A stretch of DNA of 64,000 nucleotides from a virus. The position numbers and the translations under genes are program-made. Shown here one piece after another: positions 1 to 64,000 of the stretch (the stretch's first letter is position 1; every line of letters starts with the position of its first letter). The stretch lies in the IMG/VR virus record IMGVR_UViG_3300018428_005148, positions 1 through 64,000 of that record. One strand, written 5' to 3'. The notes under the pieces were generated by a model, which saw nothing but the letters and a program-made list of their open reading frames with translations, did not search any database and was not told the origin of the DNA.

Positions 1-3
1 ATC

Positions 4-1185
4 GTGAGGATCGTGGACTACACAGATGACGACGAAGGCATCTACACAATCTCATACGGTGAAGATGAAGGTGAAAACGATGTCACAGCAAAGGATTTGA
101 AATTCCTAGACCAAACAGGCAGAGACCAAGAAGAGATCAGCAAGTTTGGCGAAGACGCAGGCGAGGGACACATGAGCAAATCAACACTGTACCACACCGC
201 CAAGTATGCGATAGAGTTGATGGACATGATCCGCAAGGGTGACGACCTAGAAGGTTGGGTGCAGAGCAAACTTAACAAGGCCGCTGACTACCTACAGGGC
301 GTACACAACTACGAGGAATATCAGAAATTGAATCCCTACAGAGAAGAATTAGACGCAAACATTTTACAGAGACACGCGGGCATAGTACAGAAACATATTG
401 ACGAGATCTTAGCAAAAGAGACTACTATAGATGACGTTGACACAAAACCAGGCATGATGAGGATACTGGCAAAAAGAGTGAACGAAGTTGAAAAAGAGAT
501 AGCCAAAGAACAGAGGAAAGACACGGACGAGGAAGCACCCCCGGGCAGGGAGAAGCAGGTGAAAGCGTTAAAGAAGAAATTCAAGGACAAGGGCGCACCC
601 TACGCCATAGCGTGGGCACAACACAACAAACACGGCAAGCCCAAGAAGGAAGACGAGATAAACGAGGATCCTAGGGCAGTTGGAAAGGCGCTGGGCACAC
701 TCAAGTACGGTCGAGACATGGCAAAAGCAATTATTAGAGGTGAGAGCACTATGTCATTGAAAGCAAAGGCACAGGCATACCTAGGTGGCATCAATCAAAC
801 AATCGAATTACTAGACAAGATGTATCCAAAAAACGAGGATGTACAACTGGAAGAAGGATTGAAAGACTGGGCCAGGAACCTCGCAATGGCGGGTGTGATC
901 GTTGCAGGATTGGCTGGAGTTAATTCCATACAGGACGCCATAGACAGGAGCGTGCCGGCAGTGGCGGCGATGGAGAAAGCACTGGAAATGGCGCAGGACC
1001 AGGGCAACGACGAACTGGCAAAAATGATAAAAGGTGACCTAAGTGCTGTCAAAGTCAGGCTGAGTTCTGGTAAAGATCTCAACTTCATCAAGGGTATGCA
1101 GGACAAATACAGCAAATTCATCCAAACGGAAGGCCTAGCATACGAATCACGACTAGCAGTGAGGCTTGAACAACGCATTAAATAA
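4..1185 (+). CDS. Hypothetical phage protein, possibly structural (may be 5'-truncated)
   Basis: A 393-residue charged protein with no enzyme motif I recognise. A helical segment near residues 57-110 (AKYAIELMDMIRKGDDLEGW) and a Lys-rich stretch near 185-215 resemble short modules that recur in structural proteins of marine T4-like phages; this is from memory of the family type. Residues about 285-310 form a hydrophobic Ala/Gly/Val segment after a DWARN-like turn, which could be a membrane or membrane-active helix. The first in-frame start is a GTG at base 4, so the true start may lie before the window. Function unknown. Confidence 0.6.
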   Translation: MRIVDYTDDDEGIYTISYGEDEGENDVTAKDLKFLDQTGRDQEEISKFGEDAGEGHMSKSTLYHTAKYAIELMDMIRKGDDLEGWVQSKLNKAADYLQGVHNYEEYQKLNPYREELDANILQRHAGIVQKHIDEILAKETTIDDVDTKPGMMRILAKRVNEVEKEIAKEQRKDTDEEAPPGREKQVKALKKKFKDKGAPYAIAWAQHNKHGKPKKEDEINEDPRAVGKALGTLKYGRDMAKAIIRGESTMSLKAKAQAYLGGINQTIELLDKMYPKNEDVQLEEGLKDWARNLAMAGVIVAGLAGVNSIQDAIDRSVPAVAAMEKALEMAQDQGNDELAKMIKGDLSAVKVRLSSGKDLNFIKGMQDKYSKFIQTEGLAYESRLAVRLEQRIK

Positions 1186-1197
1186 AACTGTAACAAT

Positions 1198-1205
1198 AAT
1201 AAATA
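1198..1205 (+). promoter_or_regulatory. Late-promoter motif AATAAATA
   Basis: This matches the T4-type late -10 element (consensus TATAAATA). The ATG of the next gene begins 6 bases after the motif, with no Shine-Dalgarno sequence between, so the transcript would be leaderless or nearly so. Confidence 0.6.
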
Positions 1206-1211
1206 CTTCGT

Positions 1212-2060
1212 ATGGCAAAAAAACAATCACCAGAAACAAGTTTCAGAGACCTAGTGGCCCGTTTGAATGCAATGAGCAACATGACTCCCGAGCAGGAGAG
1301 GGCGGAACTTATGGAAGCGGCCAATTCAGAACCAAAAGTTTTAGATGACAAAGACATCACATTGGCTGACATTGCCAAGTTAGCGGGCATAAAGGAATAC
1401 GTTGAGCCAACAAAAGTTTCACCAAAAGCGGAGAAACTGGTTGAGAGCATAACAGAAGAACCAAAAACAGAATCAGTAATCACAAAAGCCATCAAAGAAG
1501 CAGACGCTGACACATCTATTGCAACAACAATAAAAAAAGAAGTAAATGAAGAAGTAAACAGGTTAGATAAGATAGCAGAACTAGAGGCACAGTTGGCCGA
1601 GTTAAAGTCAGAACAAAAAGAAGAACAGACATATGACTCAAAATCATTCAGAGAAGTTATCACAAAAGATATCGCGGAATATATCAAGAACGCGGAAGAT
1701 TCTCAACTCGTGGAACTTTACAACACAATCTCAGACAATGAGGCAGTTTACAACGAGGAATCATCAAGCATTCTCATCAAGACTCCAGAGACTACTGAGA
1801 TCATAGCAGACGCTGAGAAGGCAGAAGCACCAGAAGAGGAAGTGATCGCAGACGCAGAGAGAAACACTTCAGAACCTCATAGACCAGAGGCAAAAGCCCA
1901 CGACAAGGAAGCGGAAGACAAGTCAGACGAGAAGGACACAGACGGCGAAGTGCCGATGCTTGACAAGGAATTCGACGATGACGATGAGATGGGCGAGGAC
2001 GTTGAACTTCCGACTGAAGACAAGTTCACAAACGATTTAGATCCGGCAGTAAAGAAATAG
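1212..2060 (+). CDS. Hypothetical acidic coiled-coil protein
   Basis: A 282-residue protein very rich in Glu, Asp, Lys and Ala. Residues about 110-145 have a heptad-like pattern (LDKIAELEAQLAELKSEQ), consistent with a coiled coil. The last 80 residues are strongly acidic and probably disordered. No catalytic motif is visible. Acidic coiled-coil proteins in this position of T4-like phages can be scaffold or core proteins, but nothing specific proves that here. It follows a late-type promoter motif, which fits a virion-assembly role. Confidence 0.6.
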   Translation: MAKKQSPETSFRDLVARLNAMSNMTPEQERAELMEAANSEPKVLDDKDITLADIAKLAGIKEYVEPTKVSPKAEKLVESITEEPKTESVITKAIKEADADTSIATTIKKEVNEEVNRLDKIAELEAQLAELKSEQKEEQTYDSKSFREVITKDIAEYIKNAEDSQLVELYNTISDNEAVYNEESSSILIKTPETTEIIADAEKAEAPEEEVIADAERNTSEPHRPEAKAHDKEAEDKSDEKDTDGEVPMLDKEFDDDDEMGEDVELPTEDKFTNDLDPAVKK

Positions 2061-2078
2061 TAGGAGATATATACAAGT

Positions 2079-2315
2079 GTGCAAAAACTTGTAAATTTCA
2101 TCTGGCTATTGTTTTCAAAACGTCCACCCTTCTACATGAGGGTGGTCATTATGTTTCTCATCGGGGGCATAGTGCCTGTGCTGGGACACTACTACCTAAG
2201 CCTGCACTTCGGTTCCAAGGCCGCAGTGGGCATGTTGTTGATATTCTTCTGGCCAGTTGCCGCACTGCTGATGTACCTCAGGAATGAGGGATGGCTGGAC
2301 GAGGAAGACGAGTAA
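2079..2315 (+). CDS. Small membrane protein
   Basis: A 78-residue protein starting with GTG. Two hydrophobic helices are visible, near residues 20-40 and 48-66, and the C terminus is acidic (DEEDE). It sits 18 bases after the acidic coiled-coil gene. No Cys or catalytic motif. Possibly an inner-membrane protein expressed late. Holin function cannot be claimed from two helices alone. Confidence 0.55.
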   Translation: MQKLVNFIWLLFSKRPPFYMRVVIMFLIGGIVPVLGHYYLSLHFGSKAAVGMLLIFFWPVAALLMYLRNEGWLDEEDE

Positions 2316-2320
2316 TTTTT

Positions 2321-2326
2321 TAAATA
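2321..2326 (+). promoter_or_regulatory. Late-promoter motif TAAATA
   Basis: TTTTAAATA lies just after the stop of the membrane-protein gene. The next ATG begins 7 bases after the motif with no Shine-Dalgarno sequence between. Confidence 0.55.
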
Positions 2327-2333
2327 CAAGTGT

Positions 2334-2975
2334 ATGCGATTACACTTGACCGACAACAAATTCAATCCCGAACCATACTGGTATGAACGTGTGAAAAGTG
2401 TTTTCGCCTGTCCACCCAAAGAGGCCGTGGAACTGTTTGACCAGAACGGATATGATCTTACCAAACTAGAACAACTATATGCTGTGGCCAACGGTGAAAC
2501 TACCACAAAACACAGGGATGGAGAACACATCACCCTAAGAAAAACATGGTTTGAAGACGACTCACCTGAGTCTGGACCACACATCAATCATGCGGTGATG
2601 TTCGAAAGGAAGGGTTACGCCGGTGATGCCCTACACCAACTGCAAAACTGGGCATCTTACAGACCACAGTTCAACAAACTAGTGGCAATGAAGCCCAAGT
2701 GGGGTCTGGACTTCAGCATAGACTACTGTGACAGGGACGGCAACGTGTTTGAACTGCTACACTGGGAGTATGACGGTTTCGAATACAACGAGATTGCTGA
2801 CAAGAAAGCACGGATGGAGGAGTTCCTGTTGAACCAGGACTGGGACGAAAGAGCGAAAGTGATGCTGGAACGCAAGTCAGAATGGCATCAGTTGGGTTTT
2901 TTCGAACAGAGCGAGTGGAAAACACGCTTCTTTGGCATAGAAAAAGAGCGTTTCAAGATGGTGCTGTGGAAATAA
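2334..2975 (+). CDS. Hypothetical protein
   Basis: A 213-residue soluble protein rich in aromatic residues (many Trp, Phe and Tyr). A central DFSIDYCDRDGNVFELLHWE stretch (about residues 123-142) looks like a beta-hairpin region. I do not recognise a family. It is placed between two late-type promoter motifs and so forms its own late unit. Confidence 0.55.
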   Translation: MRLHLTDNKFNPEPYWYERVKSVFACPPKEAVELFDQNGYDLTKLEQLYAVANGETTTKHRDGEHITLRKTWFEDDSPESGPHINHAVMFERKGYAGDALHQLQNWASYRPQFNKLVAMKPKWGLDFSIDYCDRDGNVFELLHWEYDGFEYNEIADKKARMEEFLLNQDWDERAKVMLERKSEWHQLGFFEQSEWKTRFFGIEKERFKMVLWK

Positions 2976-2978
2976 ATA
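2971..2978 (+). promoter_or_regulatory. Late-promoter motif AATAAATA
   Basis: The motif overlaps the TAA stop of the preceding gene. The ATG at 2985 begins 6 bases after it, with no Shine-Dalgarno sequence. Confidence 0.6.
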
Positions 2979-2984
2979 CGTAAA

Positions 2985-4046
2985 ATGAGCTCAATACCCT
3001 ACAACTACGGCAAATATGTTGATGACACAGTAAAACTGCGTGATCAAGGACATGTAGATGCGGGCAGACAGGTGCAATCACCTGCATCGGCGGGCAGTAG
3101 AGGGTTAAATAAAACAGTACAATTTACAAAGGATCCAACACAAATGAAGATGGGAGAATCAATTACTATGGAAGACATGAAAAGTTTAATCAGTAGAATA
3201 GATGGTTTGAACGTCCCAACTAACGAAGCACCAAAAGACAGCGACATAGATTACACAAAACTTATGTTAGACATTTCGGCTATGAAAGATAGGATAGCAG
3301 AACTGCCAATAGACGACGACAGGAAGACATCGGCTCTTACAGCACTGGGACAGGTGGAAGACGACCTGGCAATGGATGAATCAGCGGTGCAGGAAGACGA
3401 CAACAGCGACTATATCAAACAAGCATATATGTTGGCGGTCAAACATCACACAGATGGCTCAGGCGATGGAAACATTAATGAAGACATAGGTGACCTAATC
3501 GAAGACTATAACGAAAAAGCCGACAAAAAAATATCTCCAGAACAAATAATGAGTATCAGTAAAAAATACAATGCCGGGGGCGATTACGTGGAAGTTTTAT
3601 CCGCAGAAGGCATCGATGGCAAACTTTGGTTAGAGGTTGCAAAAGAATATTATGCCCAATTAGAATCATACCAACCATTCCCAGAAGCGGACGAAATGAC
3701 CTTCGAGGACGACGATGCATTCTATGAAGCGTTCGGTGAATTGGGTTTCCCAGAAGACGAGACCGAATTGTTTGACGCAGAATACAGAGGTAGGAAAGTA
3801 CCACTGAACAAACCAATGCGTGGTGATGTTAAGAAATTCAAAGTGTATGTCAAGGATCCAAAAACAGGCAACGTTAAAAAAGTTAATTTTGGACACGGCG
3901 GAAGTTCAGCGAGAAAAGCCGGACAGAAAACAATGAAAATCCGTAAGTCAAATCCAAAGGCGAGAAAAAGTTTCAGGGCTAGACACAACTGTGCCAACCC
4001 AGGACCTAAGACCAAAGCAAGATATTGGTCGTGCAGAAAGTGGTAG
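2985..4046 (+). CDS. Hypothetical phage protein with basic C-terminal tail
   Basis: A 353-residue protein in two parts. Residues 1 to about 260 are acidic and helical. Residues about 265-353 are strongly basic: a KVYVKDPKTGNVKKVNFG strand pair is followed by a Lys/Arg-rich tail with two Cys (ARHNCANPGP and WSCRKW). This tail type recurs in marine T4-like phage proteins, from memory. The basic tail could bind nucleic acid or a capsid surface. The next gene starts one base after the stop, so the three genes 2985-4622 are likely co-expressed. Confidence 0.6.
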   Translation: MSSIPYNYGKYVDDTVKLRDQGHVDAGRQVQSPASAGSRGLNKTVQFTKDPTQMKMGESITMEDMKSLISRIDGLNVPTNEAPKDSDIDYTKLMLDISAMKDRIAELPIDDDRKTSALTALGQVEDDLAMDESAVQEDDNSDYIKQAYMLAVKHHTDGSGDGNINEDIGDLIEDYNEKADKKISPEQIMSISKKYNAGGDYVEVLSAEGIDGKLWLEVAKEYYAQLESYQPFPEADEMTFEDDDAFYEAFGELGFPEDETELFDAEYRGRKVPLNKPMRGDVKKFKVYVKDPKTGNVKKVNFGHGGSSARKAGQKTMKIRKSNPKARKSFRARHNCANPGPKTKARYWSCRKW

Positions 4047-4047
4047 T

Positions 4048-4230
4048 ATGCAAATCCGTGAAGTAGTTGGCATTACTGAACAAGAGTTCGAGGCGTTGGC
4101 CGAGAAGAAGGACGCCTGCTACCACAAAGTCAAATCAAGATACAAAGTATGGCCATCGGCCTATGCCTCTGGTGCTCTAGTGCAGTGTCGTAAAAAAGGT
4201 GCGGCCAACTGGGGTAACAAGAGCAAATGA
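4048..4230 (+). CDS. Small basic Cys-containing protein
   Basis: A 60-residue protein whose ATG begins one base after the preceding stop codon. It contains KSRYKVWPSAYASGALVQCR, a module common in marine phage structural proteins (from memory), with single Cys residues on either side (CYHK and VQCRK). It overlaps the next gene by 4 bases (ATGA), which indicates translational coupling. Role unknown; its basic charge suggests nucleic-acid or virion binding. Confidence 0.6.
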   Translation: MQIREVVGITEQEFEALAEKKDACYHKVKSRYKVWPSAYASGALVQCRKKGAANWGNKSK

Positions 4231-4622
4231 GGATCACAGACGTAATCACAGAGAAGTGCTGGAAGGGGTACGAGAAGAAGGGCATGAAGACCATGTTCGG
4301 CAAGCGTGTGCCCAACTGCGTCAAAAAAGAGGATGTGGACTTCTGCATCAACTGTGGTGGTCTAGTCTTCAATGAGACTCTGCATGAGGACCTCAAGAAA
4401 TGGTTTAAGGACAAATGGGTGCGAATGGGGCCTGGAGGAAAGATCAGAGGATCATGCGGCGGCAGGTCAAAAGGTGAAGGTAAGCCAAAATGCCTACCTG
4501 CCAAAAAAGCATACGCACTTGGTAAGAAGGGCAGAGCGTCAGCGGCACGCAGGAAAAGAAGGAAAGACCCAAATCCTGACAGGCGTGGTAAAGCGATAAA
4601 CGTGGCCACTAAGAAGAAATAA
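4227..4622 (+). CDS. Basic Cys-rich small protein
   Basis: A 131-residue very basic protein. It has an N-terminal CWKGYEKKGM module with a matching VPNCVKK, then a FCINCGG pair, then GSCGG and PKCLPAKK, ending in a Lys/Arg tail (AARRKRRKDPNPDRRGK). The paired Cys could bind zinc. The start ATG overlaps the stop of the previous gene. Modules like these recur as appendages of structural proteins in marine phages. A DNA-binding or virion role is an inference from charge. Confidence 0.6.
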   Translation: MRITDVITEKCWKGYEKKGMKTMFGKRVPNCVKKEDVDFCINCGGLVFNETLHEDLKKWFKDKWVRMGPGGKIRGSCGGRSKGEGKPKCLPAKKAYALGKKGRASAARRKRRKDPNPDRRGKAINVATKKK

Positions 4623-4673
4623 GCCTATCTCAAAAAAAAATATTCAGTTACTAACATCTATAATTAAAAATAG

Positions 4674-5369
4674 ATGATAGATTACAAACATTGGTATCAT
4701 GTGCTCAAAGACATGCAGGCACAACCAAAAATACTACGGGATGACAGCGATCTCTATGGGCTGAATTTTCAGGACTATTTTGTGCTTAACAGGGTGCTTG
4801 AACACACTAGGGCCAAGAGGATTGGTTGGATAGGAGGGTTTAGTAACCTCGATTTTTTTGTATCACAACACAAGGTGGACTCAATCACAGAATGCACAAA
4901 CGTGGACCCTACTCCGGTGTCTGATTGGTGTAAAGTCAAACATAGACAGTACATCGAAAAATATTGGTATCAAGGAAGGTATGAATTTATCGAGGAAAAG
5001 TATCAACAACCCATGTTGCAAAATGTTGACTTCCTCAGTTCTATCACTCCACCACTTTCAGATGTTAATTTTGAGATTATGCCCAATCTAGAAACTTTTG
5101 TGCAGTACCATTATGGATCACCTAAATTCATGAACACAATAAAAAAACAAGTTTGTGCGATGCCGCAAAGAATTATTACAAACAACATAGTGGTGTATTC
5201 CACTCACGTACTCGAGGCGGTGCTAGAAGATTGCCTTTATCTGGAAAAAGTTGTAAAAAGTGATGTTGGTAAAATAAGCGATGTCATCTACGTAGATGAT
5301 AAAAGGACTAGAATGAACTGGCACGAGAGGATCAGCGGGTTATCGTACTTTAATAAATTGACAAAATAA
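4674..5369 (+). CDS. Hypothetical protein
   Basis: A 231-residue protein without a recognised family. An early segment, AKRIGWIGGFSNLDFFV, followed by a central hydrophobic IITNNIVVYSTHVLE, could be alpha/beta strands of a methyltransferase-like fold, but no glycine-rich AdoMet loop is clear. A TATAAT-like -10 (4659-4664) lies 9 bases before the ATG, without a convincing -35. Confidence 0.5.
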   Translation: MIDYKHWYHVLKDMQAQPKILRDDSDLYGLNFQDYFVLNRVLEHTRAKRIGWIGGFSNLDFFVSQHKVDSITECTNVDPTPVSDWCKVKHRQYIEKYWYQGRYEFIEEKYQQPMLQNVDFLSSITPPLSDVNFEIMPNLETFVQYHYGSPKFMNTIKKQVCAMPQRIITNNIVVYSTHVLEAVLEDCLYLEKVVKSDVGKISDVIYVDDKRTRMNWHERISGLSYFNKLTK

Positions 5370-5386
5370 TTTAAAGGCATTAATAT
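5358..5386 (+). promoter_or_regulatory. Sigma70-like promoter
   Basis: TTGACA (5358-5363) and TAATAT (5381-5386) are separated by 17 bases, within and after the end of the preceding gene. The downstream gene has a proper leader with an AAGGAG ribosome site, so this promoter drives conventional translation of the DsbA-like gene and possibly the polymerase. Confidence 0.6.
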
Positions 5387-5405
5387 ATTAAAAAAGGAGA
5401 AAAAT

Positions 5406-5663
5406 ATGGCAGTAAGAAACTTCAATGACGCTGAAAAGCAAAAATTGATCCAAATAATTTCCCAAGGCTCACAGGTACTAGGTGAGGTTGAGGACTTGAA
5501 AAGTGGATTAAAAGACACAGTAAAAGCAATCGCAGAAGAACTAGAACTCAAACCAGCACTAATCAACAAAGCGATATCCGTTGCTCACAAAGGCAACTAC
5601 CAGAACATCGCTGACGAGATGGACACGCTGGAGAGCATACTAAACACAGCCGGCAAACTTTAA
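5406..5663 (+). CDS. DsbA-like dsDNA-binding protein
   Basis: An 85-residue helical protein similar in size and pattern to the T4 late-transcription dsDNA-binding protein DsbA (89 residues). The similarity is in the C-terminal half: a helix with KDTVKAIAEELELKPALINK, a HKGNY turn, then an acidic helix. In T4 this protein binds DNA near late promoters and stimulates late transcription. A strong AAGGAG ribosome site lies 8 bases upstream. It touches the next gene at one base. The assignment rests on remembered pattern, so it is moderate. Confidence 0.5.
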   Translation: MAVRNFNDAEKQKLIQIISQGSQVLGEVEDLKSGLKDTVKAIAEELELKPALINKAISVAHKGNYQNIADEMDTLESILNTAGKL

Positions 5664-5947
5664 TGTTAGCGAAAGTCAGATCCTTCTGGCTTCGTAGTTT
5701 TGAAAGTGACAGGATCGCATTCTATTTCGAACTGATCAGTTTCATATTCACGGTTGGAGCCAGCCTCACACTTGCGATAACGGCCGCAGACCCAGACATG
5801 ACAATAGTCTATCCTGCATTCTTTGTGGGTGCGGTGACTCAATGTTATGCTTCCTATAGGAGGAACGCCGCGTTCGTTATGATGATCACTGGCTACTTCT
5901 CAATCATAAATGTCTACGGATATGGCGTAGCAAGTTATTGGTGGTAG
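5663..5947 (+). CDS. Small membrane protein, three predicted helices
   Basis: A 94-residue protein. Hydrophobic helices are visible near residues 22-42, 48-64 and 68-90, and the N terminus is basic. Its start shares a base with the stop of the DsbA-like gene and it ends one base before gp43, so it is in the replication operon. The topology resembles small unknown membrane proteins placed next to DNA polymerase in other marine phages. No functional motif. Confidence 0.55.
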   Translation: MLAKVRSFWLRSFESDRIAFYFELISFIFTVGASLTLAITAADPDMTIVYPAFFVGAVTQCYASYRRNAAFVMMITGYFSIINVYGYGVASYWW

Positions 5948-5948
5948 T

Positions 5949-8612
5949 ATGAGTTACATAGACGCATTATACAAAAAAGACGAGGACAGGATTTACGTTG
6001 TAGAACGTGATCCCAAGAAGGGCAGGATATTCACGGAGTATGATGCCAGATACGTGTTCTACTATCCAGACGCAAGGGGCAAACACAGAGGTATGACAGG
6101 TGAGCCATTGCAGAGAGTGGTGTGTTCAACATCAAAAGAATTCATAAAAGAGCAACGTATAAGATCAAACAAGCAACTTTATGAACACGATATCAATCCT
6201 GTGTTCAGGTGTCTGGAAGAGAATTACCTAGGTAAGGAAACTCCAAAACTGAACGTGATGTTCTTTGATATCGAGGTAGACTTCGATCCAGATCGAGGTT
6301 ACTCCACAACAGATGATCCGTTCATGCCCATAACTGCCATAAGTTGTTACATGAGTTGGACGGATCAACTGATCACACTGGCAGTGCCGCCTAAGACAAT
6401 CAGTATGCAGGACGCGGAAGAACTAACAAAGAGATTCGACAACACCATGTTGTTCGAGAAAGAGAAAGACATGCTTGACGCTTTCCTACAACTTGTTGAG
6501 GACGCAGACATACTGTCAGGTTGGAACAGTGAGGGTTACGATATCCCATACACCGTGGGAAGAATACAAAAAGTGTTGAGTGGAGATGACACAAGGCGAT
6601 TGTGTTTCTGGGGAGAGAAACCAAAAAGAAGAGTTTTTGAGAAGTATGGCAGAGAGCAGTTGAGTTTTGATCTCGTGGGCAGAGTACACTTGGATTTGCT
6701 AGAACTATACAGAAAGTACACATACGAAGAGAGACACAGTTTCAGACTAGATGCGATAGGCGAACACGAACTGGGCGAGAAGAAAACCGTGTACGAAGGT
6801 TCCTTAGATAATCTATACAAGAATGATTTTGGACTATTCATAGAATACAACAGACAAGACACAGCATTATTGGCCAAACTCGAAAAGAAACTGAAGTTCA
6901 TAGAACTTGCGAACGAGATAGCACACCAGAACACTGTACTACTACAGACCACAATGGGTGCGGTCGCGGTGACAGAACAAGCAATAGTCAACGAGGCGCA
7001 CAGAAGAGGAATGCAGGTGCCAGGCAGGAAATACAAAAAAGAAGGTGAGGAGAATCAACCAGCGGCGGGTGCTTACGTGGCCACGCCAACCAAAGGAATA
7101 CACGACTGGATAGGATCCATTGACATCAACAGTCTATATCCCAGTGTGATTAGAGCACTCAACATGGGACCTGAGACCATAGTGGGACAGATACGTCCGG
7201 TTATCACATCAGCGGAAATAAACAGGGCCAAACACGCCAAGAAATCATTCGCGGCCGCATGGGACAGCCAATTTGGAAGTTGGGAATATCAGGCCGTGAT
7301 GAATCAAGAGAAGGGCACTGAGATAATTGTGGACTGGGAAGACAAGACCAGTGTGAGGATGAGTGCGGCACAACTGTACGAGATAATATTCGATGGCAAC
7401 AACAAGTGGATGTTGAGTGCGAACGGTACGATATTCACATACGAATACGAGGCTATCATTCCGGGATTATTGAAACGTTGGTACGCAGAACGTCAAGAAA
7501 TGCAACAGAAAATGCGTGAGTGTGGTGACAACGAGATAGAAAGGGAGTACTGGGACAAGAGACAACTTGTCAAGAAGATTAATCTGAACAGCCTGTATGG
7601 TGCAATCTTGAATCCAGGGTGCAGGTTCTTTGACATCAGGATTGGACAATCAGTTACACTGACAGGAAGATGTATAACCAAACACATGGCCAGCAAGGTC
7701 AACGAGATCGTTGCAGGAAAATATGACCACAAAGGTGAGAGCGTGGTTTATGGAGACACAGATTCTGTGTATTTCACTGCACACAAGACACTGCAAAAAG
7801 AAATCAACGAAGGCACGATCCCGTGGACAAAAGATTCAGTGGTTGCACTTTATGATAAGATATCAGACGAAGTGAATGGTTCATTCAAAGCATTCATGAC
7901 AAAGGCTTTCCACACGCCAAGCACACGTGGAGAGGTCATAAAGGCAGGCAGAGAACTCGTTGCTTCTAAAGGACTGTTCATCACAAAGAAAAGATATGCA
8001 GTGCTCTACTATGACAAGGAAGGCACACGGACGGATGTTGAGGGCAAGGAAGGGAAGATGAAGGCGATGGGTCTCGACCTTAAACGATCAGATACTCCGG
8101 TGTACGTGCAAGACTTCTTGAGTGACCTGCTGTACATGGTACTGACTGGCAAGACGGAAAAGCAAGTGCTAGACAAGATCAGCGAATTCAGGGCCGACTT
8201 CAAGGCAAGGCCAGGTTGGGAAAAAGGCTCTCCAAAGAGAGCAAACAACATGACCAAGTACACGGAAGAGGAGAACAAGAAAGGCAAAACCAACATGCCG
8301 GGACACGTGAGGGCCAGCATGAACTGGAACAGGTGCAGGGAGATGTATGGCGACAAGTACAGTATGCCGATCACAGATGGTGCCAAGGTAATTGTGTGTA
8401 AGCTCAAAAGCAATCCGTTGGGTTACACCAGCATAGCGTATCCTGTGGACGAACTGCGTATACCGGAATGGTTCAAGGAACTGCCGTTCGACGCTGATGC
8501 AATGGAGAGCACGATACTTGACCAGAAGATAGACAACCTGATTGGCGTGCTGAAATGGGACGTGCAGAGCACAGAGACCACAAACACCTTCAACAAATTG
8601 TTTGAGTTCTAA
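5949..8612 (+). CDS. 43: DNA polymerase, family B (T4 gp43-like)
   Basis: An 887-residue replicative polymerase, close to the 898 residues of T4 gp43. The N-terminal 3'-5' exonuclease carries Exo I (FFDIEVDFD, D107 and E109), Exo II (GWNSEGYDIPY, D198) and Exo III (YNRQDTALL). Polymerase motif A is SIDINSLYPS (D392), motif B is KKINLNSLYG and motif C is YGDTDSV (D603, D605). All catalytic acids are present, so both activities should be intact. It copies the phage genome with the sliding clamp encoded at 9449. It starts one base after the preceding membrane-protein gene. Confidence 0.97.
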   Translation: MSYIDALYKKDEDRIYVVERDPKKGRIFTEYDARYVFYYPDARGKHRGMTGEPLQRVVCSTSKEFIKEQRIRSNKQLYEHDINPVFRCLEENYLGKETPKLNVMFFDIEVDFDPDRGYSTTDDPFMPITAISCYMSWTDQLITLAVPPKTISMQDAEELTKRFDNTMLFEKEKDMLDAFLQLVEDADILSGWNSEGYDIPYTVGRIQKVLSGDDTRRLCFWGEKPKRRVFEKYGREQLSFDLVGRVHLDLLELYRKYTYEERHSFRLDAIGEHELGEKKTVYEGSLDNLYKNDFGLFIEYNRQDTALLAKLEKKLKFIELANEIAHQNTVLLQTTMGAVAVTEQAIVNEAHRRGMQVPGRKYKKEGEENQPAAGAYVATPTKGIHDWIGSIDINSLYPSVIRALNMGPETIVGQIRPVITSAEINRAKHAKKSFAAAWDSQFGSWEYQAVMNQEKGTEIIVDWEDKTSVRMSAAQLYEIIFDGNNKWMLSANGTIFTYEYEAIIPGLLKRWYAERQEMQQKMRECGDNEIEREYWDKRQLVKKINLNSLYGAILNPGCRFFDIRIGQSVTLTGRCITKHMASKVNEIVAGKYDHKGESVVYGDTDSVYFTAHKTLQKEINEGTIPWTKDSVVALYDKISDEVNGSFKAFMTKAFHTPSTRGEVIKAGRELVASKGLFITKKRYAVLYYDKEGTRTDVEGKEGKMKAMGLDLKRSDTPVYVQDFLSDLLYMVLTGKTEKQVLDKISEFRADFKARPGWEKGSPKRANNMTKYTEEENKKGKTNMPGHVRASMNWNRCREMYGDKYSMPITDGAKVIVCKLKSNPLGYTSIAYPVDELRIPEWFKELPFDADAMESTILDQKIDNLIGVLKWDVQSTETTNTFNKLFEF

Positions 8613-8615
8613 ATA
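8609..8615 (+). promoter_or_regulatory. Late-promoter motif CTAAATA
   Basis: The motif overlaps the TAA stop of gp43. The ATG at 8621 begins 5 bases after it, with no ribosome-binding site between. Confidence 0.55.
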
Positions 8616-8620
8616 TCATT

Positions 8621-9418
8621 ATGTTAAGCATAGAAGAAATTAGGCTGTTGAAAGAAAAACTTCAAAGACTGAAAGGAACGGACTGGAGCAAACTTGTTGA
8701 GGAAAATCTAAAATTGATCACAGATCTAGAATCTGCCATAGACGCTAACAATAAATCTATAATTAAAAAATTAGGCAAAACGCCTGAATGGTTTCAAAAA
8801 GATTTAGAGCACAAATCTACTGTTCCAGAGGTCGACCAGATGCTTTACACCCAGGTCCAAACAAAAATATTCCAGTTTGCAAGGACCAATATTTACAACA
8901 GTCTGGAAATAGGTCCTGGCTTTGGAATGTTTTCCAAAGAGTTCAGAGCATGGCGAATGAATTATTTTCTCGACGTATTGCCTGGTTGCGAAAAAAAGAT
9001 ACGGAGAAGGTTCAAACCTGCCCATCAAAAATACTTGAAGTTTTACCTAACAAAAAACACAGAATGTTCTAATATCCCACAAAACAGTTGTAATTTTATA
9101 TTCAGTTGGGACACATTTGTTTTCTTTGACCAAAATCACATTCAACAATATTTGCATGATATCAAACGTGTCATTGTTCCGGGAGGATACTGCTTTATGC
9201 AATATGCCGATTGCCATTTTGATCATGACCTTAATAAAGCAAAACGTGGTTATTGGGCCTATAATACAAAAACTGCCATGACTGCAATGATCAAAGACGA
9301 GGGTTATGAGATAGTGGAAATGAACCAGTTCCGTCCTGGGGCCAACTACGCAATATTCCGCAAACCTGGTAAACAAAATCCGGTCGTGTACAAAGTTTCA
9401 GAAATAACCGTAGACTAA
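8621..9418 (+). CDS. Class I SAM-dependent methyltransferase-like protein
   Basis: A 265-residue protein. After a helical N terminus, NSLEIGPGFGMFSKEF (about residues 88-103) is a motif I AdoMet loop. Later segments, FSWDTFVFFD and KRVIVPGGYCFMQYAD, match the strand 4 and post-motif III regions of Methyltransf_11-type enzymes. The substrate is unknown. Its own late-type promoter motif and its place between gp43 and the clamp suggest a phage-specific late role, such as modifying DNA, a nucleoside or a sugar. Confidence 0.65.
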   Translation: MLSIEEIRLLKEKLQRLKGTDWSKLVEENLKLITDLESAIDANNKSIIKKLGKTPEWFQKDLEHKSTVPEVDQMLYTQVQTKIFQFARTNIYNSLEIGPGFGMFSKEFRAWRMNYFLDVLPGCEKKIRRRFKPAHQKYLKFYLTKNTECSNIPQNSCNFIFSWDTFVFFDQNHIQQYLHDIKRVIVPGGYCFMQYADCHFDHDLNKAKRGYWAYNTKTAMTAMIKDEGYEIVEMNQFRPGANYAIFRKPGKQNPVVYKVSEITVD

Positions 9419-9439
9419 GACCTAAATATCATATACAAT
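9411..9439 (+). promoter_or_regulatory. Sigma70-like promoter of the clamp gene, overlapping a CTAAATA motif
   Basis: TAGACT (9411-9416) and TACAAT (9434-9439) are 17 bases apart. A CTAAATA late-type motif lies inside the spacer (9422-9428). The clamp ATG begins at 9449, only 9 bases after the -10, with no Shine-Dalgarno sequence. The two motifs could give both early and late expression. Confidence 0.5.
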
Positions 9440-9448
9440 TAGAACATT

Positions 9449-10186
9449 ATGATAGACATCTTAAAAGACATCGTTAAACACACGCATGGATTGGGATTCT
9501 TGGATCTTGTCAAGATCACTGGTGATGATAAGGAAACTAACATCGACTCAATGGCCGAAGACAGATCTGTGATCCTGCAAGGGTCTTTCCACAAACCACA
9601 ACCGGAAATGAACGGTACGTTTGGTATGCCTCAGATGGGCAAACTGGACATTCACCTGAAGTGTCCGGAGTACAAGGAGAAGGCGAACATAACCGTGTTG
9701 TCTGGTGAGAGAAACGGCGCAACGGTTCCCACAGGCATCCATTTCGAGAATGAAAAGGGTGACTTCAAGAACGACTACAGGTTCATGAACGCTGAGATCA
9801 TCAACGAGAAACTTAAGACCGTGAAGTTCAAGGGTGTTAAGTGGGACGTAGAGATCGAGCCTACAGTGGCTAGTGTGCAGAGATTCAACTTCCAGGCCAC
9901 AGCAAACACAGAACACAATTCATTCGTCGTGAGGACGGAAGATGGAAATCTGATATTCACCTTCGGTGACCAAGCGTCACATGGTGGTGAGTTCGTTTTC
10001 GCAACCGACGTTAAGGGCACACTTAACAAGGGTTGGAGTTGGCCGGTTGGACAGGTGTTGCAGATCCTTAAACTGTCAGATTCAGCGAAGGTCACTTTGC
10101 ACTTCTCTAACGAGGGTGCGATGCAGGTCTCTGTTGACTCTGGTTTGGGCAAGTATCAATACATTATACCAGCACAGGCGCAATAA
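9449..10186 (+). CDS. 45: DNA polymerase sliding clamp (T4 gp45-like)
   Basis: A 245-residue processivity clamp, slightly longer than T4 gp45 (228). Recognisable features include MNGTFGMPQMGKLDIHLKCP (about residues 52-71) and the C-terminal YQYIIPAQAQ. The family forms a trimeric ring around DNA that tethers gp43 and, in T4, also activates late promoters with gp33 and gp55. Its final A overlaps the start of the DpdA gene (TAATG), so the two are translationally coupled, linking DNA modification to replication. Confidence 0.93.
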   Translation: MIDILKDIVKHTHGLGFLDLVKITGDDKETNIDSMAEDRSVILQGSFHKPQPEMNGTFGMPQMGKLDIHLKCPEYKEKANITVLSGERNGATVPTGIHFENEKGDFKNDYRFMNAEIINEKLKTVKFKGVKWDVEIEPTVASVQRFNFQATANTEHNSFVVRTEDGNLIFTFGDQASHGGEFVFATDVKGTLNKGWSWPVGQVLQILKLSDSAKVTLHFSNEGAMQVSVDSGLGKYQYIIPAQAQ

Positions 10187-11637
10187 TGACGAAGAACGCA
10201 AAGCAAGAACATCTAGGGGAACTCAGCAGAGACTTCGCGGTGTTCTTGCCTGCGATATCAAATTTCTACAACACGTTCATATCAAAACAGAGGATAACAG
10301 GCGGGACACACATTCCGGCTGAACGTATCCCAAAAGGTTTCGAGAACGGAGTCGAGGGACTTAACTTCATAAACCCAGACGAGGGCATGTTCACCTATCC
10401 AACAGCACTTTACTCGGCGGGACACGCCTGCCTGGACATGGATAAGGTGGGTGACAGGGATCATATGTTCGTGAACAGAGACAGGAAGTTCTCTACCATA
10501 GTTGGAGATTCGGGTGGATACCAGATAGGCAAGGGTGTGATCAAGTTTGACTGGAAAGATTTCGAGGGTAACAAGGCAAACAAGGTTAGATCAGATATCT
10601 TGAATTGGCTTGAACTGACCAGTGATTGGGCCATGACATTGGACGTGCCGACTTGGGCGGCGGATGATCTAAACAGTCCAAAGACAGGATTAAAAAGTTT
10701 CCAGGACACGCTAGATGGCACCATATACAACAACAAGTTCTTCCAGAAGAACAGACTGGGACAGACCAAATTCTTGAACGTGCTACAGGGCGATGACTGG
10801 GAGACCGCACAGATCTGGTATAACGCAGTGAAAGACTTCGAGTTTGAAGGATGGGCTATGGGTGGTATCAACATGTGCGACATGGAGGTGATGCTGAAAA
10901 GATTAATAATTATGAGAGACGAGAAGAAACTGGATGGCAAGGATTGGATGCACGTGCTAGGAACGTCACAGATGGACTGGGCGTGTTACCTCACACAGGT
11001 GCAAAGGCAAGTTAGGAAACACATCAACCCTAACTTCACAATAAGTTTTGACAGTGCGTCAGCATTCTTGAGCACGGCGAATGGTCTTGTATACACACAT
11101 AACTCTTTCACCCCTGACAGGTTCTCATTCATAATGGACAAGGCACCAGACGACAAGGCACTGAAGGGCAGTGACATACAATTTCCATTTGATAGTGGAA
11201 TAGGAAGAAGGCTCAGGATGGGAGACGTGTGTTGGTACGGCGAGAAGGACGTCAACAAGTCAGGCAAGATCGGAGCAACAAGTTGGGACAGTTTCAGTTA
11301 CGTGCTGATGATGGCTCACAATGTGTACAATCAAATCAGAGCCATACAGATAGCCAATGATCTCAACGACATAGAATCAATAAAACACAGACCAGAAGTG
11401 AAACACTGGCGTAAAACCAAAGCAAGTGACAAGACCGATGAACCTAGCATATACGTGCCAAGGAACATATTGTATTTCAACACTTTCGTGGAGGAAGTGT
11501 TCACTAGCGAGAAACCCATGGAACTGATAAAGAACGCATCAAGTTATCTTGCTGACATTAGAGGCAACAGATGGGCGAGAGCAACAGGTGGCGGTAAAGG
11601 CAAGAACAATTTTTCAAGTTTATTTGAAGGAGGTTAA
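10186..11637 (+). CDS. dpdA: DpdA-type 7-deazaguanine DNA transglycosylase (TGT superfamily)
   Basis: A 483-residue protein of the tRNA-guanine transglycosylase superfamily. Visible core residues are GDSGGYQIGKG (D108, base-recognition loop), LDVPTWAADD (D153, equivalent to TGT D156), LQGDD (Q201), GWAMGGI (G226-G227) and FTISFDSASAF (D289, equivalent to the TGT nucleophile D280). The C-terminal zinc cluster (CxCxxC...H) of bacterial TGT is not visible. In phages, DpdA exchanges guanine in DNA for a 7-deazaguanine base, protecting against host restriction. The window's FolE, QueD-like, QueE and YhhQ genes support a DNA role rather than a tRNA role. The start overlaps the clamp stop. Confidence 0.88.
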   Translation: MTKNAKQEHLGELSRDFAVFLPAISNFYNTFISKQRITGGTHIPAERIPKGFENGVEGLNFINPDEGMFTYPTALYSAGHACLDMDKVGDRDHMFVNRDRKFSTIVGDSGGYQIGKGVIKFDWKDFEGNKANKVRSDILNWLELTSDWAMTLDVPTWAADDLNSPKTGLKSFQDTLDGTIYNNKFFQKNRLGQTKFLNVLQGDDWETAQIWYNAVKDFEFEGWAMGGINMCDMEVMLKRLIIMRDEKKLDGKDWMHVLGTSQMDWACYLTQVQRQVRKHINPNFTISFDSASAFLSTANGLVYTHNSFTPDRFSFIMDKAPDDKALKGSDIQFPFDSGIGRRLRMGDVCWYGEKDVNKSGKIGATSWDSFSYVLMMAHNVYNQIRAIQIANDLNDIESIKHRPEVKHWRKTKASDKTDEPSIYVPRNILYFNTFVEEVFTSEKPMELIKNASSYLADIRGNRWARATGGGKGKNNFSSLFEGG

Positions 11638-11638
11638 A

Positions 11639-11833
11639 ATGGCTGGTAAAAGTAAAAGAGTGAAGAAACTGGAAGATCATCATGATTACCTTAAAAGAAA
11701 AGTTGATGAATTAACCAAGGATCGTCTAAAAGACAGAAGTGCCGAAAGCAAAACGCTGTTGATGAGGCTAAAGAAGACCAAGTTAGCACTCAAAGACGCA
11801 ATCGCGAAGGCCAAGGCAACGTTGACAAAATAA
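11639..11833 (+). CDS. Small basic helical protein
   Basis: A 64-residue, Lys-rich, probably coiled-coil protein. I chose the ATG at 11639 because AAGGAGG precedes it and it begins one base after the DpdA stop. No motif beyond regular charged helices. It may be a small DNA-binding or accessory protein of DpdA, but only position suggests that. Confidence 0.6.
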   Translation: MAGKSKRVKKLEDHHDYLKRKVDELTKDRLKDRSAESKTLLMRLKKTKLALKDAIAKAKATLTK

Positions 11834-11850
11834 CCACGTCATAGTATAAT
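11822..11850 (+). promoter_or_regulatory. Consensus sigma70 promoter, leaderless
   Basis: TTGACA (11822-11827), 17-base spacer, TATAAT (11845-11850). It is a perfect consensus and lies inside the last codons of the previous gene. The ATG at 11856 begins 5 bases after the -10, so transcription should start at or beside the start codon. Confidence 0.8.
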
Positions 11851-11855
11851 AAAGC

Positions 11856-12377
11856 ATGGACAGAGATTACAAAACAGGCAGAAGCGATAGTGTTGGTGTT
11901 TTTTCAGGTTTTGAAGTGGAACACACCCCAGCATATGGAAAACAAACACTTTTCCTTGCGAGGAATGATCTTTACTTTGATCAAATCGTAGAATTGGCCG
12001 AAAAAGTCAATGCTGAAGCAATCTATTTTGGAGCAAACAGGTCATTCATGCACAACATCGCAAATACCTCGCAACTAATCAAGAGGCTTATGCGTAAAGG
12101 TTATTGGTGCACTATTGACTATCAATATCATGTACACAAAGAAGTGAAGGAAAGATTTGCCGAGATATGGAATGAAGAAAAATTTATACCTTTCTGTTCG
12201 ATAATATTCCCAAATTCAGAGGATGATAATAATCTTTGTATCAAGGTTGATGATGTTGATTTCAACAAAACCAACCCTGGAGTTTGGACCATGACAATGG
12301 ACAACTTCAAACAGTCATCAGGATTTACATCTTGGGAACACTACAAACAAGACGAACCTATAGAGGAGAAAGCATGA
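11856..12377 (+). CDS. Conserved hypothetical protein next to QueD-like gene
   Basis: A 173-residue protein. The opening VFSGFEVEHTPAYGKQTLFL, followed by EAIYFGANRSF and a C-terminal NPGVWTMTMDNF, matches from memory a conserved unknown protein found beside queuosine-precursor genes in cyanophages. It overlaps the QueD-like start by 4 bases (ATGA), so a role in the 7-deazaguanine pathway is plausible. No classical catalytic motif is visible, although several His and Asp residues could bind metal. Confidence 0.6.
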   Translation: MDRDYKTGRSDSVGVFSGFEVEHTPAYGKQTLFLARNDLYFDQIVELAEKVNAEAIYFGANRSFMHNIANTSQLIKRLMRKGYWCTIDYQYHVHKEVKERFAEIWNEEKFIPFCSIIFPNSEDDNNLCIKVDDVDFNKTNPGVWTMTMDNFKQSSGFTSWEHYKQDEPIEEKA

Positions 12378-12805
12378 ACACTGAACAACAACATGACCAG
12401 GCACTGAAAGAACAGGCTGGCAAGGCAAGCAAAATGATATGGGTAACATTCCGTAAGGAAGGCATCCACAAGTATCCGGCGGCACTGGATGATCCAAAAC
12501 TGGCCACAGGAGACAGATATGATGTCAGTTTCCTTGGACACCCACACAGGCACATATTCCATTTCAAAGTGGCCATAGAGGTGTTCCACGATGACAGAGA
12601 CATAGAATTCATACAGTTCAAGAGATGGATTGAAGACATGTACAGCGAAGGTACATTGAAACTAGATTATAAATCATGTGAGATGATGAGTGATGACTTA
12701 TACGTGGCAATAACAAAAAGATATCCAGGCAGGAAGATCGAGATAGATGTTTCCGAGGACGGAGAGAACGGATCACACGCAGTATATGAAAGAAATAACG
12801 ATTAA
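12374..12805 (+). CDS. QueD-like 6-carboxytetrahydropterin synthase homologue, divergent
   Basis: A 143-residue protein with the QueD/PTPS fold signature. H32 (in FRKEGIHKYP) and the H58-x-H60 pair (HPHRHIFHF) correspond to the three zinc-binding His. DIEFIQFKRW follows, as in the usual D-F-x-L-K segment, and SEDGENGSHAVYE covers the substrate-binding Glu (E128). Two usual catalytic residues look changed: no Cys precedes the HxH pair, and the LDH motif reads LDY (Y99). It would convert the FolE product toward 6-carboxytetrahydropterin if active. It overlaps its neighbours on both sides. Confidence 0.6.
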   Translation: MNTEQQHDQALKEQAGKASKMIWVTFRKEGIHKYPAALDDPKLATGDRYDVSFLGHPHRHIFHFKVAIEVFHDDRDIEFIQFKRWIEDMYSEGTLKLDYKSCEMMSDDLYVAITKRYPGRKIEIDVSEDGENGSHAVYERNND

Positions 12806-13106
12806 ACAAAAACGAGCAACCACTAGGATGGGATACCTTCCCATAGGCGGGGGTGGACTCAACGCTTCATACACATTCGTTGACGCTGTGGCAAACATAT
12901 GCGCCACGGCAGGAAACCTGGGCATGAAGTACGGAAAGGATTTCATTTGGGCATATCATGGATATGACAATGAAGATGATGATTGTGTGACTTTGATGGT
13001 GAAGGATGACAAGTACAAAACGTTCTTGCATATCGCACTGCAAAACTCACACAAGATCAAACACACAAAAAACGGCGACGTGAAACTTGTAAAGGAGGCA
13101 AAGTAA
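12786..13106 (+). CDS. Hypothetical protein
   Basis: A 106-residue protein. The ATG at 12786 gives a 20-base overlap with the QueD-like gene; an alternative start is the Met of MGYLPIGGGG at 12828. It has a glycine-rich N-terminal loop and an acidic NEDDDCVTLMV segment. No family recognised. The gene is coupled with the QueD-like and peroxiredoxin genes. Confidence 0.5.
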   Translation: MKEITIKQKRATTRMGYLPIGGGGLNASYTFVDAVANICATAGNLGMKYGKDFIWAYHGYDNEDDDCVTLMVKDDKYKTFLHIALQNSHKIKHTKNGDVKLVKEAK

Positions 13107-13107
13107 A

Positions 13108-13644
13108 GTGAAAGTACCATACACTAACTTTAAAACAAGGGTCGGCGACACTGACGAAGTAGGTGGATGTACGTTTATAGGCGGCGAATGGAAGGATGTT
13201 GACACAACAGAAATTTTTGACAACAAAAAAGTTGTTGTGTTCTCACTACCAGGAGCATTTACACCCACTTGTTCTAGTCAGCAGGTACCTGAATACGAAG
13301 CAAAGTACGATGAAATCAAGGCATTAGGCGTTGACGAAGTGTACTGTGTGTCCGTAAACGATGCATTTGTGATGAACGCTTGGTTCAAAGACCAAAACGT
13401 TCAGAAAGTCAAACCAATCGGCGACGGTGAAGGAGTATTCACACAGGGCATGGGTATGCTTGTGAACAAACCAAAACAGGGTTTTGGAATGAGATCTTGG
13501 AGATATTCAATGCTGGTGGATAATGGAGAGGTTGTTAAAATTTTCGAAGAACCTGGCAAGAATAATGCTAGTGACGACAACGATCCATTTGAAGTATCAG
13601 ACGCTGACACTATGATCAACTACCTGAGGGACAATGCCGGGTAA
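13108..13644 (+). CDS. Peroxiredoxin (Prx5 / redoxin family)
   Basis: A 178-residue thiol peroxidase starting with GTG one base after the preceding stop. The active site PGAFTPTCSS places the peroxidatic Cys at C55 after the conserved Pro and Thr, exactly the Prx5 pattern. Other Cys are at 21 and 80 (VYCVSV), so a resolving Cys is possible but not assured. The RSWRYSMLVDNGEV stretch carries the conserved Arg. It reduces H2O2 or organic peroxides in the cytoplasm and could protect the many Fe-S enzymes coded here. An unusual phage cargo gene. Confidence 0.88.
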   Translation: MKVPYTNFKTRVGDTDEVGGCTFIGGEWKDVDTTEIFDNKKVVVFSLPGAFTPTCSSQQVPEYEAKYDEIKALGVDEVYCVSVNDAFVMNAWFKDQNVQKVKPIGDGEGVFTQGMGMLVNKPKQGFGMRSWRYSMLVDNGEVVKIFEEPGKNNASDDNDPFEVSDADTMINYLRDNAG

Positions 13645-13939
13645 TTGGGACGGCAAATCTAGACCATCCAATGATTCTTACAGGAAGAATTTTATGGATA
13701 TATTTGCCAAAGAAAAAGAACTAACTGATATATCTATGCAACAGAGTATCGCAAACAAAAAAGAACGACAGAAGAAACAGTCTTGTCCTTGCGGTAGATC
13801 ACCGGTTGGTAGATGTATCGGTTGGCACGGTTTGAGTGAATCAGACTACCAAGTCAAGTTGAAGGAATGGAATGAAAAGACGGAGAAAGAAAAACAGGCC
13901 ACCTATCATCCAAAGGCCATAGACGGAGCAGGAGAATAG
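13634..13939 (+). CDS. Small protein with CDGSH-like Cys/His motif
   Basis: A 101-residue protein that overlaps the peroxiredoxin by 11 bases. Residues near 51-65 read CPCGRSPVGRCIGWH: C-x-C, then 7 residues, then C-x-G-x-H. The CDGSH 2Fe-2S motif has the same C-x-C and C-x-G-x-H with 8 residues between. This may therefore be a one-residue-shorter variant, or a small zinc site. Overlap with the peroxiredoxin supports a redox function, as inference only. The rest is charged helix. Confidence 0.6.
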   Translation: MPGNWDGKSRPSNDSYRKNFMDIFAKEKELTDISMQQSIANKKERQKKQSCPCGRSPVGRCIGWHGLSESDYQVKLKEWNEKTEKEKQATYHPKAIDGAGE

Positions 13940-14260
13940 ATGTACAAACCATTACCAGACGGACTCACAATAAGGGAATCCAAGGTACAGGGCATGGGCC
14001 TGTTCGCCACCAAGAATTTCGATCCCGATGTGATACTGGGCATAGCACACATTAAGAACAAGAATTTCCCCCACGGATACGTGAGGACAGCACTTGGTGC
14101 CTTCTACAACCATTCAGATCAACCAAACTGCAAGAACCTCGAAGGATTCTGGCACCAATTACCAGTGAAATACCTGGTAACCACAACACAGATTAAAGCA
14201 GGAGAGGAACTCACAGCAAAATACACTTTGTACAAAGATTTCAGTGACAAGTGGGATTAA
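13940..14260 (+). CDS. SET-domain protein (putative protein lysine methyltransferase)
   Basis: A 106-residue minimal SET domain. The N-terminal KVQGMGLFATKNF is the usual G-x-G-L-F opening. YNHSDQPNC is the conserved N-H-S/D-x-x-P-N-C substrate and AdoMet motif. GEELTAKYTLY supplies the GEEL-x-x-x-Y signature near the C terminus. Such proteins methylate lysine side chains with AdoMet. The target is unknown; it could be a host or phage protein. It begins directly after the previous stop. Confidence 0.82.
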   Translation: MYKPLPDGLTIRESKVQGMGLFATKNFDPDVILGIAHIKNKNFPHGYVRTALGAFYNHSDQPNCKNLEGFWHQLPVKYLVTTTQIKAGEELTAKYTLYKDFSDKWD

Positions 14261-14272
14261 TTTTGCTATACT
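14244..14272 (+). promoter_or_regulatory. Sigma70-like promoter, leaderless
   Basis: GTGACA (14244-14249), 17-base spacer, TATACT (14267-14272). The glycosyltransferase ATG begins at 14279, 6 bases after the -10, with no Shine-Dalgarno sequence. Confidence 0.65.
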
Positions 14273-14278
14273 GACACT

Positions 14279-15445
14279 ATGAAAATATTTTACATGGGAC
14301 TTGAATCTTATCAGGCCAGATACACATATCAACTAACGGACTGGACAAAAAGAGCATACGACAAACGAGGAGTGAAGTATGAGATCATTCCAGGTGACAC
14401 CATAGACGACTCAGAGGCCATAGTCACAGGACAGGTGCTGGACGCACACGGTAGGAGTTACTTTGGCATGAGCCAAATGATGAACCTGGTTAAAAAATTA
14501 AAAGCAGGAGAAATCACCGACAAGGACGCGATATTTTTTGAAGATATGTTCCAACCTGGAATGGAATCATTGCCTTACATTTTGCAACAGACACCAGAAA
14601 AATACAGGCCCACAATATATTTGCGTTGCCTAGCACAGGCCATAGATCCAGACGACTTTGTACACGTTTGGGGCATGAGCAAGTGGATGAGCCTATACGA
14701 ACAGATGTGCAACGAGATTCCAAATGTTGTCATACTTGCCAGCAACGAGGAAATGGTTGCCAATATGCGTATAGCAAACTGGAAGGCACCAATATACAAC
14801 ATATCAGGATTGAGTTTTGGCAAGGAAGAAGTGCAATCAAGAGTTGAACAGAAACCTTTCATGGAGAGAAAGAACAGAGTGGTGTTTGGAGCAAGATGGG
14901 ATCAAGAGAAGCAACCACAGTTCTTTATGGATATGATTACAAAGTTCAAACAGAAACATCCTGAAACAGAATTTGCAATATGCCAAGGTGGTCCGTTGAG
15001 ATCTAACAATGAATACTATGTCAAAGAGGCACAGTATCTTGCTAAACAAGGACTGCTCACCATACACGAAAATTTAAAGAAAAACGAATATTATGAGATA
15101 CTAGCAGATTCAAGAGTGCTATTCAACTGTGCCTTACAGGACTGGACATCAAACACAGTTTCAGAAGCAGATGCGTTAGGATGTAACGTGTTGTTTCCGG
15201 CATACAGGTCATTCCCAGAAGTGTTCGCAAACGATCACACAAGATTGTATGTGCCATGGTCACAAGAAGACGCAATGGCAAAACTAGAATTACTATTAAG
15301 CAAACCATCCCCTAGTATGGGTCAAATATCCGATTGGACAAACGGTACGATCGACAGGATGTTGGACATCATGACAGGCAAGGGTGAACAATGGAGAAGA
15401 GATGGATCAAACTATAGGACACCAGTTTCCGAACCCAAATATTAA
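14279..15445 (+). CDS. Glycosyltransferase, GT-B type (GT4-like)
   Basis: A 388-residue protein with a two-domain GT-B layout. The C-terminal half has VFGARWDQEKQP (the start of the nucleotide-binding domain), FAICQGGPL, and a C-terminal SNTVSEADALGCNVLFP in which the acidic residue corresponds to the E-x-x-x-G-x-P donor-sugar motif of group 1 enzymes. The donor is probably a nucleotide sugar. The next gene encodes a UDP-glucose 4-epimerase-like enzyme and overlaps it, suggesting a UDP-sugar donor. Confidence 0.72.
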   Translation: MKIFYMGLESYQARYTYQLTDWTKRAYDKRGVKYEIIPGDTIDDSEAIVTGQVLDAHGRSYFGMSQMMNLVKKLKAGEITDKDAIFFEDMFQPGMESLPYILQQTPEKYRPTIYLRCLAQAIDPDDFVHVWGMSKWMSLYEQMCNEIPNVVILASNEEMVANMRIANWKAPIYNISGLSFGKEEVQSRVEQKPFMERKNRVVFGARWDQEKQPQFFMDMITKFKQKHPETEFAICQGGPLRSNNEYYVKEAQYLAKQGLLTIHENLKKNEYYEILADSRVLFNCALQDWTSNTVSEADALGCNVLFPAYRSFPEVFANDHTRLYVPWSQEDAMAKLELLLSKPSPSMGQISDWTNGTIDRMLDIMTGKGEQWRRDGSNYRTPVSEPKY

Positions 15446-16433
15446 AGGATCGAGCAAAGCAGTGCTGGTGACAGGCGGTGCTGGATATGTTGGTTCACAC
15501 ACCTGTAAGTTGTTGGAAAAGAACGGCTATATTCCAGTAACAGTTGACAAACATTTCAGAGACGGATTGGTCAGTTTTGGCCCAAATTATAATATAACAT
15601 TGCCACAAGAAATAAACAGGCTTGATGAAATTATTAAAAGACACGATATTACAAGTTGTATACATTTCGCTGGCAGTACAAGTGTGCCTGAGAGTGTTGC
15701 AGATCCTTCACTGTACTACAAAAATAATCTTATTGTGACCATATCACTATTGGATAAACTTATAGAATGCGGAGTAAAAACATTCGTTTTCAGTTCAAGT
15801 GCGGCCGCATATGGTGACCAAGGCTTTAGGAAATGCAGAGAATCAGATGTGTGCAGACCAATCAATCCATATGGTGCAACAAAACTTATGATGGAACAAG
15901 TGTGCAGAGATTACAAAACAGCCTTTGGATTGTCAAGTGTCGGACTAAGATATTTCAATGCCGCTGGTGCGGATCCGGAATCGGAAGTTGGTGAACTGCG
16001 AGACAAGGAGACACACATAGTACCGCTGGCCATCGATGCGGCAAGACAAGGCAAGACATTCAAAATTTTTGGAGGCAAGTATGATACAGAGGACGGCACC
16101 TGTGTAAGAGATTATGTACACGTAATGGACCTTGCAGACGCACACATAAAAGCCTTGAACTACGCCAGTTACAACCAAGTGGCAGAAGTTTTTAATTTAG
16201 GATCAGGCGCTCCTGCATCCAACAAAGAACTAGTAGACACAGTGCAAAAACACGCAGGCACAATGAACGTAGAAATGCATGACAACAGACCAGGTGATCC
16301 TGCATATCTGGTTGCCGACATAACCAAGGTAAAGGAAATTTTAGATTGGGAGCCAACACAGAGTTCTATTGACAACGTGGTGGCAACTGCTGTAAAATGG
16401 TATAACAAGGTTCACAAAAAGGAGATACAATGA
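15402..16433 (+). CDS. galE: UDP-glucose 4-epimerase (GalE-like)
   Basis: A 343-residue extended short-chain dehydrogenase. VTGGAGYVGSH near the N terminus is the NAD loop, FSSSAAAYG supplies the catalytic Ser, and INPYGATK contains the YxxxK pair. The length and the C-terminal NLGSGAPASNKE and DNRPGDPAYL segments are typical of GalE. It interconverts UDP-glucose and UDP-galactose (or the N-acetyl forms), feeding the overlapping glycosyltransferase gene. I used the ATG at 15402; a GTG at 15384 is possible. Confidence 0.9.
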   Translation: MDQTIGHQFPNPNIKGSSKAVLVTGGAGYVGSHTCKLLEKNGYIPVTVDKHFRDGLVSFGPNYNITLPQEINRLDEIIKRHDITSCIHFAGSTSVPESVADPSLYYKNNLIVTISLLDKLIECGVKTFVFSSSAAAYGDQGFRKCRESDVCRPINPYGATKLMMEQVCRDYKTAFGLSSVGLRYFNAAGADPESEVGELRDKETHIVPLAIDAARQGKTFKIFGGKYDTEDGTCVRDYVHVMDLADAHIKALNYASYNQVAEVFNLGSGAPASNKELVDTVQKHAGTMNVEMHDNRPGDPAYLVADITKVKEILDWEPTQSSIDNVVATAVKWYNKVHKKEIQ

Positions 16434-16639
16434 CGGACGATAGATCAGTAGATGCAACATACGAAAATGAAGGCACCAGAGACACATCACCCATGGTGCA
16501 GATATCTTTGAAAGAATATGACAAGTTGAAAGAAAGATCTAAATATATCACAGACAGAGATATGATAGCAGTAATAGACAAAATCGAAGAACTGGTCAGG
16601 GCATTGAGAAAACACATAGTAAGATTGGACATAGAATAA
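16430..16639 (+). CDS. Small hypothetical protein
   Basis: A 69-residue charged helical protein, coupled by overlaps to GalE (4 bases) and FolE (1 base). A helix-rich C terminus (KIEELVRALRKHIVRL) could form a coiled coil. No family recognised. Confidence 0.5.
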   Translation: MTDDRSVDATYENEGTRDTSPMVQISLKEYDKLKERSKYITDRDMIAVIDKIEELVRALRKHIVRLDIE

Positions 16640-17349
16640 TGGATGACACATTGAAAGACAGTTGGCAACCAGAAGGTCCTGTCAGCAAGAAGATCAAAGA
16701 TAGGATCGAGAAGGCTGGCAAGAGATTCCACGCCAATGACAACATCTCAGACTACATAGAAGATGGTGAACTGGATCAACTGCAACAGGAGATACAGGAT
16801 AAACTGCAAGGTGTGTTTGAGAGTCTTGTGATCGACACAGAGAACGACCACAACACACAGGAGACCGCGAAGCGTGTGGCAAAGATGTGGTTACGTGAGA
16901 CTTTTGGTGGCAGATACAACCCGTTCCCTAGGGTAACAAGTTTCCCAAACATGGGTTACAAAAGCATGTACACATCTGGTCCGATCAGTATTAGATCGAC
17001 GTGTGCCCATCACTTCCAAAACATTGTGGGCAATGCCTGGGTGGGTATCATTCCCAACGGCAAGGTGATTGGTTTGAGTAAGTTCAACAGGATCGTGCAT
17101 CACATCGCAGAGCGTCCGCAGATACAGGAAGAAATGACAACACAGATCGCGGAAGCGTTGCAAGAATACGCACACACAAAAAATATAGCAGTAGTGGTCA
17201 AAGCAGAACATCATTGCATGACACACAGAGGTGTGAAAGAACATGAGTCTGACATGACAACTGCAATAATGTTGGGAGCATTCAAGGACGATCCTGCCAC
17301 AAGAGACGAGTTTTATAAAATTTGCATGAGCATGAAGGGCCATGGATAA
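16639..17349 (+). CDS. folE: GTP cyclohydrolase I
   Basis: A 236-residue enzyme. Zinc ligands C122 and H125 lie in STCAHHFQ, and C193 in EHHCMTHRGV; the neighbouring His residues needed for catalysis are present. The E. coli enzyme has CEHH where this has CAHH. NIVGNAWVGIIPNGKVIGLSK and the RVAKMWLRE helix are family-typical. It converts GTP to dihydroneopterin triphosphate, the first step of 7-deazaguanine synthesis, used here by the QueD-like protein and QueE. It is coupled to the upstream small gene. Confidence 0.93.
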   Translation: MDDTLKDSWQPEGPVSKKIKDRIEKAGKRFHANDNISDYIEDGELDQLQQEIQDKLQGVFESLVIDTENDHNTQETAKRVAKMWLRETFGGRYNPFPRVTSFPNMGYKSMYTSGPISIRSTCAHHFQNIVGNAWVGIIPNGKVIGLSKFNRIVHHIAERPQIQEEMTTQIAEALQEYAHTKNIAVVVKAEHHCMTHRGVKEHESDMTTAIMLGAFKDDPATRDEFYKICMSMKGHG

Positions 17350-17602
17350 GGATAAAAAGGACGACCACATGGACAACTACATGTTTCCTGAGGACGTGAC
17401 TTACCCAGAATACACAGGTGCCGCAACAGAATCTTTGACAGTGGACGGAATGTCTTGGAGTTTTGGAGGCCTTGATGTGCATACCGCAGACATGTTCGAA
17501 GAGGAGTTGAGGAAGAAGTACCCAGCACTTAAACAGGCCTGGGAACACTACAACAACGTAAAGAAGTTGTGTGAGGCAAAGGAAAAGGAAAATGAGGATT
17601 AA
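17342..17602 (+). CDS. Small hypothetical protein
   Basis: An 86-residue acidic protein overlapping FolE by 8 bases and the GMP reductase start by 11. A C-terminal helix (ALKQAWEHYNNVKKLCEAKE) is the only clear structure. Unknown function; position between two purine enzymes. Confidence 0.5.
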   Translation: MDKDKKDDHMDNYMFPEDVTYPEYTGAATESLTVDGMSWSFGGLDVHTADMFEEELRKKYPALKQAWEHYNNVKKLCEAKEKENED

Positions 17603-18644
17603 AGAAGACATAAAATTAAATTTTGATGACGTGCTGATGGAACCAAAACGTTCTACTTTAAGCAGTAGGCGAGATGTTGACATGACACGCAAGTTCACTT
17701 TCAGGAATTCAGGCAAGGTCATGAATTTCACTCCGATATTCGCTTCAAACATGGACGGTGTTGGTACATTTTCAATGGCTAAAGTGTTACAAGAGCACAA
17801 GATGATGACTGTTATTACAAAAAGTACAACCATAGACCAATGGAGACAGGCAGTTGGATCAGGATTGAGATTGCAGAGCGTGAGTGTATGCACAGGTACC
17901 AACAAGATATGGGATCCTGAAGCCGCTGATTACAAGAACATGCAGGACGTCCTTAAAAGTTTCCCAGACGTGAAAATGATCACTGTGGACGTTGCCAACG
18001 CATATCATCAAAACTTTGTTGATTTTATAAAAATGGTAAGAGATGACTACCCTGAAAAAGTCATCGTTGCAGGAAATGTTGTGACACCAGAGATGGTGGA
18101 AGAACTGATAATAAATGGTGCAGACATGGTCAAGATCGGAATAGGACCGGGATCAGTTTGCACAACTAGGACAATGACTGGAATAGGAGTACCACAGTTC
18201 TCGGCGATAGTTGAATGTGCTGACGCGGCCAACGGTGTTGATGGACACATAATGGCGGATGGCGGATGCGTGTATCCAGGAGACATAGCCAAGGCTTTCG
18301 GTGGTGGAGCACACGCAGTGATGATAGGCGGTATGCTGGCCGGACACGACGAATCAGAACAAGAGCCAAAGGACGGCAAGATAGAATTCTATGGCATGAG
18401 CTCGGACAGAGCACGTGAGAAACACGGCAAACGCAAGGACGGTTACAGGGGCAACGAGGGCAGATGGATCAGCCTGCCATACAGAGGACCTGTTGAACCG
18501 ACTGTTGAGGACATACTGGGAGGAGTAAGAAGTGCGGCCACGTATATCGGCGCACGTAGATTAAAAGACATGCCCAAGTGTGCAACATTTGTCAGGGTAG
18601 AAAACAACATAAACAAAGTCTATGAGCGATACACAATCGGATAA
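17592..18644 (+). CDS. guaC: GMP reductase (GuaC-like)
   Basis: A 350-residue IMPDH/GMPR-family barrel without CBS domains. The catalytic loop is KIGIGPGSVCTTRTMTG, with C190 as the nucleophile, and IMADGGCVYPGD is the phosphate-binding segment. FYGMSS and the following GYRGNEGR region replace the IMPDH flap and favour GMP reductase. It would deaminate GMP to IMP with NADPH. In a phage that exchanges guanine from its DNA this may recycle released purine. Start chosen at ATG 17592; it overlaps the upstream gene. Confidence 0.85.
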   Translation: MRIKEDIKLNFDDVLMEPKRSTLSSRRDVDMTRKFTFRNSGKVMNFTPIFASNMDGVGTFSMAKVLQEHKMMTVITKSTTIDQWRQAVGSGLRLQSVSVCTGTNKIWDPEAADYKNMQDVLKSFPDVKMITVDVANAYHQNFVDFIKMVRDDYPEKVIVAGNVVTPEMVEELIINGADMVKIGIGPGSVCTTRTMTGIGVPQFSAIVECADAANGVDGHIMADGGCVYPGDIAKAFGGGAHAVMIGGMLAGHDESEQEPKDGKIEFYGMSSDRAREKHGKRKDGYRGNEGRWISLPYRGPVEPTVEDILGGVRSAATYIGARRLKDMPKCATFVRVENNINKVYERYTIG

Positions 18645-18954
18645 GATAGAACCAATCAGGGAGAAACTAGACGATAAGATCAAGGCGTTGAACTCATCTC
18701 GGGTATACAAGAAAGTTACTCCCAAGGGAGACCTGTCTTGGTACATCAAATGGGCCAGCAGTATAATATTGATAATCGCAATGCTTTTCACTTCGGCCAA
18801 CATGTTTCCAATGAACCTTTTTGTAGCCAACATTGGATTTATAGGATGGTTGATAGTTGGCATGCTTTGGCATGATAGATCTTTGATAGTTTTAAATTCA
18901 ACATCTTTGGCAATTTATTCATTGGGAATATTGAATCATTACTATGGAAACTAA
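18622..18954 (+). CDS. Small membrane protein
   Basis: A 110-residue protein with a charged N-terminal region of about 45 residues, then three hydrophobic segments (about residues 50-66, 66-84 and 88-108). It overlaps GMP reductase by 23 bases and the phosphoribosyltransferase by 11. No family recognised with certainty. Confidence 0.55.
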   Translation: MSDTQSDKIEPIREKLDDKIKALNSSRVYKKVTPKGDLSWYIKWASSIILIIAMLFTSANMFPMNLFVANIGFIGWLIVGMLWHDRSLIVLNSTSLAIYSLGILNHYYGN

Positions 18955-19399
18955 AAAAACATATTTCACAACTGGCCAGATGAGGAACAGCCTGATACAG
19001 ATAGAGGACCAGATGGTGCACTCGGGCTGGATGCCATCTATAATATTGAGCATCAACAGGGGTGGTTGCATACCCGGTGTGTACCTCTCACACAGGTTGA
19101 AGAAGCCACACGAGGTCCTAGACATAAGATTGAGAGATCACACTACCAAACCCGACCTAAGAGTGTTAGAAAAAGCGTTCGCATGGCAGAAGAAGATCTT
19201 GATCATAGACGACATCAACGACACAGGAGCCACCTTCAAATACATCATGGACAACTTTGGTAAAGAAGATAGAATCAAATTCGCGGCCATGATAAACAAC
19301 AAGCCCTCTCCTGTTAAGATGGACTACAAAGGATACGAGATCAACAAGGATGAAACACCCACGTGGATAGTGTTCCCATGGGAAGAATGGGACAAGTAA
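18944..19399 (+). CDS. Purine phosphoribosyltransferase (Gpt/Xpt-like)
   Basis: A 151-residue type I phosphoribosyltransferase. ILIIDDINDTGATF is the PRPP-binding motif with paired Asp. SINRGGCIPGVYLSHRL is the Arg-containing loop near the pyrophosphate. The C-terminal WIVFPWEEW matches xanthine/guanine phosphoribosyltransferases (typically V-x-F-P-W-E). It likely joins guanine, xanthine or hypoxanthine to PRPP. Next to GMP reductase and near DpdA it could salvage the guanine removed from DNA. Confidence 0.75.
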   Translation: METKKTYFTTGQMRNSLIQIEDQMVHSGWMPSIILSINRGGCIPGVYLSHRLKKPHEVLDIRLRDHTTKPDLRVLEKAFAWQKKILIIDDINDTGATFKYIMDNFGKEDRIKFAAMINNKPSPVKMDYKGYEINKDETPTWIVFPWEEWDK

Positions 19400-19412
19400 A
19401 CTAAAAGTTGTG

Positions 19413-19442
19413 TTGACACAATCACGGTAAATCAATTAAAAT
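19413..19442 (+). promoter_or_regulatory. Sigma70-like promoter of yhhQ-like gene
   Basis: TTGACA (19413-19418), 18-base spacer, TAAAAT (19437-19442). The leader includes TAGGAGG just before the yhhQ-like ATG. I see no preQ1 riboswitch in the short leader. Confidence 0.6.
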
Positions 19443-19474
19443 AAGACACATTAAACAAACCTATAGGAGGATTA

Positions 19475-20122
19475 ATGTTTAAATCACTACTAGCAGGTGT
19501 TGACAAGACACTTGTAAGAAATCTAGTAATTTTACACACGGCGGTTATTGCCCTGTCAAATTATCTAGTCACAATCAGATTTGATCTATTCCCTGGCGCG
19601 GACCTTCCGTTATTCGGATCGTTCCCATTAGCGGCGGCGGCATTCACATTTCCGATTGTTGTGGTGGCAACTGACCTGACAGTAAGGTTGGTTGGCAAGG
19701 AAGCAGGAAGGGCCGTTGTTGCAATGGCTGTGATTCCGGCTATCGTGGCATCAGTACTTGTATTGTTGGCACTGGGTGATCCACACGCATACAGAGTTGG
19801 ATTCGCATCTGGTACAGCATACGCAATTGGTACCATGCTTGACGTGTACGTTTTCCAAGCAATAAGAGAAAGATCTGACAATTGGTGGGCGGCACCGGCA
19901 CTTTCAACCATCGCGGCAAACATAATTGACACATACTCGTTCTTTTATGTGGCGTTCGCGGGATCGTTGGATGCCGAAGGTAACCTATCGTGGATTGGTG
20001 CTAACTGGCACGTGGTTGCTCAAAACAACACACTGACTAAAATTGTAGTTGGTCTAATAGTATTCTTACCAGCATATGGTGTACTGTTAAACAGACTGCA
20101 AGTCATTGGCAAGAAGAAATAG
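19475..20122 (+). CDS. yhhQ: Queuosine precursor transporter (YhhQ / QPTR family)
   Basis: A 215-residue inner-membrane protein with about six helices. LSNYLVTIRFDLF near the N terminus and FPIVVVATDLTVRLVGKEAGRAVV resemble the family (N-x-x-V, D-L-T-x-R-x-x-G). FYVAFAG and the C-terminal helices complete it. YhhQ proteins import queuosine precursors such as preQ0, preQ1 or queuine. Here it may supply host-environment deazaguanine to DpdA, or bypass a missing QueC. It has its own promoter and is followed by a strong hairpin. Confidence 0.88.
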   Translation: MFKSLLAGVDKTLVRNLVILHTAVIALSNYLVTIRFDLFPGADLPLFGSFPLAAAAFTFPIVVVATDLTVRLVGKEAGRAVVAMAVIPAIVASVLVLLALGDPHAYRVGFASGTAYAIGTMLDVYVFQAIRERSDNWWAAPALSTIAANIIDTYSFFYVAFAGSLDAEGNLSWIGANWHVVAQNNTLTKIVVGLIVFLPAYGVLLNRLQVIGKKK

Positions 20123-20127
20123 AGCAC

Positions 20128-20150
20128 ATGGGGGAATTATTTTCCCCCAT
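20128..20150 (+). terminator. Strong hairpin after yhhQ
   Basis: A perfect 9-base stem, ATGGGGGAA and TTCCCCCAT, with a TTATT loop, lies 5 bases after the yhhQ stop. No T-run follows, so termination may be weak or the hairpin may stabilise the mRNA 3' end. Confidence 0.6.
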
Positions 20151-20178
20151 TGACTTAGACATCTAAATACATTATAAT
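20150..20178 (+). promoter_or_regulatory. Sigma70-like promoter of the cupin-queE-SSS-ANL operon, leaderless
   Basis: TTGACT (20150-20155), 17-base spacer, TATAAT (20173-20178); CTAAATA, a late-type motif, lies in the spacer (20163-20169). The cupin ATG begins at 20186, 7 bases after the -10, without a Shine-Dalgarno sequence. The -35 abuts the terminator hairpin. Confidence 0.65.
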
Positions 20179-20185
20179 AAACATT

Positions 20186-20572
20186 ATGGGAAACATTGCA
20201 GGAAAAATTTGGGGATCCACAGAACTTATTCTAGCAAACAGTTCACTTGAATTTCACAGGATAGATTACAAGGCAGGCGGGGTCTGTTCAAAACACAAAC
20301 ACGAATACAAATGGAACGGTTTTTACGTCGTGTCAGGACGCATGAAGATAAAAGTCTGGCAGAAGGACTACGACTTGGTTGATGAAACGATCCTGGAACC
20401 AGGACAATTCACCGCTGTAAAACCGGGACTATACCACACGTTTGAAGGCATCGAGGACGGCGTGGCGTTTGAACTCTACTGGGCCAACTTCCAACACAAT
20501 GACATCCAAAGAGAATCTGTTGGCTATTCAAAGACTGATAACGTGGTTAGACTAGACAAGAAGAAAAAATAA
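20186..20572 (+). CDS. Cupin-domain protein
   Basis: A 128-residue small beta-barrel protein. KHKHEYKWNGFYVVSG is cupin motif 1 (two His, a Glu and the VSG end), and EPGQFTAVKPGLYHTFEG covers motif 2 with the last metal His. This may be an isomerase, dioxygenase or binding protein; the substrate cannot be told. Its stop overlaps the next ATG (TAATG), starting a five-gene coupled operon that includes QueE, a transporter and an ANL ligase. Confidence 0.75.
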   Translation: MGNIAGKIWGSTELILANSSLEFHRIDYKAGGVCSKHKHEYKWNGFYVVSGRMKIKVWQKDYDLVDETILEPGQFTAVKPGLYHTFEGIEDGVAFELYWANFQHNDIQRESVGYSKTDNVVRLDKKKK

Positions 20573-20760
20573 TGGAGTTCATTTCTCCCGACGGCAAATG
20601 GAAAGTTGAGATCAAATGGACCCAGTTGACGCAAATAAAAGAACCAGTTAAAATAAAACAAATAGACACAGAATTGGAAAAGAGCATGAAAGGCAATTGG
20701 ACAGTCAAAGAGATTGTTGCATCAATGAAAAGGAGTTATCCAGAAATATGGAAAAAATAA
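20572..20760 (+). CDS. Small hypothetical protein
   Basis: A 62-residue protein between the cupin and QueE, overlapping each (1 and 13 bases). It contains several Lys/Trp and ends with a WTVKEIVASMKRSYPE helix. No family recognised. Confidence 0.5.
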   Translation: MEFISPDGKWKVEIKWTQLTQIKEPVKIKQIDTELEKSMKGNWTVKEIVASMKRSYPEIWKK

Positions 20761-21635
20761 GGTACTCGGAGATATTCTACAGTGTGCAGGGCGAGGGTAG
20801 ATTCGTTGGCGTTCCCTCTGTGTTCTTCCGTGTGTTTGGTTGTAACTTCAACTGTCATGGTTTTGGCCAGGGAAGAGACAAGACCAAATGGTTGAAACCG
20901 GAAGAGATGCCATATGCCACGCAGGACCTTTCAGATGTTCAACACGTCAGTGAACTACCGGTGGTCGAGATTGGCTGTGACGCCAGCGCCAGTTGGGCGT
21001 CAAGATACAAGCATCTTGTGAGTTGGGATGACGTAAGCAAAATTGCAAAGGACGTTACGGCACACACTCCACAGAATAAATGGACATGCGACAACGGACA
21101 GGATGTGCATTTCATCATAACTGGAGGTGAACCAATGCTGTGGCAAAGGGAGACACAACAACTGCTGAGACAAACAGAATTCAACGACTTGAAAAACCTC
21201 ACTATCGAGACAAACTGCACACAACCATTCAAAGAGAATTTTGACAAGTTCCTACACGGACTGGTGGCAGGCGACTACACAAAGGAACCTGTACACATCA
21301 CTTGGTCTACATCACCAAAACTATCAATATCAGGTGAGAAGTGGGATAAGGCCATCAGACCAGACGTTGCCAAGCAGTATGCATCAATACCAAACACACA
21401 CCTCTATTACAAGTTCGTTGTGCAGGATGAACAAGACCTTGATGAAGTAAACAGGGCCAGAGACGAATACCACAAAGCGGATGTAGATGCCGACATATAT
21501 CTGATGCCAATGGGTGCCACACAGGAGGGACAGGCTAAGACTGCTACTCAGGTCGCGGACATGGCAATGAAACACGGATTTAAATATTCACCGAGACTAC
21601 ACGTAGATTTATTCGGAAACAAATGGGGAACTTGA
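20748..21635 (+). CDS. queE: QueE-like radical SAM enzyme (7-carboxy-7-deazaguanine synthase)
   Basis: A 295-residue protein. The N-terminal SEIFYSVQGEGRFVGVPSVF is the QueE signature, and IITGGEPMLW is the radical SAM GGEP segment. The cluster region reads FGCNFNCHGF: C32 and C36 are spaced CxxxC, but the third position, expected seven residues after C32, is Phe. C77, in EIGCDASAS, may be the third ligand. QueE converts 6-carboxytetrahydropterin to 7-carboxy-7-deazaguanine. I chose ATG 20748. Its stop overlaps the symporter start (TGATG). Confidence 0.88.
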   Translation: MEKIRYSEIFYSVQGEGRFVGVPSVFFRVFGCNFNCHGFGQGRDKTKWLKPEEMPYATQDLSDVQHVSELPVVEIGCDASASWASRYKHLVSWDDVSKIAKDVTAHTPQNKWTCDNGQDVHFIITGGEPMLWQRETQQLLRQTEFNDLKNLTIETNCTQPFKENFDKFLHGLVAGDYTKEPVHITWSTSPKLSISGEKWDKAIRPDVAKQYASIPNTHLYYKFVVQDEQDLDEVNRARDEYHKADVDADIYLMPMGATQEGQAKTATQVADMAMKHGFKYSPRLHVDLFGNKWGT

Positions 21636-23020
21636 TGCAAAACGTGGATCCACTTTGGATATGTTTGATAGCATACCTAGGGCTGACAATCGTTACAACC
21701 AGTAATATACAGTCAAAATACAAAAACACAAACGATGGTTTCTGTGTATCCGGGAGGACCGCTCCCGTATGGATGGTATCCATAAGTGCGGCCAGCTCTT
21801 GGTTATGGGTGTTGGGACTATTGTTGATAGGTAGATTCAGCATTGAATTTGGCCCAGCGGGTGTGTTTTGGTCATACGGCCTTCCGTTCCTGGCCACATC
21901 GATTCTATTTGGCTATTTCGCTAAAAAATTAATTCAAAAATTTCCCGATGGTTTCACTTTAAACTCTTTCATAGATCATAGATATCAAAACAATAAACTC
22001 ACAAGGCTGTATCAATTCCTGCAGGTGGCGGCGTGTGTATATGCGGTCAGCGGAACTTTGACTTCGTTTGGAATTGTGGCGGAGTTTGTGTCTGACAGTT
22101 TCAATTACAATGTGATAGTTTTAGTGGTCGCCTTTACCGTGCTTGCCTACAGCATGTGGGGAGGACAGAAGGCATGTCACCGAACTGACGTGATCAATAT
22201 TCTATTATTGTTGTTTATTTCAGTCTTTGGTGGAATTTACATAGTCAGCACCAACGGCGGAATTGGAGAAGTGTTTGGCAACTGGACATCTGCAACCGGT
22301 GTTTCTTTATTTGACACAAATCTCATGTGGACCAAGGGCATGTTCTTGTCACTGATTTTTGTTGGTTCTTTCCTTGCTGATAACATGCAGTACCAGAATG
22401 CTTGGTCTCTGGGTGATAGAAATAAAACCATAAAGGCATATTGGATAGCCAGCATTATACTGGCAGTGATAATAACGGGAATATCTCTGATCACAGGCAC
22501 GATATTCACAACAGCACCCGACTTCACAGTTCATCCGGACGTGGCACAAATGCTTATGATAAAAACAACATTTGGCGTATCCGGAGTAATATTTTTCATG
22601 CTGGCCGTTCTGTTCAAGGCGTCAAGCGTGATAGATTCAACACTGAACGGGGCGGGCACAGTGATTTCAAATGACATCATCAAAAAATCAAATCCTGTCA
22701 CAGTAAATAGATTGAGCATGGCCGCAATTATGATCGTGTCAACAGCGATAGCAATACTAAGGATAGATATCTGGGTGCTGGTATCCACTTTCGGACTACT
22801 GCGTATCATTATGATTTTTCCTACCATATACGCTGTGTTTTCTGAAAAACAAATCAAAACTGACCTGTTGTTTTATGTTCTCGTTGCTACCACCGTGATC
22901 GGTATCGGTTCAACGTTCACTACACTTCCAATAGACAGGGCCACACTTGGACTTATTGTTTTTACTATACCAGCGGCAGTCACAGTTTATGAGCACTACA
23001 GACAACAACTTCGCACTTGA
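21635..23020 (+). CDS. Sodium:solute symporter (SSS family)
   Basis: A 461-residue membrane protein with about 12-13 hydrophobic helices. The opening DGFCVSGRTAPVWMVSISAASSW and the later FKASSVIDSTLNGAGTVISND match SSS transporters, in which the second stretch carries Na+-site Ser residues. These carry sugars, amino acids, carboxylates or urea with Na+. The ATG at 21635 overlaps the QueE stop with GGGGA upstream; ATG 21623 is an alternative. A full SSS transporter is rare in a phage. Coupled to QueE and the ANL ligase, its substrate may be a carboxylate. Confidence 0.85.
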   Translation: MQNVDPLWICLIAYLGLTIVTTSNIQSKYKNTNDGFCVSGRTAPVWMVSISAASSWLWVLGLLLIGRFSIEFGPAGVFWSYGLPFLATSILFGYFAKKLIQKFPDGFTLNSFIDHRYQNNKLTRLYQFLQVAACVYAVSGTLTSFGIVAEFVSDSFNYNVIVLVVAFTVLAYSMWGGQKACHRTDVINILLLLFISVFGGIYIVSTNGGIGEVFGNWTSATGVSLFDTNLMWTKGMFLSLIFVGSFLADNMQYQNAWSLGDRNKTIKAYWIASIILAVIITGISLITGTIFTTAPDFTVHPDVAQMLMIKTTFGVSGVIFFMLAVLFKASSVIDSTLNGAGTVISNDIIKKSNPVTVNRLSMAAIMIVSTAIAILRIDIWVLVSTFGLLRIIMIFPTIYAVFSEKQIKTDLLFYVLVATTVIGIGSTFTTLPIDRATLGLIVFTIPAAVTVYEHYRQQLRT

Positions 23021-24383
23021 TGTTTTCAACACACAAAAAAGTGACCAGATTTTTTGTGTAGATTCGTCCGGTGATTCCGTCACATACAACGATCTAGAAA
23101 GTTCGGTGAGAAAGTTCGCCCACCTGTTGAAAAGCAAACACGGTGTTGTGCCCGGCACACGTGTGGCAATGGCACTGGAGGACACGGTACATTGGCCAGT
23201 GACTTTCTTGGCAATAATATTATTGGGGGCAAATCCGGTGCTACTTTTTTCCAACATGGTCAAGAAAGACATGGATTTTGTCTTGACATCCTCGGATGCC
23301 CAACTTATTGTTTCGGACCATCCAGAATCCACGTTCAAATCAGTCACAACAAAAGAATTAATAGATTCAAAAGAGGAACACACTGCGGCACACAACTGGG
23401 ATGACGAACGACCATGTTGGTGGGCTCTGTCTAGCGGCAGTGGGGGATCGTACAAAATTATAGTGCATAATCATGCTTCATTCAAGAAATTATATACGTT
23501 TGCCAACACCGCGGTGGGTGTTTCATCAAGTGACGTTGTCTTATGCACCGCCAAAATGAGTTTCCCTTATGGACTGGCACAAATGTATTGGGTGTTGAAA
23601 AACGGTGCAACATTGTGCTTGATCGAAAAAACTCCTGCTCCTAGTTTGGTATTCCGAATGATTAAGAGACACAGTGTGACACGCTTGAATGTAGGACCGT
23701 ATCTGTTGAATGCAATGTGTGCCAGCAAAAACAAATTTGATCTCACAGGAACGAAGATAATATGCTCGGGAGAATACCTGTCAGATGACCTACGTGCTAA
23801 GGTCAAACAACATCTTGGATCTAGCGTGTATGACACTTATGGTGCCACGGAAGTATGGACGACCATTTCATTCCAGAATGACCCGGCAACAAACGACGCG
23901 GGCGAGATACTGGATGGTGTAGAAACCAAGATAGTCGATGGCGAACTATACATCAAACATCCTGTACAGGCAATGGGTTATTGGAATGCTCCCGAACTGA
24001 CGCGAAAGGTATTTCAAAAGGACTGGGTCGCAACAGGAGACTCAGTGGAGATAACCAATAACCGCATCAAGTTCTTGGGCAGGGTTGACAACATGATCAA
24101 AATAAAGGGAACTTTTGTTTCACTGCTCGACATAGAGGACGCAATAAGATCATGCCCTAACGTAGACGAGTGTATCGTAGTAGTTGCTCACAATGGTGCA
24201 ATCCAAAATTTATTAGCCAAGGTAAAATTTGTTTCAAAAGACCCAGGAGTGTCGGCGCTGAGGAAACACCTCAGGACCATTCTTCCATCTGACAAAATAC
24301 CAAAACACATAGAACAAGTTTCAGAATTACCAAAAACTATCAATAATAAACTAAAAAGAGAGTTGGCAAAACTGCAAAAATAA
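22989..24383 (+). CDS. ANL-superfamily acid:CoA ligase / adenylating enzyme
   Basis: A 464-residue protein with all main ANL motifs: SSGSGGSYKIIVHNH (P-loop A3, about residues 148-162), DTYGATEVW (A5), DWVATGDSVEI (A7), FLGRVDNMIKIKG (A8 hinge) and PKTINNKLKRELA (A10 with catalytic Lys). The A3 form GSGGS resembles benzoate/aryl-CoA ligases. The family adenylates a carboxylate with ATP and usually makes a thioester. It overlaps the symporter by 32 bases. Possible substrates are a carboxylate imported by the symporter or the 7-carboxy-7-deazaguanine from QueE. An unusual phage gene; substrate unknown. Confidence 0.88.
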   Translation: MSTTDNNFALDVFNTQKSDQIFCVDSSGDSVTYNDLESSVRKFAHLLKSKHGVVPGTRVAMALEDTVHWPVTFLAIILLGANPVLLFSNMVKKDMDFVLTSSDAQLIVSDHPESTFKSVTTKELIDSKEEHTAAHNWDDERPCWWALSSGSGGSYKIIVHNHASFKKLYTFANTAVGVSSSDVVLCTAKMSFPYGLAQMYWVLKNGATLCLIEKTPAPSLVFRMIKRHSVTRLNVGPYLLNAMCASKNKFDLTGTKIICSGEYLSDDLRAKVKQHLGSSVYDTYGATEVWTTISFQNDPATNDAGEILDGVETKIVDGELYIKHPVQAMGYWNAPELTRKVFQKDWVATGDSVEITNNRIKFLGRVDNMIKIKGTFVSLLDIEDAIRSCPNVDECIVVVAHNGAIQNLLAKVKFVSKDPGVSALRKHLRTILPSDKIPKHIEQVSELPKTINNKLKRELAKLQK

Positions 24384-24391
24384 TATATAAT
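24363..24391 (+). promoter_or_regulatory. Sigma70-like promoter, leaderless
   Basis: TTGGCA (24363-24368), 17-base spacer, TATAAT (24386-24391), inside the end of the ANL gene. The next ATG begins at 24398, 6 bases after the -10, with no Shine-Dalgarno sequence. Confidence 0.65.
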
Positions 24392-24397
24392 AATACT

Positions 24398-24721
24398 ATG
24401 AAGGTAAAAAAAACAGCAAAAAGCACATTGAAGAAAAAGAAAGGATCATCCAAGAAGAGCGAAGAGCCAATAGTCAAGGTTCTCAACTTGAACGTGAACC
24501 CTGAGAATCCCAGGAACGGTTTCTTTGAACTGGACTGGAACGCCGAGTTCGTGAACATGCTACAGCAGAGTGGGTATCAAGGACAGTCGGAAGAAGAAAT
24601 AGTGGACAGATGGTTCCAGACCCTTTGTAGAACAATCGGAAATGAACAAGGCATAGACGTCACTGGATCTGGCTACGTGCAGATCAACAGGAGAGATGAC
24701 GGCAAGACAGAGGTGTCATAA
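24398..24721 (+). CDS. Conserved hypothetical protein
   Basis: A 107-residue protein with a Lys/Ser-rich N-terminal tail of about 25 residues followed by a compact region (FFELDWNAEFVNMLQQSGY and a C-terminal VQINRRDDGKTEV). It resembles small unknown proteins that precede RNase H in T4-like marine phages. Its last base overlaps the RNase H start, so they are coupled. Confidence 0.55.
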   Translation: MKVKKTAKSTLKKKKGSSKKSEEPIVKVLNLNVNPENPRNGFFELDWNAEFVNMLQQSGYQGQSEEEIVDRWFQTLCRTIGNEQGIDVTGSGYVQINRRDDGKTEVS

Positions 24722-25707
24722 TGGCACACATCCTAGTAGACACAGCAAACACATTTTTTAGAGCCAGACACGTTATACGTGGAGACACTTCCGAGAAGGT
24801 GGGAATGGCCATCCACATCATGATGAACTCGATCAAGAAGGCCTGGCAGGACTTCGGTGGCAGACACGTGGTGTTCTGTCTAGAAGGCAGGTCATGGCGC
24901 AAGGATCACTACGCACCCTACAAGAGGAATCGTAAGGAAATGGCAGACGCAATGACCGAGAAGGAGAAGGAAGAAAACGAAGTGTTCTGGGAGTGCTACG
25001 ATGACTTCTGTGATTTCATAAAGACAAAGACCAATGTCACTGTGCTACGGAACGCAAGGACAGAAGCAGACGACCTCATAGCAAGATGGATAGACAAACA
25101 TCCAAATGAACAGCACGTGATCATAAGCACGGACAAGGACCTCAATCAACTGGTAGCACCAAATGTGAAGCAGTACAACGGTGTTACAGAAATAACACTC
25201 ACGAACGAAGGATGGTTTGACAAGAAAGGTGAACCCGTTATAGATAAGAAATTAAAAGCACCCAAGCCAGCGCCGAACACGGAATGGATGATATTCGAAA
25301 AGGCCATGAGGGGTGATCCAAGCGACAACATATTCTCAGCATACCCAGGTGTGCGTACAAAGGGCACAAAGAACAAGATCGGCCTACAAGAGGCATTCGC
25401 TGATAGACATGAAAAGGGCTACACGTGGAACAACCTTATGTTGAGCAAATGGGTGGATCATGATGGCAACGAGCACAGAGTTTTAGAAGACTATGAACGA
25501 AACAAGTTATTAGTGGATCTACACGCACAACCAGAGGCCATAATTGAAGAACTGGACCAAACGATAGCACAGGCAAAGGCCGAGAACAAGAACGTGGCAC
25601 AGGTTGGAATCAGATTCATGAGGTTCTGTTCCAAATACGACCTAAATAAGATTAGTGAGCAGGCTCAACTTTACGTAGAGCCTTTTAATGCGAGGTTAAC
25701 AGCATGA
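24721..25707 (+). CDS. rnh: T4-type RNase H (5'-3' exonuclease, FEN family)
   Basis: A 328-residue flap-nuclease-family protein, near T4 Rnh (305). Metal-binding acids are visible: MAHILVDTANTFFRA (N-terminal Asp), HYAPYKRNR (helical arch region), RTEADDLIARW, ISTDKDLNQLV and AMRGDPSDNIFSAYPGV (helix-hairpin region). It removes RNA primers and 5' flaps from lagging strands during phage replication. It overlaps the next gene by 4 bases. Confidence 0.9.
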   Translation: MAHILVDTANTFFRARHVIRGDTSEKVGMAIHIMMNSIKKAWQDFGGRHVVFCLEGRSWRKDHYAPYKRNRKEMADAMTEKEKEENEVFWECYDDFCDFIKTKTNVTVLRNARTEADDLIARWIDKHPNEQHVIISTDKDLNQLVAPNVKQYNGVTEITLTNEGWFDKKGEPVIDKKLKAPKPAPNTEWMIFEKAMRGDPSDNIFSAYPGVRTKGTKNKIGLQEAFADRHEKGYTWNNLMLSKWVDHDGNEHRVLEDYERNKLLVDLHAQPEAIIEELDQTIAQAKAENKNVAQVGIRFMRFCSKYDLNKISEQAQLYVEPFNARLTA

Positions 25708-26213
25708 CGGTGAGAGCAAAAACATTAGTCAAAGACAAGTTCTGGATTGTCGAGCAAAACGGTGAGAAACTAGGAACCCTTTCTAAACAGGACGGCAACG
25801 GCTGGATATTCCTAAGCAAGAAGGACAAGAGGCAAGTGTTCCACACGCAGGAGAGCCTGTTCACACGTTTTGGATTCAACATATTTGACCGGAACCAAGA
25901 ACAGCACGTGGAAAATACACACGTAGACAACTTTGATGTGCATGGGTTTCCTTGCCCGCAACATCCATACAACCCAATGTTCAACGTCCAGAAACAACTA
26001 CCGGTTTACACTAAGACTCCAAAAAGCAAAAGCCAATTTTGTGCAGGATATTACATCATATGTTTTGAAAAAGGGTGGCGTAAAGCATACTGCCCAAAGA
26101 TGATTACCCTGCAAAGGTACACTTACAAAGGACCTATGAAAAACAAAATAGAAATGCAACAGGTTTTAAACAATGCAATCAAAGAATTTCAAAATACAAA
26201 CACGCCCGCTTGA
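25704..26213 (+). CDS. Conserved hypothetical protein
   Basis: A 169-residue protein that follows RNase H by a 4-base overlap. The opening KDKFWIVEQNGEKLGTLS is a small beta-sheet. DVHGFPCPQHPYNPMFNV includes a His/Cys-rich turn, and a C-terminal Cys (YCPKM) is present. It is conserved beside RNase H in marine T4-like phages from memory. Function unknown. Confidence 0.55.
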   Translation: MTVRAKTLVKDKFWIVEQNGEKLGTLSKQDGNGWIFLSKKDKRQVFHTQESLFTRFGFNIFDRNQEQHVENTHVDNFDVHGFPCPQHPYNPMFNVQKQLPVYTKTPKSKSQFCAGYYIICFEKGWRKAYCPKMITLQRYTYKGPMKNKIEMQQVLNNAIKEFQNTNTPA

Positions 26214-26430
26214 GGACCTTCTAGGTAGGATAAGGACACTCCGACAGAAAGGCGAGAGGCAGATCATTATACAGGCTTCCGAAGCAGACAGGATAGCAGA
26301 TTCATTATCACAGGTCATGACCAGACTGGTGTCGGTACAGGAAGAAATAATAGATGCCCTCAAAAGCGCCAGAGAAGCACAAACTATAGATATTGAAATG
26401 GATGGCGGTACATTTGGTGATAAAAAGTAG
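26173..26430 (+). CDS. Small hypothetical helical protein
   Basis: An 85-residue protein that overlaps the preceding gene by 41 bases. It is mostly charged helix (LLGRIRTLRQKGERQIIIQ, then a longer helix). No motif identified. Confidence 0.45.
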   Translation: MQSKNFKIQTRPLEDLLGRIRTLRQKGERQIIIQASEADRIADSLSQVMTRLVSVQEEIIDALKSAREAQTIDIEMDGGTFGDKK

Positions 26431-27208
26431 ACGCTTCACAGTACATCTCACTGACGGAAAAAAAGAATTAGCACTTTCCTACAGGCTCAATGACACAGAA
26501 ATAGCACGAAAATGGTATCAAAAAATAAAACACCTCAACAGGATACCAATAGATGCTATAGAATCTTTAGTGGCTGATGTGTCAGATCTAACAACAATAT
26601 ACAGGCAGTTTTGTTCATTTGCAGGAATCACACCAATCAGTGTTGACAGAAATCCCTCACAGCATCAGTTGAACTTGCTCCACCAGGTATTTGAGACTGA
26701 GCATGACAGGTTATCTAAACTACCCAATAATGGAATTGTTTATAAGTTTCACCACGCAATACACAAACAAGAGAAATCCAACCAACTGCCTAGGACCAGG
26801 GTAGGATGGGGAGTAAAAGAGGGGCCTCTCACAGAGACAATGCACTGCAATAATTACTACCAAGAACACATAAAACGCAACAACATTTATCTGCCATGGG
26901 CAGAACTTGGCAAGACACCATACCAGTACTGGTGCGATGGAGAACCAAACAGGATCGACAGGATCATAGAACTGTGTAAACCTCATGTGACTTTTCGTGC
27001 CATGTTTTTCCTTGCCCATAAGGACCAACCCATTATCCCATTCCCAAACAAATTCAATCAATGGTTCAATCAACATAAATCAAGTTGGTGCGCCGCCCAC
27101 TCAATATCAGATTGGGAGGAGAAGGATGAGCAATCTGCACCATTACTGGCAATAGCCGAACACGACGAGGACATAAGTGGACTTGCCTATGTTAAGATAA
27201 AACTTTAG
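26402..27208 (+). CDS. Conserved hypothetical protein
   Basis: A protein of about 268 residues. Start is uncertain: ATG 26402 gives a 29-base overlap with the previous gene; GTG 26417 gives 14. The sequence has several conserved-looking aromatic and His segments (TMHCNNYYQEHIKRNNIY, YQYWCDGEPNR, WCAAHSISDWE) but no family I recognise. The composition is typical of unknown proteins of T4-like marine phages. Confidence 0.55.
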   Translation: MAVHLVIKSRRFTVHLTDGKKELALSYRLNDTEIARKWYQKIKHLNRIPIDAIESLVADVSDLTTIYRQFCSFAGITPISVDRNPSQHQLNLLHQVFETEHDRLSKLPNNGIVYKFHHAIHKQEKSNQLPRTRVGWGVKEGPLTETMHCNNYYQEHIKRNNIYLPWAELGKTPYQYWCDGEPNRIDRIIELCKPHVTFRAMFFLAHKDQPIIPFPNKFNQWFNQHKSSWCAAHSISDWEEKDEQSAPLLAIAEHDEDISGLAYVKIKL

Positions 27209-27223
27209 GTGTACAATTTCTGG

Positions 27224-27229
27224 TAAATA
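27224..27229 (+). promoter_or_regulatory. Late-promoter motif TAAATA with downstream hairpin
   Basis: TAAATA is followed at 27231-27250 by a hairpin with a 7-base stem (AGTTGTA / TACAACT, loop TATTTT) that ends one base before the ATG at 27251. No Shine-Dalgarno sequence. The hairpin could regulate translation of this gene. Confidence 0.5.
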
Positions 27230-27250
27230 CAGTTGTATATTTTTACAACT

Positions 27251-27538
27251 ATGAGCAGACCAAAGCCAACAGTGCTGTTGCAACACAGCAATAAAACCAC
27301 CTACAAAATGGACGAGGTCCTAGCGGCCGAGGGCATCTGGGCGGTGTTCTATGATGGTAAACCAATCAACCTGAAATCATCCAGCCTTGTGGCCAACTAC
27401 CCGGGACCAAAATACAAGAAGGTTTCGTTCTCTAATCCGGGGCATGCCGAAAATTTGGCTAAGAAATTAAACAGTCAACACAACACCGACAAATTTGCAG
27501 TGTATCTATTGAAGACTGGCGAAAAATTCAATCGTTAA
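27251..27538 (+). CDS. Hypothetical protein
   Basis: A 95-residue protein. The middle is a beta-rich segment (GIWAVFYDGKPINLKSSS), and the C-terminal part (KKVSFSNPGHAENLAKKLN) resembles small unknown proteins of T4-like phages. No catalytic motif. The start ATG 27251 was chosen because it directly follows the hairpin and late motif; an upstream in-frame ATG exists at 27233 but would lie inside the hairpin. Confidence 0.5.
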   Translation: MSRPKPTVLLQHSNKTTYKMDEVLAAEGIWAVFYDGKPINLKSSSLVANYPGPKYKKVSFSNPGHAENLAKKLNSQHNTDKFAVYLLKTGEKFNR

Positions 27539-27546
27539 ATCCATAC

Positions 27547-27554
27547 CTTAAATA
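27547..27554 (+). promoter_or_regulatory. Late-promoter motif CTTAAATA
   Basis: The ATG at 27560 begins 5 bases after the motif; no Shine-Dalgarno sequence. Confidence 0.55.
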
Positions 27555-27559
27555 GCAGT

Positions 27560-27952
27560 ATGGACCGCAAGACCGCATACACCAAAACATTCCTCGAGTT
27601 GAAAGAACAACCAACACACGACGAGCAGGTAAAGGCATCATACTTCGCATGGTGGCAAAATGTCAGGGAGAGCTACCAGGCAAGGTCTTTGCGTCTTACC
27701 AAACTAGGACTCGAATGGGTGCAATCATGCGATATAAAAACGTACGAAATTAAATTTCCTGCCAAGATCATATTCACTCCTCAGACTTACCTATGGCTAG
27801 ACGAATTTGTAGACTGTCCCTATTTCGTGGACAAGAAAAAAATAATAGTGACCATGGAAAAGATGGCATTGCAATTAATGATGTTCGCTGGAGATATCAC
27901 CAAGTATGGACTCGCAAGGGCAATGAGTAAGGCCGATGGAAAAGAAAACTAA
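27560..27952 (+). CDS. Conserved hypothetical protein
   Basis: A 130-residue soluble protein rich in Lys and aromatic residues. WWQNVRESYQARSLRLTKLG and KFPAKIIFTPQTYLWLDE are distinctive. No known family. Overlaps the radical SAM start by 17 bases. Confidence 0.5.
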   Translation: MDRKTAYTKTFLELKEQPTHDEQVKASYFAWWQNVRESYQARSLRLTKLGLEWVQSCDIKTYEIKFPAKIIFTPQTYLWLDEFVDCPYFVDKKKIIVTMEKMALQLMMFAGDITKYGLARAMSKADGKEN

Positions 27953-29075
27953 TTCAAGTTACTGCACTTTCATAGAAAAGGGAATCTTTGTGTCGCACAG
28001 GGGAACAGGTTTCTGCTGTGTCAGTGGCTGGCACCAAAAGGACGTATTACCTAGTGAGTTTTGGCATGGGAACGTGCGGAAAGATGAAATGTCAAAAATG
28101 GAAGCACAAAAAAAAGTGCGTGGCTGTGACACTTGTTACATAAGTGAAAAAAATCGGGTGCCCAGCAACAGGATTAGGGCCAACAGTTATCTTAATTTAG
28201 AAACTAAAAAAAATCCTACAATTATAGATCTAGACCTTTCAAATTTCTGTAATCTAAAATGTGTTATGTGTGACAGTTCACGTAGCTCACAGTGGGCAAA
28301 ACATGAGGGCAGAGGTGTGTCTTCCGTTGATAGGTCAGTGATAGATGATGTGTTAAAGATATCAGGATCTGTTGAACTGCTTACCCTCCAGGGAGGTGAA
28401 CCATCGCTGATGCGTGAGTATGAATATTATTTTGACGGGCTTGATGATATGGGAGTGATAGGAAACGTTGATTTACAGGTTATAACCAATGCCACAAACA
28501 TAAACACTAGATTTTTCAGCCTATTGAAAAAATTCAAATCGGTGAGATTGAGTGTAAGTGTTGACGCTTATGGCAGTGCAAATGATTATGTGAGGTGGCC
28601 AAGCAAATTCTCACAAATAACGAAAAATGTTAAAAAAATTCCTGAACTAGAAGGTAATATTAGTGTAGAAATTCTAAACACAATCAACACGCTGTCTATG
28701 TTCAACTATGGACATTTTCTGCAATGGGCCAAAGACATGGAATCTCATTACCAAACAAAAGGCAAGGTTTTCAAGGTGGTTCCAATGAAGATACACAATC
28801 CCGAAGAGTACAGTCCTTTAAATGCACCAACCCCACTCAAGGAGAAATTTGTCAATGATGTGGAAAATTTTATGAAAAATGTACACACCTTTCCTAATTC
28901 TAGCAACTGGAAAACAGAAATGATGCTTTTATCTAAATTATTGTCGAGGACAAAGCCTAAAAAAGCAGTGTTGGACCGCTTGATGTCCACTATACATGAA
29001 CTCAACAGCCAGCGAAATATCACAAATATCTCTGATTTTCTGCCTAATTTTGAATACTACTTCAAAAAAACCTAG
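27936..29075 (+). CDS. Radical SAM protein with N-terminal SPASM/twitch-like Cys region
   Basis: A 379-residue protein. The radical SAM cluster motif is CNLKCVMC (C105, C109, C112), followed by TLQGGEPSLM (GGEP). N-terminal Cys are C10, C27-C28, C64 and C67, a pattern like an auxiliary Fe-S or SPASM/twitch domain, but placed before the core instead of after it. The same layout appears in the five proteins at 42-49 kb, so this is a sixth relative on the + strand. Substrate unknown. It overlaps the preceding gene. Confidence 0.85.
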   Translation: MEKKTNSSYCTFIEKGIFVSHRGTGFCCVSGWHQKDVLPSEFWHGNVRKDEMSKMEAQKKVRGCDTCYISEKNRVPSNRIRANSYLNLETKKNPTIIDLDLSNFCNLKCVMCDSSRSSQWAKHEGRGVSSVDRSVIDDVLKISGSVELLTLQGGEPSLMREYEYYFDGLDDMGVIGNVDLQVITNATNINTRFFSLLKKFKSVRLSVSVDAYGSANDYVRWPSKFSQITKNVKKIPELEGNISVEILNTINTLSMFNYGHFLQWAKDMESHYQTKGKVFKVVPMKIHNPEEYSPLNAPTPLKEKFVNDVENFMKNVHTFPNSSNWKTEMMLLSKLLSRTKPKKAVLDRLMSTIHELNSQRNITNISDFLPNFEYYFKKT

Positions 29076-29097
29076 TAAAATCAACAGTTTACCAAGG

Positions 29098-29125
29098 TTG
29101 ACCACACACACATTTCTGCTATAAT
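29098..29125 (+). promoter_or_regulatory. Sigma70-like promoter of the AAA/VWA genes
   Basis: TTGACC (29098-29103), 16-base spacer, TATAAT (29120-29125). A 33-base stretch with an AGGAG site separates it from the ATG at 29159, so this is a conventional leader. Confidence 0.65.
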
Positions 29126-29158
29126 GGTATTATAAACATTTAAACAGGAGTGTACTAA

Positions 29159-30262
29159 ATGGCAAGAGCTAAAAACAAAGAAGCAACAGTAGGTTCACAG
29201 AACAGAACCGTTACGCCTAACGAGGCAAAATCAGCATTAACACATTGTATCAAACTACAGAGACCCATAATGATGTGGGGTGCACCGGGTATTGGTAAGT
29301 CGGACATCGTGAAACAGATCGCGGACCAAGAGAAGCGAGATGTTATCGACATCAGATTACCTCTTTGGGAGCCAACTGACATCAAGGGTATTCCGTACTA
29401 CAATTCAAAGGAGAACAACATGGTATGGGCCGCACCAGCGGAACTGCCAACTGATCCCAAGTCGAACGCGATAGTGTTCTTGGACGAGTTGAACTCGGCG
29501 GCACCTGCGGTACAGGCGGCGGCGTACCAACTTATATTGAACAGAAGGGTTGGACAGTATGTTCTACCAGACGGCGTGTCAATAGTGGCGGCAGGTAATA
29601 GGGACAGTGACAAAGGTGTCACATACAGGATGCCGGCTCCGTTGGCGAACAGATTTGTACACATTGAACTAAGAGTGGACTACGATGACTGGCTACAATG
29701 GGCAACGGACAGAAAGATCCACGCGGACGTTGTGGGTTATTGCACATTCGCAAAACAAGATTTATATGATTTCGATCCCAAGGGAAGTTCGAGATCATTC
29801 GCAACTCCAAGATCATGGAGTTTCGTAAGCCAACTTCTATCAGACGACCTGCCAGAAAGTACGCTCACTGACCTCGTAGCAGGTTGTGTAGGAGAGGGAC
29901 TGGCCGTTAAATTTATGAATCATCGTAAGGTTAGCGGCCAACTTCCAAACCCGTCTGATATATTGAGCGGCAAGGTCCGAGACCTTAAGACTAAAGAAAT
30001 ATCAGCGATGTACTCACTTACTGTATCGTTGTGCTATGAACTACAACAGGCACACGAGAAGAAGGTGAAGGATTGGAACGCACAGGCAGATAGATTCTTC
30101 CACTACATGATGGACAACTTCGAGACTGAGTTGGTTGTTATGGGTGCCAAGATTGCACTGACGAACTACAAACTACCATTCGATCCTAGCAAACTGAAAT
30201 CATTTGATAGGTTCCATAAGAAGTTTGGCAAGTACGTCATAACTGCTATGGAGTCTAAATAA
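29159..30262 (+). CDS. MoxR-like AAA ATPase
   Basis: A 367-residue AAA+ protein. Walker A is GAPGIGKS (residues 41-48), Walker B is IVFLDE (105-110), and VAAGNRDSDKG is sensor 1. ADVVGYCTFAK and the later RSFATPRSW fit a sensor 2 region. MoxR ATPases work with VWA-domain proteins as chaperones or metal-insertion systems, and the next gene encodes such a partner. Its stop overlaps the next ATG (TAATG). Its target in the phage is unknown. Confidence 0.88.
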   Translation: MARAKNKEATVGSQNRTVTPNEAKSALTHCIKLQRPIMMWGAPGIGKSDIVKQIADQEKRDVIDIRLPLWEPTDIKGIPYYNSKENNMVWAAPAELPTDPKSNAIVFLDELNSAAPAVQAAAYQLILNRRVGQYVLPDGVSIVAAGNRDSDKGVTYRMPAPLANRFVHIELRVDYDDWLQWATDRKIHADVVGYCTFAKQDLYDFDPKGSSRSFATPRSWSFVSQLLSDDLPESTLTDLVAGCVGEGLAVKFMNHRKVSGQLPNPSDILSGKVRDLKTKEISAMYSLTVSLCYELQQAHEKKVKDWNAQADRFFHYMMDNFETELVVMGAKIALTNYKLPFDPSKLKSFDRFHKKFGKYVITAMESK

Positions 30263-31494
30263 TGGATTACAGGGAACAGAAGATCGTAGACAAACTGGTG
30301 ACGGCCAGGATCGCACTGCTACTGAAACATCCGTTCTTTGGCAACCTGGCGACAAGGTTGAAACTGGTAAACGCCGATGACTGGTGTCCAACTGCGGGCA
30401 CTGACGGCAGACACTTCTTCTACAACACCAAATTCATAGACTCATTGAACCCTAGAGAAGCAGAGTTCCTGTTTGGACATGAAGTTCTACACAACGTATT
30501 CGAACACATGATGGTGAGGATAGGAAATAGAGATCCACAACTTTGGAACATAGCGGCAGACTATGCTGTGAACCAGATCCTGAAGGATGGCAACATCGGT
30601 GAGATGCCAAAAGGTGAGAAGGGCGAGAACAAGGGCTTCCAAGACGACAAATACAAGGACTGGCCAGCAGAGAGAATATACGATCACCTGTACAAGAACG
30701 CCAAGAAGATAGACATGAGCAAGTTGGGTGAACTTATGGATGAGCACGTTGATTGGGGCAAGGAAGACGGCGAAGGTGGTAGCAAGGGCAAGGGCAAAGA
30801 TGGTGACAAGAAGAGCTCTAAGCCGGTTTACACAAAAGAGGAATTGAAGAAGATCAGAGATGAAGTCAAAGAGGCAATGGTGAGTGCGGCACAATCTACA
30901 GGCGCAGGAAACTTACCAGGTGCCTTACAGAGACTAGTGAAAGACCTTACAGAGCCAAAGATGGACTGGAGAGAGATCTTACAACAACAGATAATGAGCA
31001 CCATAAAGTCTGACTACACTTGGATGAGACCTAGTAGGAAGAGTTGGCACACATCTGCGATACTACCTGGACAGAACAATGACGAGATGATTGACATTTG
31101 TCTGGCCCTAGACGCGAGTGGTTCTATCAGCGATGACCAGTGCAAGGAGTTCTTGACAGAAGTGAAAAACATAATGGACCAGTACAAGGACTTCAGGATA
31201 CATCTTTGGAGTTTCGACACAGCAGTGTTCAATCCCAAAGTGTTCACTCCGGACAACATGGATGAATTGTTAGACTACAAACTTGGTTCAGGTGGCGGTA
31301 CTGAGTTCGAGTGCAACTGGACGTACATGAAGGACGAGGGCATAGAGCCCAAGAAGTTCGTTATGTTCACTGACGGTTGGCCTTGGAACAGTTGGGGTGA
31401 CCCAGACTACTGCGACACTATATTCTTGATCAACAACCCATACGAAAGGAACATTGAGGCACCGTTCGGTCTCACTGTGCAGTACGATGACTAA
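30262..31494 (+). CDS. VWA-domain protein with HExxH metallopeptidase-like domain
   Basis: A 410-residue protein with two parts. The N-terminal part has FGHEVLHNVFEH (HEVLH at 73-77), a zinc-peptidase-like site, and FGNLATRL and AADYAVNQIL typical of DUF2201-like domains. A Gly/Lys-rich linker lies near 170-190. The C-terminal VWA-like domain has LALDASGSIS (D284, S286, S288), a complete metal-ion adhesion site. It pairs with the MoxR ATPase. Possibly a proteolytic or remodelling complex acting on a host or virion protein. Confidence 0.83.
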   Translation: MDYREQKIVDKLVTARIALLLKHPFFGNLATRLKLVNADDWCPTAGTDGRHFFYNTKFIDSLNPREAEFLFGHEVLHNVFEHMMVRIGNRDPQLWNIAADYAVNQILKDGNIGEMPKGEKGENKGFQDDKYKDWPAERIYDHLYKNAKKIDMSKLGELMDEHVDWGKEDGEGGSKGKGKDGDKKSSKPVYTKEELKKIRDEVKEAMVSAAQSTGAGNLPGALQRLVKDLTEPKMDWREILQQQIMSTIKSDYTWMRPSRKSWHTSAILPGQNNDEMIDICLALDASGSISDDQCKEFLTEVKNIMDQYKDFRIHLWSFDTAVFNPKVFTPDNMDELLDYKLGSGGGTEFECNWTYMKDEGIEPKKFVMFTDGWPWNSWGDPDYCDTIFLINNPYERNIEAPFGLTVQYDD

Positions 31495-31576
31495 CGACGA
31501 AAAAGTTTTATACATTTCTACCGCGATCTTTATCTTAGTGATAGTGATTGCAACCGTGAGGTACTATGGTGGATAG
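31487..31576 (+). CDS. Tiny membrane protein
   Basis: A 29-residue ORF with an ATG at 31487 that overlaps the VWA stop by 8 bases. After MTNDEKVLY comes one hydrophobic helix (ISTAIFILVIVIATV). Overlap and single-helix composition support a real micro-membrane protein, but short ORFs can arise by chance. Confidence 0.4.
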   Translation: MTNDEKVLYISTAIFILVIVIATVRYYGG

Positions 31577-31691
31577 GCAACTGATATCACTACTATGGGA
31601 AACATTCAAGGATTGGTTCTTCAATGAAGTATCTATATCTATAATGAGTTTTGGATTATTAGTAATAGCACTATGGAGTTACCTAACATGA
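31569..31691 (+). CDS. Tiny membrane protein
   Basis: A 40-residue ORF starting with GTG at 31569, overlapping the previous tiny ORF. Its C-terminal half is a hydrophobic helix (SIMSFGLLVIALWSYL). The stop overlaps the next ATG (ATGA), typical of coupled phage genes. Chance remains possible. Confidence 0.4.
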   Translation: MDRQLISLLWETFKDWFFNEVSISIMSFGLLVIALWSYLT

Positions 31692-32047
31692 TGTTGTTCC
31701 CGAACACTAACCCATACTCGGGCAAACTTGAAAAAGTCAAATGCCTAAGGAACTGGATGATCGATACTGCTACAATTTTATTCGATGACAGCAAGAACGA
31801 CCTGCGGGCTCTACCAAAAACCGTGAGGCTACAAATACTTTTGACTCTCAGTTTCATTTGGAGCACTGCTTTCACAATTTACATATGGGGAACGATGCAG
31901 GTTGACATTTGGTTGGGATGGTTTGGAGGACACTTGGCGATCATATTCGCGTCTTATTACACATTCAAACAGTTCCACGGCAAGGCACACACAATGAAGC
32001 CAGACAAACAGGAACCACCGATGTACGACGATGTTTGGGGTGCCTAA
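31688..32047 (+). CDS. Membrane-associated hypothetical protein
   Basis: A 119-residue protein with a soluble first half and two hydrophobic helices (about residues 52-70 and 78-95), ending in a Pro-rich tail. I used ATG 31688, which overlaps the preceding stop; ATG 31673 is possible. Its stop overlaps the next ATG (TAATG). Role unknown. Confidence 0.55.
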   Translation: MMLFPNTNPYSGKLEKVKCLRNWMIDTATILFDDSKNDLRALPKTVRLQILLTLSFIWSTAFTIYIWGTMQVDIWLGWFGGHLAIIFASYYTFKQFHGKAHTMKPDKQEPPMYDDVWGA

Positions 32048-32313
32048 TGAAGATAAATCCAAATAATTTCTACGGCAGGGAACTGGACACTTTACCACCA
32101 CACTTCGTAAACACAATTACCAGAGCCAATGACAGTGAAGTTGAGAATATAAGGAAATGGATCTACGAAAACTGTAACGGGCGTTATTCAATTACCAAGG
32201 ATGTAAAGTTCCAGGGTGACCAATCAACATCTGTGACGGTGTTTGGATTTGAAGAGCCGGGTGATCTCACGTTGTTCGCACTGTCTGGCATCGCTCAGAA
32301 GTATTCAAAATAA
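32047..32313 (+). CDS. Hypothetical protein
   Basis: An 88-residue protein with an alpha+beta pattern (NTITRANDSEVENIRKWIYE, then strand segments VKFQG and TSVTVFGFEE). No family recognised. It is coupled to the membrane gene upstream. Confidence 0.5.
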   Translation: MKINPNNFYGRELDTLPPHFVNTITRANDSEVENIRKWIYENCNGRYSITKDVKFQGDQSTSVTVFGFEEPGDLTLFALSGIAQKYSK

Positions 32314-32316
32314 CTA

Positions 32317-32345
32317 TTGCTCACCATAATTAATTTTAGTATAAT
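32317..32345 (+). promoter_or_regulatory. Sigma70-like promoter
   Basis: TTGCTC (32317-32322), 17-base spacer, TATAAT (32340-32345). The leader is AT-rich and has AAGGAG before the ATG at 32389. Confidence 0.6.
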
Positions 32346-32388
32346 ATGCGTATATTATATTAATTGCAATTAAGGAGAAAATACTAAA

Positions 32389-32703
32389 ATGGCAAACAAG
32401 AAAAAGACATTGAAAAAGCCAGCCAAAGCAACTGCACAACCTCAAGCGGCCGCGCAACCGCAACAGGCACCTGCAGGACAGCAGGCTCCACAACCGGATC
32501 CTACTGCTTTGTCGATTGGCGATTTGAAGAATCTTTCTACCATACTTGATGTGGCATCCACAAGGGGTGCATTCAAAGCCGGTGAAATGGCAGGTGTTGG
32601 ATTTCTTTACAACAAACTACAGGCGTTCTTAGCCAAAGTGGCACCTGAACCAAAGCCTGAAGATAAAAAAGCAGAAGCACCAGCGACTGCGGAAGGAAAA
32701 TAA
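32389..32703 (+). CDS. Hypothetical protein with Ala/Gln/Pro-rich linker
   Basis: A 104-residue protein. Residues about 1-43 are Lys then Ala/Gln/Pro-rich and probably disordered. A short conserved-looking helical core follows (SIGDLKNLSTILDVASTRGA and AGVGFLYNKLQAFL). The core resembles small unknown proteins of cyanophages from memory. It is followed one base later by the next gene. Confidence 0.55.
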   Translation: MANKKKTLKKPAKATAQPQAAAQPQQAPAGQQAPQPDPTALSIGDLKNLSTILDVASTRGAFKAGEMAGVGFLYNKLQAFLAKVAPEPKPEDKKAEAPATAEGK

Positions 32704-32704
32704 A

Positions 32705-33274
32705 ATGGCAACACTAATGAATGTAAACAACCAAGCGATGCCAATGGGTGACAACACTGGACAGACTGGTGACGGTCAGACTGGTCCAAAGAGACACTTC
32801 AAACATATCGGAGAACTTGCGGACGAGTCCAAAGCAAAGGTGGTGATCATGTACAGGACAGTGCCTGGCGAACCAGACAACTGTCTAGTGGTTGGGACCA
32901 AGTTCCTACCAGACATTTACCACAACTCACTATTAAAGGCCGTAGAGTCAGATGGCGGACAGGACGCTGACGAGTTCGCGGACTTCGCCAGCAGGCAGAC
33001 ATTCCCGGATGGCACCAACATGTTGGCAATGCTACACAACGACAACTACATCAAGAAGTTCAAGACCAAGGAGATAATGGTCACGTACGGCTCAGGTGAG
33101 GATGGCAAAATCCTTCTGAACAAGTTGAACGAGATGATAGCCAAGGAGCGTGGCGTGAAAGTGGCTGACCTGGCACAGAAAGATGCTGATGCGACAGCAG
33201 AGGGAACAAAGGCGACTAAGAAAAAGGCAACATCTAAAAAGGCAGATGCCAAAGAGACAACCGCCAAAGAATAG
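32705..33274 (+). CDS. Hypothetical protein, Lys/Ala-rich C terminus
   Basis: A 189-residue protein. The middle (KVVIMYRTVPGEPDNCLVVG, then LPDIYHNSLLKAVESDGGQD) is a compact domain with no recognised family. The last 35 residues are Lys/Ala/Thr-rich and probably disordered. It begins one base after the previous gene and follows the same promoter. Confidence 0.55.
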   Translation: MATLMNVNNQAMPMGDNTGQTGDGQTGPKRHFKHIGELADESKAKVVIMYRTVPGEPDNCLVVGTKFLPDIYHNSLLKAVESDGGQDADEFADFASRQTFPDGTNMLAMLHNDNYIKKFKTKEIMVTYGSGEDGKILLNKLNEMIAKERGVKVADLAQKDADATAEGTKATKKKATSKKADAKETTAKE

Positions 33275-33587
33275 CACTTGGGTACAACTTACGAAAGACT
33301 TCGTAAAAGAATGGCCGGAGGTTCTAGATGGTTTACAACTAAGGAATATGCCGGTCAAGTACCTGATGTATGTTAACCTTGTTTTGAAAAACAACGTCAC
33401 TATACATTACGACATCAGGAAAGAAATCAAGAGGAAAAAACAAGATCAAATCGCAAGGTTTCTCAAAAAAACCATAGAACAAAACTATATCAAAATAAAA
33501 TCAGTAGAATTGAAGTTTGATATTCCTAGATTGAAAAAAGACATGGAATCTAGAACTTCTGGTATTATTTCAAAAATTTTTAGATAA
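33246..33587 (+). CDS. Hypothetical basic protein
   Basis: A 113-residue protein. The protein-like stretch TWVQLTKDFVKEWPEVLDGL begins before any later ATG, so I chose ATG 33246, which overlaps the preceding gene by 29 bases. It is basic, with a KKTIEQNYIKIKSVELKFDI helix-strand unit. It ends convergently against the - strand aminotransferase (8-base overlap). Family unknown. Confidence 0.5.
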   Translation: MPKRQPPKNSTWVQLTKDFVKEWPEVLDGLQLRNMPVKYLMYVNLVLKNNVTIHYDIRKEIKRKKQDQIARFLKKTIEQNYIKIKSVELKFDIPRLKKDMESRTSGIISKIFR

Positions 33588-34653
33588 TCTTATTGAACTG
33601 GTCAATGACGTGTGATATCTCGTCATCGGTCATCAACGGCCAGCAAGGTAAACTTAGAATGGTTCCAGCAACTGTGTCTGTGTTTCTCAAAAGATCCTTG
33701 TTGTTATAGGCAGGTTGAGCATGACAGCCTAAGGGCCACATGACACCGGTTTCTATGCCTTTCTCTCGCAGTTTTGCAATGACACTGCGTCTGTTTTTGA
33801 CTCTTACCGTGTATTGGTTATAAACATTCTCACACCATTCTGCTGTATGCACCATTGTGTCAGTGTGTAGTTATTTATCGTATATCGAAGCAATACGTCT
33901 CCTGTCTTTGTTATGGCCATCCACTTTTTTGATCATGTGATTAAGCACGTTTGCTTGGACAGAATCTAATCTCTCATTCCATCCTAAAAATTCATGCACG
34001 TATTTGTCAGTGCGTCCATGGTCCCTCGCCATTGATATTTTGTCCACGTAACTTCGACTGCCAACCACTGCGCCGCCGTCGCCAAAACACCACATGTTCT
34101 TTGCAGGATAGAAACTGAAGCAGGTCAGATCATTGTAGGTTCCGTTGATCATATTCTTGTACCTGCCACCAAAACTCTGGGCGGCATCCTGCACTATTGG
34201 AATATCCCCTGCTATGTCCTTGATGGTGTCCCAGTCACAGGTGTGTCCAAAAATATCAACACCAACTATTGCTTTGATATCTTTTGTTGAGCTCAGTAAA
34301 CCTGCAAGGTCGTCAGTGTTTATGGTGTAGTTTTCTGTGTTGCAGTCTGCCCACACAATTTCTAGACCCAACTTACTGGCCATCTCTGGTGTGCTTATGA
34401 AAGTAAAACTAGGTATGACAATCTTGTCTCCGGGTTTGAGTGATAGGCATTCGTATGCCAAAAGCAAGGCACTGGTGCCACTGCTGACACCGACTGCGGG
34501 AGCGCCGCAATAACTACTCAGATTTTTCTCAAACTCTGTGACTTTTGGACCTTTTATAAACCAACTGTTATCGACACAATCCTTAACCGCTTTGTCCAGT
34601 TCCGCTTTTGACTCTTTGTATATCCTATTTAGATTTGCGTAGGGAACTTCCAT
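33580..34653 (-). pseudogene. DegT/DnrJ/EryC1 aminotransferase interrupted by an in-frame stop
   Basis: Read as one frame this encodes about 357 residues of a PLP-dependent sugar aminotransferase. The N-terminal part (to 33871) carries GVSSGTSALLLAYECL, DAAQSFGGRYKN and SFYPAKNMWCFGDGG with the PLP Lys. It ends ASIYDK followed by TAA. The same frame then continues LHTDTMVHTAEWCENVYNQYTV into a normal C terminus. So only one codon breaks the gene, by real mutation, sequencing error or population variant. Such enzymes aminate keto-sugar nucleotides. It overlaps the DesII-like gene by 25 bases, like the DesI/DesII pair. Confidence 0.85.
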
Positions 34654-35831
34654 TTCTTCTCCAATTCGTACTTCCAGTCAAGTTTTTTTGCTTTGTATTT
34701 TTTTGCTTCATGTAAAAGTAAAGTTGTTGTGTGATCAAACGCATCAAGGAAACTAACGTCAAATGGTTGTGCTTTGATGCCTGGTCCTTGTAGATGTTTT
34801 TCGACTATATCACTTACACTTGAATTTTTTATGTTGCCAATGATGTAACGATCACTGCCGGGCCTGTCGAGAAAACCTGTCTCGTGATACACATAGAGAT
34901 TACCTAGGCTGTCCAGAGATGTAGCAATCTGAGGCCATCCGTGTTTGTCCATCTGTTCGTGTGTGGCCATTTTGATAGGGCCTGTTGGTTTGCCATGCCT
35001 CACAGAATGTAGTGCATAACCGTAATCAATATGAATGCGTGTGTCTTGTTCAACTTCTAAAAAGATCTTGTGCAACTTAGACCTCTCTTCATCAGATATG
35101 TAATTGTTTGACTGTGAAAAATCTTCTCTTAATGTTACAAATGAAATTTTAAAATCTGATACGCTGTTTACATCATTAATCATCTTGAACACGCTTTTCA
35201 CGTCATCACTATGTCCTGGCAATATAATCCAGTTTACTCCTAGTTTAATTTTACTTCCTGATGACGGAATCATTCTACAGAAGTCCTTTAAATTTTTTAC
35301 CACCACATCAAATGACTTTTTATTCTTGGTCACTCTATAATAACTCTCTTGGTCGAATCCATACAGGCTTACACGCATCACTTCTAAATCTAGAATGCCT
35401 GGTTGTTTTTTCAAGAAATTTTGTGATAGGGCATAGCCGTTGGTGTACATCTGCATTTTGAATCCTTGGCTGTGGCCATAACTTACTATCTTTCCTATGT
35501 GTGGGTTTGTCAACGGCTCCAGCCCTCCACTTATCCTGAATCTGTCTTGCCAAAATTTTCCTTCCTTTGGGTCTTGGTCTATAACCTGTTTGAATACTTC
35601 AAAGCTCTTGTCAATATCCATAGAATTGTATTTGGCATTGTAGTTCCTGCCACAAAACGTGCAGAAGAACTGACAGGTCATTCCAGGATATAATCCAATC
35701 CTGTTTGGATATGCGTAGGTACCTTCAACAGCATGTTCCAATGAGCCGTTTTTCAACAAAGGACTTATTGTGTTGTTCCAATACCTATTGGTTTCAATGC
35801 TATCTTTTTCGTGTCTATAACCTAATCGCAT
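34629..35831 (-). CDS. DesII-like radical SAM enzyme
   Basis: A 400-residue radical SAM protein with the motif PGMTCQFFCTFCGR (C53, C57, C60) and a SGGLEPLTNP segment in place of the GGEP loop. The motif resembles DesII-type enzymes, which deaminate a 4-amino-4,6-dideoxy sugar nucleotide in deoxyamino-sugar synthesis. Overlap with a DegT-type aminotransferase reproduces the DesI/DesII order of desosamine-like pathways. The assignment is by remembered motif and context, not a search. It lacks the N-terminal Cys region of the tandem radical SAM proteins. Confidence 0.65.
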   Translation of the reverse strand: MRLGYRHEKDSIETNRYWNNTISPLLKNGSLEHAVEGTYAYPNRIGLYPGMTCQFFCTFCGRNYNAKYNSMDIDKSFEVFKQVIDQDPKEGKFWQDRFRISGGLEPLTNPHIGKIVSYGHSQGFKMQMYTNGYALSQNFLKKQPGILDLEVMRVSLYGFDQESYYRVTKNKKSFDVVVKNLKDFCRMIPSSGSKIKLGVNWIILPGHSDDVKSVFKMINDVNSVSDFKISFVTLREDFSQSNNYISDEERSKLHKIFLEVEQDTRIHIDYGYALHSVRHGKPTGPIKMATHEQMDKHGWPQIATSLDSLGNLYVYHETGFLDRPGSDRYIIGNIKNSSVSDIVEKHLQGPGIKAQPFDVSFLDAFDHTTTLLLHEAKKYKAKKLDWKYELEKKWKFPTQI

Positions 35832-35839
35832 ATACTAGT

Positions 35840-37126
35840 TTAACCATATTTTTTCTCAAAGAAATTTTTTATCCATTCGAAATCATAACTGAGATAAGGA
35901 TTTTCTTTGTTTTCTACAAACTTCATGGCATCCATGGCACCTCTGTGTACCCACTCTGCATTTTTACCTTTGCCCATAGTCGTCCATTTCTTTAACCTGT
36001 AATTTGTCTCTACAGTAATTTTTTGTAATTGAAGTTTTATTACCTCACGGAATGCCGTCCTCCATGCCATTAGTGGTGTCTCGTCAAGTTTATTGATTGC
36101 ACTCAGTATCGGAACACTGGTGCAAGGCTTGGACAATGTAAAATCCAATCCCGGATCTGTTGTTTGTTGTACCAATCTTTTGTTCCAGAGTATGACGCCG
36201 TCATGGCCATAGGTGCAGTCTATGACTTCGTTGTGGCAGTCAAAAATATAGTGGCAAGGATTTCTAAGTCTGTCGGGTTGATAGGAAAAATCAAAATCAT
36301 CACATAAGTCTATCTTAGGAAATACTGCAAAGAAATATCTAGTCTTACTCATTGCGGCGGCGGCCATGTATGCCAGTGTCTGCCCTTTGATTCCTTTTGA
36401 CCATTTGGCCCTGGGAAACCTGTCTTTCAAGGTTTCAAATCTTTTACCGGCACCTGGCTCGTCAAAAGATATGAAGACTATGTCTAAATCATTTACTGGA
36501 TAATCCATTTCAAAATGCACACGTCTAGGAATGTCATAAAACTGTTGTATTTCAAAGCCTCCAGGAACCAACATAATGTCATTGGTCCTGCCCCATGTGT
36601 AAAGTTTCACATCCTCCCAAAAACTTGGATAAAAGTCAGGAACCTTGACATGTTGGATGTCTTTGTTTATAAGCCATCTATAAAAACAATTCTTATCGTA
36701 ACTCGCTAAAGGATCATCGAGGCCGAATGATGTCGTGCCTATGGTTTGTTGGTAAACATCGGGATTGGCATGATAGTTGATGTCTTTGAAATCACGCAGG
36801 TATTTAATTTTATGCATCTGTTGTTTGAAGGCTTCTGTTGGTACCAGCATTATGTTTCCTTCCTCGTTCAACCCTGCCATGGGATGACTTGCGTACCAGA
36901 CATGTATTTGTGAATTTTCATGCTGTTCAGGAATGTAATCTAAATCAAAGTCTTTCGACAAGTCTACAAAGTTTGCAAAAAACCAAAAGTATTCTGTGTT
37001 CACATCTTCGACAACCGCTTTGAGTATTTCAAAGTAACTGCCAACAAAAGGCACTACCCTGGTGTTGGCGAATGGGCTAGGATGGTGCTTTGCGTTTTTA
37101 AATCTTACCTGTACACTGTCAAACAT
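35840..37126 (-). CDS. Putative glycosyltransferase-like protein (GT-A-type), two-part
   Basis: A 428-residue protein. Two halves look related: an N-terminal half (NTEYFWFFANFVDL) and a C-terminal half starting DLDIVFISFDEPGAGKRFE, with KTRYFFAVFPKIDL later. The second half is a paralogue of the protein at 48961 (DLDFVYISFKEPNKE... TDFFISVDGDN), where an acid motif suits GT-A transferases. Here that motif is AVFPKID, so catalysis is uncertain. It sits between sugar aminotransferase and DesII-like genes, overlapping the former. Confidence 0.55.
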   Translation of the reverse strand: MFDSVQVRFKNAKHHPSPFANTRVVPFVGSYFEILKAVVEDVNTEYFWFFANFVDLSKDFDLDYIPEQHENSQIHVWYASHPMAGLNEEGNIMLVPTEAFKQQMHKIKYLRDFKDINYHANPDVYQQTIGTTSFGLDDPLASYDKNCFYRWLINKDIQHVKVPDFYPSFWEDVKLYTWGRTNDIMLVPGGFEIQQFYDIPRRVHFEMDYPVNDLDIVFISFDEPGAGKRFETLKDRFPRAKWSKGIKGQTLAYMAAAAMSKTRYFFAVFPKIDLCDDFDFSYQPDRLRNPCHYIFDCHNEVIDCTYGHDGVILWNKRLVQQTTDPGLDFTLSKPCTSVPILSAINKLDETPLMAWRTAFREVIKLQLQKITVETNYRLKKWTTMGKGKNAEWVHRGAMDAMKFVENKENPYLSYDFEWIKNFFEKKYG

Positions 37127-38177
37127 TGTAAAACTTCTTTATTATCTTGCATACAAGGTCTACTTCAGACTTTTTCATAAAAGGATAAATTGGTAGGCTG
37201 AGAGACCGCCTACAAATACTTTCTGCTACTGGATATGAATTCTTAATATCAAGTGTGTGTTCATAGTGTATTTTAGTTTCTACTCCGTTTTCCGCCAAAT
37301 ACCTACGCAGATCATCTCTTTTGTCAACTTGAATGACACACTTGTGATAACTGCTGGTATGTCTTACGTCTGACTCTATAAATGTCAACTGCGGCAAGTT
37401 ATTTTTGTACCTCTCAAATATTTGTTTCCTGTGCTTTTGCAGTCTATCAAAACGAGATAAAAGGAAAAGAAGTTGGTTTGCATGATCGTCTGAAAGTAGA
37501 CTATTGTAACCATAGCTCAGACTGGTTCCGAATCCATGTCGCCTTAGGCTTAACAAAATTTTATAATAATCTTCGTTATCTGTGAGGATCGCTCCACCTC
37601 CACCAAAACTTGGCATGTTCTTCATAGGGTCAAAACTAAAGATACTCAAATCACCTAGTGTTCCAGACTGCTTTTTAAGGTAAGTTGATCCCTGTGATTG
37701 TGCGGCATCTTCAATCAGCACTGTGCCTCTTTTAGAACATATCTTGCTTAGGCTTTCGTATTCGGCAACGTTGCCGTAAAGGTTGACGTAAATCAAAGCC
37801 TTAGGCATACTCATATTGCTTATTTTAAGAGCATCTATGTTGCCTCTGTTGTCCGTGTCTATGTACTCGATGTGAGCCCCTGTCCTTTTTATCGCACCAC
37901 TAGTTGCGACATAACTGAGGGCAGGACAAACCACTGTGTCGTTGTGGGTGACACCTGCACACCTGAGGGCAAAGTATAAACCATCTGTTGCACTTGCAAC
38001 CGCAACTGCATATTTCCTTTTGTATTTTTTTGCAAGTTCTTTTTCAAACTTTTCAAGGTATTGCCCCTGCAACACATTTCCAGTTGCCCATGCCTGCTTT
38101 GCCCTACGTGTCAGCCTCCAACTGTACTCCTTGTACAGCCTGTCGACACCATTAAATTTTATTTTGAAGCCAGTCAT
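37119..38177 (-). CDS. DegT/DnrJ/EryC1 sugar aminotransferase
   Basis: A 352-residue intact PLP-dependent aminotransferase. AVASATDGLYFALRCAG is the cofactor phosphate loop, IEDAAQSQGS carries the PLP Asp and Gln, and SFDPMKNMPSFGGGG has the Schiff-base Lys. It aminates a nucleotide-linked keto sugar using Glu or Gln. It overlaps both the epimerase (26 bases) and the glycosyltransferase-like gene (8 bases), so all belong to one pathway. It is distinct in sequence from the interrupted homologue at 33580. Confidence 0.9.
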   Translation of the reverse strand: MTGFKIKFNGVDRLYKEYSWRLTRRAKQAWATGNVLQGQYLEKFEKELAKKYKRKYAVAVASATDGLYFALRCAGVTHNDTVVCPALSYVATSGAIKRTGAHIEYIDTDNRGNIDALKISNMSMPKALIYVNLYGNVAEYESLSKICSKRGTVLIEDAAQSQGSTYLKKQSGTLGDLSIFSFDPMKNMPSFGGGGAILTDNEDYYKILLSLRRHGFGTSLSYGYNSLLSDDHANQLLFLLSRFDRLQKHRKQIFERYKNNLPQLTFIESDVRHTSSYHKCVIQVDKRDDLRRYLAENGVETKIHYEHTLDIKNSYPVAESICRRSLSLPIYPFMKKSEVDLVCKIIKKFYNV

Positions 38178-39102
38178 AATAATTTTTAAGTCCCTGCTCT
38201 AAGGTGAATTCAGGTTGGTATCCCAAGAGATCTTTTGCCCTGCTGATGTCAAGTGTGCCACGCATTGGATACAATTCATGATTTCCTATATCAACAATGT
38301 CTGAATCGCTACCTGTTATTTCCAATATCTTTTCTGCCAGAGTTCTAAGGCTACTAGCATTGCCGGCAGTAATGTTGAAACTAACATTGGCCACTGGCGA
38401 CAGTGCTGAAAGTATTATCCCTCGTGCGGCATCTTGCCTATACGTAAAATCAACTTTGTTTGCACCATTGTGTAATGTGATGTCTTTGCCTTTCATGGCC
38501 TTATCAAAGAACTTTGACACTACCCTGTCTGGCATGTCCCCCGGACCATACACACCGCTGGGTCGCACTATGTTGTAATTCAATCCCGACCGTTTTGCAA
38601 ACAATTTGACCATTCTTTCACCAGTAAGTTTTGCCTCACCATAGATATTTTTGGGTTTAGTTTTTCCGTCCTCTTTGGTTCCATCAGCAAAGTCACCATA
38701 GACCATGCTACTGCTGACATAGACAATTTTTTTGACTCCAAACTTTTCACAGTGCCATAGCAAGTTTGTAGTGGTGTTGATCACTTTCGGTACTCCTACA
38801 ATAGGATCTGCGTCGACTATCTTTGCCCTAGGATAGGTTGCAAGATGGATTACAATGTCTGGATTGTATGAAAACGCCTTAAGGCAAACTAACCTGTCCA
38901 AAATATCACCACGTATGTAGGAAACTTTCTTTTGATCCCAATTCCTGGTCCGCCATTCATATAACTTACGAAGTTGTTCATTGGTCATGATATCGTAGTT
39001 GTCTTCGTTGTCCACCACAGTGATGCTGTGGTTATCCTCACATAACATCTCAACTATCTTGGATCCTATAAATCCTTTTCCACCTGTTATAAGTATTTTC
39101 AT
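38152..39102 (-). CDS. NAD-dependent sugar-nucleotide epimerase/dehydratase
   Basis: A 316-residue extended SDR. ILITGGKGFIGSKIVE is the NAD loop, YVSSSMVYGD holds the catalytic Ser, and NIYGEAK has YxxxK. NIVRPSGVYGPGD and DFTYRQDAARG are family-typical. It likely acts as 4-epimerase, 4,6-dehydratase or reductase on a nucleotide sugar. I used ATG 39102, which overlaps the stop of the lipoprotein gene (TAATG). Confidence 0.87.
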   Translation of the reverse strand: MKILITGGKGFIGSKIVEMLCEDNHSITVVDNEDNYDIMTNEQLRKLYEWRTRNWDQKKVSYIRGDILDRLVCLKAFSYNPDIVIHLATYPRAKIVDADPIVGVPKVINTTTNLLWHCEKFGVKKIVYVSSSMVYGDFADGTKEDGKTKPKNIYGEAKLTGERMVKLFAKRSGLNYNIVRPSGVYGPGDMPDRVVSKFFDKAMKGKDITLHNGANKVDFTYRQDAARGIILSALSPVANVSFNITAGNASSLRTLAEKILEITGSDSDIVDIGNHELYPMRGTLDISRAKDLLGYQPEFTLEQGLKNYYDWLQNKI

Positions 39103-39284
39103 TAAAATTTCTTTGTAACTCCAAGTTTTGGTTGTGTAACACAATTTTTTGCCTTGTCTATGATTTCCTGACTCATAGTTTTTTGTTCTTGAACTTTGTC
39201 GATTTTCTCAGATCCAGGAATACAGTTGGCATGCGGCTTAAAACCACAAGCAGTTATCAAGACAAAAAGAAGCAAATATCTCAT
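39102..39284 (-). CDS. Small lipoprotein
   Basis: A 60-residue protein with a short signal peptide ending in a lipobox (LLLFVLITACGF, Cys 13). The rest is hydrophilic with Cys at 21 and 48. It overlaps the carbamoyltransferase by 4 bases and shares a base with the epimerase. It could be an outer-membrane lipoprotein for superinfection exclusion or lysis, but no partner spanin gene is visible. Function unknown. Confidence 0.65.
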   Translation of the reverse strand: MRYLLLFVLITACGFKPHANCIPGSEKIDKVQEQKTMSQEIIDKAKNCVTQPKLGVTKKF

Positions 39285-40747
39285 CCTAATACCTTGACCC
39301 CATACTTGTTGGTAAATGCTTTACCATCCTCCCTGTCATTCACTATCGGTTGCCCTTTTATGTTGAGACTGGTGTTGAGAAGTATGGGGCAACCAGTCTG
39401 TCGTTTCCATTCTGTTAGCAGTGCGTGAAACCCCGGATTGTCAGTTTTCCGCACGGTTTGTACCCTAGAAGTGTGATCATGATGTATTATGGCAGGGAAG
39501 TCTTTACCATGCGTACACGCCGCTGTATATTGCATATAAGGGGTGTTTTTGACTCCTTTAGGTAGGGTAAAATAGTCATTTACATCCTCCTCTAATATGG
39601 CTGGGGCGAACGGTCTGAACTTCTGTCTCTTCTTGATTGCATTTACCATGTCCTTGATGTCCTCACCCCTAGGGTCCGCTAGTAATGATCTATTACCAAG
39701 TGCCCTCGGACCAAATTCCGCTCTACCGCTCGCAACTCCCACCATCTTGTTTTCCTTCAATTCCTTGATAAGTGCGTCCACAGGATACTCACCGTCTATC
39801 TCTGTGCCCAGGAACGGGTGTTGCCAATCTATGAATCTCTTCTCGTGTGCGGCTATGCAACCAACACTTGATCCCGCGTCTCCGGGATTTGGTATTATCC
39901 AGATGTTGTCAAACAATCCCATGTTGGCCAACACCCTGTTCGCGGCACAATTCAGTGCCACACCGCCCGCATACACAAGGTTGCGTGATCCGTAACTGCT
40001 GGCCCTGTGCCACAAGTCTGCGAGGCATTCTTCTGTGACTGCCTGTATGCTGGCCGCTATGTCCATCACGTCCGCTTCTGGATGCCAGTCTCCGAGGCCC
40101 CTGTGTAGGTTCTGTTTGAGTTTGAAAGGTGCTTGTTCAACGAAGTCTTCATATATGTCCTGTTTGTATTTTGGCTCGCCGTACGCGGCCATGCCCATGA
40201 GGATGTACTCCTCTTCCGCTGGTTTGAGACCACAACGGTGTGTGAATGCCGAATACAGTATGCCCAGGCTGTGTGGATACCTGATTGTTTCCTTACGTTC
40301 GATGTTCCTTCCACGAGCGGTTGAAATACTGGCAGTGTCCCATTCGCCTATCGCGTCCACTGTTAGTATCGTTGCCTCACGGAATGGTGACGTGAAGTAT
40401 CCCGCCGCCGCGTGTGAGTCATGGTGCAACACGTACTCGTCTATCCTGATGTGGAACTGGTCAAGGTGCCACTGAGGCATCTCTGACTGTGCGAATGCTT
40501 CTCTGTACTGACCCGCGTAGAACTGTCTTGTCTTCTTGAGCAATGGTTTCTCGTAGTACACCACCTTTTTGAATGGTCCGTATTTGTTTGCTTCGTTGAC
40601 TATACCCCAGTTGAGGTAGTGGTCATTTTTTACCTTGGAATAGCGTTCCGAGTGAGCGGCCCATAGTATCCGGCCAACACCCGCTTGGAACTCTATGACC
40701 GCCATGGCGGCATCGTGATTCATGCAGTTAATTCCCAGTATTCTCAT
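39281..40747 (-). CDS. Carbamoyltransferase (NodU/CmcH/TobZ family)
   Basis: A 488-residue two-domain enzyme. The N-terminal Kae1-like domain has NHDAAMAVIE and YVLHHDSHAAAGYFTSPF (metal His). The C-terminal YrdC-like region has GRAEFGPRALGNRSLLADPR and PILLNTSLNIKGQPI. This family transfers carbamoyl from carbamoyl phosphate, through carbamoyl-AMP, to a sugar hydroxyl. The sugar-nucleotide genes around it suggest that its acceptor is a rare sugar. It overlaps the zinc ribbon (20 bases) and the lipoprotein gene. Confidence 0.9.
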   Translation of the reverse strand: MRILGINCMNHDAAMAVIEFQAGVGRILWAAHSERYSKVKNDHYLNWGIVNEANKYGPFKKVVYYEKPLLKKTRQFYAGQYREAFAQSEMPQWHLDQFHIRIDEYVLHHDSHAAAGYFTSPFREATILTVDAIGEWDTASISTARGRNIERKETIRYPHSLGILYSAFTHRCGLKPAEEEYILMGMAAYGEPKYKQDIYEDFVEQAPFKLKQNLHRGLGDWHPEADVMDIAASIQAVTEECLADLWHRASSYGSRNLVYAGGVALNCAANRVLANMGLFDNIWIIPNPGDAGSSVGCIAAHEKRFIDWQHPFLGTEIDGEYPVDALIKELKENKMVGVASGRAEFGPRALGNRSLLADPRGEDIKDMVNAIKKRQKFRPFAPAILEEDVNDYFTLPKGVKNTPYMQYTAACTHGKDFPAIIHHDHTSRVQTVRKTDNPGFHALLTEWKRQTGCPILLNTSLNIKGQPIVNDREDGKAFTNKYGVKVLG

Positions 40748-40895
40748 CTTCCTCCTTGTGCCAACCCATGTCCTCTATGTTTTCACTACTGCAACTTGGA
40801 CAAACATACCATTCGTTCGTTGTATCATCTTTTTCTAAGTCGTTGGCAACACCCTTCCATTTACAATCATAACAGAAGAAGTTCCACCATGTCAT
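40728..40895 (-). CDS. Small zinc-ribbon protein
   Basis: A 55-residue ORF shorter than usual gene calls. It has two CxxC knuckles, FCYDCKW and VCPSCSS, about 24 residues apart, plus surrounding aromatic residues, which is a rubredoxin- or zinc-ribbon-like layout. ATG at 40895 overlaps the preceding stop (ATGA) and its end overlaps the carbamoyltransferase start. It might bind zinc or iron and assist neighbouring enzymes. Confidence 0.65.
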   Translation of the reverse strand: MTWWNFFCYDCKWKGVANDLEKDDTTNEWYVCPSCSSENIEDMGWHKEEDENTGN

Positions 40896-41536
40896 TTTAT
40901 TTTGAAGAACCCTTTCGCCTTTTCAAGTGCAGTCTCCCACTCCTCCAGCGTGATGTCGTACTCAAAATTTTGTGTGGTCTCGTTGACTTTTAATTCTTTC
41001 GCTCCATTCTTGATGTGGAATCTCCTAGCCATGTCTGTGAGTGGTGACAACGTGATTAGCCTGTTGAGGTGATTGGACTTCTTGATCATCTTGTATACCT
41101 CATTCACTATTGCTTTACCACCACCTTTCTTCTTTGCCCATACCGTGTATGCTATCGCAATAGATCCCTGCACGCCTGCACGGTGTACTGCCTTGAGTGC
41201 GGCATCGTAACTCATCCTGTCCATTTCTTCAACAGTTTTTGGCACTTCATCTGTGAATGCGAAACACATGATCGCCGCAATATCGCCAACGTCATCCTTC
41301 AGACCATAAATCTTCCTACCGTACGTCTGCCTGAATGCCAGGTCTAATTCTGGTCTCACTGGATCCTCGGCACAATCTATGTATGGCATTTCAACGAGTT
41401 CATATTTGGATTCTTTGATCTGCTGTTTTGTGTATGACTGCAACTTGGTAAATTTTTCCATAAGATTTTTGATAGAAGGATGGCCTTTCCATTCCTCTAG
41501 TTTCTGCACCAGTTTGTCCTTGTTAAGAATTTCCAT
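40892..41536 (-). CDS. GNAT-like N-acyltransferase
   Basis: A 214-residue protein. The central VQGSIAIAYTVWAKKKGGGK matches an acetyltransferase strand followed by a glycine-rich CoA loop (KKKGGGK), and RLITLSPLTDMARRFHIKNG resembles the GNAT C-terminal helix and strand. It may acetylate the amino sugar made by the nearby aminotransferases. The assignment is moderate; no full motif A (R/QxxGxG/A) is present. Confidence 0.5.
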   Translation of the reverse strand: MEILNKDKLVQKLEEWKGHPSIKNLMEKFTKLQSYTKQQIKESKYELVEMPYIDCAEDPVRPELDLAFRQTYGRKIYGLKDDVGDIAAIMCFAFTDEVPKTVEEMDRMSYDAALKAVHRAGVQGSIAIAYTVWAKKKGGGKAIVNEVYKMIKKSNHLNRLITLSPLTDMARRFHIKNGAKELKVNETTQNFEYDITLEEWETALEKAKGFFKIK

Positions 41537-41537
41537 T

Positions 41538-41642
41538 TTATTTGTATATGAAAGGGTCTTTTTTCTTCAATTCTTTAAGTCTTTTCCTATAAGCAATCTC
41601 ATTTTTGATCTTGCTTATAATTTTTTTTATCCAATTGAACAT
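41538..41642 (-). CDS. Tiny basic protein
   Basis: A 34-residue ORF (MFNWIKKIISKIKNEIAYRK... ending DPFIYK) with start ATG overlapping the SGNH stop (TAATG) and GGAGG upstream. Similar short proteins ending DPFIYK occur in marine phages, from memory. It is an amphipathic basic helix, perhaps membrane-binding. Confidence 0.55.
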   Translation of the reverse strand: MFNWIKKIISKIKNEIAYRKRLKELKKKDPFIYK

Positions 41643-42427
41643 TATTTTCCTCCTGTTATTTCTGTAAATCTCTGTTTCATTAACATTATAGCATCTTGGT
41701 GTGCTTTGTCTAGTGGATGGGTAACCCCGCGGGGATAATCATTCAGCAGAGCCCATTGATTGAATCCCATCATCCTTTCCCCAAAAGAAAACCACTTGGT
41801 AAAGTCAATTTCCGAGTATAGTTTTTTTAGAAATCCATCTTGGTCGGCGTGTAATTTGTGTTCATGGTAAAACAGGCTGTTGTCAGCAAGTGTAAACATG
41901 TAAGGAATATTCTTCTTTTCGAGAATGTGTTGCAACCATATGATGCTCTTCCAACTTAGGTAAATTTCGTGATATTCGTTGGCCGCGTTTCGGTAAAGGG
42001 AATCCACGAAAGGTTGTATGCCCGTGTCTGCCAACAATCTTGATCTTCTTTTTTGCTGTTCTAGTTGTGGTTCGGAACCTGTTAGTGCCTGATGTCTCTG
42101 GTCTGCAAACATGTTGGTGTCCCATGGTGACAATGACGCCCATCTTGTCTGCTCCAACTGTGAATTCCTAGGAAAGGCCCAATCATATCTCGAGAGAAAA
42201 CTCCACATGACGACAACACACCGGACTTCCGGGTCCTGGGCCACCTGTTCAAATACACGCCTCGCTATGCCACTGTTACCAGATCCCGCCCTGGCTGTGC
42301 ATACATATTGGCTATCACCCTTGAGTCCGTAGGCCCATGTCTTTTGTGATGGTGTTTTACCCTCATTGTCATCACTGAGCTCGTGTCCAAATGTGAAACT
42401 ACAACCGCCTGATACAAATTTATTCAT
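41642..42427 (-). CDS. SGNH-hydrolase-like protein
   Basis: A 261-residue protein. FVSGGCSFTFGHELSDD is block I of SGNH esterases with the catalytic Ser in G-x-S. HPLDKAHQDA near the C terminus fits block V (D-x-x-H). SGNSGIARRVFEQVA could be block II/III. Such enzymes deacetylate or esterify sugars or cleave esters. In this operon it may modify the sugar product. Overlaps the radical SAM gene upstream by 8 bases. Confidence 0.65.
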   Translation of the reverse strand: MNKFVSGGCSFTFGHELSDDNEGKTPSQKTWAYGLKGDSQYVCTARAGSGNSGIARRVFEQVAQDPEVRCVVVMWSFLSRYDWAFPRNSQLEQTRWASLSPWDTNMFADQRHQALTGSEPQLEQQKRRSRLLADTGIQPFVDSLYRNAANEYHEIYLSWKSIIWLQHILEKKNIPYMFTLADNSLFYHEHKLHADQDGFLKKLYSEIDFTKWFSFGERMMGFNQWALLNDYPRGVTHPLDKAHQDAIMLMKQRFTEITGGK

Positions 42428-43601
42428 ATATTTTCAAAACTTTATTTAAAAGTGGAAAAACCTCACTGAAATTTTCATTGCGATACTGATCGGTCTGGAG
42501 AATTCTTTCTTTTCTCCTTTGTCGAATCTCCACATTGTCTCTTTCAGAGGCATTCATGTACCGTAGCGAAGGTTGGAAGTCTGTAAGCATGTGGTACCTT
42601 GTGTTTATGATGTCCTTGACCTGTTTTGGCAAGGTCTGTATGTTGAAAACGTCTGGATCAAAACAGGTGTTTACGTAGAAGAACTTGGGTTGGTACTGCG
42701 CCACCCACAAGGCAATCTTGGCCCAGTTGAATACGTTGAATATACTGACTGTCGTGCATATTTGAAAGTCCATGTTGTCAGTCTTGCGTTCCTTAAACTT
42801 GACAAGGTTTGCACTTACTTCACGCCAGTTGGCTGGATGCCTCTGGTATTCAAACGCCTGACCTATGTCATCAATGCTAAATGCTATCTCGACGTTCTTG
42901 AAGTACGCCCAAAGGTCGAATATCTCCTGCGGTGGCAGTTGTGTACCATTTGTGTTGTAATGTATGTCTATGTTCTTTGCGTAACCCTTCTCCACACAGT
43001 GCATTAGGATTTTGAAGTGGTCTTTGATCATGAACGGCTCGCCTCCCGTGAACTCGAAATATTCCACATGCCTGAGATCATCTTTTAAGTCTTCAAAGAA
43101 CTGCGGATTGCGTTTTGGCCAGCCACCCTCCCGAAGTTGTTTCCGTGCGACAGGGTTATCTCCGCCCTTCGCTAATTCGTAGTCAATTTCCTCCTGGGCC
43201 CATTTTGAAGAACTCCAGGAACCACATATCCTGCACTTGAGATTACAGACGTTGCCTAACTTAAAATCAATGAACTTTAAAGATGGCTCGCTATTAGGTG
43301 TCCAGTCTTTGAGGCTTCTCGACATCTTGTACAAACTATTTTGCCTCTTTGACGTCTTTCCTGCGTCCTCCTCTGCCCAACAGTTGCTACAACCCGAGGG
43401 CCTTTCTCCATTACGGAACTGCTGTCTAAGGTTTTCCATGTACTCGCTGTGCTGTATGCTTTTAAGGCTTTGTTCATATACCTTGACGTTGGGTATGCTA
43501 CCTTTGAAGAGACAGCATGGAGATGCACCTCCGTTTACATCAACCTCTAGGTGCGTCCAAGGCAATGCACATACGTTCGATCCTATATACTTGTCCACCA
43601 T
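42420..43601 (-). CDS. Radical SAM protein, N-terminal SPASM/twitch-like (tandem copy 5)
   Basis: A 393-residue protein. Radical SAM Cys are C119, C123 and C126 (CNLKCRIC), with FTGGEPFMI as the GGEP loop. N-terminal Cys are C11, C29-C30, C71 and C74 (C-x17-CC, then CSNC). This is the last of five consecutive paralogues. The N-terminal Cys could hold an auxiliary 4Fe-4S cluster. The reaction is unknown; candidates are peptide modification or sugar chemistry. It overlaps neighbours by 8 and 19 bases. Confidence 0.88.
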   Translation of the reverse strand: MVDKYIGSNVCALPWTHLEVDVNGGASPCCLFKGSIPNVKVYEQSLKSIQHSEYMENLRQQFRNGERPSGCSNCWAEEDAGKTSKRQNSLYKMSRSLKDWTPNSEPSLKFIDFKLGNVCNLKCRICGSWSSSKWAQEEIDYELAKGGDNPVARKQLREGGWPKRNPQFFEDLKDDLRHVEYFEFTGGEPFMIKDHFKILMHCVEKGYAKNIDIHYNTNGTQLPPQEIFDLWAYFKNVEIAFSIDDIGQAFEYQRHPANWREVSANLVKFKERKTDNMDFQICTTVSIFNVFNWAKIALWVAQYQPKFFYVNTCFDPDVFNIQTLPKQVKDIINTRYHMLTDFQPSLRYMNASERDNVEIRQRRKERILQTDQYRNENFSEVFPLLNKVLKIYE

Positions 43602-44992
43602 TCCAAAGCCTTTTTGTTTTTTGAAAGTATTTTTTTTATGTCTGTGCCTCTTATGGAGTCAAGCCTCTCGATTTCTTTCTTTCCAAATTTCTGCCCATTT
43701 GTGTATTGTTCTCCTTCGTAAACTAGTTCGTTATTCCTTTTTTGTTCTAGCATAGTAGCAAGTTGGTCAAAGAATGGTTTTGTCTTTTGGTTTTTATATT
43801 TGGATGTCTTGTGTAATACATCCTCTATCATGTCTTTCATAATGTCATACGGCATAAACAACGGAGCCATTGCATTGTCTGGAGTGAAGTTAAACACTTG
43901 TTTTGTCAGCAACCCTAAATTTCCCAAATCCACAGACATCTTCACCATGTTTTCTAAGTCGAACAGTCCTGGAAGTGTGATCGTAAGGTCGAGGTCGATG
44001 GTCTTTGTAGCACCGTCTGTGTAAGGTAGGCCTTCTTTGATGTTGGCTAGCCATTCATCGAACTTCAAGCCAGTCCTGATGTACTCGCCTATCTCACCTG
44101 TGCCGTCTATCGACGCACATATTTGAAATTTAGGGAAGTGTTTTAGTATGTCGGCAAAGAGATGCTGATCATAATAGGTTATACGACTCATGTTTGAATT
44201 GTATCTTGCAAGTACCTGATCTTGGTAACCTAAATCCACTATCCTTTTCATTGCCTCCCAATGTATCTTCCACATCAATGGTTCACCCCCGCACCAGTAA
44301 ATCTCTGTGATTCTTTTATCCTCAACAGCCTCAACAAATTCTTTCACAACTTGGGTGTCATGGAATTTCTGTAACTGCTCTTTGACGTCTTTACGACCCC
44401 ATATGGCCCAGTCGTCGTAATGGCCTCGGCCGTGCCTTTTGTTTTCAGTCTCCCAACTACTGGATAACATGTCACCACACATTCTGCAACTGAAATTACA
44501 GAGATTCGAAAACCTGTAATCGAAACTTTGAACTTTCATAGTAGTTGCACCAGTATCATCAGTGGAAGCATATGCCTCGTCAATTTGGTTCCTGTAGTAT
44601 TGGTTGAAATGATTCCTGTAAACAGAGTCATTAAGAAGTTTGTGATTGCAGACTGCACACTGCGGTATTTCCTCACCGGCCAGCAACTTTAATCTCACTG
44701 ACTTCATGTAATCTGAATTCCAATGTTGTTCTAGGGTCGTCAAGTTAATCTCCCCCGTTGGGCGATTCTTTTCGTCCATGGGTATGGTGTCTATGTATTG
44801 CTTGAAGTTGTGTGAATTCTCCCTCGAACTACAACAAAGTCGCCTTTCAATTTGCGGACTGAGGTAGGTGTGCGTCCATGGCGCCATGCAGAAAGTTTTG
44901 TTTCCATCTTTTGGTTTTATCCTTTTATTCATATTCGTCAACGTTCCTTGCCTGGGCCATCTCTCGTCGGCTGTTGGAAATCTATCTGTCAT
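43583..44992 (-). CDS. Radical SAM protein, N-terminal SPASM/twitch-like (tandem copy 4)
   Basis: A 469-residue protein using ATG 44992; a TTG at 45001 is the alternative. Radical SAM Cys are C165, C169 and C172 (CNFSCRMC); WCGGEPLMW is the GGEP loop. N-terminal Cys: C35, C53-C54, C112 and C115 (same C-x17-CC...CxxC pattern). It overlaps the previous gene by 11 bases. The spacing between the N-terminal cluster and the core is longer than in copy 5 because of an insert. Confidence 0.88.
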   Translation of the reverse strand: MTDRFPTADERWPRQGTLTNMNKRIKPKDGNKTFCMAPWTHTYLSPQIERRLCCSSRENSHNFKQYIDTIPMDEKNRPTGEINLTTLEQHWNSDYMKSVRLKLLAGEEIPQCAVCNHKLLNDSVYRNHFNQYYRNQIDEAYASTDDTGATTMKVQSFDYRFSNLCNFSCRMCGDMLSSSWETENKRHGRGHYDDWAIWGRKDVKEQLQKFHDTQVVKEFVEAVEDKRITEIYWCGGEPLMWKIHWEAMKRIVDLGYQDQVLARYNSNMSRITYYDQHLFADILKHFPKFQICASIDGTGEIGEYIRTGLKFDEWLANIKEGLPYTDGATKTIDLDLTITLPGLFDLENMVKMSVDLGNLGLLTKQVFNFTPDNAMAPLFMPYDIMKDMIEDVLHKTSKYKNQKTKPFFDQLATMLEQKRNNELVYEGEQYTNGQKFGKKEIERLDSIRGTDIKKILSKNKKALEWWTSI

Positions 44993-46271
44993 ACTTCTCA
45001 AACAGTTCGGTCCATTCTGGGAACACTTCTTTTGTGTTTTCAGTCCTTATGTTGTCGTACTTCTTAGTATTTTCAAAAAACAATGGCAGATGCTTTTGGT
45101 TGTCAGTTTTATTCATCCAATTGATAGCAGACTCAAATCCTTTTGTTGCCCTAGTAAGGGGATCTTTATCAGACAACCAAGAAAGGTGATCCTTGTATTT
45201 GTTTTCTATCTGTTGTTTGTATTCTGGCGGTAGTATGTCTATCCGTTGCCATATAGGATGTTGCAAAAGGTTGAAATTGAAATCTTGCGGCTTGATCAAA
45301 CCCTGTTCTGCCCAATTCTTGTGAAAGTCACAAACGTGCAGTGCGTTGAGAAGTCCCACTGTTGAACTGATATAAAAATCAACTTTGGGACAAACTTCAA
45401 TCATACGTTTCCTGTTTGCCAAAGTTTCTTCCCATATCGTGCCTTTACGCATGAGTTCGGCCCTGGGTCCTTCTGCATCGAGGCTGGCTCCAACACTGAC
45501 ACTATCAAACTTATTCCATAATTCAAAAACATCAATATCTTTGAAAGTAGACCTGCTGAAATTAGTGTTATAAATTAGACGCACATGATACATTTTCCTT
45601 TTATCTAATTCTTTCAATATGCGATAGTGCTCCTCCATAATAATCGGCTCGCCACCTGCAAAATAGAATTGCTCGGCATGATCGAAAGACTCAAGCATCT
45701 GTTCCCAAAGATCATCTGTGCTTCGGCCAACCTTCATGATTTTTGCATGTGGTGGTGGGGCACCTGTAAGTTTTTTATGATCCTCGTACCAGTTAGAGCT
45801 GAACCACGTGCCACAACTCCTGCAGGCCATGTTGCACAAATTAGAAAATCTTATGTCCCAATATTTCATCACGAAGTCTGCCGTGCCATCATCCTGTGTG
45901 CTGTCCACAAGTCCTATGTTGTGTCCGAAGTGCTTGTTTGAACTAAGGCGTAGACTGAAAAAACCTGACTTTTCTTGATCATAGCATTTTACACAGCCAC
46001 GTGATTTTTGATTGTTCAACATCCTCACACGCATTTGCTTCATTTTTTCACCATTGAAGACTTCCTTTAGACTCTGCTTGTTGAGATCTCCCACGGGGTA
46101 GGGATCAAATGCGAAACAACATGGATATGCTCTTCCATCAGGATACGCATGTAAGTGCATCCATGGAAGCATACAGAAAGTGTCGCTTTCGAGCAACAAC
46201 TCCTTTTGCCTCGGAGTCATGTCCTTGATTTTAATTTTTTCGGGCTCTTTGGCCCCGTACTCATATGCCAC
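44982..46271 (-). CDS. Radical SAM protein, N-terminal SPASM/twitch-like (tandem copy 3)
   Basis: A 429-residue protein. Radical SAM Cys are C146, C150 and C153 (CNMACRSC); FYFAGGEPIIM is the GGEP segment. N-terminal Cys: C33, C51-C52, C93 and C96. The N-terminal repeat (TFCMLPWMHLHAYPDGRAYP) resembles that of copies 4 and 5 (FCMAPWTH, CALPWTH). This shows divergence from a common ancestor. The gene overlaps the next upstream by 11 bases. Confidence 0.88.
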   Translation of the reverse strand: MAYEYGAKEPEKIKIKDMTPRQKELLLESDTFCMLPWMHLHAYPDGRAYPCCFAFDPYPVGDLNKQSLKEVFNGEKMKQMRVRMLNNQKSRGCVKCYDQEKSGFFSLRLSSNKHFGHNIGLVDSTQDDGTADFVMKYWDIRFSNLCNMACRSCGTWFSSNWYEDHKKLTGAPPPHAKIMKVGRSTDDLWEQMLESFDHAEQFYFAGGEPIIMEEHYRILKELDKRKMYHVRLIYNTNFSRSTFKDIDVFELWNKFDSVSVGASLDAEGPRAELMRKGTIWEETLANRKRMIEVCPKVDFYISSTVGLLNALHVCDFHKNWAEQGLIKPQDFNFNLLQHPIWQRIDILPPEYKQQIENKYKDHLSWLSDKDPLTRATKGFESAINWMNKTDNQKHLPLFFENTKKYDNIRTENTKEVFPEWTELFEKYDR

Positions 46272-47604
46272 GGTACCATTCTCCTATGATTGGGAAAGTC
46301 TTCTCGAAGTCCTTGCCCCTACGCTTGTCATACTGGCTGTAGAAAGCCTTGAAATCCTTCTGTAGTTTGCCCTGTTCGGCCGCGCCCGCATGCGGTGTCT
46401 TTACAACGTCAAGATAATCTATAAGCCTTTGTGTATGATTGATTTCCATTTGTTCCAAATATTTCTCATTTGTATTTAAAAATTTGGTAATGTCGGTCTT
46501 AAATTTTTCACGTAGATCGTCTGGTAGTACGAGCGGTGATTGGAAACTTGGGAATCTCAATATATTCAGGGTGTAGTTGATTGTTGGACCATACACCTTG
46601 CTGGCACTCTTGAACCATACTATCTTTTCCAGGAACTCTGGCAGTGACTCTAAACATAATGCGTTAATCGTGGCCATGTTGTGTATGGCCATCGGTACTT
46701 TGTTCGACATGAAATCCAACACGTTCTTGAACCAGTCTGTGTATATCAGGCCATCCCTTATGTACTCCGCTTGAGAGCCAACTGCTTCATTGGACGTGTA
46801 CAATTCGAACTTTTTAAAATTTTTCAACTTGCTTTTGAATCTCTCTAATATCTCGTGCTTTGCACCAAGGTTACTGTTGATTGCTATACGCATATCGGGA
46901 TTCATTTTATCACCTTGCGTCTCTATCCAGTCCAGCAGTCTCCACAGGTTGGGTGACATCATTGGCTCACCACCGGTTATCCTTAACTCGTCCAGACTCT
47001 TGTGTAGGTCGGTCTCCCACCATCTGTAGAATGCCTCAACATATGGATTGGTCTCATCCTTCTTGTATGGTTCCGCTGAGTCGTGTGCGTGTGTGAAATG
47101 GTTCCTACCGTCTGATTCCAATCCGGTGTAAGGACCTTTCTGCTTGATATCATTGGCCCAGGTAGTGCTGAACGCAGGATTGCAATAGGTACAGGCGAAT
47201 TGACAGGTCCTATCAAACGCTATCTCCAACGTCTTCAAGTTGTAATCTTTACTGTGATCGTTATCAAATGCTGTTTGTAAATCACTGTTGGTAAAAATTT
47301 TGCTCTTATAAACCCTGTCACTGATGTTGTCCCTGTTGATGTCCTCTATCTTCCAACAGTACTCACAGCCTGCCGGCCTCTCGCCACACTGCATCTGTCT
47401 TCTCTGTTCCTTTTTTTGACGTGTGTTGTGGATTGCACTGGGATTGGCTTTGATTTCTACTAGGTCTATCTTATGTGGCAATGGGTGGTGGCAACTTGTG
47501 GTCATGCCTGATCCCAACCATATGGTTGCGTTGTACCACTTGGCTCCGCAGAAGCTCGCGGATTTGGTGTCCAGTATCTGTTTCTTGTATTCTAGGTCGT
47601 CCAT
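46261..47604 (-). CDS. Radical SAM protein, N-terminal Cys region, CH subtype (tandem copy 2)
   Basis: A 447-residue protein using ATG 47604. Radical SAM Cys are C134, C138 and C141 (CQFACTYC); RITGGEPMMS is the GGEP loop. N-terminal residues are C19, then C38-H39-H40 in place of CC, then C80 and C83. It is closest to copy 1 (shared GERPxGCxYCWKIED-like and GGEPMM segments), so these two form a subtype. The His may replace a Cys ligand. Overlaps both neighbours. Confidence 0.88.
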   Translation of the reverse strand: MDDLEYKKQILDTKSASFCGAKWYNATIWLGSGMTTSCHHPLPHKIDLVEIKANPSAIHNTRQKKEQRRQMQCGERPAGCEYCWKIEDINRDNISDRVYKSKIFTNSDLQTAFDNDHSKDYNLKTLEIAFDRTCQFACTYCNPAFSTTWANDIKQKGPYTGLESDGRNHFTHAHDSAEPYKKDETNPYVEAFYRWWETDLHKSLDELRITGGEPMMSPNLWRLLDWIETQGDKMNPDMRIAINSNLGAKHEILERFKSKLKNFKKFELYTSNEAVGSQAEYIRDGLIYTDWFKNVLDFMSNKVPMAIHNMATINALCLESLPEFLEKIVWFKSASKVYGPTINYTLNILRFPSFQSPLVLPDDLREKFKTDITKFLNTNEKYLEQMEINHTQRLIDYLDVVKTPHAGAAEQGKLQKDFKAFYSQYDKRRGKDFEKTFPIIGEWYRGI

Positions 47605-48971
47605 GTGTTCTTGCACTCCTCCCAAAATTCCAACATCTCAGGGAACGTGTTCTCAAAGTTAGTTAAGCGCCTGCGATCGTGTTCGTTAAAAAATGCGTAA
47701 AAGTTCTTTTTCAGAGATGCGCTCGCATCAGCGTTTTCGCGCCAGTAGGCGAGATTGCGTCGCATCTTTTGGATCTCGAAGTCCTTGAATATGTGTAGCC
47801 CGCTCGACTCGCCGGAGTTCTCCTCCATGTATTGTATGTTCGCCTCGTGTATGCTCTGGTACGACTCGGGCAACATGGTTATCTGTTGCCACGCGGGTTG
47901 TCTCAGCAAGGGCACGTCGAACCACACACGCTGGTAGTCCTTTGAATATCTCTTACGCAGGTCCAGTATGCGCTCCAGCAGTTTGTCCATGCTGGTGACA
48001 CTGAGGTTGTTGTAGGTTATGATGAATGTCACTGAATTCCTGTGTGGTATGCGCTCCAGGAACTCCTCCACGTTCGCCATCATGCGATCGAATTCCAGTC
48101 CGTTGCGTATGTACTCCGCCCGCTTGCCGAACGCATCCACGCTGACGAACTGCATCACGTGTTCCACCTTCTGCTGTAGGCATATCTGCTGTAGCATGTT
48201 GAAGTACTTGGTCTTCAACTTGGGGTCCGGTGGACAGAAGTTGCTGGTTATGTTCAGGTGCAGGTCATCCTTGGGGTGATCGATGATGTACTGGAACACT
48301 CTGTAGGTGTTGGGATCCATCATGGGCTCTCCGCCCGTCATCCTGAAGTGCTTGAGGTTCTTGTACAGCGTGGGCCACCATTCCCAGAACGCCTTCACGT
48401 ATGGGTTATCCTCGCGGTTTGGTATGGGACGCCTCCTGCCCTGGAAGTGCTCGGGTGCGTTGTGGGGAGGGGTGGTCGGATATTGGTCATAGCGATCCAC
48501 CTCCTTGCCCCACGTGGTCGAGAACTGTGGTGAACAATAACTGCACTTGAAGTTACAAGCGTGGTTGAAGTTTACCTCCACGTATCTCGGCGTCCAATCC
48601 GCCTTCATTGGATTCTGTCTTATCTGTTCGAAGTCCTGCATGGCCCAAGGTTCACCAGAACGGTAGTGCCTGTCCGACATCTCGCCCGTGTCCTCCAGTT
48701 TCCAGCAGTAACTACAGCCCTTGGGACGCTCGCCCTTCAGCATCTGCTCACGCTGTCGCAGTTTCTCCTTGGTGTTGTGCAGTGCGGCTGGATTGTGTTT
48801 CAGTTGTTCGGCATCTATCTCGTGCAGGGGCGGGTGGTAGCAACTGTTGGTGAGACCCGTGGGCAGATGCAGGCTCACCTGGTTCCACTTGGCCAGGCAC
48901 ATGGTGGGAGAAATCGTCTCCAGTTTGTGCCTTGCGTGTTCCGCCTGTGACTTGTAATCGCTAGTGCTCAC
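47592..48971 (-). CDS. Radical SAM protein, N-terminal Cys region, CxH subtype (tandem copy 1)
   Basis: A 459-residue protein. Radical SAM Cys are C139, C143 and C146 (CNFKCSYC); RMTGGEPMMDPN is the GGEP loop. N-terminal residues are C25, C44-Y-H46, then C86 and C89. It is the first of the five in transcription order and the nearest paralogue of copy 2, sharing CSYCW and the DNPYVKAFWEWW-type segment. It is preceded by a glycosyltransferase-like gene with an 11-base overlap. Confidence 0.88.
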   Translation of the reverse strand: MSTSDYKSQAEHARHKLETISPTMCLAKWNQVSLHLPTGLTNSCYHPPLHEIDAEQLKHNPAALHNTKEKLRQREQMLKGERPKGCSYCWKLEDTGEMSDRHYRSGEPWAMQDFEQIRQNPMKADWTPRYVEVNFNHACNFKCSYCSPQFSTTWGKEVDRYDQYPTTPPHNAPEHFQGRRRPIPNREDNPYVKAFWEWWPTLYKNLKHFRMTGGEPMMDPNTYRVFQYIIDHPKDDLHLNITSNFCPPDPKLKTKYFNMLQQICLQQKVEHVMQFVSVDAFGKRAEYIRNGLEFDRMMANVEEFLERIPHRNSVTFIITYNNLSVTSMDKLLERILDLRKRYSKDYQRVWFDVPLLRQPAWQQITMLPESYQSIHEANIQYMEENSGESSGLHIFKDFEIQKMRRNLAYWRENADASASLKKNFYAFFNEHDRRRLTNFENTFPEMLEFWEECKNTWTT

Positions 48972-49857
48972 GGTCCTGTACTCCTCTGTTCACGTGTGCC
49001 GGCATCACAAACCTGTAGAACCTGCTGTCCGCCTCGTCGAAATCCGCTATGGGCATGTCCAACTGCTGTCGTAGGCTGTTGCCCCACATCTCAAGCTCTC
49101 TGTCTATGTTGGCAGGTTGCACCGCGGAATGGAAATAGTCCGCCATGCTGTTGAGGTCCGTCACGTCGAATTCCTCGTTCTTGTGATCTATCACTGTGTA
49201 GAAACTGCCCATCCTGGCACCCAGCATGGCGAACTTGCCGTGCTCCACGTCGGCACCAACCGTGCACCACGTGGTCAGTATGCGTAGGTTTGTGGGCCAA
49301 ATGGATGAAAAATGTTCTGGTGAAATTGCCTTGCCCTTGTCGGTGCTCATCTTGACTCCCTCACGGAAACCAGCCACAAACGCCTGTTGGGCAGTGCTGT
49401 TTATCACTGTCTCCGAGTAGCAGTTGTGTAGGTTTTCATGGGGTACACCCCAGCAGAAATCTATCCTATTCTTGTCGTCGTCGGCGTTCTCGTGTGTCCT
49501 CATCTCGAGGCAAGTCTTTTTGGGCCATCCCACCACACCACCGTTGCCATACACGAGCCCGTTGACACTGTTCCGGGCACGCCATCTGTGCACCTTATTC
49601 TTGTCTGTCTTTGACCAGTCCAGGGTCTGCAACAGGAAACTCTCGTCCAATATGTTGTCACCGTCTACGCTGATGAAGAAATCAGTTTCCGCCATCTCGG
49701 CGGCCGCCTTGTGTGCCGAGTCGAACCCCACTACCCCGTCCACTCGCTTTGCCCATGGCACCTTGTTCTTGAGGTCGGCCCAGTTCTGTTCCTTGTTCGG
49801 CTCTTTGAAACTGATGTAAACAAAGTCAAGGTCGTTCACTCTCACTTTTTCTGCCAT
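48961..49857 (-). CDS. Putative glycosyltransferase (GT-A type)
   Basis: A 298-residue protein. DLDFVYISFKEPNKEQNW opens the fold, and ETDFFISVDGDNILDESFL carries an acidic D-x-D-N motif suited to nucleotide-sugar binding. It is a paralogue of the C-terminal half of the 35840 protein. I chose ATG 49857, preceded by a G-rich ribosome site, over the longer form. It overlaps the radical SAM tandem array downstream. Confidence 0.65.
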   Translation of the reverse strand: MAEKVRVNDLDFVYISFKEPNKEQNWADLKNKVPWAKRVDGVVGFDSAHKAAAEMAETDFFISVDGDNILDESFLLQTLDWSKTDKNKVHRWRARNSVNGLVYGNGGVVGWPKKTCLEMRTHENADDDKNRIDFCWGVPHENLHNCYSETVINSTAQQAFVAGFREGVKMSTDKGKAISPEHFSSIWPTNLRILTTWCTVGADVEHGKFAMLGARMGSFYTVIDHKNEEFDVTDLNSMADYFHSAVQPANIDRELEMWGNSLRQQLDMPIADFDEADSRFYRFVMPAHVNRGVQDREH

Positions 49858-50120
49858 GAGTGTCCCCCTTGTACCACGCCGTTGGGCCAATGTATGTCAT
49901 TGTCCTGAAATGCGTAACCTTTCTGTGATTTGACCAGGCAGTTATAGAGAAGTTTTGTGTTGGCTGGCCTATAAACTGCTTTGCCCCCTTCGATTACGTA
50001 GTTGTGCTCTCCCCTCTGTATCGCCAACAACTTCTCTTTCAATGAAACCTCAAATTGTTTGCCTTGCACTGTGACAAAATGTTTTTTGGCAGGACGTGGA
50101 GGTAGCAGGTCAAATTTCAT
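49842..50120 (-). CDS. Small hypothetical protein
   Basis: A 92-residue protein. KKHFVTVQGKQFEVSLKEKLL and QRGEHNYVIEGGKAVYRP are beta-rich segments. No family is recognised. It overlaps both glycosyltransferase-like neighbours (11 and 16 bases). Confidence 0.5.
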   Translation of the reverse strand: MKFDLLPPRPAKKHFVTVQGKQFEVSLKEKLLAIQRGEHNYVIEGGKAVYRPANTKLLYNCLVKSQKGYAFQDNDIHWPNGVVQGGHSWQKK

Positions 50121-50904
50121 GTACTTCTATGTCCTTTTTTACGTAATGCCACGGCCGTGAAACACGTTGCTCACCGAGATACAGGTGTCTTCCTGCCCTG
50201 TTGGGCATGAGATATTTGATGTGATCAGACTGTTTTTCAAGATTGTTCACTGCTGGTTTGTTATGGATGAACTTGAACCATTCGTAGTCTATCAATTTTT
50301 GGCTTGTTGGATCTATTATCCTGTACGCTAGAGCAAACACAACATCTGTGCTTGGAAACTCGTCGTGACAGTTGATCAGCATTGTTTTCCTGACATCTTC
50401 CCAATTTTCTGCCACATAACTTGCAGTATTGAAGAACTTCTGAGCCCAGCGGCTTTTCCTGAAGTACATCAAACCGTTGTAAATGTTTGGCAAGTTGTTC
50501 CTTGCGAAAAGTTTTCTATATGGAGTGTGCTTGACCACCTGGTCCTTGTAATTTCTACAATTGACTGCAAACACCAAATCGTGTTGCCAAAGATGATTCC
50601 ACCACCAATCCGTGTTGCAAGTCCACAGCATGTCACTCTCTAACTTTATGGTATGGGTGAAAGGGCTGAGGGAAAACGCTTTGTATTCATTGGCCCACTT
50701 GATCTTGTGGTTCTCACTGCTGTCTTTTTTAAGTATCTTTACGTAGTCAACTGCATCGTGCGTGAACTTGCTGTGTTCGTCAGTGACTACGCATATCTGG
50801 TTTTCCTTGTTCCATGACTTGATGCTTTCGGCCAATCTGATACTAATCTCCACGTAGTTGGTCTTGTCATTGTTCTGTGCGAACCATAGGAAACCTTTAG
50901 ACAT
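50110..50904 (-). CDS. Putative glycosyltransferase-like protein
   Basis: A 264-residue protein. The N-terminal SKGFLWFAQNNDKTNYVEI and QICVVTDEH begin an alpha/beta domain; KLESDMLWTCNTDWWW carries an E-x-D near a Trp-rich turn, where a GT-A D-x-D would be. NIYNGLMYFRKSRWAQKFF and HDEFPSTDVVFALAYRI match the acceptor side of GT-A enzymes. The ATG at 50904 was chosen over a longer upstream start. Overlaps the next upstream gene by 8 bases. Confidence 0.6.
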   Translation of the reverse strand: MSKGFLWFAQNNDKTNYVEISIRLAESIKSWNKENQICVVTDEHSKFTHDAVDYVKILKKDSSENHKIKWANEYKAFSLSPFTHTIKLESDMLWTCNTDWWWNHLWQHDLVFAVNCRNYKDQVVKHTPYRKLFARNNLPNIYNGLMYFRKSRWAQKFFNTASYVAENWEDVRKTMLINCHDEFPSTDVVFALAYRIIDPTSQKLIDYEWFKFIHNKPAVNNLEKQSDHIKYLMPNRAGRHLYLGEQRVSRPWHYVKKDIEVHEI

Positions 50905-51643
50905 CGATCTCCTTGTTGAGCACATGCACGTCTTGGTCCTCCGTGAACATTACCTGGTCATCATATTTCCACGACAATCCTCTGTCACCTATTTCAAGCA
51001 CCTTGCAATCTGGTGGAAGAGTTGGCAATGATATTGGCATGGTGTCATACGTCATAAAACCATTGGCGTGTTGCAGAGCTATTGCAAATGCGTAGTCGTT
51101 ACGAAAGTTCAAGGCCCTTACCCTGTAAAGTTTATTGAAGTGTGCATAGTATTTTTTTACATACTTCACCATGTCGAATATCCTTTTTGCTTTCTCAGTC
51201 TTTCTAAAAATTATAACAGTTGCCCAGACCATATCAATCACGCTGAAACGTGCATGGTCAAAACTGTTTCTTCCTGATAGGTCGTACGCTTCTTTCGACA
51301 CAAGGAAGTCATAGCCTGTGTCCATAAGTTGTCTCAGGTTGTCAGTGAAAGGGAAGTAGTCTATGTCGATCAATAGTGTGCAATCATACGGTGAAAGTTC
51401 ATAGGCCATGTGCCTATCAAGGTTTCGCCATTCTTTTTTGTTCTTCGTGTTGCCCAGTTCGGGGTCGATTAATTTATAATTAACGAATCCCAATGGCTTA
51501 ATCATCTTGAAGGTTTGCAGGTCAGTCACTACTGTGACATCCAGGCCAAGATTTTTCTTTACAAGTGCAACACATGTCTCCAACACCCTGTGGTATTTGG
51601 TGTCTGCCGTGTCAAAACAGAATAAAAGTACACCCTTCTGCAT
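50897..51643 (-). CDS. Glycosyltransferase, GT-A type with DxD
   Basis: A 248-residue protein. SPYDCTLLIDIDYFPFT has the D-x-D metal/nucleotide motif after a hydrophobic strand. GVLLFCFDTADTKYHRV starts the fold, and NDYAFAIALQHANG is a conserved acidic pair in the acceptor region. It could transfer a sugar to a phage or host acceptor. It overlaps the first gene of the operon by 1 base. Confidence 0.65.
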   Translation of the reverse strand: MQKGVLLFCFDTADTKYHRVLETCVALVKKNLGLDVTVVTDLQTFKMIKPLGFVNYKLIDPELGNTKNKKEWRNLDRHMAYELSPYDCTLLIDIDYFPFTDNLRQLMDTGYDFLVSKEAYDLSGRNSFDHARFSVIDMVWATVIIFRKTEKAKRIFDMVKYVKKYYAHFNKLYRVRALNFRNDYAFAIALQHANGFMTYDTMPISLPTLPPDCKVLEIGDRGLSWKYDDQVMFTEDQDVHVLNKEIDV

Positions 51644-51960
51644 CAGTCACTCCGCTTCTCAAATGTTTTAGACATCTGATGATACGAACTGATTGCTTCT
51701 TGGTTCCTCTCAGTCAACTTTTTGAGAAATTGCTCTGGATCTTTGATCTCAACAGGATTGTTATTCGAGTCAAGCACAAAAAACTGGTCGTGATCATCTG
51801 CAAGAGTCTTGACCAGGCAGATTGTTTCTGCGTCTGCTTTGAATATGTGTTCGTTGTATACAACTATCATCCGCGAGTGTGCCTTCTCCAGAGCGTTGCG
51901 TTTGGCAACCGCTATGTTGTATGAAAGATCAGATTGTTTTTTTAGTTCGCCAATATCCAT
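51643..51960 (-). CDS. Hypothetical protein, first gene of the 21-gene operon
   Basis: A 105-residue helical protein using ATG 51960, which lies 6 bases after the -10 of its promoter. Features: KKQSDLSYNIAVAKRNALEK, then HDQFFVLDSNNNPVEI. A single Cys (ETICLVKTL). No family recognised. A longer in-frame start at 51975 is unlikely because it overlaps the -10. Confidence 0.5.
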   Translation of the reverse strand: MDIGELKKQSDLSYNIAVAKRNALEKAHSRMIVVYNEHIFKADAETICLVKTLADDHDQFFVLDSNNNPVEIKDPEQFLKKLTERNQEAISSYHQMSKTFEKRSD

Positions 51961-51966
51961 GCCACA

Positions 51967-51995
51967 ATTATACAATAATTATGGTGGTAAAACAA
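51967..51995 (-). promoter_or_regulatory. Sigma70-like promoter of the 18-kb glyco/radical-SAM operon, leaderless
   Basis: On the - strand: TTGTTT (51995-51990), 17-base spacer, TATAAT (51972-51967), then 6 bases and ATG at 51960. It is the only clear promoter I find before a run of 21 nearly contiguous genes ending at 33580. Predicts a leaderless first gene. Confidence 0.7.
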
Positions 51996-52008
51996 CCTGG
52001 TAAAATTA

Positions 52009-52971
52009 TTATACTATTGTGTTAGATACCGTGTCTGTTGAACTCGGCGCCAGTCCTGTGCCCAATCCCTGTGATGTGTCTGGATCTATCGAGAACAGAG
52101 TGGTCACCATCTTAGGTGTGTTCTTGACGTCTGCGGGAACGCTCTGAGTGTTGCCTGACGTGAACCCAGTATCATTCGCCGGGTCCGTGGCCACCATCTT
52201 GATGGTCATGGTCACTGATGAGTCAACTGCCGCGTCCAGTTTGGCAGATATCTCCACCGTGTTTGACGTGTAGTCGGAGTTGTCTGAAGTCAGTTTCAAT
52301 AATGCAGTGTATGAAGTTCCTAAATCACGGAAACCGTTCGCCAGACCGTCCGTGGTTAAAGTCTCGCCTGATCCCGATCTCGTGGTTGCCAAAGATGCGA
52401 TGTCTAGGTTACCGATCGCTGTGCCTAAATCTGAGAATGCTGTGTCTTTGTCACTTGTAGAAGCGGCCGTTATGCCCACTGTCACTCTCAATTTTCCACC
52501 TGCATTGAAAAAATGTCTCATCGCGTCCGCACTTGCGAACGTGGCGGAAACTTCCTGAGTGGCGGACGTGTCCCAGCCCTCTGAGGCCGTGGTCACTGTC
52601 TGTAGTGCCGATGAAGTTGTAAGTGCTGTCGCCGATGTTGAACCGCCGGCTACTGAAGTTGCTAGAGTGGCAAGGTCTGTTGCCACAGCGGCTTTGATTG
52701 CTATCGTGTCGCCTGCTGAAACCTGTGTCCTTGATGTGATTGTGTCGTTTGTGTGATTAGCGATGTTGTCAATTCCTGTTAGTAGACTGTTCCATTGTGC
52801 GGCAGTGATTGTACTGCTACCGCCCGACACTGTTGCTATTTCTGTTTGGCCAAGTCCGTATTCTCCAGCACCTGTTCCAGCAATGTGATTATATCCGTAA
52901 GGACTCGTACTGCTGTTAACAAAAGTATTATATTCTGTTGCTAGAATTTTATCACCTGCTGTATATGCCAT
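52009..52971 (-). CDS. Virion structural protein (fibre-like), Ala/Thr/Ser-rich
   Basis: A 320-residue protein, very rich in Thr, Ser and Ala, with AGDKILATEYNTFVNSS and QTEIATVSGGSSTITAAQW near the N terminus. It resembles small structural proteins in tail-fibre regions of cyanophages from memory. It follows a tail fibre gene by 3 bases. No enzymatic motif. Possibly a fibre-associated or tip protein. Confidence 0.6.
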   Translation of the reverse strand: MAYTAGDKILATEYNTFVNSSTSPYGYNHIAGTGAGEYGLGQTEIATVSGGSSTITAAQWNSLLTGIDNIANHTNDTITSRTQVSAGDTIAIKAAVATDLATLATSVAGGSTSATALTTSSALQTVTTASEGWDTSATQEVSATFASADAMRHFFNAGGKLRVTVGITAASTSDKDTAFSDLGTAIGNLDIASLATTRSGSGETLTTDGLANGFRDLGTSYTALLKLTSDNSDYTSNTVEISAKLDAAVDSSVTMTIKMVATDPANDTGFTSGNTQSVPADVKNTPKMVTTLFSIDPDTSQGLGTGLAPSSTDTVSNTIV

Positions 52972-52974
52972 AAT

Positions 52975-54627
52975 CTATTTCACTCCTATCACGCACTCTG
53001 TAAGTGCTGTTTCTTTGCTGTATTTAGCCTTAATCAGTCGACCTATGGTGTTAAAAGCGGTGCACTCATCTAATTCAACCACCATTGCCTCTCCGTTTCC
53101 GGCAGAAACAAGCCTGCTTCCAGCGGCGCCTGTGCCAGTTACTTTGACAAAAACCCTGCCTTTTAAGGCTATCATGGGGTGTGTGCTGTCGTCACCTGCC
53201 TGTGCGTTCATTAGCACAGCGGGTTTTTCAGATACGACACCAAAAACCTTGTCCGACAGTGCTTCGTCACAGCGTGTAATTTCTTCTTGGCCACCCAATA
53301 TTACTACATCTCCTTTTTCTAATGGCATGTCTGTGGCATATCTTTCCGCCAAATCCGCATACTGGGCCGATGTTGACGTTGCATGTACCACGTTTGCTCT
53401 GATATCCACCAACGTTGGTGCTTCCAATTCTGTGTCTGTCTCAGAACTCTTGAACGCTGTCCAGGCACCTCCAGCGTTTCCATGGATAGTGGTACCATCA
53501 TCAGCAAAAGTTTCATCCCATACCCAATATAAATTTTGTTCTGTAGGGGACGATGACTCTCCCCTGTTGACTTTGAGTCCGGTGTAGTTTGGCATACCCG
53601 CATTTGATGATATATTCCTGTTAAGTTCGATGATGTTGTCCTCAATGGTCATTGTGGTTGTGTTGAAAATCGTCTGTGTGCCTTTGACCTGTAGATTTCC
53701 GTTAACCGTTAGGTCATTTATCGCTGTGTCACTGAATATAACCCTACCTGTGCTTCCTTGGATTGTTATAGGCGTTTTTGTTATTCCGCCATCATCAACC
53801 GTAAACAAGATGTCCTTGTCTTGAGTGGTCTGTGCGATAGTGAAGTTATCACTTGACAGTGTCATTGTGACGTCATTACCAGCACCGATTCTCAAACCAT
53901 CGTCGGTCTGTACGCTTAATCGACCTGTAGTTGTGTCAGCGGTGTCGGACCTCAGATAGTTTGCGGCGGCAACTCCACCTAATGCGTCTGAATCTGTTGC
54001 TGTGCCTCTGAACTTTGCGGATGAAACTGTTGATGATAGTTGTAGTCCTTGTGCCACTGTAGAAAATCCTGCTGTGATAAGTGCGGCACCAAGAGTTTCA
54101 GTAGAGCTGGGAGTGAATGCTACGTTAGATACAACTCCCACCACTGTATCATTAGTAACTAATTTTAAAATTGATTGCTTGACGCCCGTGTTGTCCTCCG
54201 GCGTCTCCGTGATTACCTGAGTAACGCCCGATCCAGCCACAGTCGTTGGACCTATTAAGGTCCATGCAGTTCCAGTGTAAACATAGAGCTGGGTGTTTGA
54301 AGTATCAAACCACATGTCGCCTTGGACTGCGTTCGAAGGCTGACTTGCAGAGTTTGTTGGACCACCGGCAGGTTTCCATTTGTCACCTGTCCAGACATTA
54401 ATTCTTTTATTCGTCTTGTCAAACCAAAGTTGTCCTTGTTGTTTGTTGCTGGGTGCTGACGTGTTGTTGAAATTTTCTAGTAATTTTAAAAAGTTTTCGT
54501 TTAATTTTTCTCCAAAACCTGCGTATCCTTTTCCGATGAGTGTAAGATCAGTAGTTGCAGTGTCTATGGTACCATCTGCAAGTGTGACCAGTAAGGTTCC
54601 AAATGTGTTGTTGATCTTATATGCCAT
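52975..54627 (-). CDS. Tail-fibre protein (paralogue A)
   Basis: A 550-residue fibre protein. The N-terminal module (about residues 1-125) has DLTLIGKGYAGFGEKLNENF, LLENFNNTSAPS, then QLWFDKTNKRINVWTGDKWK, a region shared with the two paralogues at 56236 and 57637. The C-terminal domain from about residue 420 (YADLAERYATDMPLEKGDVV) resembles that of the 57637 protein. Expected to form a trimer that binds host receptors. Confidence 0.75.
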   Translation of the reverse strand: MAYKINNTFGTLLVTLADGTIDTATTDLTLIGKGYAGFGEKLNENFLKLLENFNNTSAPSNKQQGQLWFDKTNKRINVWTGDKWKPAGGPTNSASQPSNAVQGDMWFDTSNTQLYVYTGTAWTLIGPTTVAGSGVTQVITETPEDNTGVKQSILKLVTNDTVVGVVSNVAFTPSSTETLGAALITAGFSTVAQGLQLSSTVSSAKFRGTATDSDALGGVAAANYLRSDTADTTTGRLSVQTDDGLRIGAGNDVTMTLSSDNFTIAQTTQDKDILFTVDDGGITKTPITIQGSTGRVIFSDTAINDLTVNGNLQVKGTQTIFNTTTMTIEDNIIELNRNISSNAGMPNYTGLKVNRGESSSPTEQNLYWVWDETFADDGTTIHGNAGGAWTAFKSSETDTELEAPTLVDIRANVVHATSTSAQYADLAERYATDMPLEKGDVVILGGQEEITRCDEALSDKVFGVVSEKPAVLMNAQAGDDSTHPMIALKGRVFVKVTGTGAAGSRLVSAGNGEAMVVELDECTAFNTIGRLIKAKYSKETALTECVIGVK

Positions 54628-54630
54628 TCT

Positions 54631-54807
54631 TTAGTTAGATCCGTTGTCTCTTACATTGACCAAGAAACTCACATCTCCTAAAAGTTTGATTAATATCTCT
54701 GCTACTTCAGGATTCATCTTTTGATCGATCTTTGCTATCTCTTCTTCGGTCAAAAGCGATGTTGCGTTAGCGTTGATGTAATCTGCTACTTCTTGTTTTG
54801 TTGCCAT
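54631..54807 (-). CDS. Small hypothetical protein in the fibre operon
   Basis: A 58-residue ORF (MATKQEVADYINANATSL...), too short for usual calls. It starts at ATG 54807 with AGGAG 6 bases upstream and ends 3 bases before the fibre start. It is helical, with an acidic EEEIAKIDQK segment. Its own late-type promoter supports expression. Perhaps a chaperone or fibre accessory. Confidence 0.6.
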   Translation of the reverse strand: MATKQEVADYINANATSLLTEEEIAKIDQKMNPEVAEILIKLLGDVSFLVNVRDNGSN

Positions 54808-54824
54808 TTTTACTCCTATGTGTG

Positions 54825-54830
54825 TATTTA
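54825..54830 (-). promoter_or_regulatory. Late-promoter motif TAAATA
   Basis: GTTAAATA on the - strand lies 17 bases before the ATG of the small fibre-operon gene, with an AGGAG ribosome site between. This is the late motif with a normal leader. Confidence 0.55.
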
Positions 54831-56231
54831 ACTGTTTTGTGGATCATAAATTTGAAGCCATTTTGTGAATCGTTTTTCCACAAAAGGTCTCACAATTAAA
54901 CCCACTGTCCAACAGAAACTTTCTCCAATTAATCTTGTTATGATGCCGAGAGCATCTCTTTTCTTGCTGACTCCCATCGCATAGGCAAGTTCATTGGCAC
55001 GTGCCTGTGCGAGTGCTCTAATTACCTTGATCACTAGTCTGCCAAATTTGCTACCCTTTTTATCTGCATTGGTCATGTATTCTACCAATGGCACTGCCCA
55101 GAACCAATATCCTATCTTGGTGTTCCGAGAAATATACTTCACGCTGTATTCTGTATCAACCGCTAGGTCTTTGGCAGAGAAAAGTCCACGTTCCTGTAAC
55201 CAAGTACAGATCACACGTCCTCCACCGCCTCCGCCACCAGAGCCTGGTGTTCCTGAGCTAGAACCACCTGCGTTGTCGCCGAAACCGGCCGCTGTCTCTG
55301 TGAATTCTACGCCGGAATTGAACAATGCTTTCCACACACCACCTACCTTCACGTAGCCTGCTGTCACTCTCTTCCATGTGCCTGATACCTTGTAATACAT
55401 ATCAGTGACGCTTTTCCACGCACCTGAAACTTTATAATTTGCTTGTACACCAATATTAAAGACAACTACTGCCTTTCCGTTGCCTCCCGATGAACCTGGA
55501 TTGCCTCCAACTGCTACACCCGACGAATAGTAGGCATCTCCACTACCCCCAGGGGTAACTCCAGATCCGTTGTCCTCTGTGCCCGATCCTGTGTAGTTTG
55601 AACCTGATCGTCCACCCGTTCCGCCATTGTCACCTGAACCACCGTTACCACCTGTACCGCCATCGACTCCTCCGCCTCCGGCACCTCCTCCCGCTCCGTC
55701 TCCAGAGTGGTCTGCACCGTTCTCTCCGAGAGTGCCTGGTGAGTTGGCTGTTGGTGAATTGGTGTTTATACCTGCTGTGCCGTTTGATCCTTTCCCTGCG
55801 CCGGCTCCTCCGCCGCCGCCTCCGGCCACTGCTTTGTGTTCTCCGTCGATCAAGACTGCCGTTGCGCCACCACCGCCACCTCCTGATCCTGAGTATGGTG
55901 TTGGCCCAGCGTTTCCGCCTCGTCCGCCTGAATATCCTGTTATGCTTTTTCCGTTTCTTCCGCCAGCGGCACCACCACCCGATGAGCCACCTGCTCCGCC
56001 TCCACCAACTGCTACCTCTATGGTTTTTCCTGCGTCAGATGATGCGATGTTGATGTTCGTTTCTGTTACATAGTGTCCCGCGGCACCCGTTCCTCCCGGG
56101 CCTCCCGCGTCAGAACCTCCACCACCACCTGCTCCGCCCCATAGGTGTACGTTGATAGATGTTGTCCCTGCCGGAACAATGGCTTGCTGAAGTGTGCCTG
56201 TGTAGAGAAATGTCTTAACGACTGTGGCCAT
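54828..56231 (-). CDS. Glycine-rich adhesin-like fibre protein
   Basis: A 467-residue protein. Residues about 30-250 are dominated by GGG/GGA runs after an entry segment PAGTTSINVHLWGGAGGGGG, typical of Gly-rich receptor-binding proteins. Gly-rich motifs in T-even adhesin gp38 form polyglycine-II-like lattices; whether that fold applies is an inference. A C-terminal domain starting ICTWLQERGLF at about residue 345 resembles a conserved region in other marine phage adhesins from memory. Located between tail fibres. Confidence 0.7.
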   Translation of the reverse strand: MATVVKTFLYTGTLQQAIVPAGTTSINVHLWGGAGGGGGSDAGGPGGTGAAGHYVTETNINIASSDAGKTIEVAVGGGGAGGSSGGGAAGGRNGKSITGYSGGRGGNAGPTPYSGSGGGGGGATAVLIDGEHKAVAGGGGGGAGAGKGSNGTAGINTNSPTANSPGTLGENGADHSGDGAGGGAGGGGVDGGTGGNGGSGDNGGTGGRSGSNYTGSGTEDNGSGVTPGGSGDAYYSSGVAVGGNPGSSGGNGKAVVVFNIGVQANYKVSGAWKSVTDMYYKVSGTWKRVTAGYVKVGGVWKALFNSGVEFTETAAGFGDNAGGSSSGTPGSGGGGGGGRVICTWLQERGLFSAKDLAVDTEYSVKYISRNTKIGYWFWAVPLVEYMTNADKKGSKFGRLVIKVIRALAQARANELAYAMGVSKKRDALGIITRLIGESFCWTVGLIVRPFVEKRFTKWLQIYDPQNS

Positions 56232-56235
56232 GGGA

Positions 56236-57627
56236 TTAAGCCTCCCTTACGAACCAGAAGTCTCCGTTGTCACCGTCACCTGATGTTGGTGCGGAAGTCG
56301 AAACTGTTTTTGCTGATCCGCCCCACAAGTCACCAAATGTTACCACGGCACCTATGGTCGGTACGTTTTGGTTGGTTGTGTCACCTTCGGAAATAGTGCC
56401 CACTGCTCCCAAAGTTGCTGTCGTAACTTTGACATTTCCTGAAGCGTTTGTTTTCAATACTTTTTCTTTTGATGCGTCGCCATCTGCAACGGCGTCCGCT
56501 AATCTTATGATCGGAGAGTATGATTGGTTCTCACCAGCACTCCATCTGTTCTCGCTTACGTCATAGAACAATCTAGCATCATCTGTGTCTGACGTCTCAA
56601 CTATCATACCGGCATCCACTTCGGAGTTTCCGTTGTTCAGTTTGATGAATGCGTCATCGTAAGTGCTGACCACCGAAGAAGCCGTGTTATACTCACCTGT
56701 AATGTTGAGGTTACCTGTGATTGTGACATCACCTGTGATGTCAATACCGCCATCGGCACCTGTCAACTGTAAAGGTGTTTTGGTCACACCTCCATCATTG
56801 ACTGTAAATTTTAGATCCTTGTCTTGTGACGTCTGAGCAACTGTCACGTCATTGCTTGAAACCGATATTGTTAATTCCTGTGCGTCACCAATTCTTATAC
56901 CTGTATCTGTATCAACAGTAATTTGTCCTGTTGTTGTGTCCGCCGCATCGGCCCTTAAGAAGTTTCCGCCTGCTATAACTGTCGGTGATGTGTTCGATGT
57001 GCTGGAAACATCTATGTTTGCGGCCTGTGTATTTGTTCCTTCGAACACTGCTCCCAGTGTCGAGTTAAGTGTAAATCCTGCTTTGATTTCTGCGAATCCT
57101 GTCTGTGTCGCTGTTGGTGTGAACGTCTCTTTACTCAAGATAGCCACACGTGTGTTGCCCACGTACATTGATGATACTACCTTGTTGCCACCTGAACTGG
57201 CCAGTGTCTCTATCTTCCATCCAGACAGTGTCTGGCCCGAAGTGTAAACTGGTCCAACCAAAAGCCATTCACTGCCGGTGTAGACATAGACTTGATCGTC
57301 GTCTGTGTCTAACCATTGGTCCCCTGCTGACGGAGATGTTGGTTGTGATGACTGTGCTTTGGAACCTCCAGTTGGTTTGAAACTGGTTCCGTCATAAACT
57401 TTGAGTTGGTTTGTGTTTGTGTCGAACCACAGCTCACCTTCGAGCGGTGCTGTGGGTGCCGATGTTGAAGCGGCGTTTTCTAATAATTTCACAAGGTTTT
57501 CGTTCAGTAACTCACCAAAACCTGAATAACTTTTTCCAAAAAGTGTTAAAGTTGTTGTATTGTCAATAGTTCCATCCGTGATTGTTGCAACTACTGTACC
57601 GTCTGTTTTGTTGATTGTGTACGCCAT
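56236..57627 (-). CDS. Tail-fibre protein (paralogue B)
   Basis: A 463-residue fibre protein. The N-terminal part (KTDGTVVATITDGTIDNTTT, then SYSGFGELLNENLVKLLENA) is the same module as the paralogues. The middle has TQAANIDVSSTSNTSPTVIA and an ADTTTGQITVDTDTGIRIGD beta-rich shaft. The C-terminal part differs from A and C (no YADLAE domain), ending WGGSAKTVST and DGDNGDFWFVREA. It begins 9 bases after the 57637 gene and follows a late motif. Confidence 0.75.
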   Translation of the reverse strand: MAYTINKTDGTVVATITDGTIDNTTTLTLFGKSYSGFGELLNENLVKLLENAASTSAPTAPLEGELWFDTNTNQLKVYDGTSFKPTGGSKAQSSQPTSPSAGDQWLDTDDDQVYVYTGSEWLLVGPVYTSGQTLSGWKIETLASSGGNKVVSSMYVGNTRVAILSKETFTPTATQTGFAEIKAGFTLNSTLGAVFEGTNTQAANIDVSSTSNTSPTVIAGGNFLRADAADTTTGQITVDTDTGIRIGDAQELTISVSSNDVTVAQTSQDKDLKFTVNDGGVTKTPLQLTGADGGIDITGDVTITGNLNITGEYNTASSVVSTYDDAFIKLNNGNSEVDAGMIVETSDTDDARLFYDVSENRWSAGENQSYSPIIRLADAVADGDASKEKVLKTNASGNVKVTTATLGAVGTISEGDTTNQNVPTIGAVVTFGDLWGGSAKTVSTSAPTSGDGDNGDFWFVREA

Positions 57628-57633
57628 TTGCTA

Positions 57634-57640
57634 TATTTAG
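57634..57640 (-). promoter_or_regulatory. Late-promoter motif CTAAATA
   Basis: On the - strand, CTAAATA overlaps the end of the upstream fibre gene. ATG at 57627 begins 6 bases after it, with no Shine-Dalgarno sequence. Confidence 0.55.
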
Positions 57641-59145
57641 CACCTTCCCACTACAATGTTAATTGTGCCTATTTCGTCAGAATTGTAGTCTTCTAGTGCT
57701 TTTCCTATCACCTCTCCCACTTGTGGATCATGCGTTTTCTTAGCAACCCCGTTGTACGTAGGATGAGAAGAAAGCATGTCACCTTTGTTAATCATGCCGA
57801 CCACCTTGCACTTGACTTTTCCCATAAGTGCCACAGGCAGTCCATCTGCTTTGTTGTTCATAAGATATGCAGGGCTTTCACTTATAACTCCTGCTACAGT
57901 TTTGTCATTCCCTGTAGTAGATATCGTGATTTCCTTGCTACCCCCAAAAACAACGACCGTGCCGGCCTCGTATTCATCGTCTGATTCATATATCTCAGCC
58001 AAGTCAGCGTACTGTGCCGATGTTGCTTTGGCGTAAACAGTGTTGTAGCCTTTGAGAGACGTACCTATGTCATATGATACGTCAGCGTCAGGTTCAATTT
58101 CTTGTGTTACGAGTTTATCAGAAAGTGTCAACGTGCCCATTGTGTTTGCCCCAGAGCTTGTAACGTTTCCCGTCAAGTTGCCTGTGACGTCACCTGTGAT
58201 GTCTCCTGTGAATGCTGTGGCAGTTACCGTGCCACTTACTTGCAGTTTTGTAGAAGGAGTAGTTGTGCCTATACCGACCCTAGACTCCGAACCATCAATG
58301 GTCATCACTGTGGTTGTTGAGCCACCGTCATTAACTTTGAAAGTGATATCAGTGTCTTGTGTCACATTTGAAATTATACCACCTGTAGCATCTACAGTTA
58401 TTGTGATATCGCTATCAGTGCCTACCGTGACTCCGCTGTCATTGATTATACCCAAAGTGCCTGAAGTGGTGTCATTGGCGTTGGACCTCAGATAATTTGC
58501 CGCGGCTACGCCTCCCAACTGATCAGAATCTGTTGCCGTGCCTTGGAACTTGAGATCACTTATTGCTGTTGACAGTGTGATTCCTTTTTTTATACTGGCA
58601 AAACCAGATATCGAAACCTTTGGTGTGAAAGTGTCTTCTGATATGATTGCAATCAAGTTTCCATCATTGAAAAGTTTTGTTATATTCTGTGTCGCGTCAG
58701 ACGAGTCAAGTATGCTGTCAAAGGTGAATCCATTGGTTGTTCCAGTCGACGATGGTGGACCAACTAATATAGAACTCGATCCATTGTAAAAATAAAGTTG
58801 TCCTGTGTCAGAGTCAATCCATAAATCACCCTGTGTAATCGCCGCCGGCGCCGTTGACTGGTAAGGCACGTTACCACCAGATGGTACAAACGAAGAGCCT
58901 GTGTAGACTTTCAACCGGTTGGCACTGCTGTCATACCACAACTGTCCTTGCACTGGTTTGGAAGGCGCAGACGTGTTTGAAAAATTTTCAAGTAGATGTA
59001 AAAAGTTCTCTGCAATCAGTTCTCCATAACCTGCGTAGCCTTTACCTATGAAACTTAGGTCAGTTTGTGTGTTTACCACTCCGTCCTGCACAGAGTATTG
59101 ATTTGGCGATGATGATGTATTTGTTTTGTTTACTGTGTATGCCAT
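57637..59145 (-). CDS. Tail-fibre protein (paralogue C)
   Basis: A 502-residue fibre protein. N-terminal module: SPNQYSVQDGVVNTQTDLSF and GKGYAGYGELIAENFLHLLE, LLENFSNTSAPSKPVQG, then LWYDSSANRLKVYTGSSF. C-terminal domain from about residue 375 (YADLAEIYESDDEYEAGTVV) matches paralogue A. The shaft has GVAAANYLRSNANDTTSG, also shared with A. The group looks like copies that kept the N-terminal attachment part. Confidence 0.75.
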   Translation of the reverse strand: MAYTVNKTNTSSSPNQYSVQDGVVNTQTDLSFIGKGYAGYGELIAENFLHLLENFSNTSAPSKPVQGQLWYDSSANRLKVYTGSSFVPSGGNVPYQSTAPAAITQGDLWIDSDTGQLYFYNGSSSILVGPPSSTGTTNGFTFDSILDSSDATQNITKLFNDGNLIAIISEDTFTPKVSISGFASIKKGITLSTAISDLKFQGTATDSDQLGGVAAANYLRSNANDTTSGTLGIINDSGVTVGTDSDITITVDATGGIISNVTQDTDITFKVNDGGSTTTVMTIDGSESRVGIGTTTPSTKLQVSGTVTATAFTGDITGDVTGNLTGNVTSSGANTMGTLTLSDKLVTQEIEPDADVSYDIGTSLKGYNTVYAKATSAQYADLAEIYESDDEYEAGTVVVFGGSKEITISTTGNDKTVAGVISESPAYLMNNKADGLPVALMGKVKCKVVGMINKGDMLSSHPTYNGVAKKTHDPQVGEVIGKALEDYNSDEIGTINIVVGRC

Positions 59146-59148
59146 CTA

Positions 59149-59877
59149 TTAGTATCCTGTATTGCCACCTGACGTAGTTCCGCTAACAGTGTTAGAAGTT
59201 GTCAGAGATGTGCCACTTGTTTCTGTGAACGTTGTCAAGCTCTGGATTCTCACTGTGTAATCTATCTGTATCAGCCTATTCAAAGATTTCTGTACAGGAT
59301 GGAATATAACATGTGTTAGCAATTTGTTGGTCGACCCGTTTTCGGTCCCTTCCCAACTTTTTAATCCCAACTCATCAAACACGTAGTCGCCATTAAAGTT
59401 CGTGGTGTTGTCAAATGCTTCTTGGCCTGTTGGCTCTCCGTAATCCAAAGTACACGTGCAGACAATGTCAGTGTATTTGTTTCCTGCTGTGTGCCTGATC
59501 TCCATTTTGTTCCTGGTTGTGTCTTTGTTGGTTGCTGAATTGTCATCTATGACTTTGTAGTAAGTTTGATTGTAGAGCGTGGCATTTGAACCTGTTGAAT
59601 TTGGGGTCAAATATGTAATGATACCTGTTGGATCAACCGAAGTTCCGCCGTTACCGAATGCCATTTCATGCACAAAGCCAGTGCTTTTGTTGGCCAGCGA
59701 ATTGGCTAGTGCCTGAGACATGTTTTCGTAGTGTATGGCGTTTCTCTTGTCCACTAACACCTCACCGGTCTCTGGGTCAAAAATCTTGATGTGTCCGGTC
59801 ATCATTACTCCTGAATTTTCCTGAGGCTTTTTATTGTTCTCTTCTTTTGATTCTGTCTGTTTGTTGTCCTGTGTCAT
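59149..59877 (-). CDS. Virion structural protein
   Basis: A 242-residue protein. The N-terminal charged tail (KEENNKKPQENSG) precedes a beta-rich core (HIKIFDPETGEVLVDKRNAIHY). FVHEMAFGNGGTSVDPTG and QKSLNRLIQIDYTVRIQS are strands of a structural domain seen in T4-like cyanophage baseplate/tail proteins from memory. It sits between the large structural protein and paralogue C. Confidence 0.6.
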   Translation of the reverse strand: MTQDNKQTESKEENNKKPQENSGVMMTGHIKIFDPETGEVLVDKRNAIHYENMSQALANSLANKSTGFVHEMAFGNGGTSVDPTGIITYLTPNSTGSNATLYNQTYYKVIDDNSATNKDTTRNKMEIRHTAGNKYTDIVCTCTLDYGEPTGQEAFDNTTNFNGDYVFDELGLKSWEGTENGSTNKLLTHVIFHPVQKSLNRLIQIDYTVRIQSLTTFTETSGTSLTTSNTVSGTTSGGNTGY

Positions 59878-59883
59878 CTAGTG

Positions 59884-59891
59884 TATTTATT
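59884..59891 (-). promoter_or_regulatory. Late-promoter motif AATAAATA
   Basis: On the - strand this lies 6 bases before ATG 59877, partly within the end of the upstream gene. No Shine-Dalgarno sequence. Confidence 0.6.
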
Positions 59892-62800
59892 CAGGTGCAT
59901 TTGTGGGCTCATCCGCTATGAATCTAGCCTGTTGAGTGGTAGATTTCTGCAATCCTTTACCATCAGCAGGATTACCATCCTTGGCCGTGTACCATACCTG
60001 TCCTCTCTTGTGTAATATTTTGATCTGTGTGCCAGAAGCAGGAGCACTCGTCAAAGTCACTGCCTGGGTACTGCCATCCACAGAATAGTTGATTGTAGAT
60101 CCGTCCTCGCTGGTGAGCAACAATCGTTGGCCACCAATGAATATGTCTAACTCGCCAGCAGAAGACGGTGCTTGTGATAGAGCAAACACCACAGTACTTC
60201 CATCACCCGTGAAGGTGTTGGTGTACACAGTGTCCGCGTAAGGGATGGTTTGAGTACCAGATGCGTCTACCACTTCAGCACCTGATCCATGCGCCTTAAT
60301 TCCTGTTCCCAACGTACCACGTCTAAGTTGACCCAGCACGTTGCCTGTTTTTGTAAAGTATTCTATTCTTTCCTTGTCTATGAAAATCACTCCTGGAGTG
60401 TTATTTCCAATGCTCGGGGTCGCCAAGACCGAACCATCTCTGACGGTTATGGTCTGTGAGCCTTCCGTGACCACATTGGCTATTTCAGTCGTTGCATTTT
60501 TACTGATACGTTTATAGAAAGTTCTGTTCAGCATGTCTTTGAAAATCCTGAAACCTGTGGCACCTTTGGCCGACTCCAGGGCGAAATACATAACATCCAA
60601 CCTGTCACTGGATGTGATAGTTTTACCCACAATAGTAATTTTTGTGTCATCAGAAGTGAAGTGAGGCGTCACTGTGTAGTCCACGCCCTGTGTTATCTGT
60701 TCCCCGTTCAACCATACCCACATGTACGATGCATTGAGTGGAGCGAACCTCAGATAGAACTCGCCACTAGGTTGTCCTTCCAGCACTTCTCTTCTCTGTT
60801 TCATTCCCAGTGCATTGTTGAAGGTGGTAACAGACAGCACATCATTCGTGTTCAGAGTGTATCCGTCAGTGGCTATCTGAGAAGGCTTGAGAATTACATC
60901 TGTGCCTTGGTTGTAATAATGATTGTCAACCAGCGTTGATATGCATATAACATCTGTTGCAGTAGGCACACTGTCTGTGTTGAAGTTTACATTTTGATTG
61001 CCTATATCTACCGTGTAATGGGTGTTTAAATTTTTCTCAACACCATTCACAAAAACTTGCACCTGCAAAGCCGACGTGATTGTTTTTGCTGGGTCCACCG
61101 TTGACTCATCTCCTAGACCGGATGCAACCCCGTATGTGTATGTGCTTCCATCTCCAACGTAATACGTGTTGTCAGGCCCTCGAAGTACCTTGCCGTTTAC
61201 TTCTATCATTGTAAGTCCTGAGAATGGACCAATAGAACCAGGCGGATAGGTCAAAGTGTATCTTGTGGTGGATCCATCATAGGTTATCCCCTCATTTCTA
61301 ATGCTGGCATGGCTTCTAGTTGTAGTGGCCGATTTGTTGTAGCCTGCGACCTGTATGAAAGAATCCGCGGGGGGTACAGTGGTAAACGTTACTGTCACAG
61401 TGTTGGCCGATATGCTGGTAGTAAAGTCTGTTGTTGGAACGCCGTCTATTGTTATGTATATTTCGGAAGATGTTGAATCTAAATTGAATTCACCCCTAGT
61501 GGAGGTCAAGAAAGTGGTGGTACTGCCATCACCTGTGTAGGTATCAAGCACTCGATAATTTTCTCCAGATATGGCAAATACCTTAGTAGATATTACAGAA
61601 AGGTTAGCCGGAGCAGTGTCAAAAGTGATTGTTTTGGCCCCAACGTCGATCGTGTAATCTGAAATTGTAGAATCTAAGGCACTGCCTTTCTGTATCACTC
61701 CGTCCACGGCAACTGTAACCGATCCTAGTGTGCCTGGGTAATCTCCTAGTGCAAATGTTGTTTCTGTTCCATCTCCCCTATAGTTTTTCTCAGTGATGAG
61801 TGGCACGCCGGATTCAGGAGAAGTGTACACCTTGATGTCTACTGTATCGAACATCTGTCCAGGTACGGCCTCTTCAGGCGCATAACTGGTGTCGGGAGTC
61901 ACAAAACCATCACCTTCTAAAAGTATGTCACTAGGTGCGTGACCTATCGCAGAAGTGAATAGACCACCCTTGACTATGGAATCGAGAGTCCTGTCGTCCG
62001 TTGGCGTCAGCACACCGTCGTCGTCGAATGGAATAAATTCAACAAGGTGTCCACTCGCAGGTGCTGTGGAAAGCGTGAATGTAGTCGTTGAACCATCACC
62101 CCTGAAACTGTCGGCGGTTTTGGTCCTTACGCCGTCTGTTTTTGTGTAAACTTGATATACGTCTGTGCTTGAAGGTGCAGTAGAGAATGTGAATGCCACT
62201 GTTGATCCGTCTCCTACAAATGTCACCACACGTGATCCACCGTAGTTGTCCCATGCAAAATCATACCATCCTGCGTTGTCCCATCCTGCCTCCTGATTGA
62301 ACAGCAACCCAGTAACCATTGTTCCACCGTAATCAACTCCTGTCATCAATTGTGACAGCTCATTGCCTGCCATTCCAGACGAAGGCGTGTAGAAACCTTT
62401 AGTTCTATCTGCCGCAGTAAGACCTGTTTCGTCACCATAGTACTTGTAAACATTTCCTAAATTGTCATCGAAATCTGTGGTCGACGTGAAGGCGCTGGTA
62501 GCCTTGTACAACTCGTTGTTGTACCTGATTAAATCTTGGTATGCGTAACTTTTATTTTTTTCCCAATCAACGACTGTGGACGTGGCACTAATCCTGTCAA
62601 ACTTAATTGTCGTGTCAAAGTCTCTGACCAGGTCATTGTTCAAGTTGGCGTATGCCTTGGCAGTGTCTGTTGGAGTAGAGCCGTCCTTCTTCCCTCCCGT
62701 GATCAACACCACAGGCGTTGAAGTGTAGTTGGCTCCTTTAGTGTTAAGCGTAATCTTGTTGACTGCTCCGTTCTGAATTGTGGCCGTGGCTGTGGCCGCT

Positions 62801-64000
62801 GTTGTGGACGGAGTCACATACATTTTGAATGTGCCTGATTTGGTAGACTGCGCCTCCATCGTCGAAGACGCTGGACCGTAAAAAGTTCCCGCGTAGTTCA
62901 CAAATGTGTAACTCTTGGTGCTCCCTGCTCCGCTGTTCTGCGTGTCATATATTTCCGCCTGCTTCTGTGAAGTGAACAAAGGATAGTAGTAACCAAAAGA
63001 CCCGCTGGTGCTACCAGAACTGCTTGTGGCTTGTATCTGGAATGGACCTGTTGAACCAACCGTGCCTCCTAGCACCGTGACAGTTGGTGCAACTTCGTAC
63101 CCACTACCACCCGAGGTAAGTGTGATATCGCTCACATACTTCTTGTGATAGTCATTCCACATCTGCCATGGGTACTCTGTAAGTTTTGCTGTGTCACTGT
63201 TCACATTCAACGACCTAATCTTGCCTGTCGCGCTGTCATAGAACGCCGGGGCATCAAAGTCGGTGAATATGCCGTCTTGTGTCTCCAATGACGTGTAACC
63301 CAACTTGTATTCTCTGAGCTTGGTGTGGAATGGTTTAACTTCGTTGATATAGCTCTCTATCCAATTGTCGGTGCCCAAGGTATAGGTCTTTCTTTGGTCC
63401 AACTCACGCACACTGTTACTTGCATTGATGAAACTGGTTTTAAACATCCAATCGACATAGGTCTGCTGTTCTAGAACTTTTCTCAGACCCGTGAAGAAAA
63501 GTGTGTTGTATTCAATTGCAAGATCGTTGATGAAAAGGTCATCCCTCAGCGCAGTCAATATATTCCTTGTCTCTGCAGAAGGCTCCTCGTCAAAACTGTT
63601 GTCGTCAAAGTTGTCCGCCCCAGCGAACCCTGTTGCGTCTTGTGAGTAGTCATATAGTTTAGTGCTGATCCTTATTGTGCCGTTTTCGGTACCAACGTTC
63701 TCCCACGACGTTGCAGTCTTCATGAACAACTTCCATCCACCTGTGTCTGCATTGGTCACTTTCACATGCTTTCCTATGTCAAGGTCCAGCGTGTCTAGTT
63801 CATATTGGTATGTGACCTGTGCGTCTATCACTGTGTTTTCATCATGGACCATGTCACCATCGCTCTTGTACCAGTCTATGTAACTCCAGAATCTGTCTGT
63901 TTTGAAACTCTGCACCTTGGTCCTGGTGAACTCTGTGCCATCCCATGAGTAAATAGCCCATAACCCATCACAGGTTTCGTCCGCCTTAACCAAATATTTC
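59887..64000 (-). CDS. Large virion structural protein with repeated GDGST modules, 5' end outside window
   Basis: At least 1370 residues; the reading frame is open to the window edge, so the gene starts beyond it. At least six copies of a GDGST-x-x-F-like beta motif (for example FVGDGSTVAFTFS, FRGDGSTTTFTLS, YTGDGSTTTFLTS, FTGDGSTVVFALS) are spaced through the middle and C-terminal parts. It also has YTLGTDNWIESYINEVKPFH and a TLTSGGSGYEVAPTV module. Probably a baseplate or tail-fibre-attachment protein. Repetition suggests a shaft of tandem beta domains. Confidence 0.7.
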   Translation of the reverse strand, partial: KYLVKADETCDGLWAIYSWDGTEFTRTKVQSFKTDRFWSYIDWYKSDGDMVHDENTVIDAQVTYQYELDTLDLDIGKHVKVTNADTGGWKLFMKTATSWENVGTENGTIRISTKLYDYSQDATGFAGADNFDDNSFDEEPSAETRNILTALRDDLFINDLAIEYNTLFFTGLRKVLEQQTYVDWMFKTSFINASNSVRELDQRKTYTLGTDNWIESYINEVKPFHTKLREYKLGYTSLETQDGIFTDFDAPAFYDSATGKIRSLNVNSDTAKLTEYPWQMWNDYHKKYVSDITLTSGGSGYEVAPTVTVLGGTVGSTGPFQIQATSSSGSTSGSFGYYYPLFTSQKQAEIYDTQNSGAGSTKSYTFVNYAGTFYGPASSTMEAQSTKSGTFKMYVTPSTTAATATATIQNGAVNKITLNTKGANYTSTPVVLITGGKKDGSTPTDTAKAYANLNNDLVRDFDTTIKFDRISATSTVVDWEKNKSYAYQDLIRYNNELYKATSAFTSTTDFDDNLGNVYKYYGDETGLTAADRTKGFYTPSSGMAGNELSQLMTGVDYGGTMVTGLLFNQEAGWDNAGWYDFAWDNYGGSRVVTFVGDGSTVAFTFSTAPSSTDVYQVYTKTDGVRTKTADSFRGDGSTTTFTLSTAPASGHLVEFIPFDDDGVLTPTDDRTLDSIVKGGLFTSAIGHAPSDILLEGDGFVTPDTSYAPEEAVPGQMFDTVDIKVYTSPESGVPLITEKNYRGDGTETTFALGDYPGTLGSVTVAVDGVIQKGSALDSTISDYTIDVGAKTITFDTAPANLSVISTKVFAISGENYRVLDTYTGDGSTTTFLTSTRGEFNLDSTSSEIYITIDGVPTTDFTTSISANTVTVTFTTVPPADSFIQVAGYNKSATTTRSHASIRNEGITYDGSTTRYTLTYPPGSIGPFSGLTMIEVNGKVLRGPDNTYYVGDGSTYTYGVASGLGDESTVDPAKTITSALQVQVFVNGVEKNLNTHYTVDIGNQNVNFNTDSVPTATDVICISTLVDNHYYNQGTDVILKPSQIATDGYTLNTNDVLSVTTFNNALGMKQRREVLEGQPSGEFYLRFAPLNASYMWVWLNGEQITQGVDYTVTPHFTSDDTKITIVGKTITSSDRLDVMYFALESAKGATGFRIFKDMLNRTFYKRISKNATTEIANVVTEGSQTITVRDGSVLATPSIGNNTPGVIFIDKERIEYFTKTGNVLGQLRRGTLGTGIKAHGSGAEVVDASGTQTIPYADTVYTNTFTGDGSTVVFALSQAPSSAGELDIFIGGQRLLLTSEDGSTINYSVDGSTQAVTLTSAPASGTQIKILHKRGQVWYTAKDGNPADGKGLQKSTTQQARFIADEPTNAPE

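Follow-up and report, generated by a model that had tools for sequence, protein, structure and literature searches.

An 18-kb run of 21 genes in a marine T4-like phage (recognised by its portal, baseplate and family-B polymerase) is likely an operon that builds and attaches a glycan, and this operon, which has dozens of uncultured relatives, probably puts an unusual sugar on the surface of the virus or of its host. The reading that we prefer, with a probability of about 0.48, is that the locus is the glycan operon of the phage's host-recognition region and acts on the putative virion protein str320, encoded just upstream. In marine T4-like phages, sugar and radical SAM genes tend to be catalogued as unconnected auxiliary genes. 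In this phage they make up a single ordered operon, and its co-inheritance with one candidate virion protein means that the question of what surface-sugar genes act on can be tested directly on str320.

Operon layout, promoter and conservation

ORF calls in the window (the whole stretch analysed, 64,000 nucleotides of IMG/VR record IMGVR_UViG_3300018428_005148) placed 21 tightly packed minus-strand genes between positions 51960 and 33580, with neighbours that overlap or lie no more than about 10 nt apart, as an earlier note on this DNA had described (Table 1); the count includes three small ORFs (34, 55 and 60 aa) and treats the split last gene as one. That a single promoter serves the operon was also borne out: among the starts tested in 52 relatives, that of sm110 is the sole one with a sigma70-like promoter clearly above chance (a score of at least 10/12 in 46% of relatives and in 0% of shuffles); of ten further operon starts, not one clearly stood out. 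Only 6 nt separate the end of the −10 box from the first ATG, which would leave the transcript with little or no leader. The −10 box is overlapped by the candidate operator CCATAATTATTGTATAATTGTGG, which occurs once in the window; relatives carry dyads of differing sequence at the same place (mean score 6.2, against 2.6 for shuffles). Late-type sites (TATAAATA) precede the structural genes, and the sigma70-type promoter precedes the operon.

The operon lies beside baseplate and tail-fibre genes (PHROG matches to baseplate wedge, portal and structural proteins), with a 4291-aa baseplate-linked protein encoded upstream. Eighty IMG/VR contigs share the order tail gene, str320, sm110, GTa, GTb, GTc, five radical SAM genes, SGNH and CarbT, at identities of 71–86% in marine and 47–53% in freshwater lineages. 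Besides its glycosyltransferases, the conserved core holds five distinct N-twitch radical SAM enzymes, together with the SGNH-like protein, the microprotein and the carbamoyltransferase CarbT. Gene-order comparison, proposed in the earlier note as a way to define the core set, found the stretch from str320 to CarbT stable; the free variation of neighbours that would have spoken against that note's reading was restricted to the distal nucleotide-sugar genes, the last five or six. Searches of the literature available to us returned nothing on this gene combination or on the microprotein motif.

Table 1. Features of the operon and its upstream flank, in the direction of transcription
Feature	Position	Strand	Basis or remark
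tail550, tail-fibre-like virion protein	52975..54627	-	PHROG tail fibre / virion structural matches
str320, Ser/Thr-rich, probable virion protein, proposed glycan acceptor	52009..52971	-	3 nt after tail550
sigma70-like promoter TTGTTT-17-TATAAT	51966..51994	-	retained in most relatives
imperfect dyad, operator candidate	51962..51984	-	overlaps −10 box
sm110 (105 aa), first gene	51643..51960	-	no consistent Pfam match
GTa, GT8/GT6-like glycosyltransferase, DxD at D93/D95	50897..51643	-	invariant DxD; predicted fold
GTb, glycogenin-like glycosyltransferase, ExD	50110..50925	-	E96/D98 conserved
sm92, small protein	49842..50120	-	ORF call, relatives
GTc, GT-A type glycosyltransferase	48961..49890	-	DGD motif; predicted fold
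rS5, N-twitch radical SAM	47592..48971	-	NF033640, 334 bits
rS4, N-twitch radical SAM	46261..47625	-	NF033640, 300 bits
rS3, N-twitch radical SAM	44982..46271	-	NF033640, 404 bits
rS2, N-twitch radical SAM	43583..45001	-	NF033640, 311 bits
rS1, N-twitch radical SAM	42420..43601	-	NF033640, 366 bits
SGNH-like hydrolase/esterase	41642..42427	-	invariant S10 in GGCSFTFG, H243 of DxxH block
microprotein, 34 aa, MFNWIKKIISKIKNEIAYRKRLKELKKKDPFIYK	41538..41642	-	upstream of CarbT
GNAT-like protein, presence variable	40892..41536	-	motifs
zinc-ribbon-like ORF, 55 aa	40728..40895	-	9 relatives
CarbT, NodU/TobZ-type O-carbamoyltransferase	39281..40747	-	PF02543 and PF16861 above cut-off
signal-peptide-like ORF, 60 aa	39102..39284	-	12 relatives
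NAD-dependent sugar epimerase/dehydratase	38152..39102	-	PF01370, 143 bits
DegT2 sugar aminotransferase	37119..38177	-	PF01041, 247 bits
GTd, two-domain, glycosyltransferase-like	35840..37126	-	no Pfam or INPHARED match
DesII-like radical SAM enzyme	34629..35831	-	232 bits to DesII 8hzv
DegT1, DesV-like aminotransferase	33580..34653	-	in-frame TAA 33871-33873 interrupts gene

Glycosyltransferases, radical SAM enzymes and sugar genes

The glycosyltransferase labels of the earlier note agree with conserved DxD or ExD motifs, with two predicted GT-A folds and with a weak profile match of GTb to glycogenin (E 0.003). Foldseek placed the AlphaFold model of GTa (pLDDT 92) with retaining GT-A enzymes (E 1e-6 to 1e-5) and that of GTc (pLDDT 87) with GT2-type enzymes (E 1e-4, TM low), and both proteins are predicted to adopt GT-A folds. 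Pfam searches gave no match for the glycosyltransferases, nor did INPHARED for GTd; profile searches of solved structures with GTa, GTc or SGNH as query found nothing relevant, and close matches to GTa, GTc, GTd and str320 were absent from cultured pelagimyophages and cyanomyophages. GTc has an unusual GC3 of 0.70. For sm110 there was no consistent Pfam match, and its identification as a known tail-fibre chaperone was rejected.

All five tandem radical SAM proteins pass NF033640, the profile for twitch domain-containing radical SAM enzymes, at 300–404 bits (curated cut-off 170 bits), and the CX3CX2C motif and N-terminal auxiliary-cluster cysteines are kept in 98–100% of the 48–80 orthologues of each gene: judged by sequence, these are N-twitch radical SAM enzymes with intact cysteine motifs. 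The five types are ancient. They recur in Bacteriovoracia chromosomes as arrays without adjacent sugar genes and hence need not act on sugars. An anti-phage viperin reading was discarded, as the profile of prokaryotic viperin (NF038283, cut-off 180 bits) gave weak superfamily matches of 17–30 bits for four of the five and none for rS2 among the matches listed, and PADLOC matches were likewise weak.

Domain searches agree with the earlier radical SAM, carbamoyltransferase, epimerase, DegT aminotransferase and DesII-like labels; those of SGNH and GNAT draw on motifs and on the earlier note's reading, and Pfam searches found no family match for either. The nearest solved structure to the epimerase is UDP-glucose 4-epimerase. 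The last two genes resemble the desosamine pathway in setting a DesII-like radical SAM enzyme before a DesV-like aminotransferase (DesII and DesV; structures 8hzv and 2oga). They differ from it in that the former scores 318 bits on TIGR04426, under the equivalog cut-off of 450, and is therefore called DesII-like only, in that the aminotransferase is interrupted, and in that no 4,6-dehydratase was recognised. Both predicted aminotransferases are DegT proteins, the second with an in-frame stop; an alternative genetic code was rejected given a single interrupted gene, mixed stop usage and normal neighbours. The DesII-like gene is present in one viral relative only. The proposal that all the enzymes make one rare carbamoylated sugar is unsupported as stated, because the DesII-like gene is rare, the cassette varies, the DesV-like gene is broken and the radical SAM classes occur in bacteria without sugar genes.

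The Carbam_trans_N and Carbam_trans_C domains of CarbT score 147 and 183 bits, both above their cut-offs, and H108, H112, D131 and D290, presumably the metal-site His and Asp residues, are invariant in ten homologues, one of them bacterial. The microprotein, which hardly changes between relatives and whose N-terminus is basic amphipathic or hydrophobic, was detected in about 70 of the 80 relatives, and its C-terminal DPFIYK is invariant across 52 distinct nucleotide versions. In the majority of the viral contigs tested it lies a short way upstream of CarbT, also in ones where radical SAM genes are absent; outside this lineage its partner is CarbT at 36 of 39 loci and a radical SAM gene at 14 of 23. 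It is not universal, being missing at 12 loci of a 58–61% identical CarbT group (2.3–4 kb upstream scanned). Searches by tblastn, weak for a 34-aa query, found no copy in cultured phages and, among 289 genomes from the same class as a Pelagibacter MAG, a single viral-looking contig inside that MAG. HypF, a carbamoyltransferase of CarbT's fold, acts on a protein C-terminus, the C-terminal Cys of HypE; the microprotein, unlike HypE, ends in Tyr-Lys, and carbamoyl transfer to it is putative. The bolder idea, that CarbT has a new mechanism which works on or through DPFIYK and in which the microprotein serves as acceptor or as an indispensable partner, and that the five N-twitch classes form an undescribed multi-enzyme pathway placing a hitherto unknown modification on a phage glycoprotein, strikes us as rather doubtful. 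The five classes and the microprotein–CarbT pair are small, widely distributed enzyme systems to which no reaction has been assigned.

str320 and the possible target of the glycan

Among the tail genes tested, str320 has the highest Ser/Thr content (30% here; mean 26% over 64 orthologues); database searches returned no match for it. Controlled for CarbT and rS5, its partial Mantel r is 0.70 with GTa, 0.58 with GTb, 0.58 with sm110 and 0.53 with sm92, but 0.04 with tail550 despite the 3 nt spacing, and in the freshwater set its closest partner is again GTa (r 0.78). Co-inheritance with these four genes and not with tail550 points to str320 as a glycosylated virion protein, and on such sequence comparisons the virion is favoured as the glycan's target. 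The earlier note had left phage DNA, tail fibres and host surface side by side as sites of attachment: building and attachment of a glycan are well supported, the tail-fibre or virion option gains from the co-inheritance and Ser/Thr content of str320, and DNA is disfavoured. GTa and GTb would initiate a glycan on str320 or lengthen it, str320 being taken as a protein of a virion appendage; GTc and GTd would extend this glycan, and the distal cassette (epimerase, aminotransferase, DesII/DesV-like enzymes) would supply a variable sugar. CarbT would carbamoylate this sugar with the basic amphipathic microprotein as helper or guide, the radical SAM set may modify the glycan, or what carries it, in additional ways, and the variable surface sugar could alter host recognition or protect the fibre. 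The enzymes would be expressible early from the host-type promoter, and so be ready once the late structural protein appears.

A glycan is supported by the gene order and overlaps retained across 80 contigs, by the exchangeable distal sugar genes, by the GT-A folds and by radical SAM–CarbT clusters of Bacteroidetes (see below); against it stand two sugar genes, rare or interrupted here, and the Bacteriovoracia arrays. As for str320, recombination hot spots could also cause co-inheritance, its virion membership is putative, and the operon promoter stands between it and the operon. That promoter, of host type and with a nearly leaderless start, would also suit remodelling of the host surface, an unlikely but by no means negligible alternative, in which the infected cell's O-chain or capsule is altered so that superinfection is blocked or progeny are freed from debris. 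The radical SAM–CarbT pair does occur within ABC-exported polysaccharide clusters of Bacteroidetes, and pelagimyophage GT8 genes have been read likewise (PMC7029224). The microprotein's N-terminus would fit a membrane tether for CarbT where a lipid-linked glycan is assembled, a role that we again consider unlikely without dismissing it. However, no flippase, polymerase, ligase or acyltransferase-like membrane enzyme was recognised in the operon, and this alternative leaves unexplained why str320 travels with GTa and GTb.

PqqA and MftA are tiny proteins within their own operons, and a tiny protein with an invariant C-terminus lies inside this one: the five radical SAM enzymes might constitute a RiPP-like pathway maturing the microprotein or str320, with the sugar genes separate and sharing only the promoter. 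Arrays free of sugar genes in Bacteriovoracia and auxiliary-cluster cysteines like those of SPASM/twitch peptide maturases agree with such maturation. Yet a precursor peptide accompanies its radical SAM gene, as in PQQ and mycofactocin, a pattern that the microprotein does not follow: it goes with CarbT, and since CarbT-linked copies occur without radical SAM genes, its candidacy as their substrate is weakened. It was also missing from the bacterial array genome searched, and no RRE-type leader-binding protein was recognised; maturation we hold to be improbable. Very improbable is DNA hypermodification, with CarbT and the glycosyltransferases acting on hydroxymethylated bases: a phage NodU/TobZ-type enzyme, as CarbT is, does carbamoylate 5hmC (PMC8670742), and freshwater relatives do have genes of the thymidylate synthase family, but the neighbours of the 5hmC enzyme, a thymidylate-synthase-type hydroxymethylase and a deaminase, were not seen here, and carbamoyltransferases beside glycosyltransferases are reported in unmodified contigs as well (PMC8670742). 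The hydroxymethylase was found in none of eight marine operon records, which are fragments, a TET/JBP search run without a positive control gave no match, and the operon adjoins tail genes.

Related gene clusters

The earlier statement that no known phage system matches the pathway was too strong, as two published examples are of the same kind. The host recognition cluster of pelagimyophages and cyanomyophages is described as hypervariable and non-syntenic; it holds numerous glycosyltransferases, chiefly GT8, besides some radical SAM cassettes, and a host-surface role is proposed for it (PMC7029224). Like the operon, it belongs to T4-like phages and adjoins a large baseplate protein and tail fibres; unlike it, the operon keeps a core of about 12 genes ordered alike in marine and freshwater lineages and varies only in the distal cassette. 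TARA_ERS488813_N000010, a T4-like environmental genome, carries 12 radical SAM genes and an A-type Fe-S carrier (PMC5332604), comparable to the present set, in which a record has 7–13 NF033640 matches and 8 of 14 records have an A-type carrier; in the part of that paper available to us its radical SAM genes are read as Fe-S metabolism, and operon, glycan and microprotein are not described.

O-antigen-type Wzm/Wzt clusters of Bacteroidetes (L095, L108, L109 and L119) differ from the phage operon in having one radical SAM gene (on the rS3 side of the tree) and not five, in possessing a transporter (none seen in the L095 stretch examined) and in that no microprotein was found. They also hold genes for UDP-sugar dehydrogenase, a GT1 glycosyltransferase, epimerase and GDSL proteins. 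As in the phage, an N-twitch radical SAM homologue directly precedes and overlaps a NodU-type carbamoyltransferase, 31–33% identical to phage CarbT.

Operon layout and conservation

The virus record is 100,650 bases long (IMG/VR), of which the window covers bases 1–64000, and ORF calls there place the operon on the minus strand as 21 genes running from 51960 to 33580, with neighbors overlapping or separated by a few bases. The TTGTTT-17-TATAAT promoter ends 6 nt ahead of the first ATG, in agreement with the close-packed layout behind one promoter described in the earlier note. In most relatives, a promoter of the same type lies within the gap of about 33–90 nt between the genes for the Ser/Thr-rich protein str320 and the small protein sm110; it scored at least 10 of 12 in 46% of 52 relatives (shuffles, 0), and sm110 was the sole gene start tested with a promoter clearly above chance, which bears out the single promoter. 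An inverted repeat overlapping the –10 box varies in sequence among relatives, but its symmetry is retained (mean 6.2 versus 2.6 for shuffled controls), making it a plausible candidate operator. Structural genes are preceded by TATAAATA sites, and the operon thus appears to have a host-type promoter adjoining a putative late module. In three relatives (L036, L055 and L059), the str320–sm110 gap is about 990 nt rather than the usual 50 or so, which suggests that a gene or other element has been inserted on the promoter side of the str320 block.

Using the radical SAM gene rS3 as query, we obtained 80 viral contigs with the gene order tail550 (tail-fiber-like), str320, sm110, GTa, GTb, sm92, GTc, rS5, rS4, rS3, rS2, rS1, SGNH, GNAT, CarbT, although GNAT was often missing. 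Identity of rS3 was 71–86% in the first 58 contigs and 47–53% in the remainder, sets to which we give the provisional habitat labels marine and freshwater; in the freshwater set, rS1 and rS2 appear to be swapped, with insertions, and sugar genes are scarce after CarbT. Overlaps are mostly kept (e.g., rS2/rS1 in 52 of 52). Instead of varying freely, neighbors define a core from str320 to CarbT, and marked variation is limited to the genes downstream of CarbT: epimerase, DegT and the glycosyltransferase-like GTd are variously arranged, oxidoreductase-like ORFs occur in some relatives, and the DesII-like gene was found again in only one. Judged by this confinement, the operon is a stable core with an exchangeable sugar cassette. 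GC3 of GTc and rS5 (47592–49890) is 0.70–0.74, compared with roughly 0.45 in most other parts of the operon, and rS5 has the highest mean GC3 of the core genes in relatives (0.49).

Enzymes and origin of the radical SAM set

The glycosyltransferases, five tandem radical SAM proteins and carbamoyltransferase named in the earlier note are borne out. In profile searches, rS1–rS5 score 300–404 bits against NF033640 (cut-off 170), a radical SAM family with an N-terminal auxiliary domain, and since the CX3CX2C and auxiliary-cluster cysteines occur in 98–100% of orthologs of each, all five look active. The predicted GTa model (pLDDT 92) has its matches among retaining GT-A enzymes, including LgtC and alpha-1,3-galactosyltransferase, that of GTc (pLDDT 87) has GT2-type matches (E ~1e-4, low TM), GTb weakly matches glycogenin, and both NodU/TobZ domains are present in CarbT. 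The alignment between the DesII-like protein and DesII spans 365 residues. The last aminotransferase gene, DegT1, encodes a protein close to DesV (2oga) and is split by an in-frame TAA (33871–33873) with a same-frame ATG five codons on, and its product is likely inactive, or the record contains a sequence error there.

When bacterial and archaeal genomes were scanned, N-twitch radical SAM genes turned up in Bacteroidetes, Bdellovibrionota, Elusimicrobia and others, and in the tree the phage genes rS1 to rS5 occupy five distinct groups. Next to genes taken to be obg and rsfS, an array on a Bacteriovoracaceae chromosome (L101/L174) contains sisters of rS1, rS2, rS5 and the rS4 group, together with a gene that places close to rS3. 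Genes of the rS2 class occur in 8 of 129 Bacteriovoracia genomes, and the loci examined have housekeeping neighbors and no sugar genes. By these comparisons the set predates the operon; given the array, and the lack of sugar genes around it and at the loci examined, the five enzymes probably function together and do not have to be involved in making the sugar. In Bacteroidetes, unlike these loci, a single radical SAM gene overlaps a CarbT homolog within ABC-exported polysaccharide clusters. At L174 8150–19909 there are seven to eight consecutive N-twitch genes, two of them separated by a small secreted-protein-like ORF.

A microprotein paired with the carbamoyltransferase

Translated searches detected a 34-aa microprotein in about 70 of the 80 relatives. 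Across 52 distinct nucleotide versions its last six residues are constant while codons vary freely, and the ORF in relatives has a strong ribosome-binding site, all of which mark it as a real gene under strong selection. A pattern scan matched at least 120 viral stretches, among which invariance of the motif is not evidence because the pattern includes it. Among the matches listed, CarbT followed in the same orientation, no more than 3 kb away, at 36 of the 39 loci whose sequence extended far enough, and a radical SAM gene lay upstream at just 14 of 23. At four CarbT loci without a nearby radical SAM gene, the microprotein ended 2–4 nt before CarbT. It was not found within 2.3–4 kb upstream of CarbT at 12 loci of a CarbT group of 58–61% identity. 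Its N-terminal part varies in sequence and has a basic and amphipathic or hydrophobic character. The microprotein might guide or feed the carbamoyltransferase as membrane tether, substrate tether or acceptor; C-terminal carbamoylation has a precedent in HypF/HypE, by analogy only. In L358, about 1.8 kb before CarbT, there is a second ORF resembling the microprotein, diverged and ending KKLRKKKDPYLYR.

Candidate glycan targets and structural neighborhood

We place the probability that this is a glycan operon at about 0.85. Its kind is already known: pelagimyophage host recognition clusters, at the corresponding place, combine glycosyltransferases with radical SAM cassettes (PMC7029224), and 12 radical SAM genes are present in a T4-like environmental genome (PMC5332604). 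The conserved ordered core, str320 block, ancient five-class set and microprotein–CarbT pair were not found in the literature searched, which had partial coverage. Of the proposed targets, phage DNA is disfavored, as the marine records lack the partner enzyme that goes with DNA carbamoylation of the type in PMC8670742; a virion protein has nearly even odds, and the host surface somewhat lower odds.

In pairwise distances among 43 dereplicated marine relatives, str320 tracks GTa (r 0.72), GTb (0.63), sm110 (0.57) and sm92 (0.57), and is much less tied to tail550 (0.36) or rS1–rS3 (0.07–0.15). With two backbone genes controlled for, these links persist (GTa 0.70, GTb 0.58, sm110 0.58, sm92 0.53), whereas that to tail550 falls to 0.04 despite a 3-nt spacing in the window. 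In backbone-close pairs with diverged GTa, str320 and sm110 are more diverged, and tail550, rS5 and CarbT are unchanged; the str320–GTa link reappears in the freshwater set (r 0.78). Ser/Thr content of str320 orthologs is high throughout (mean 26%). The simplest reading is that the block holds an acceptor protein, str320, and glycosyltransferases dedicated to it, an arrangement that we infer, since recombination hot spots on either side of the block would yield an identical pattern.

DNA polymerase B, portal and baseplate wedge/hub proteins mark the phage as T4-like; the portal has matches in 2498 records, the best (49–53%) to jumbo T4-like phages. Directly upstream of str320 lie a 4,291-aa baseplate-linked protein and three related tail-fiber-like genes.

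Coordinates of the microprotein and of features outside the operon
Feature	Position	Strand	Remarks
34-aa microprotein, MFNWIKKIISKIKNEIAYRKRLKELKKKDPFIYK	41538–41642	-	between SGNH and GNAT
4,291-aa ORF	59887–72762 (window part 59887–63993, rest in record)	-	virion structural and baseplate wedge/tail fiber connector family matches
Sixth N-twitch radical SAM gene	27936–29075	+	201 bits
QueE-like radical SAM gene	20697–21635	+	
Sodium:solute symporter-like gene, then AMP-binding ligase	21623–24383	+	unusual phage pair
ATPase-like gene, then DUF2201 metallopeptidase/VWA protein	29159–31494	+	likeness to MoxR-VWA pair

Contigs of this phage group (L085–L089) are binned in bacterial MAGs of Pelagibacter, Betaproteobacteria, Verrucomicrobia, Flavobacterium and Rickettsiales, making host labels from those bins unsafe. 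The plus-strand half of the phage carries two further radical SAM genes, one QueE-like and one N-twitch.
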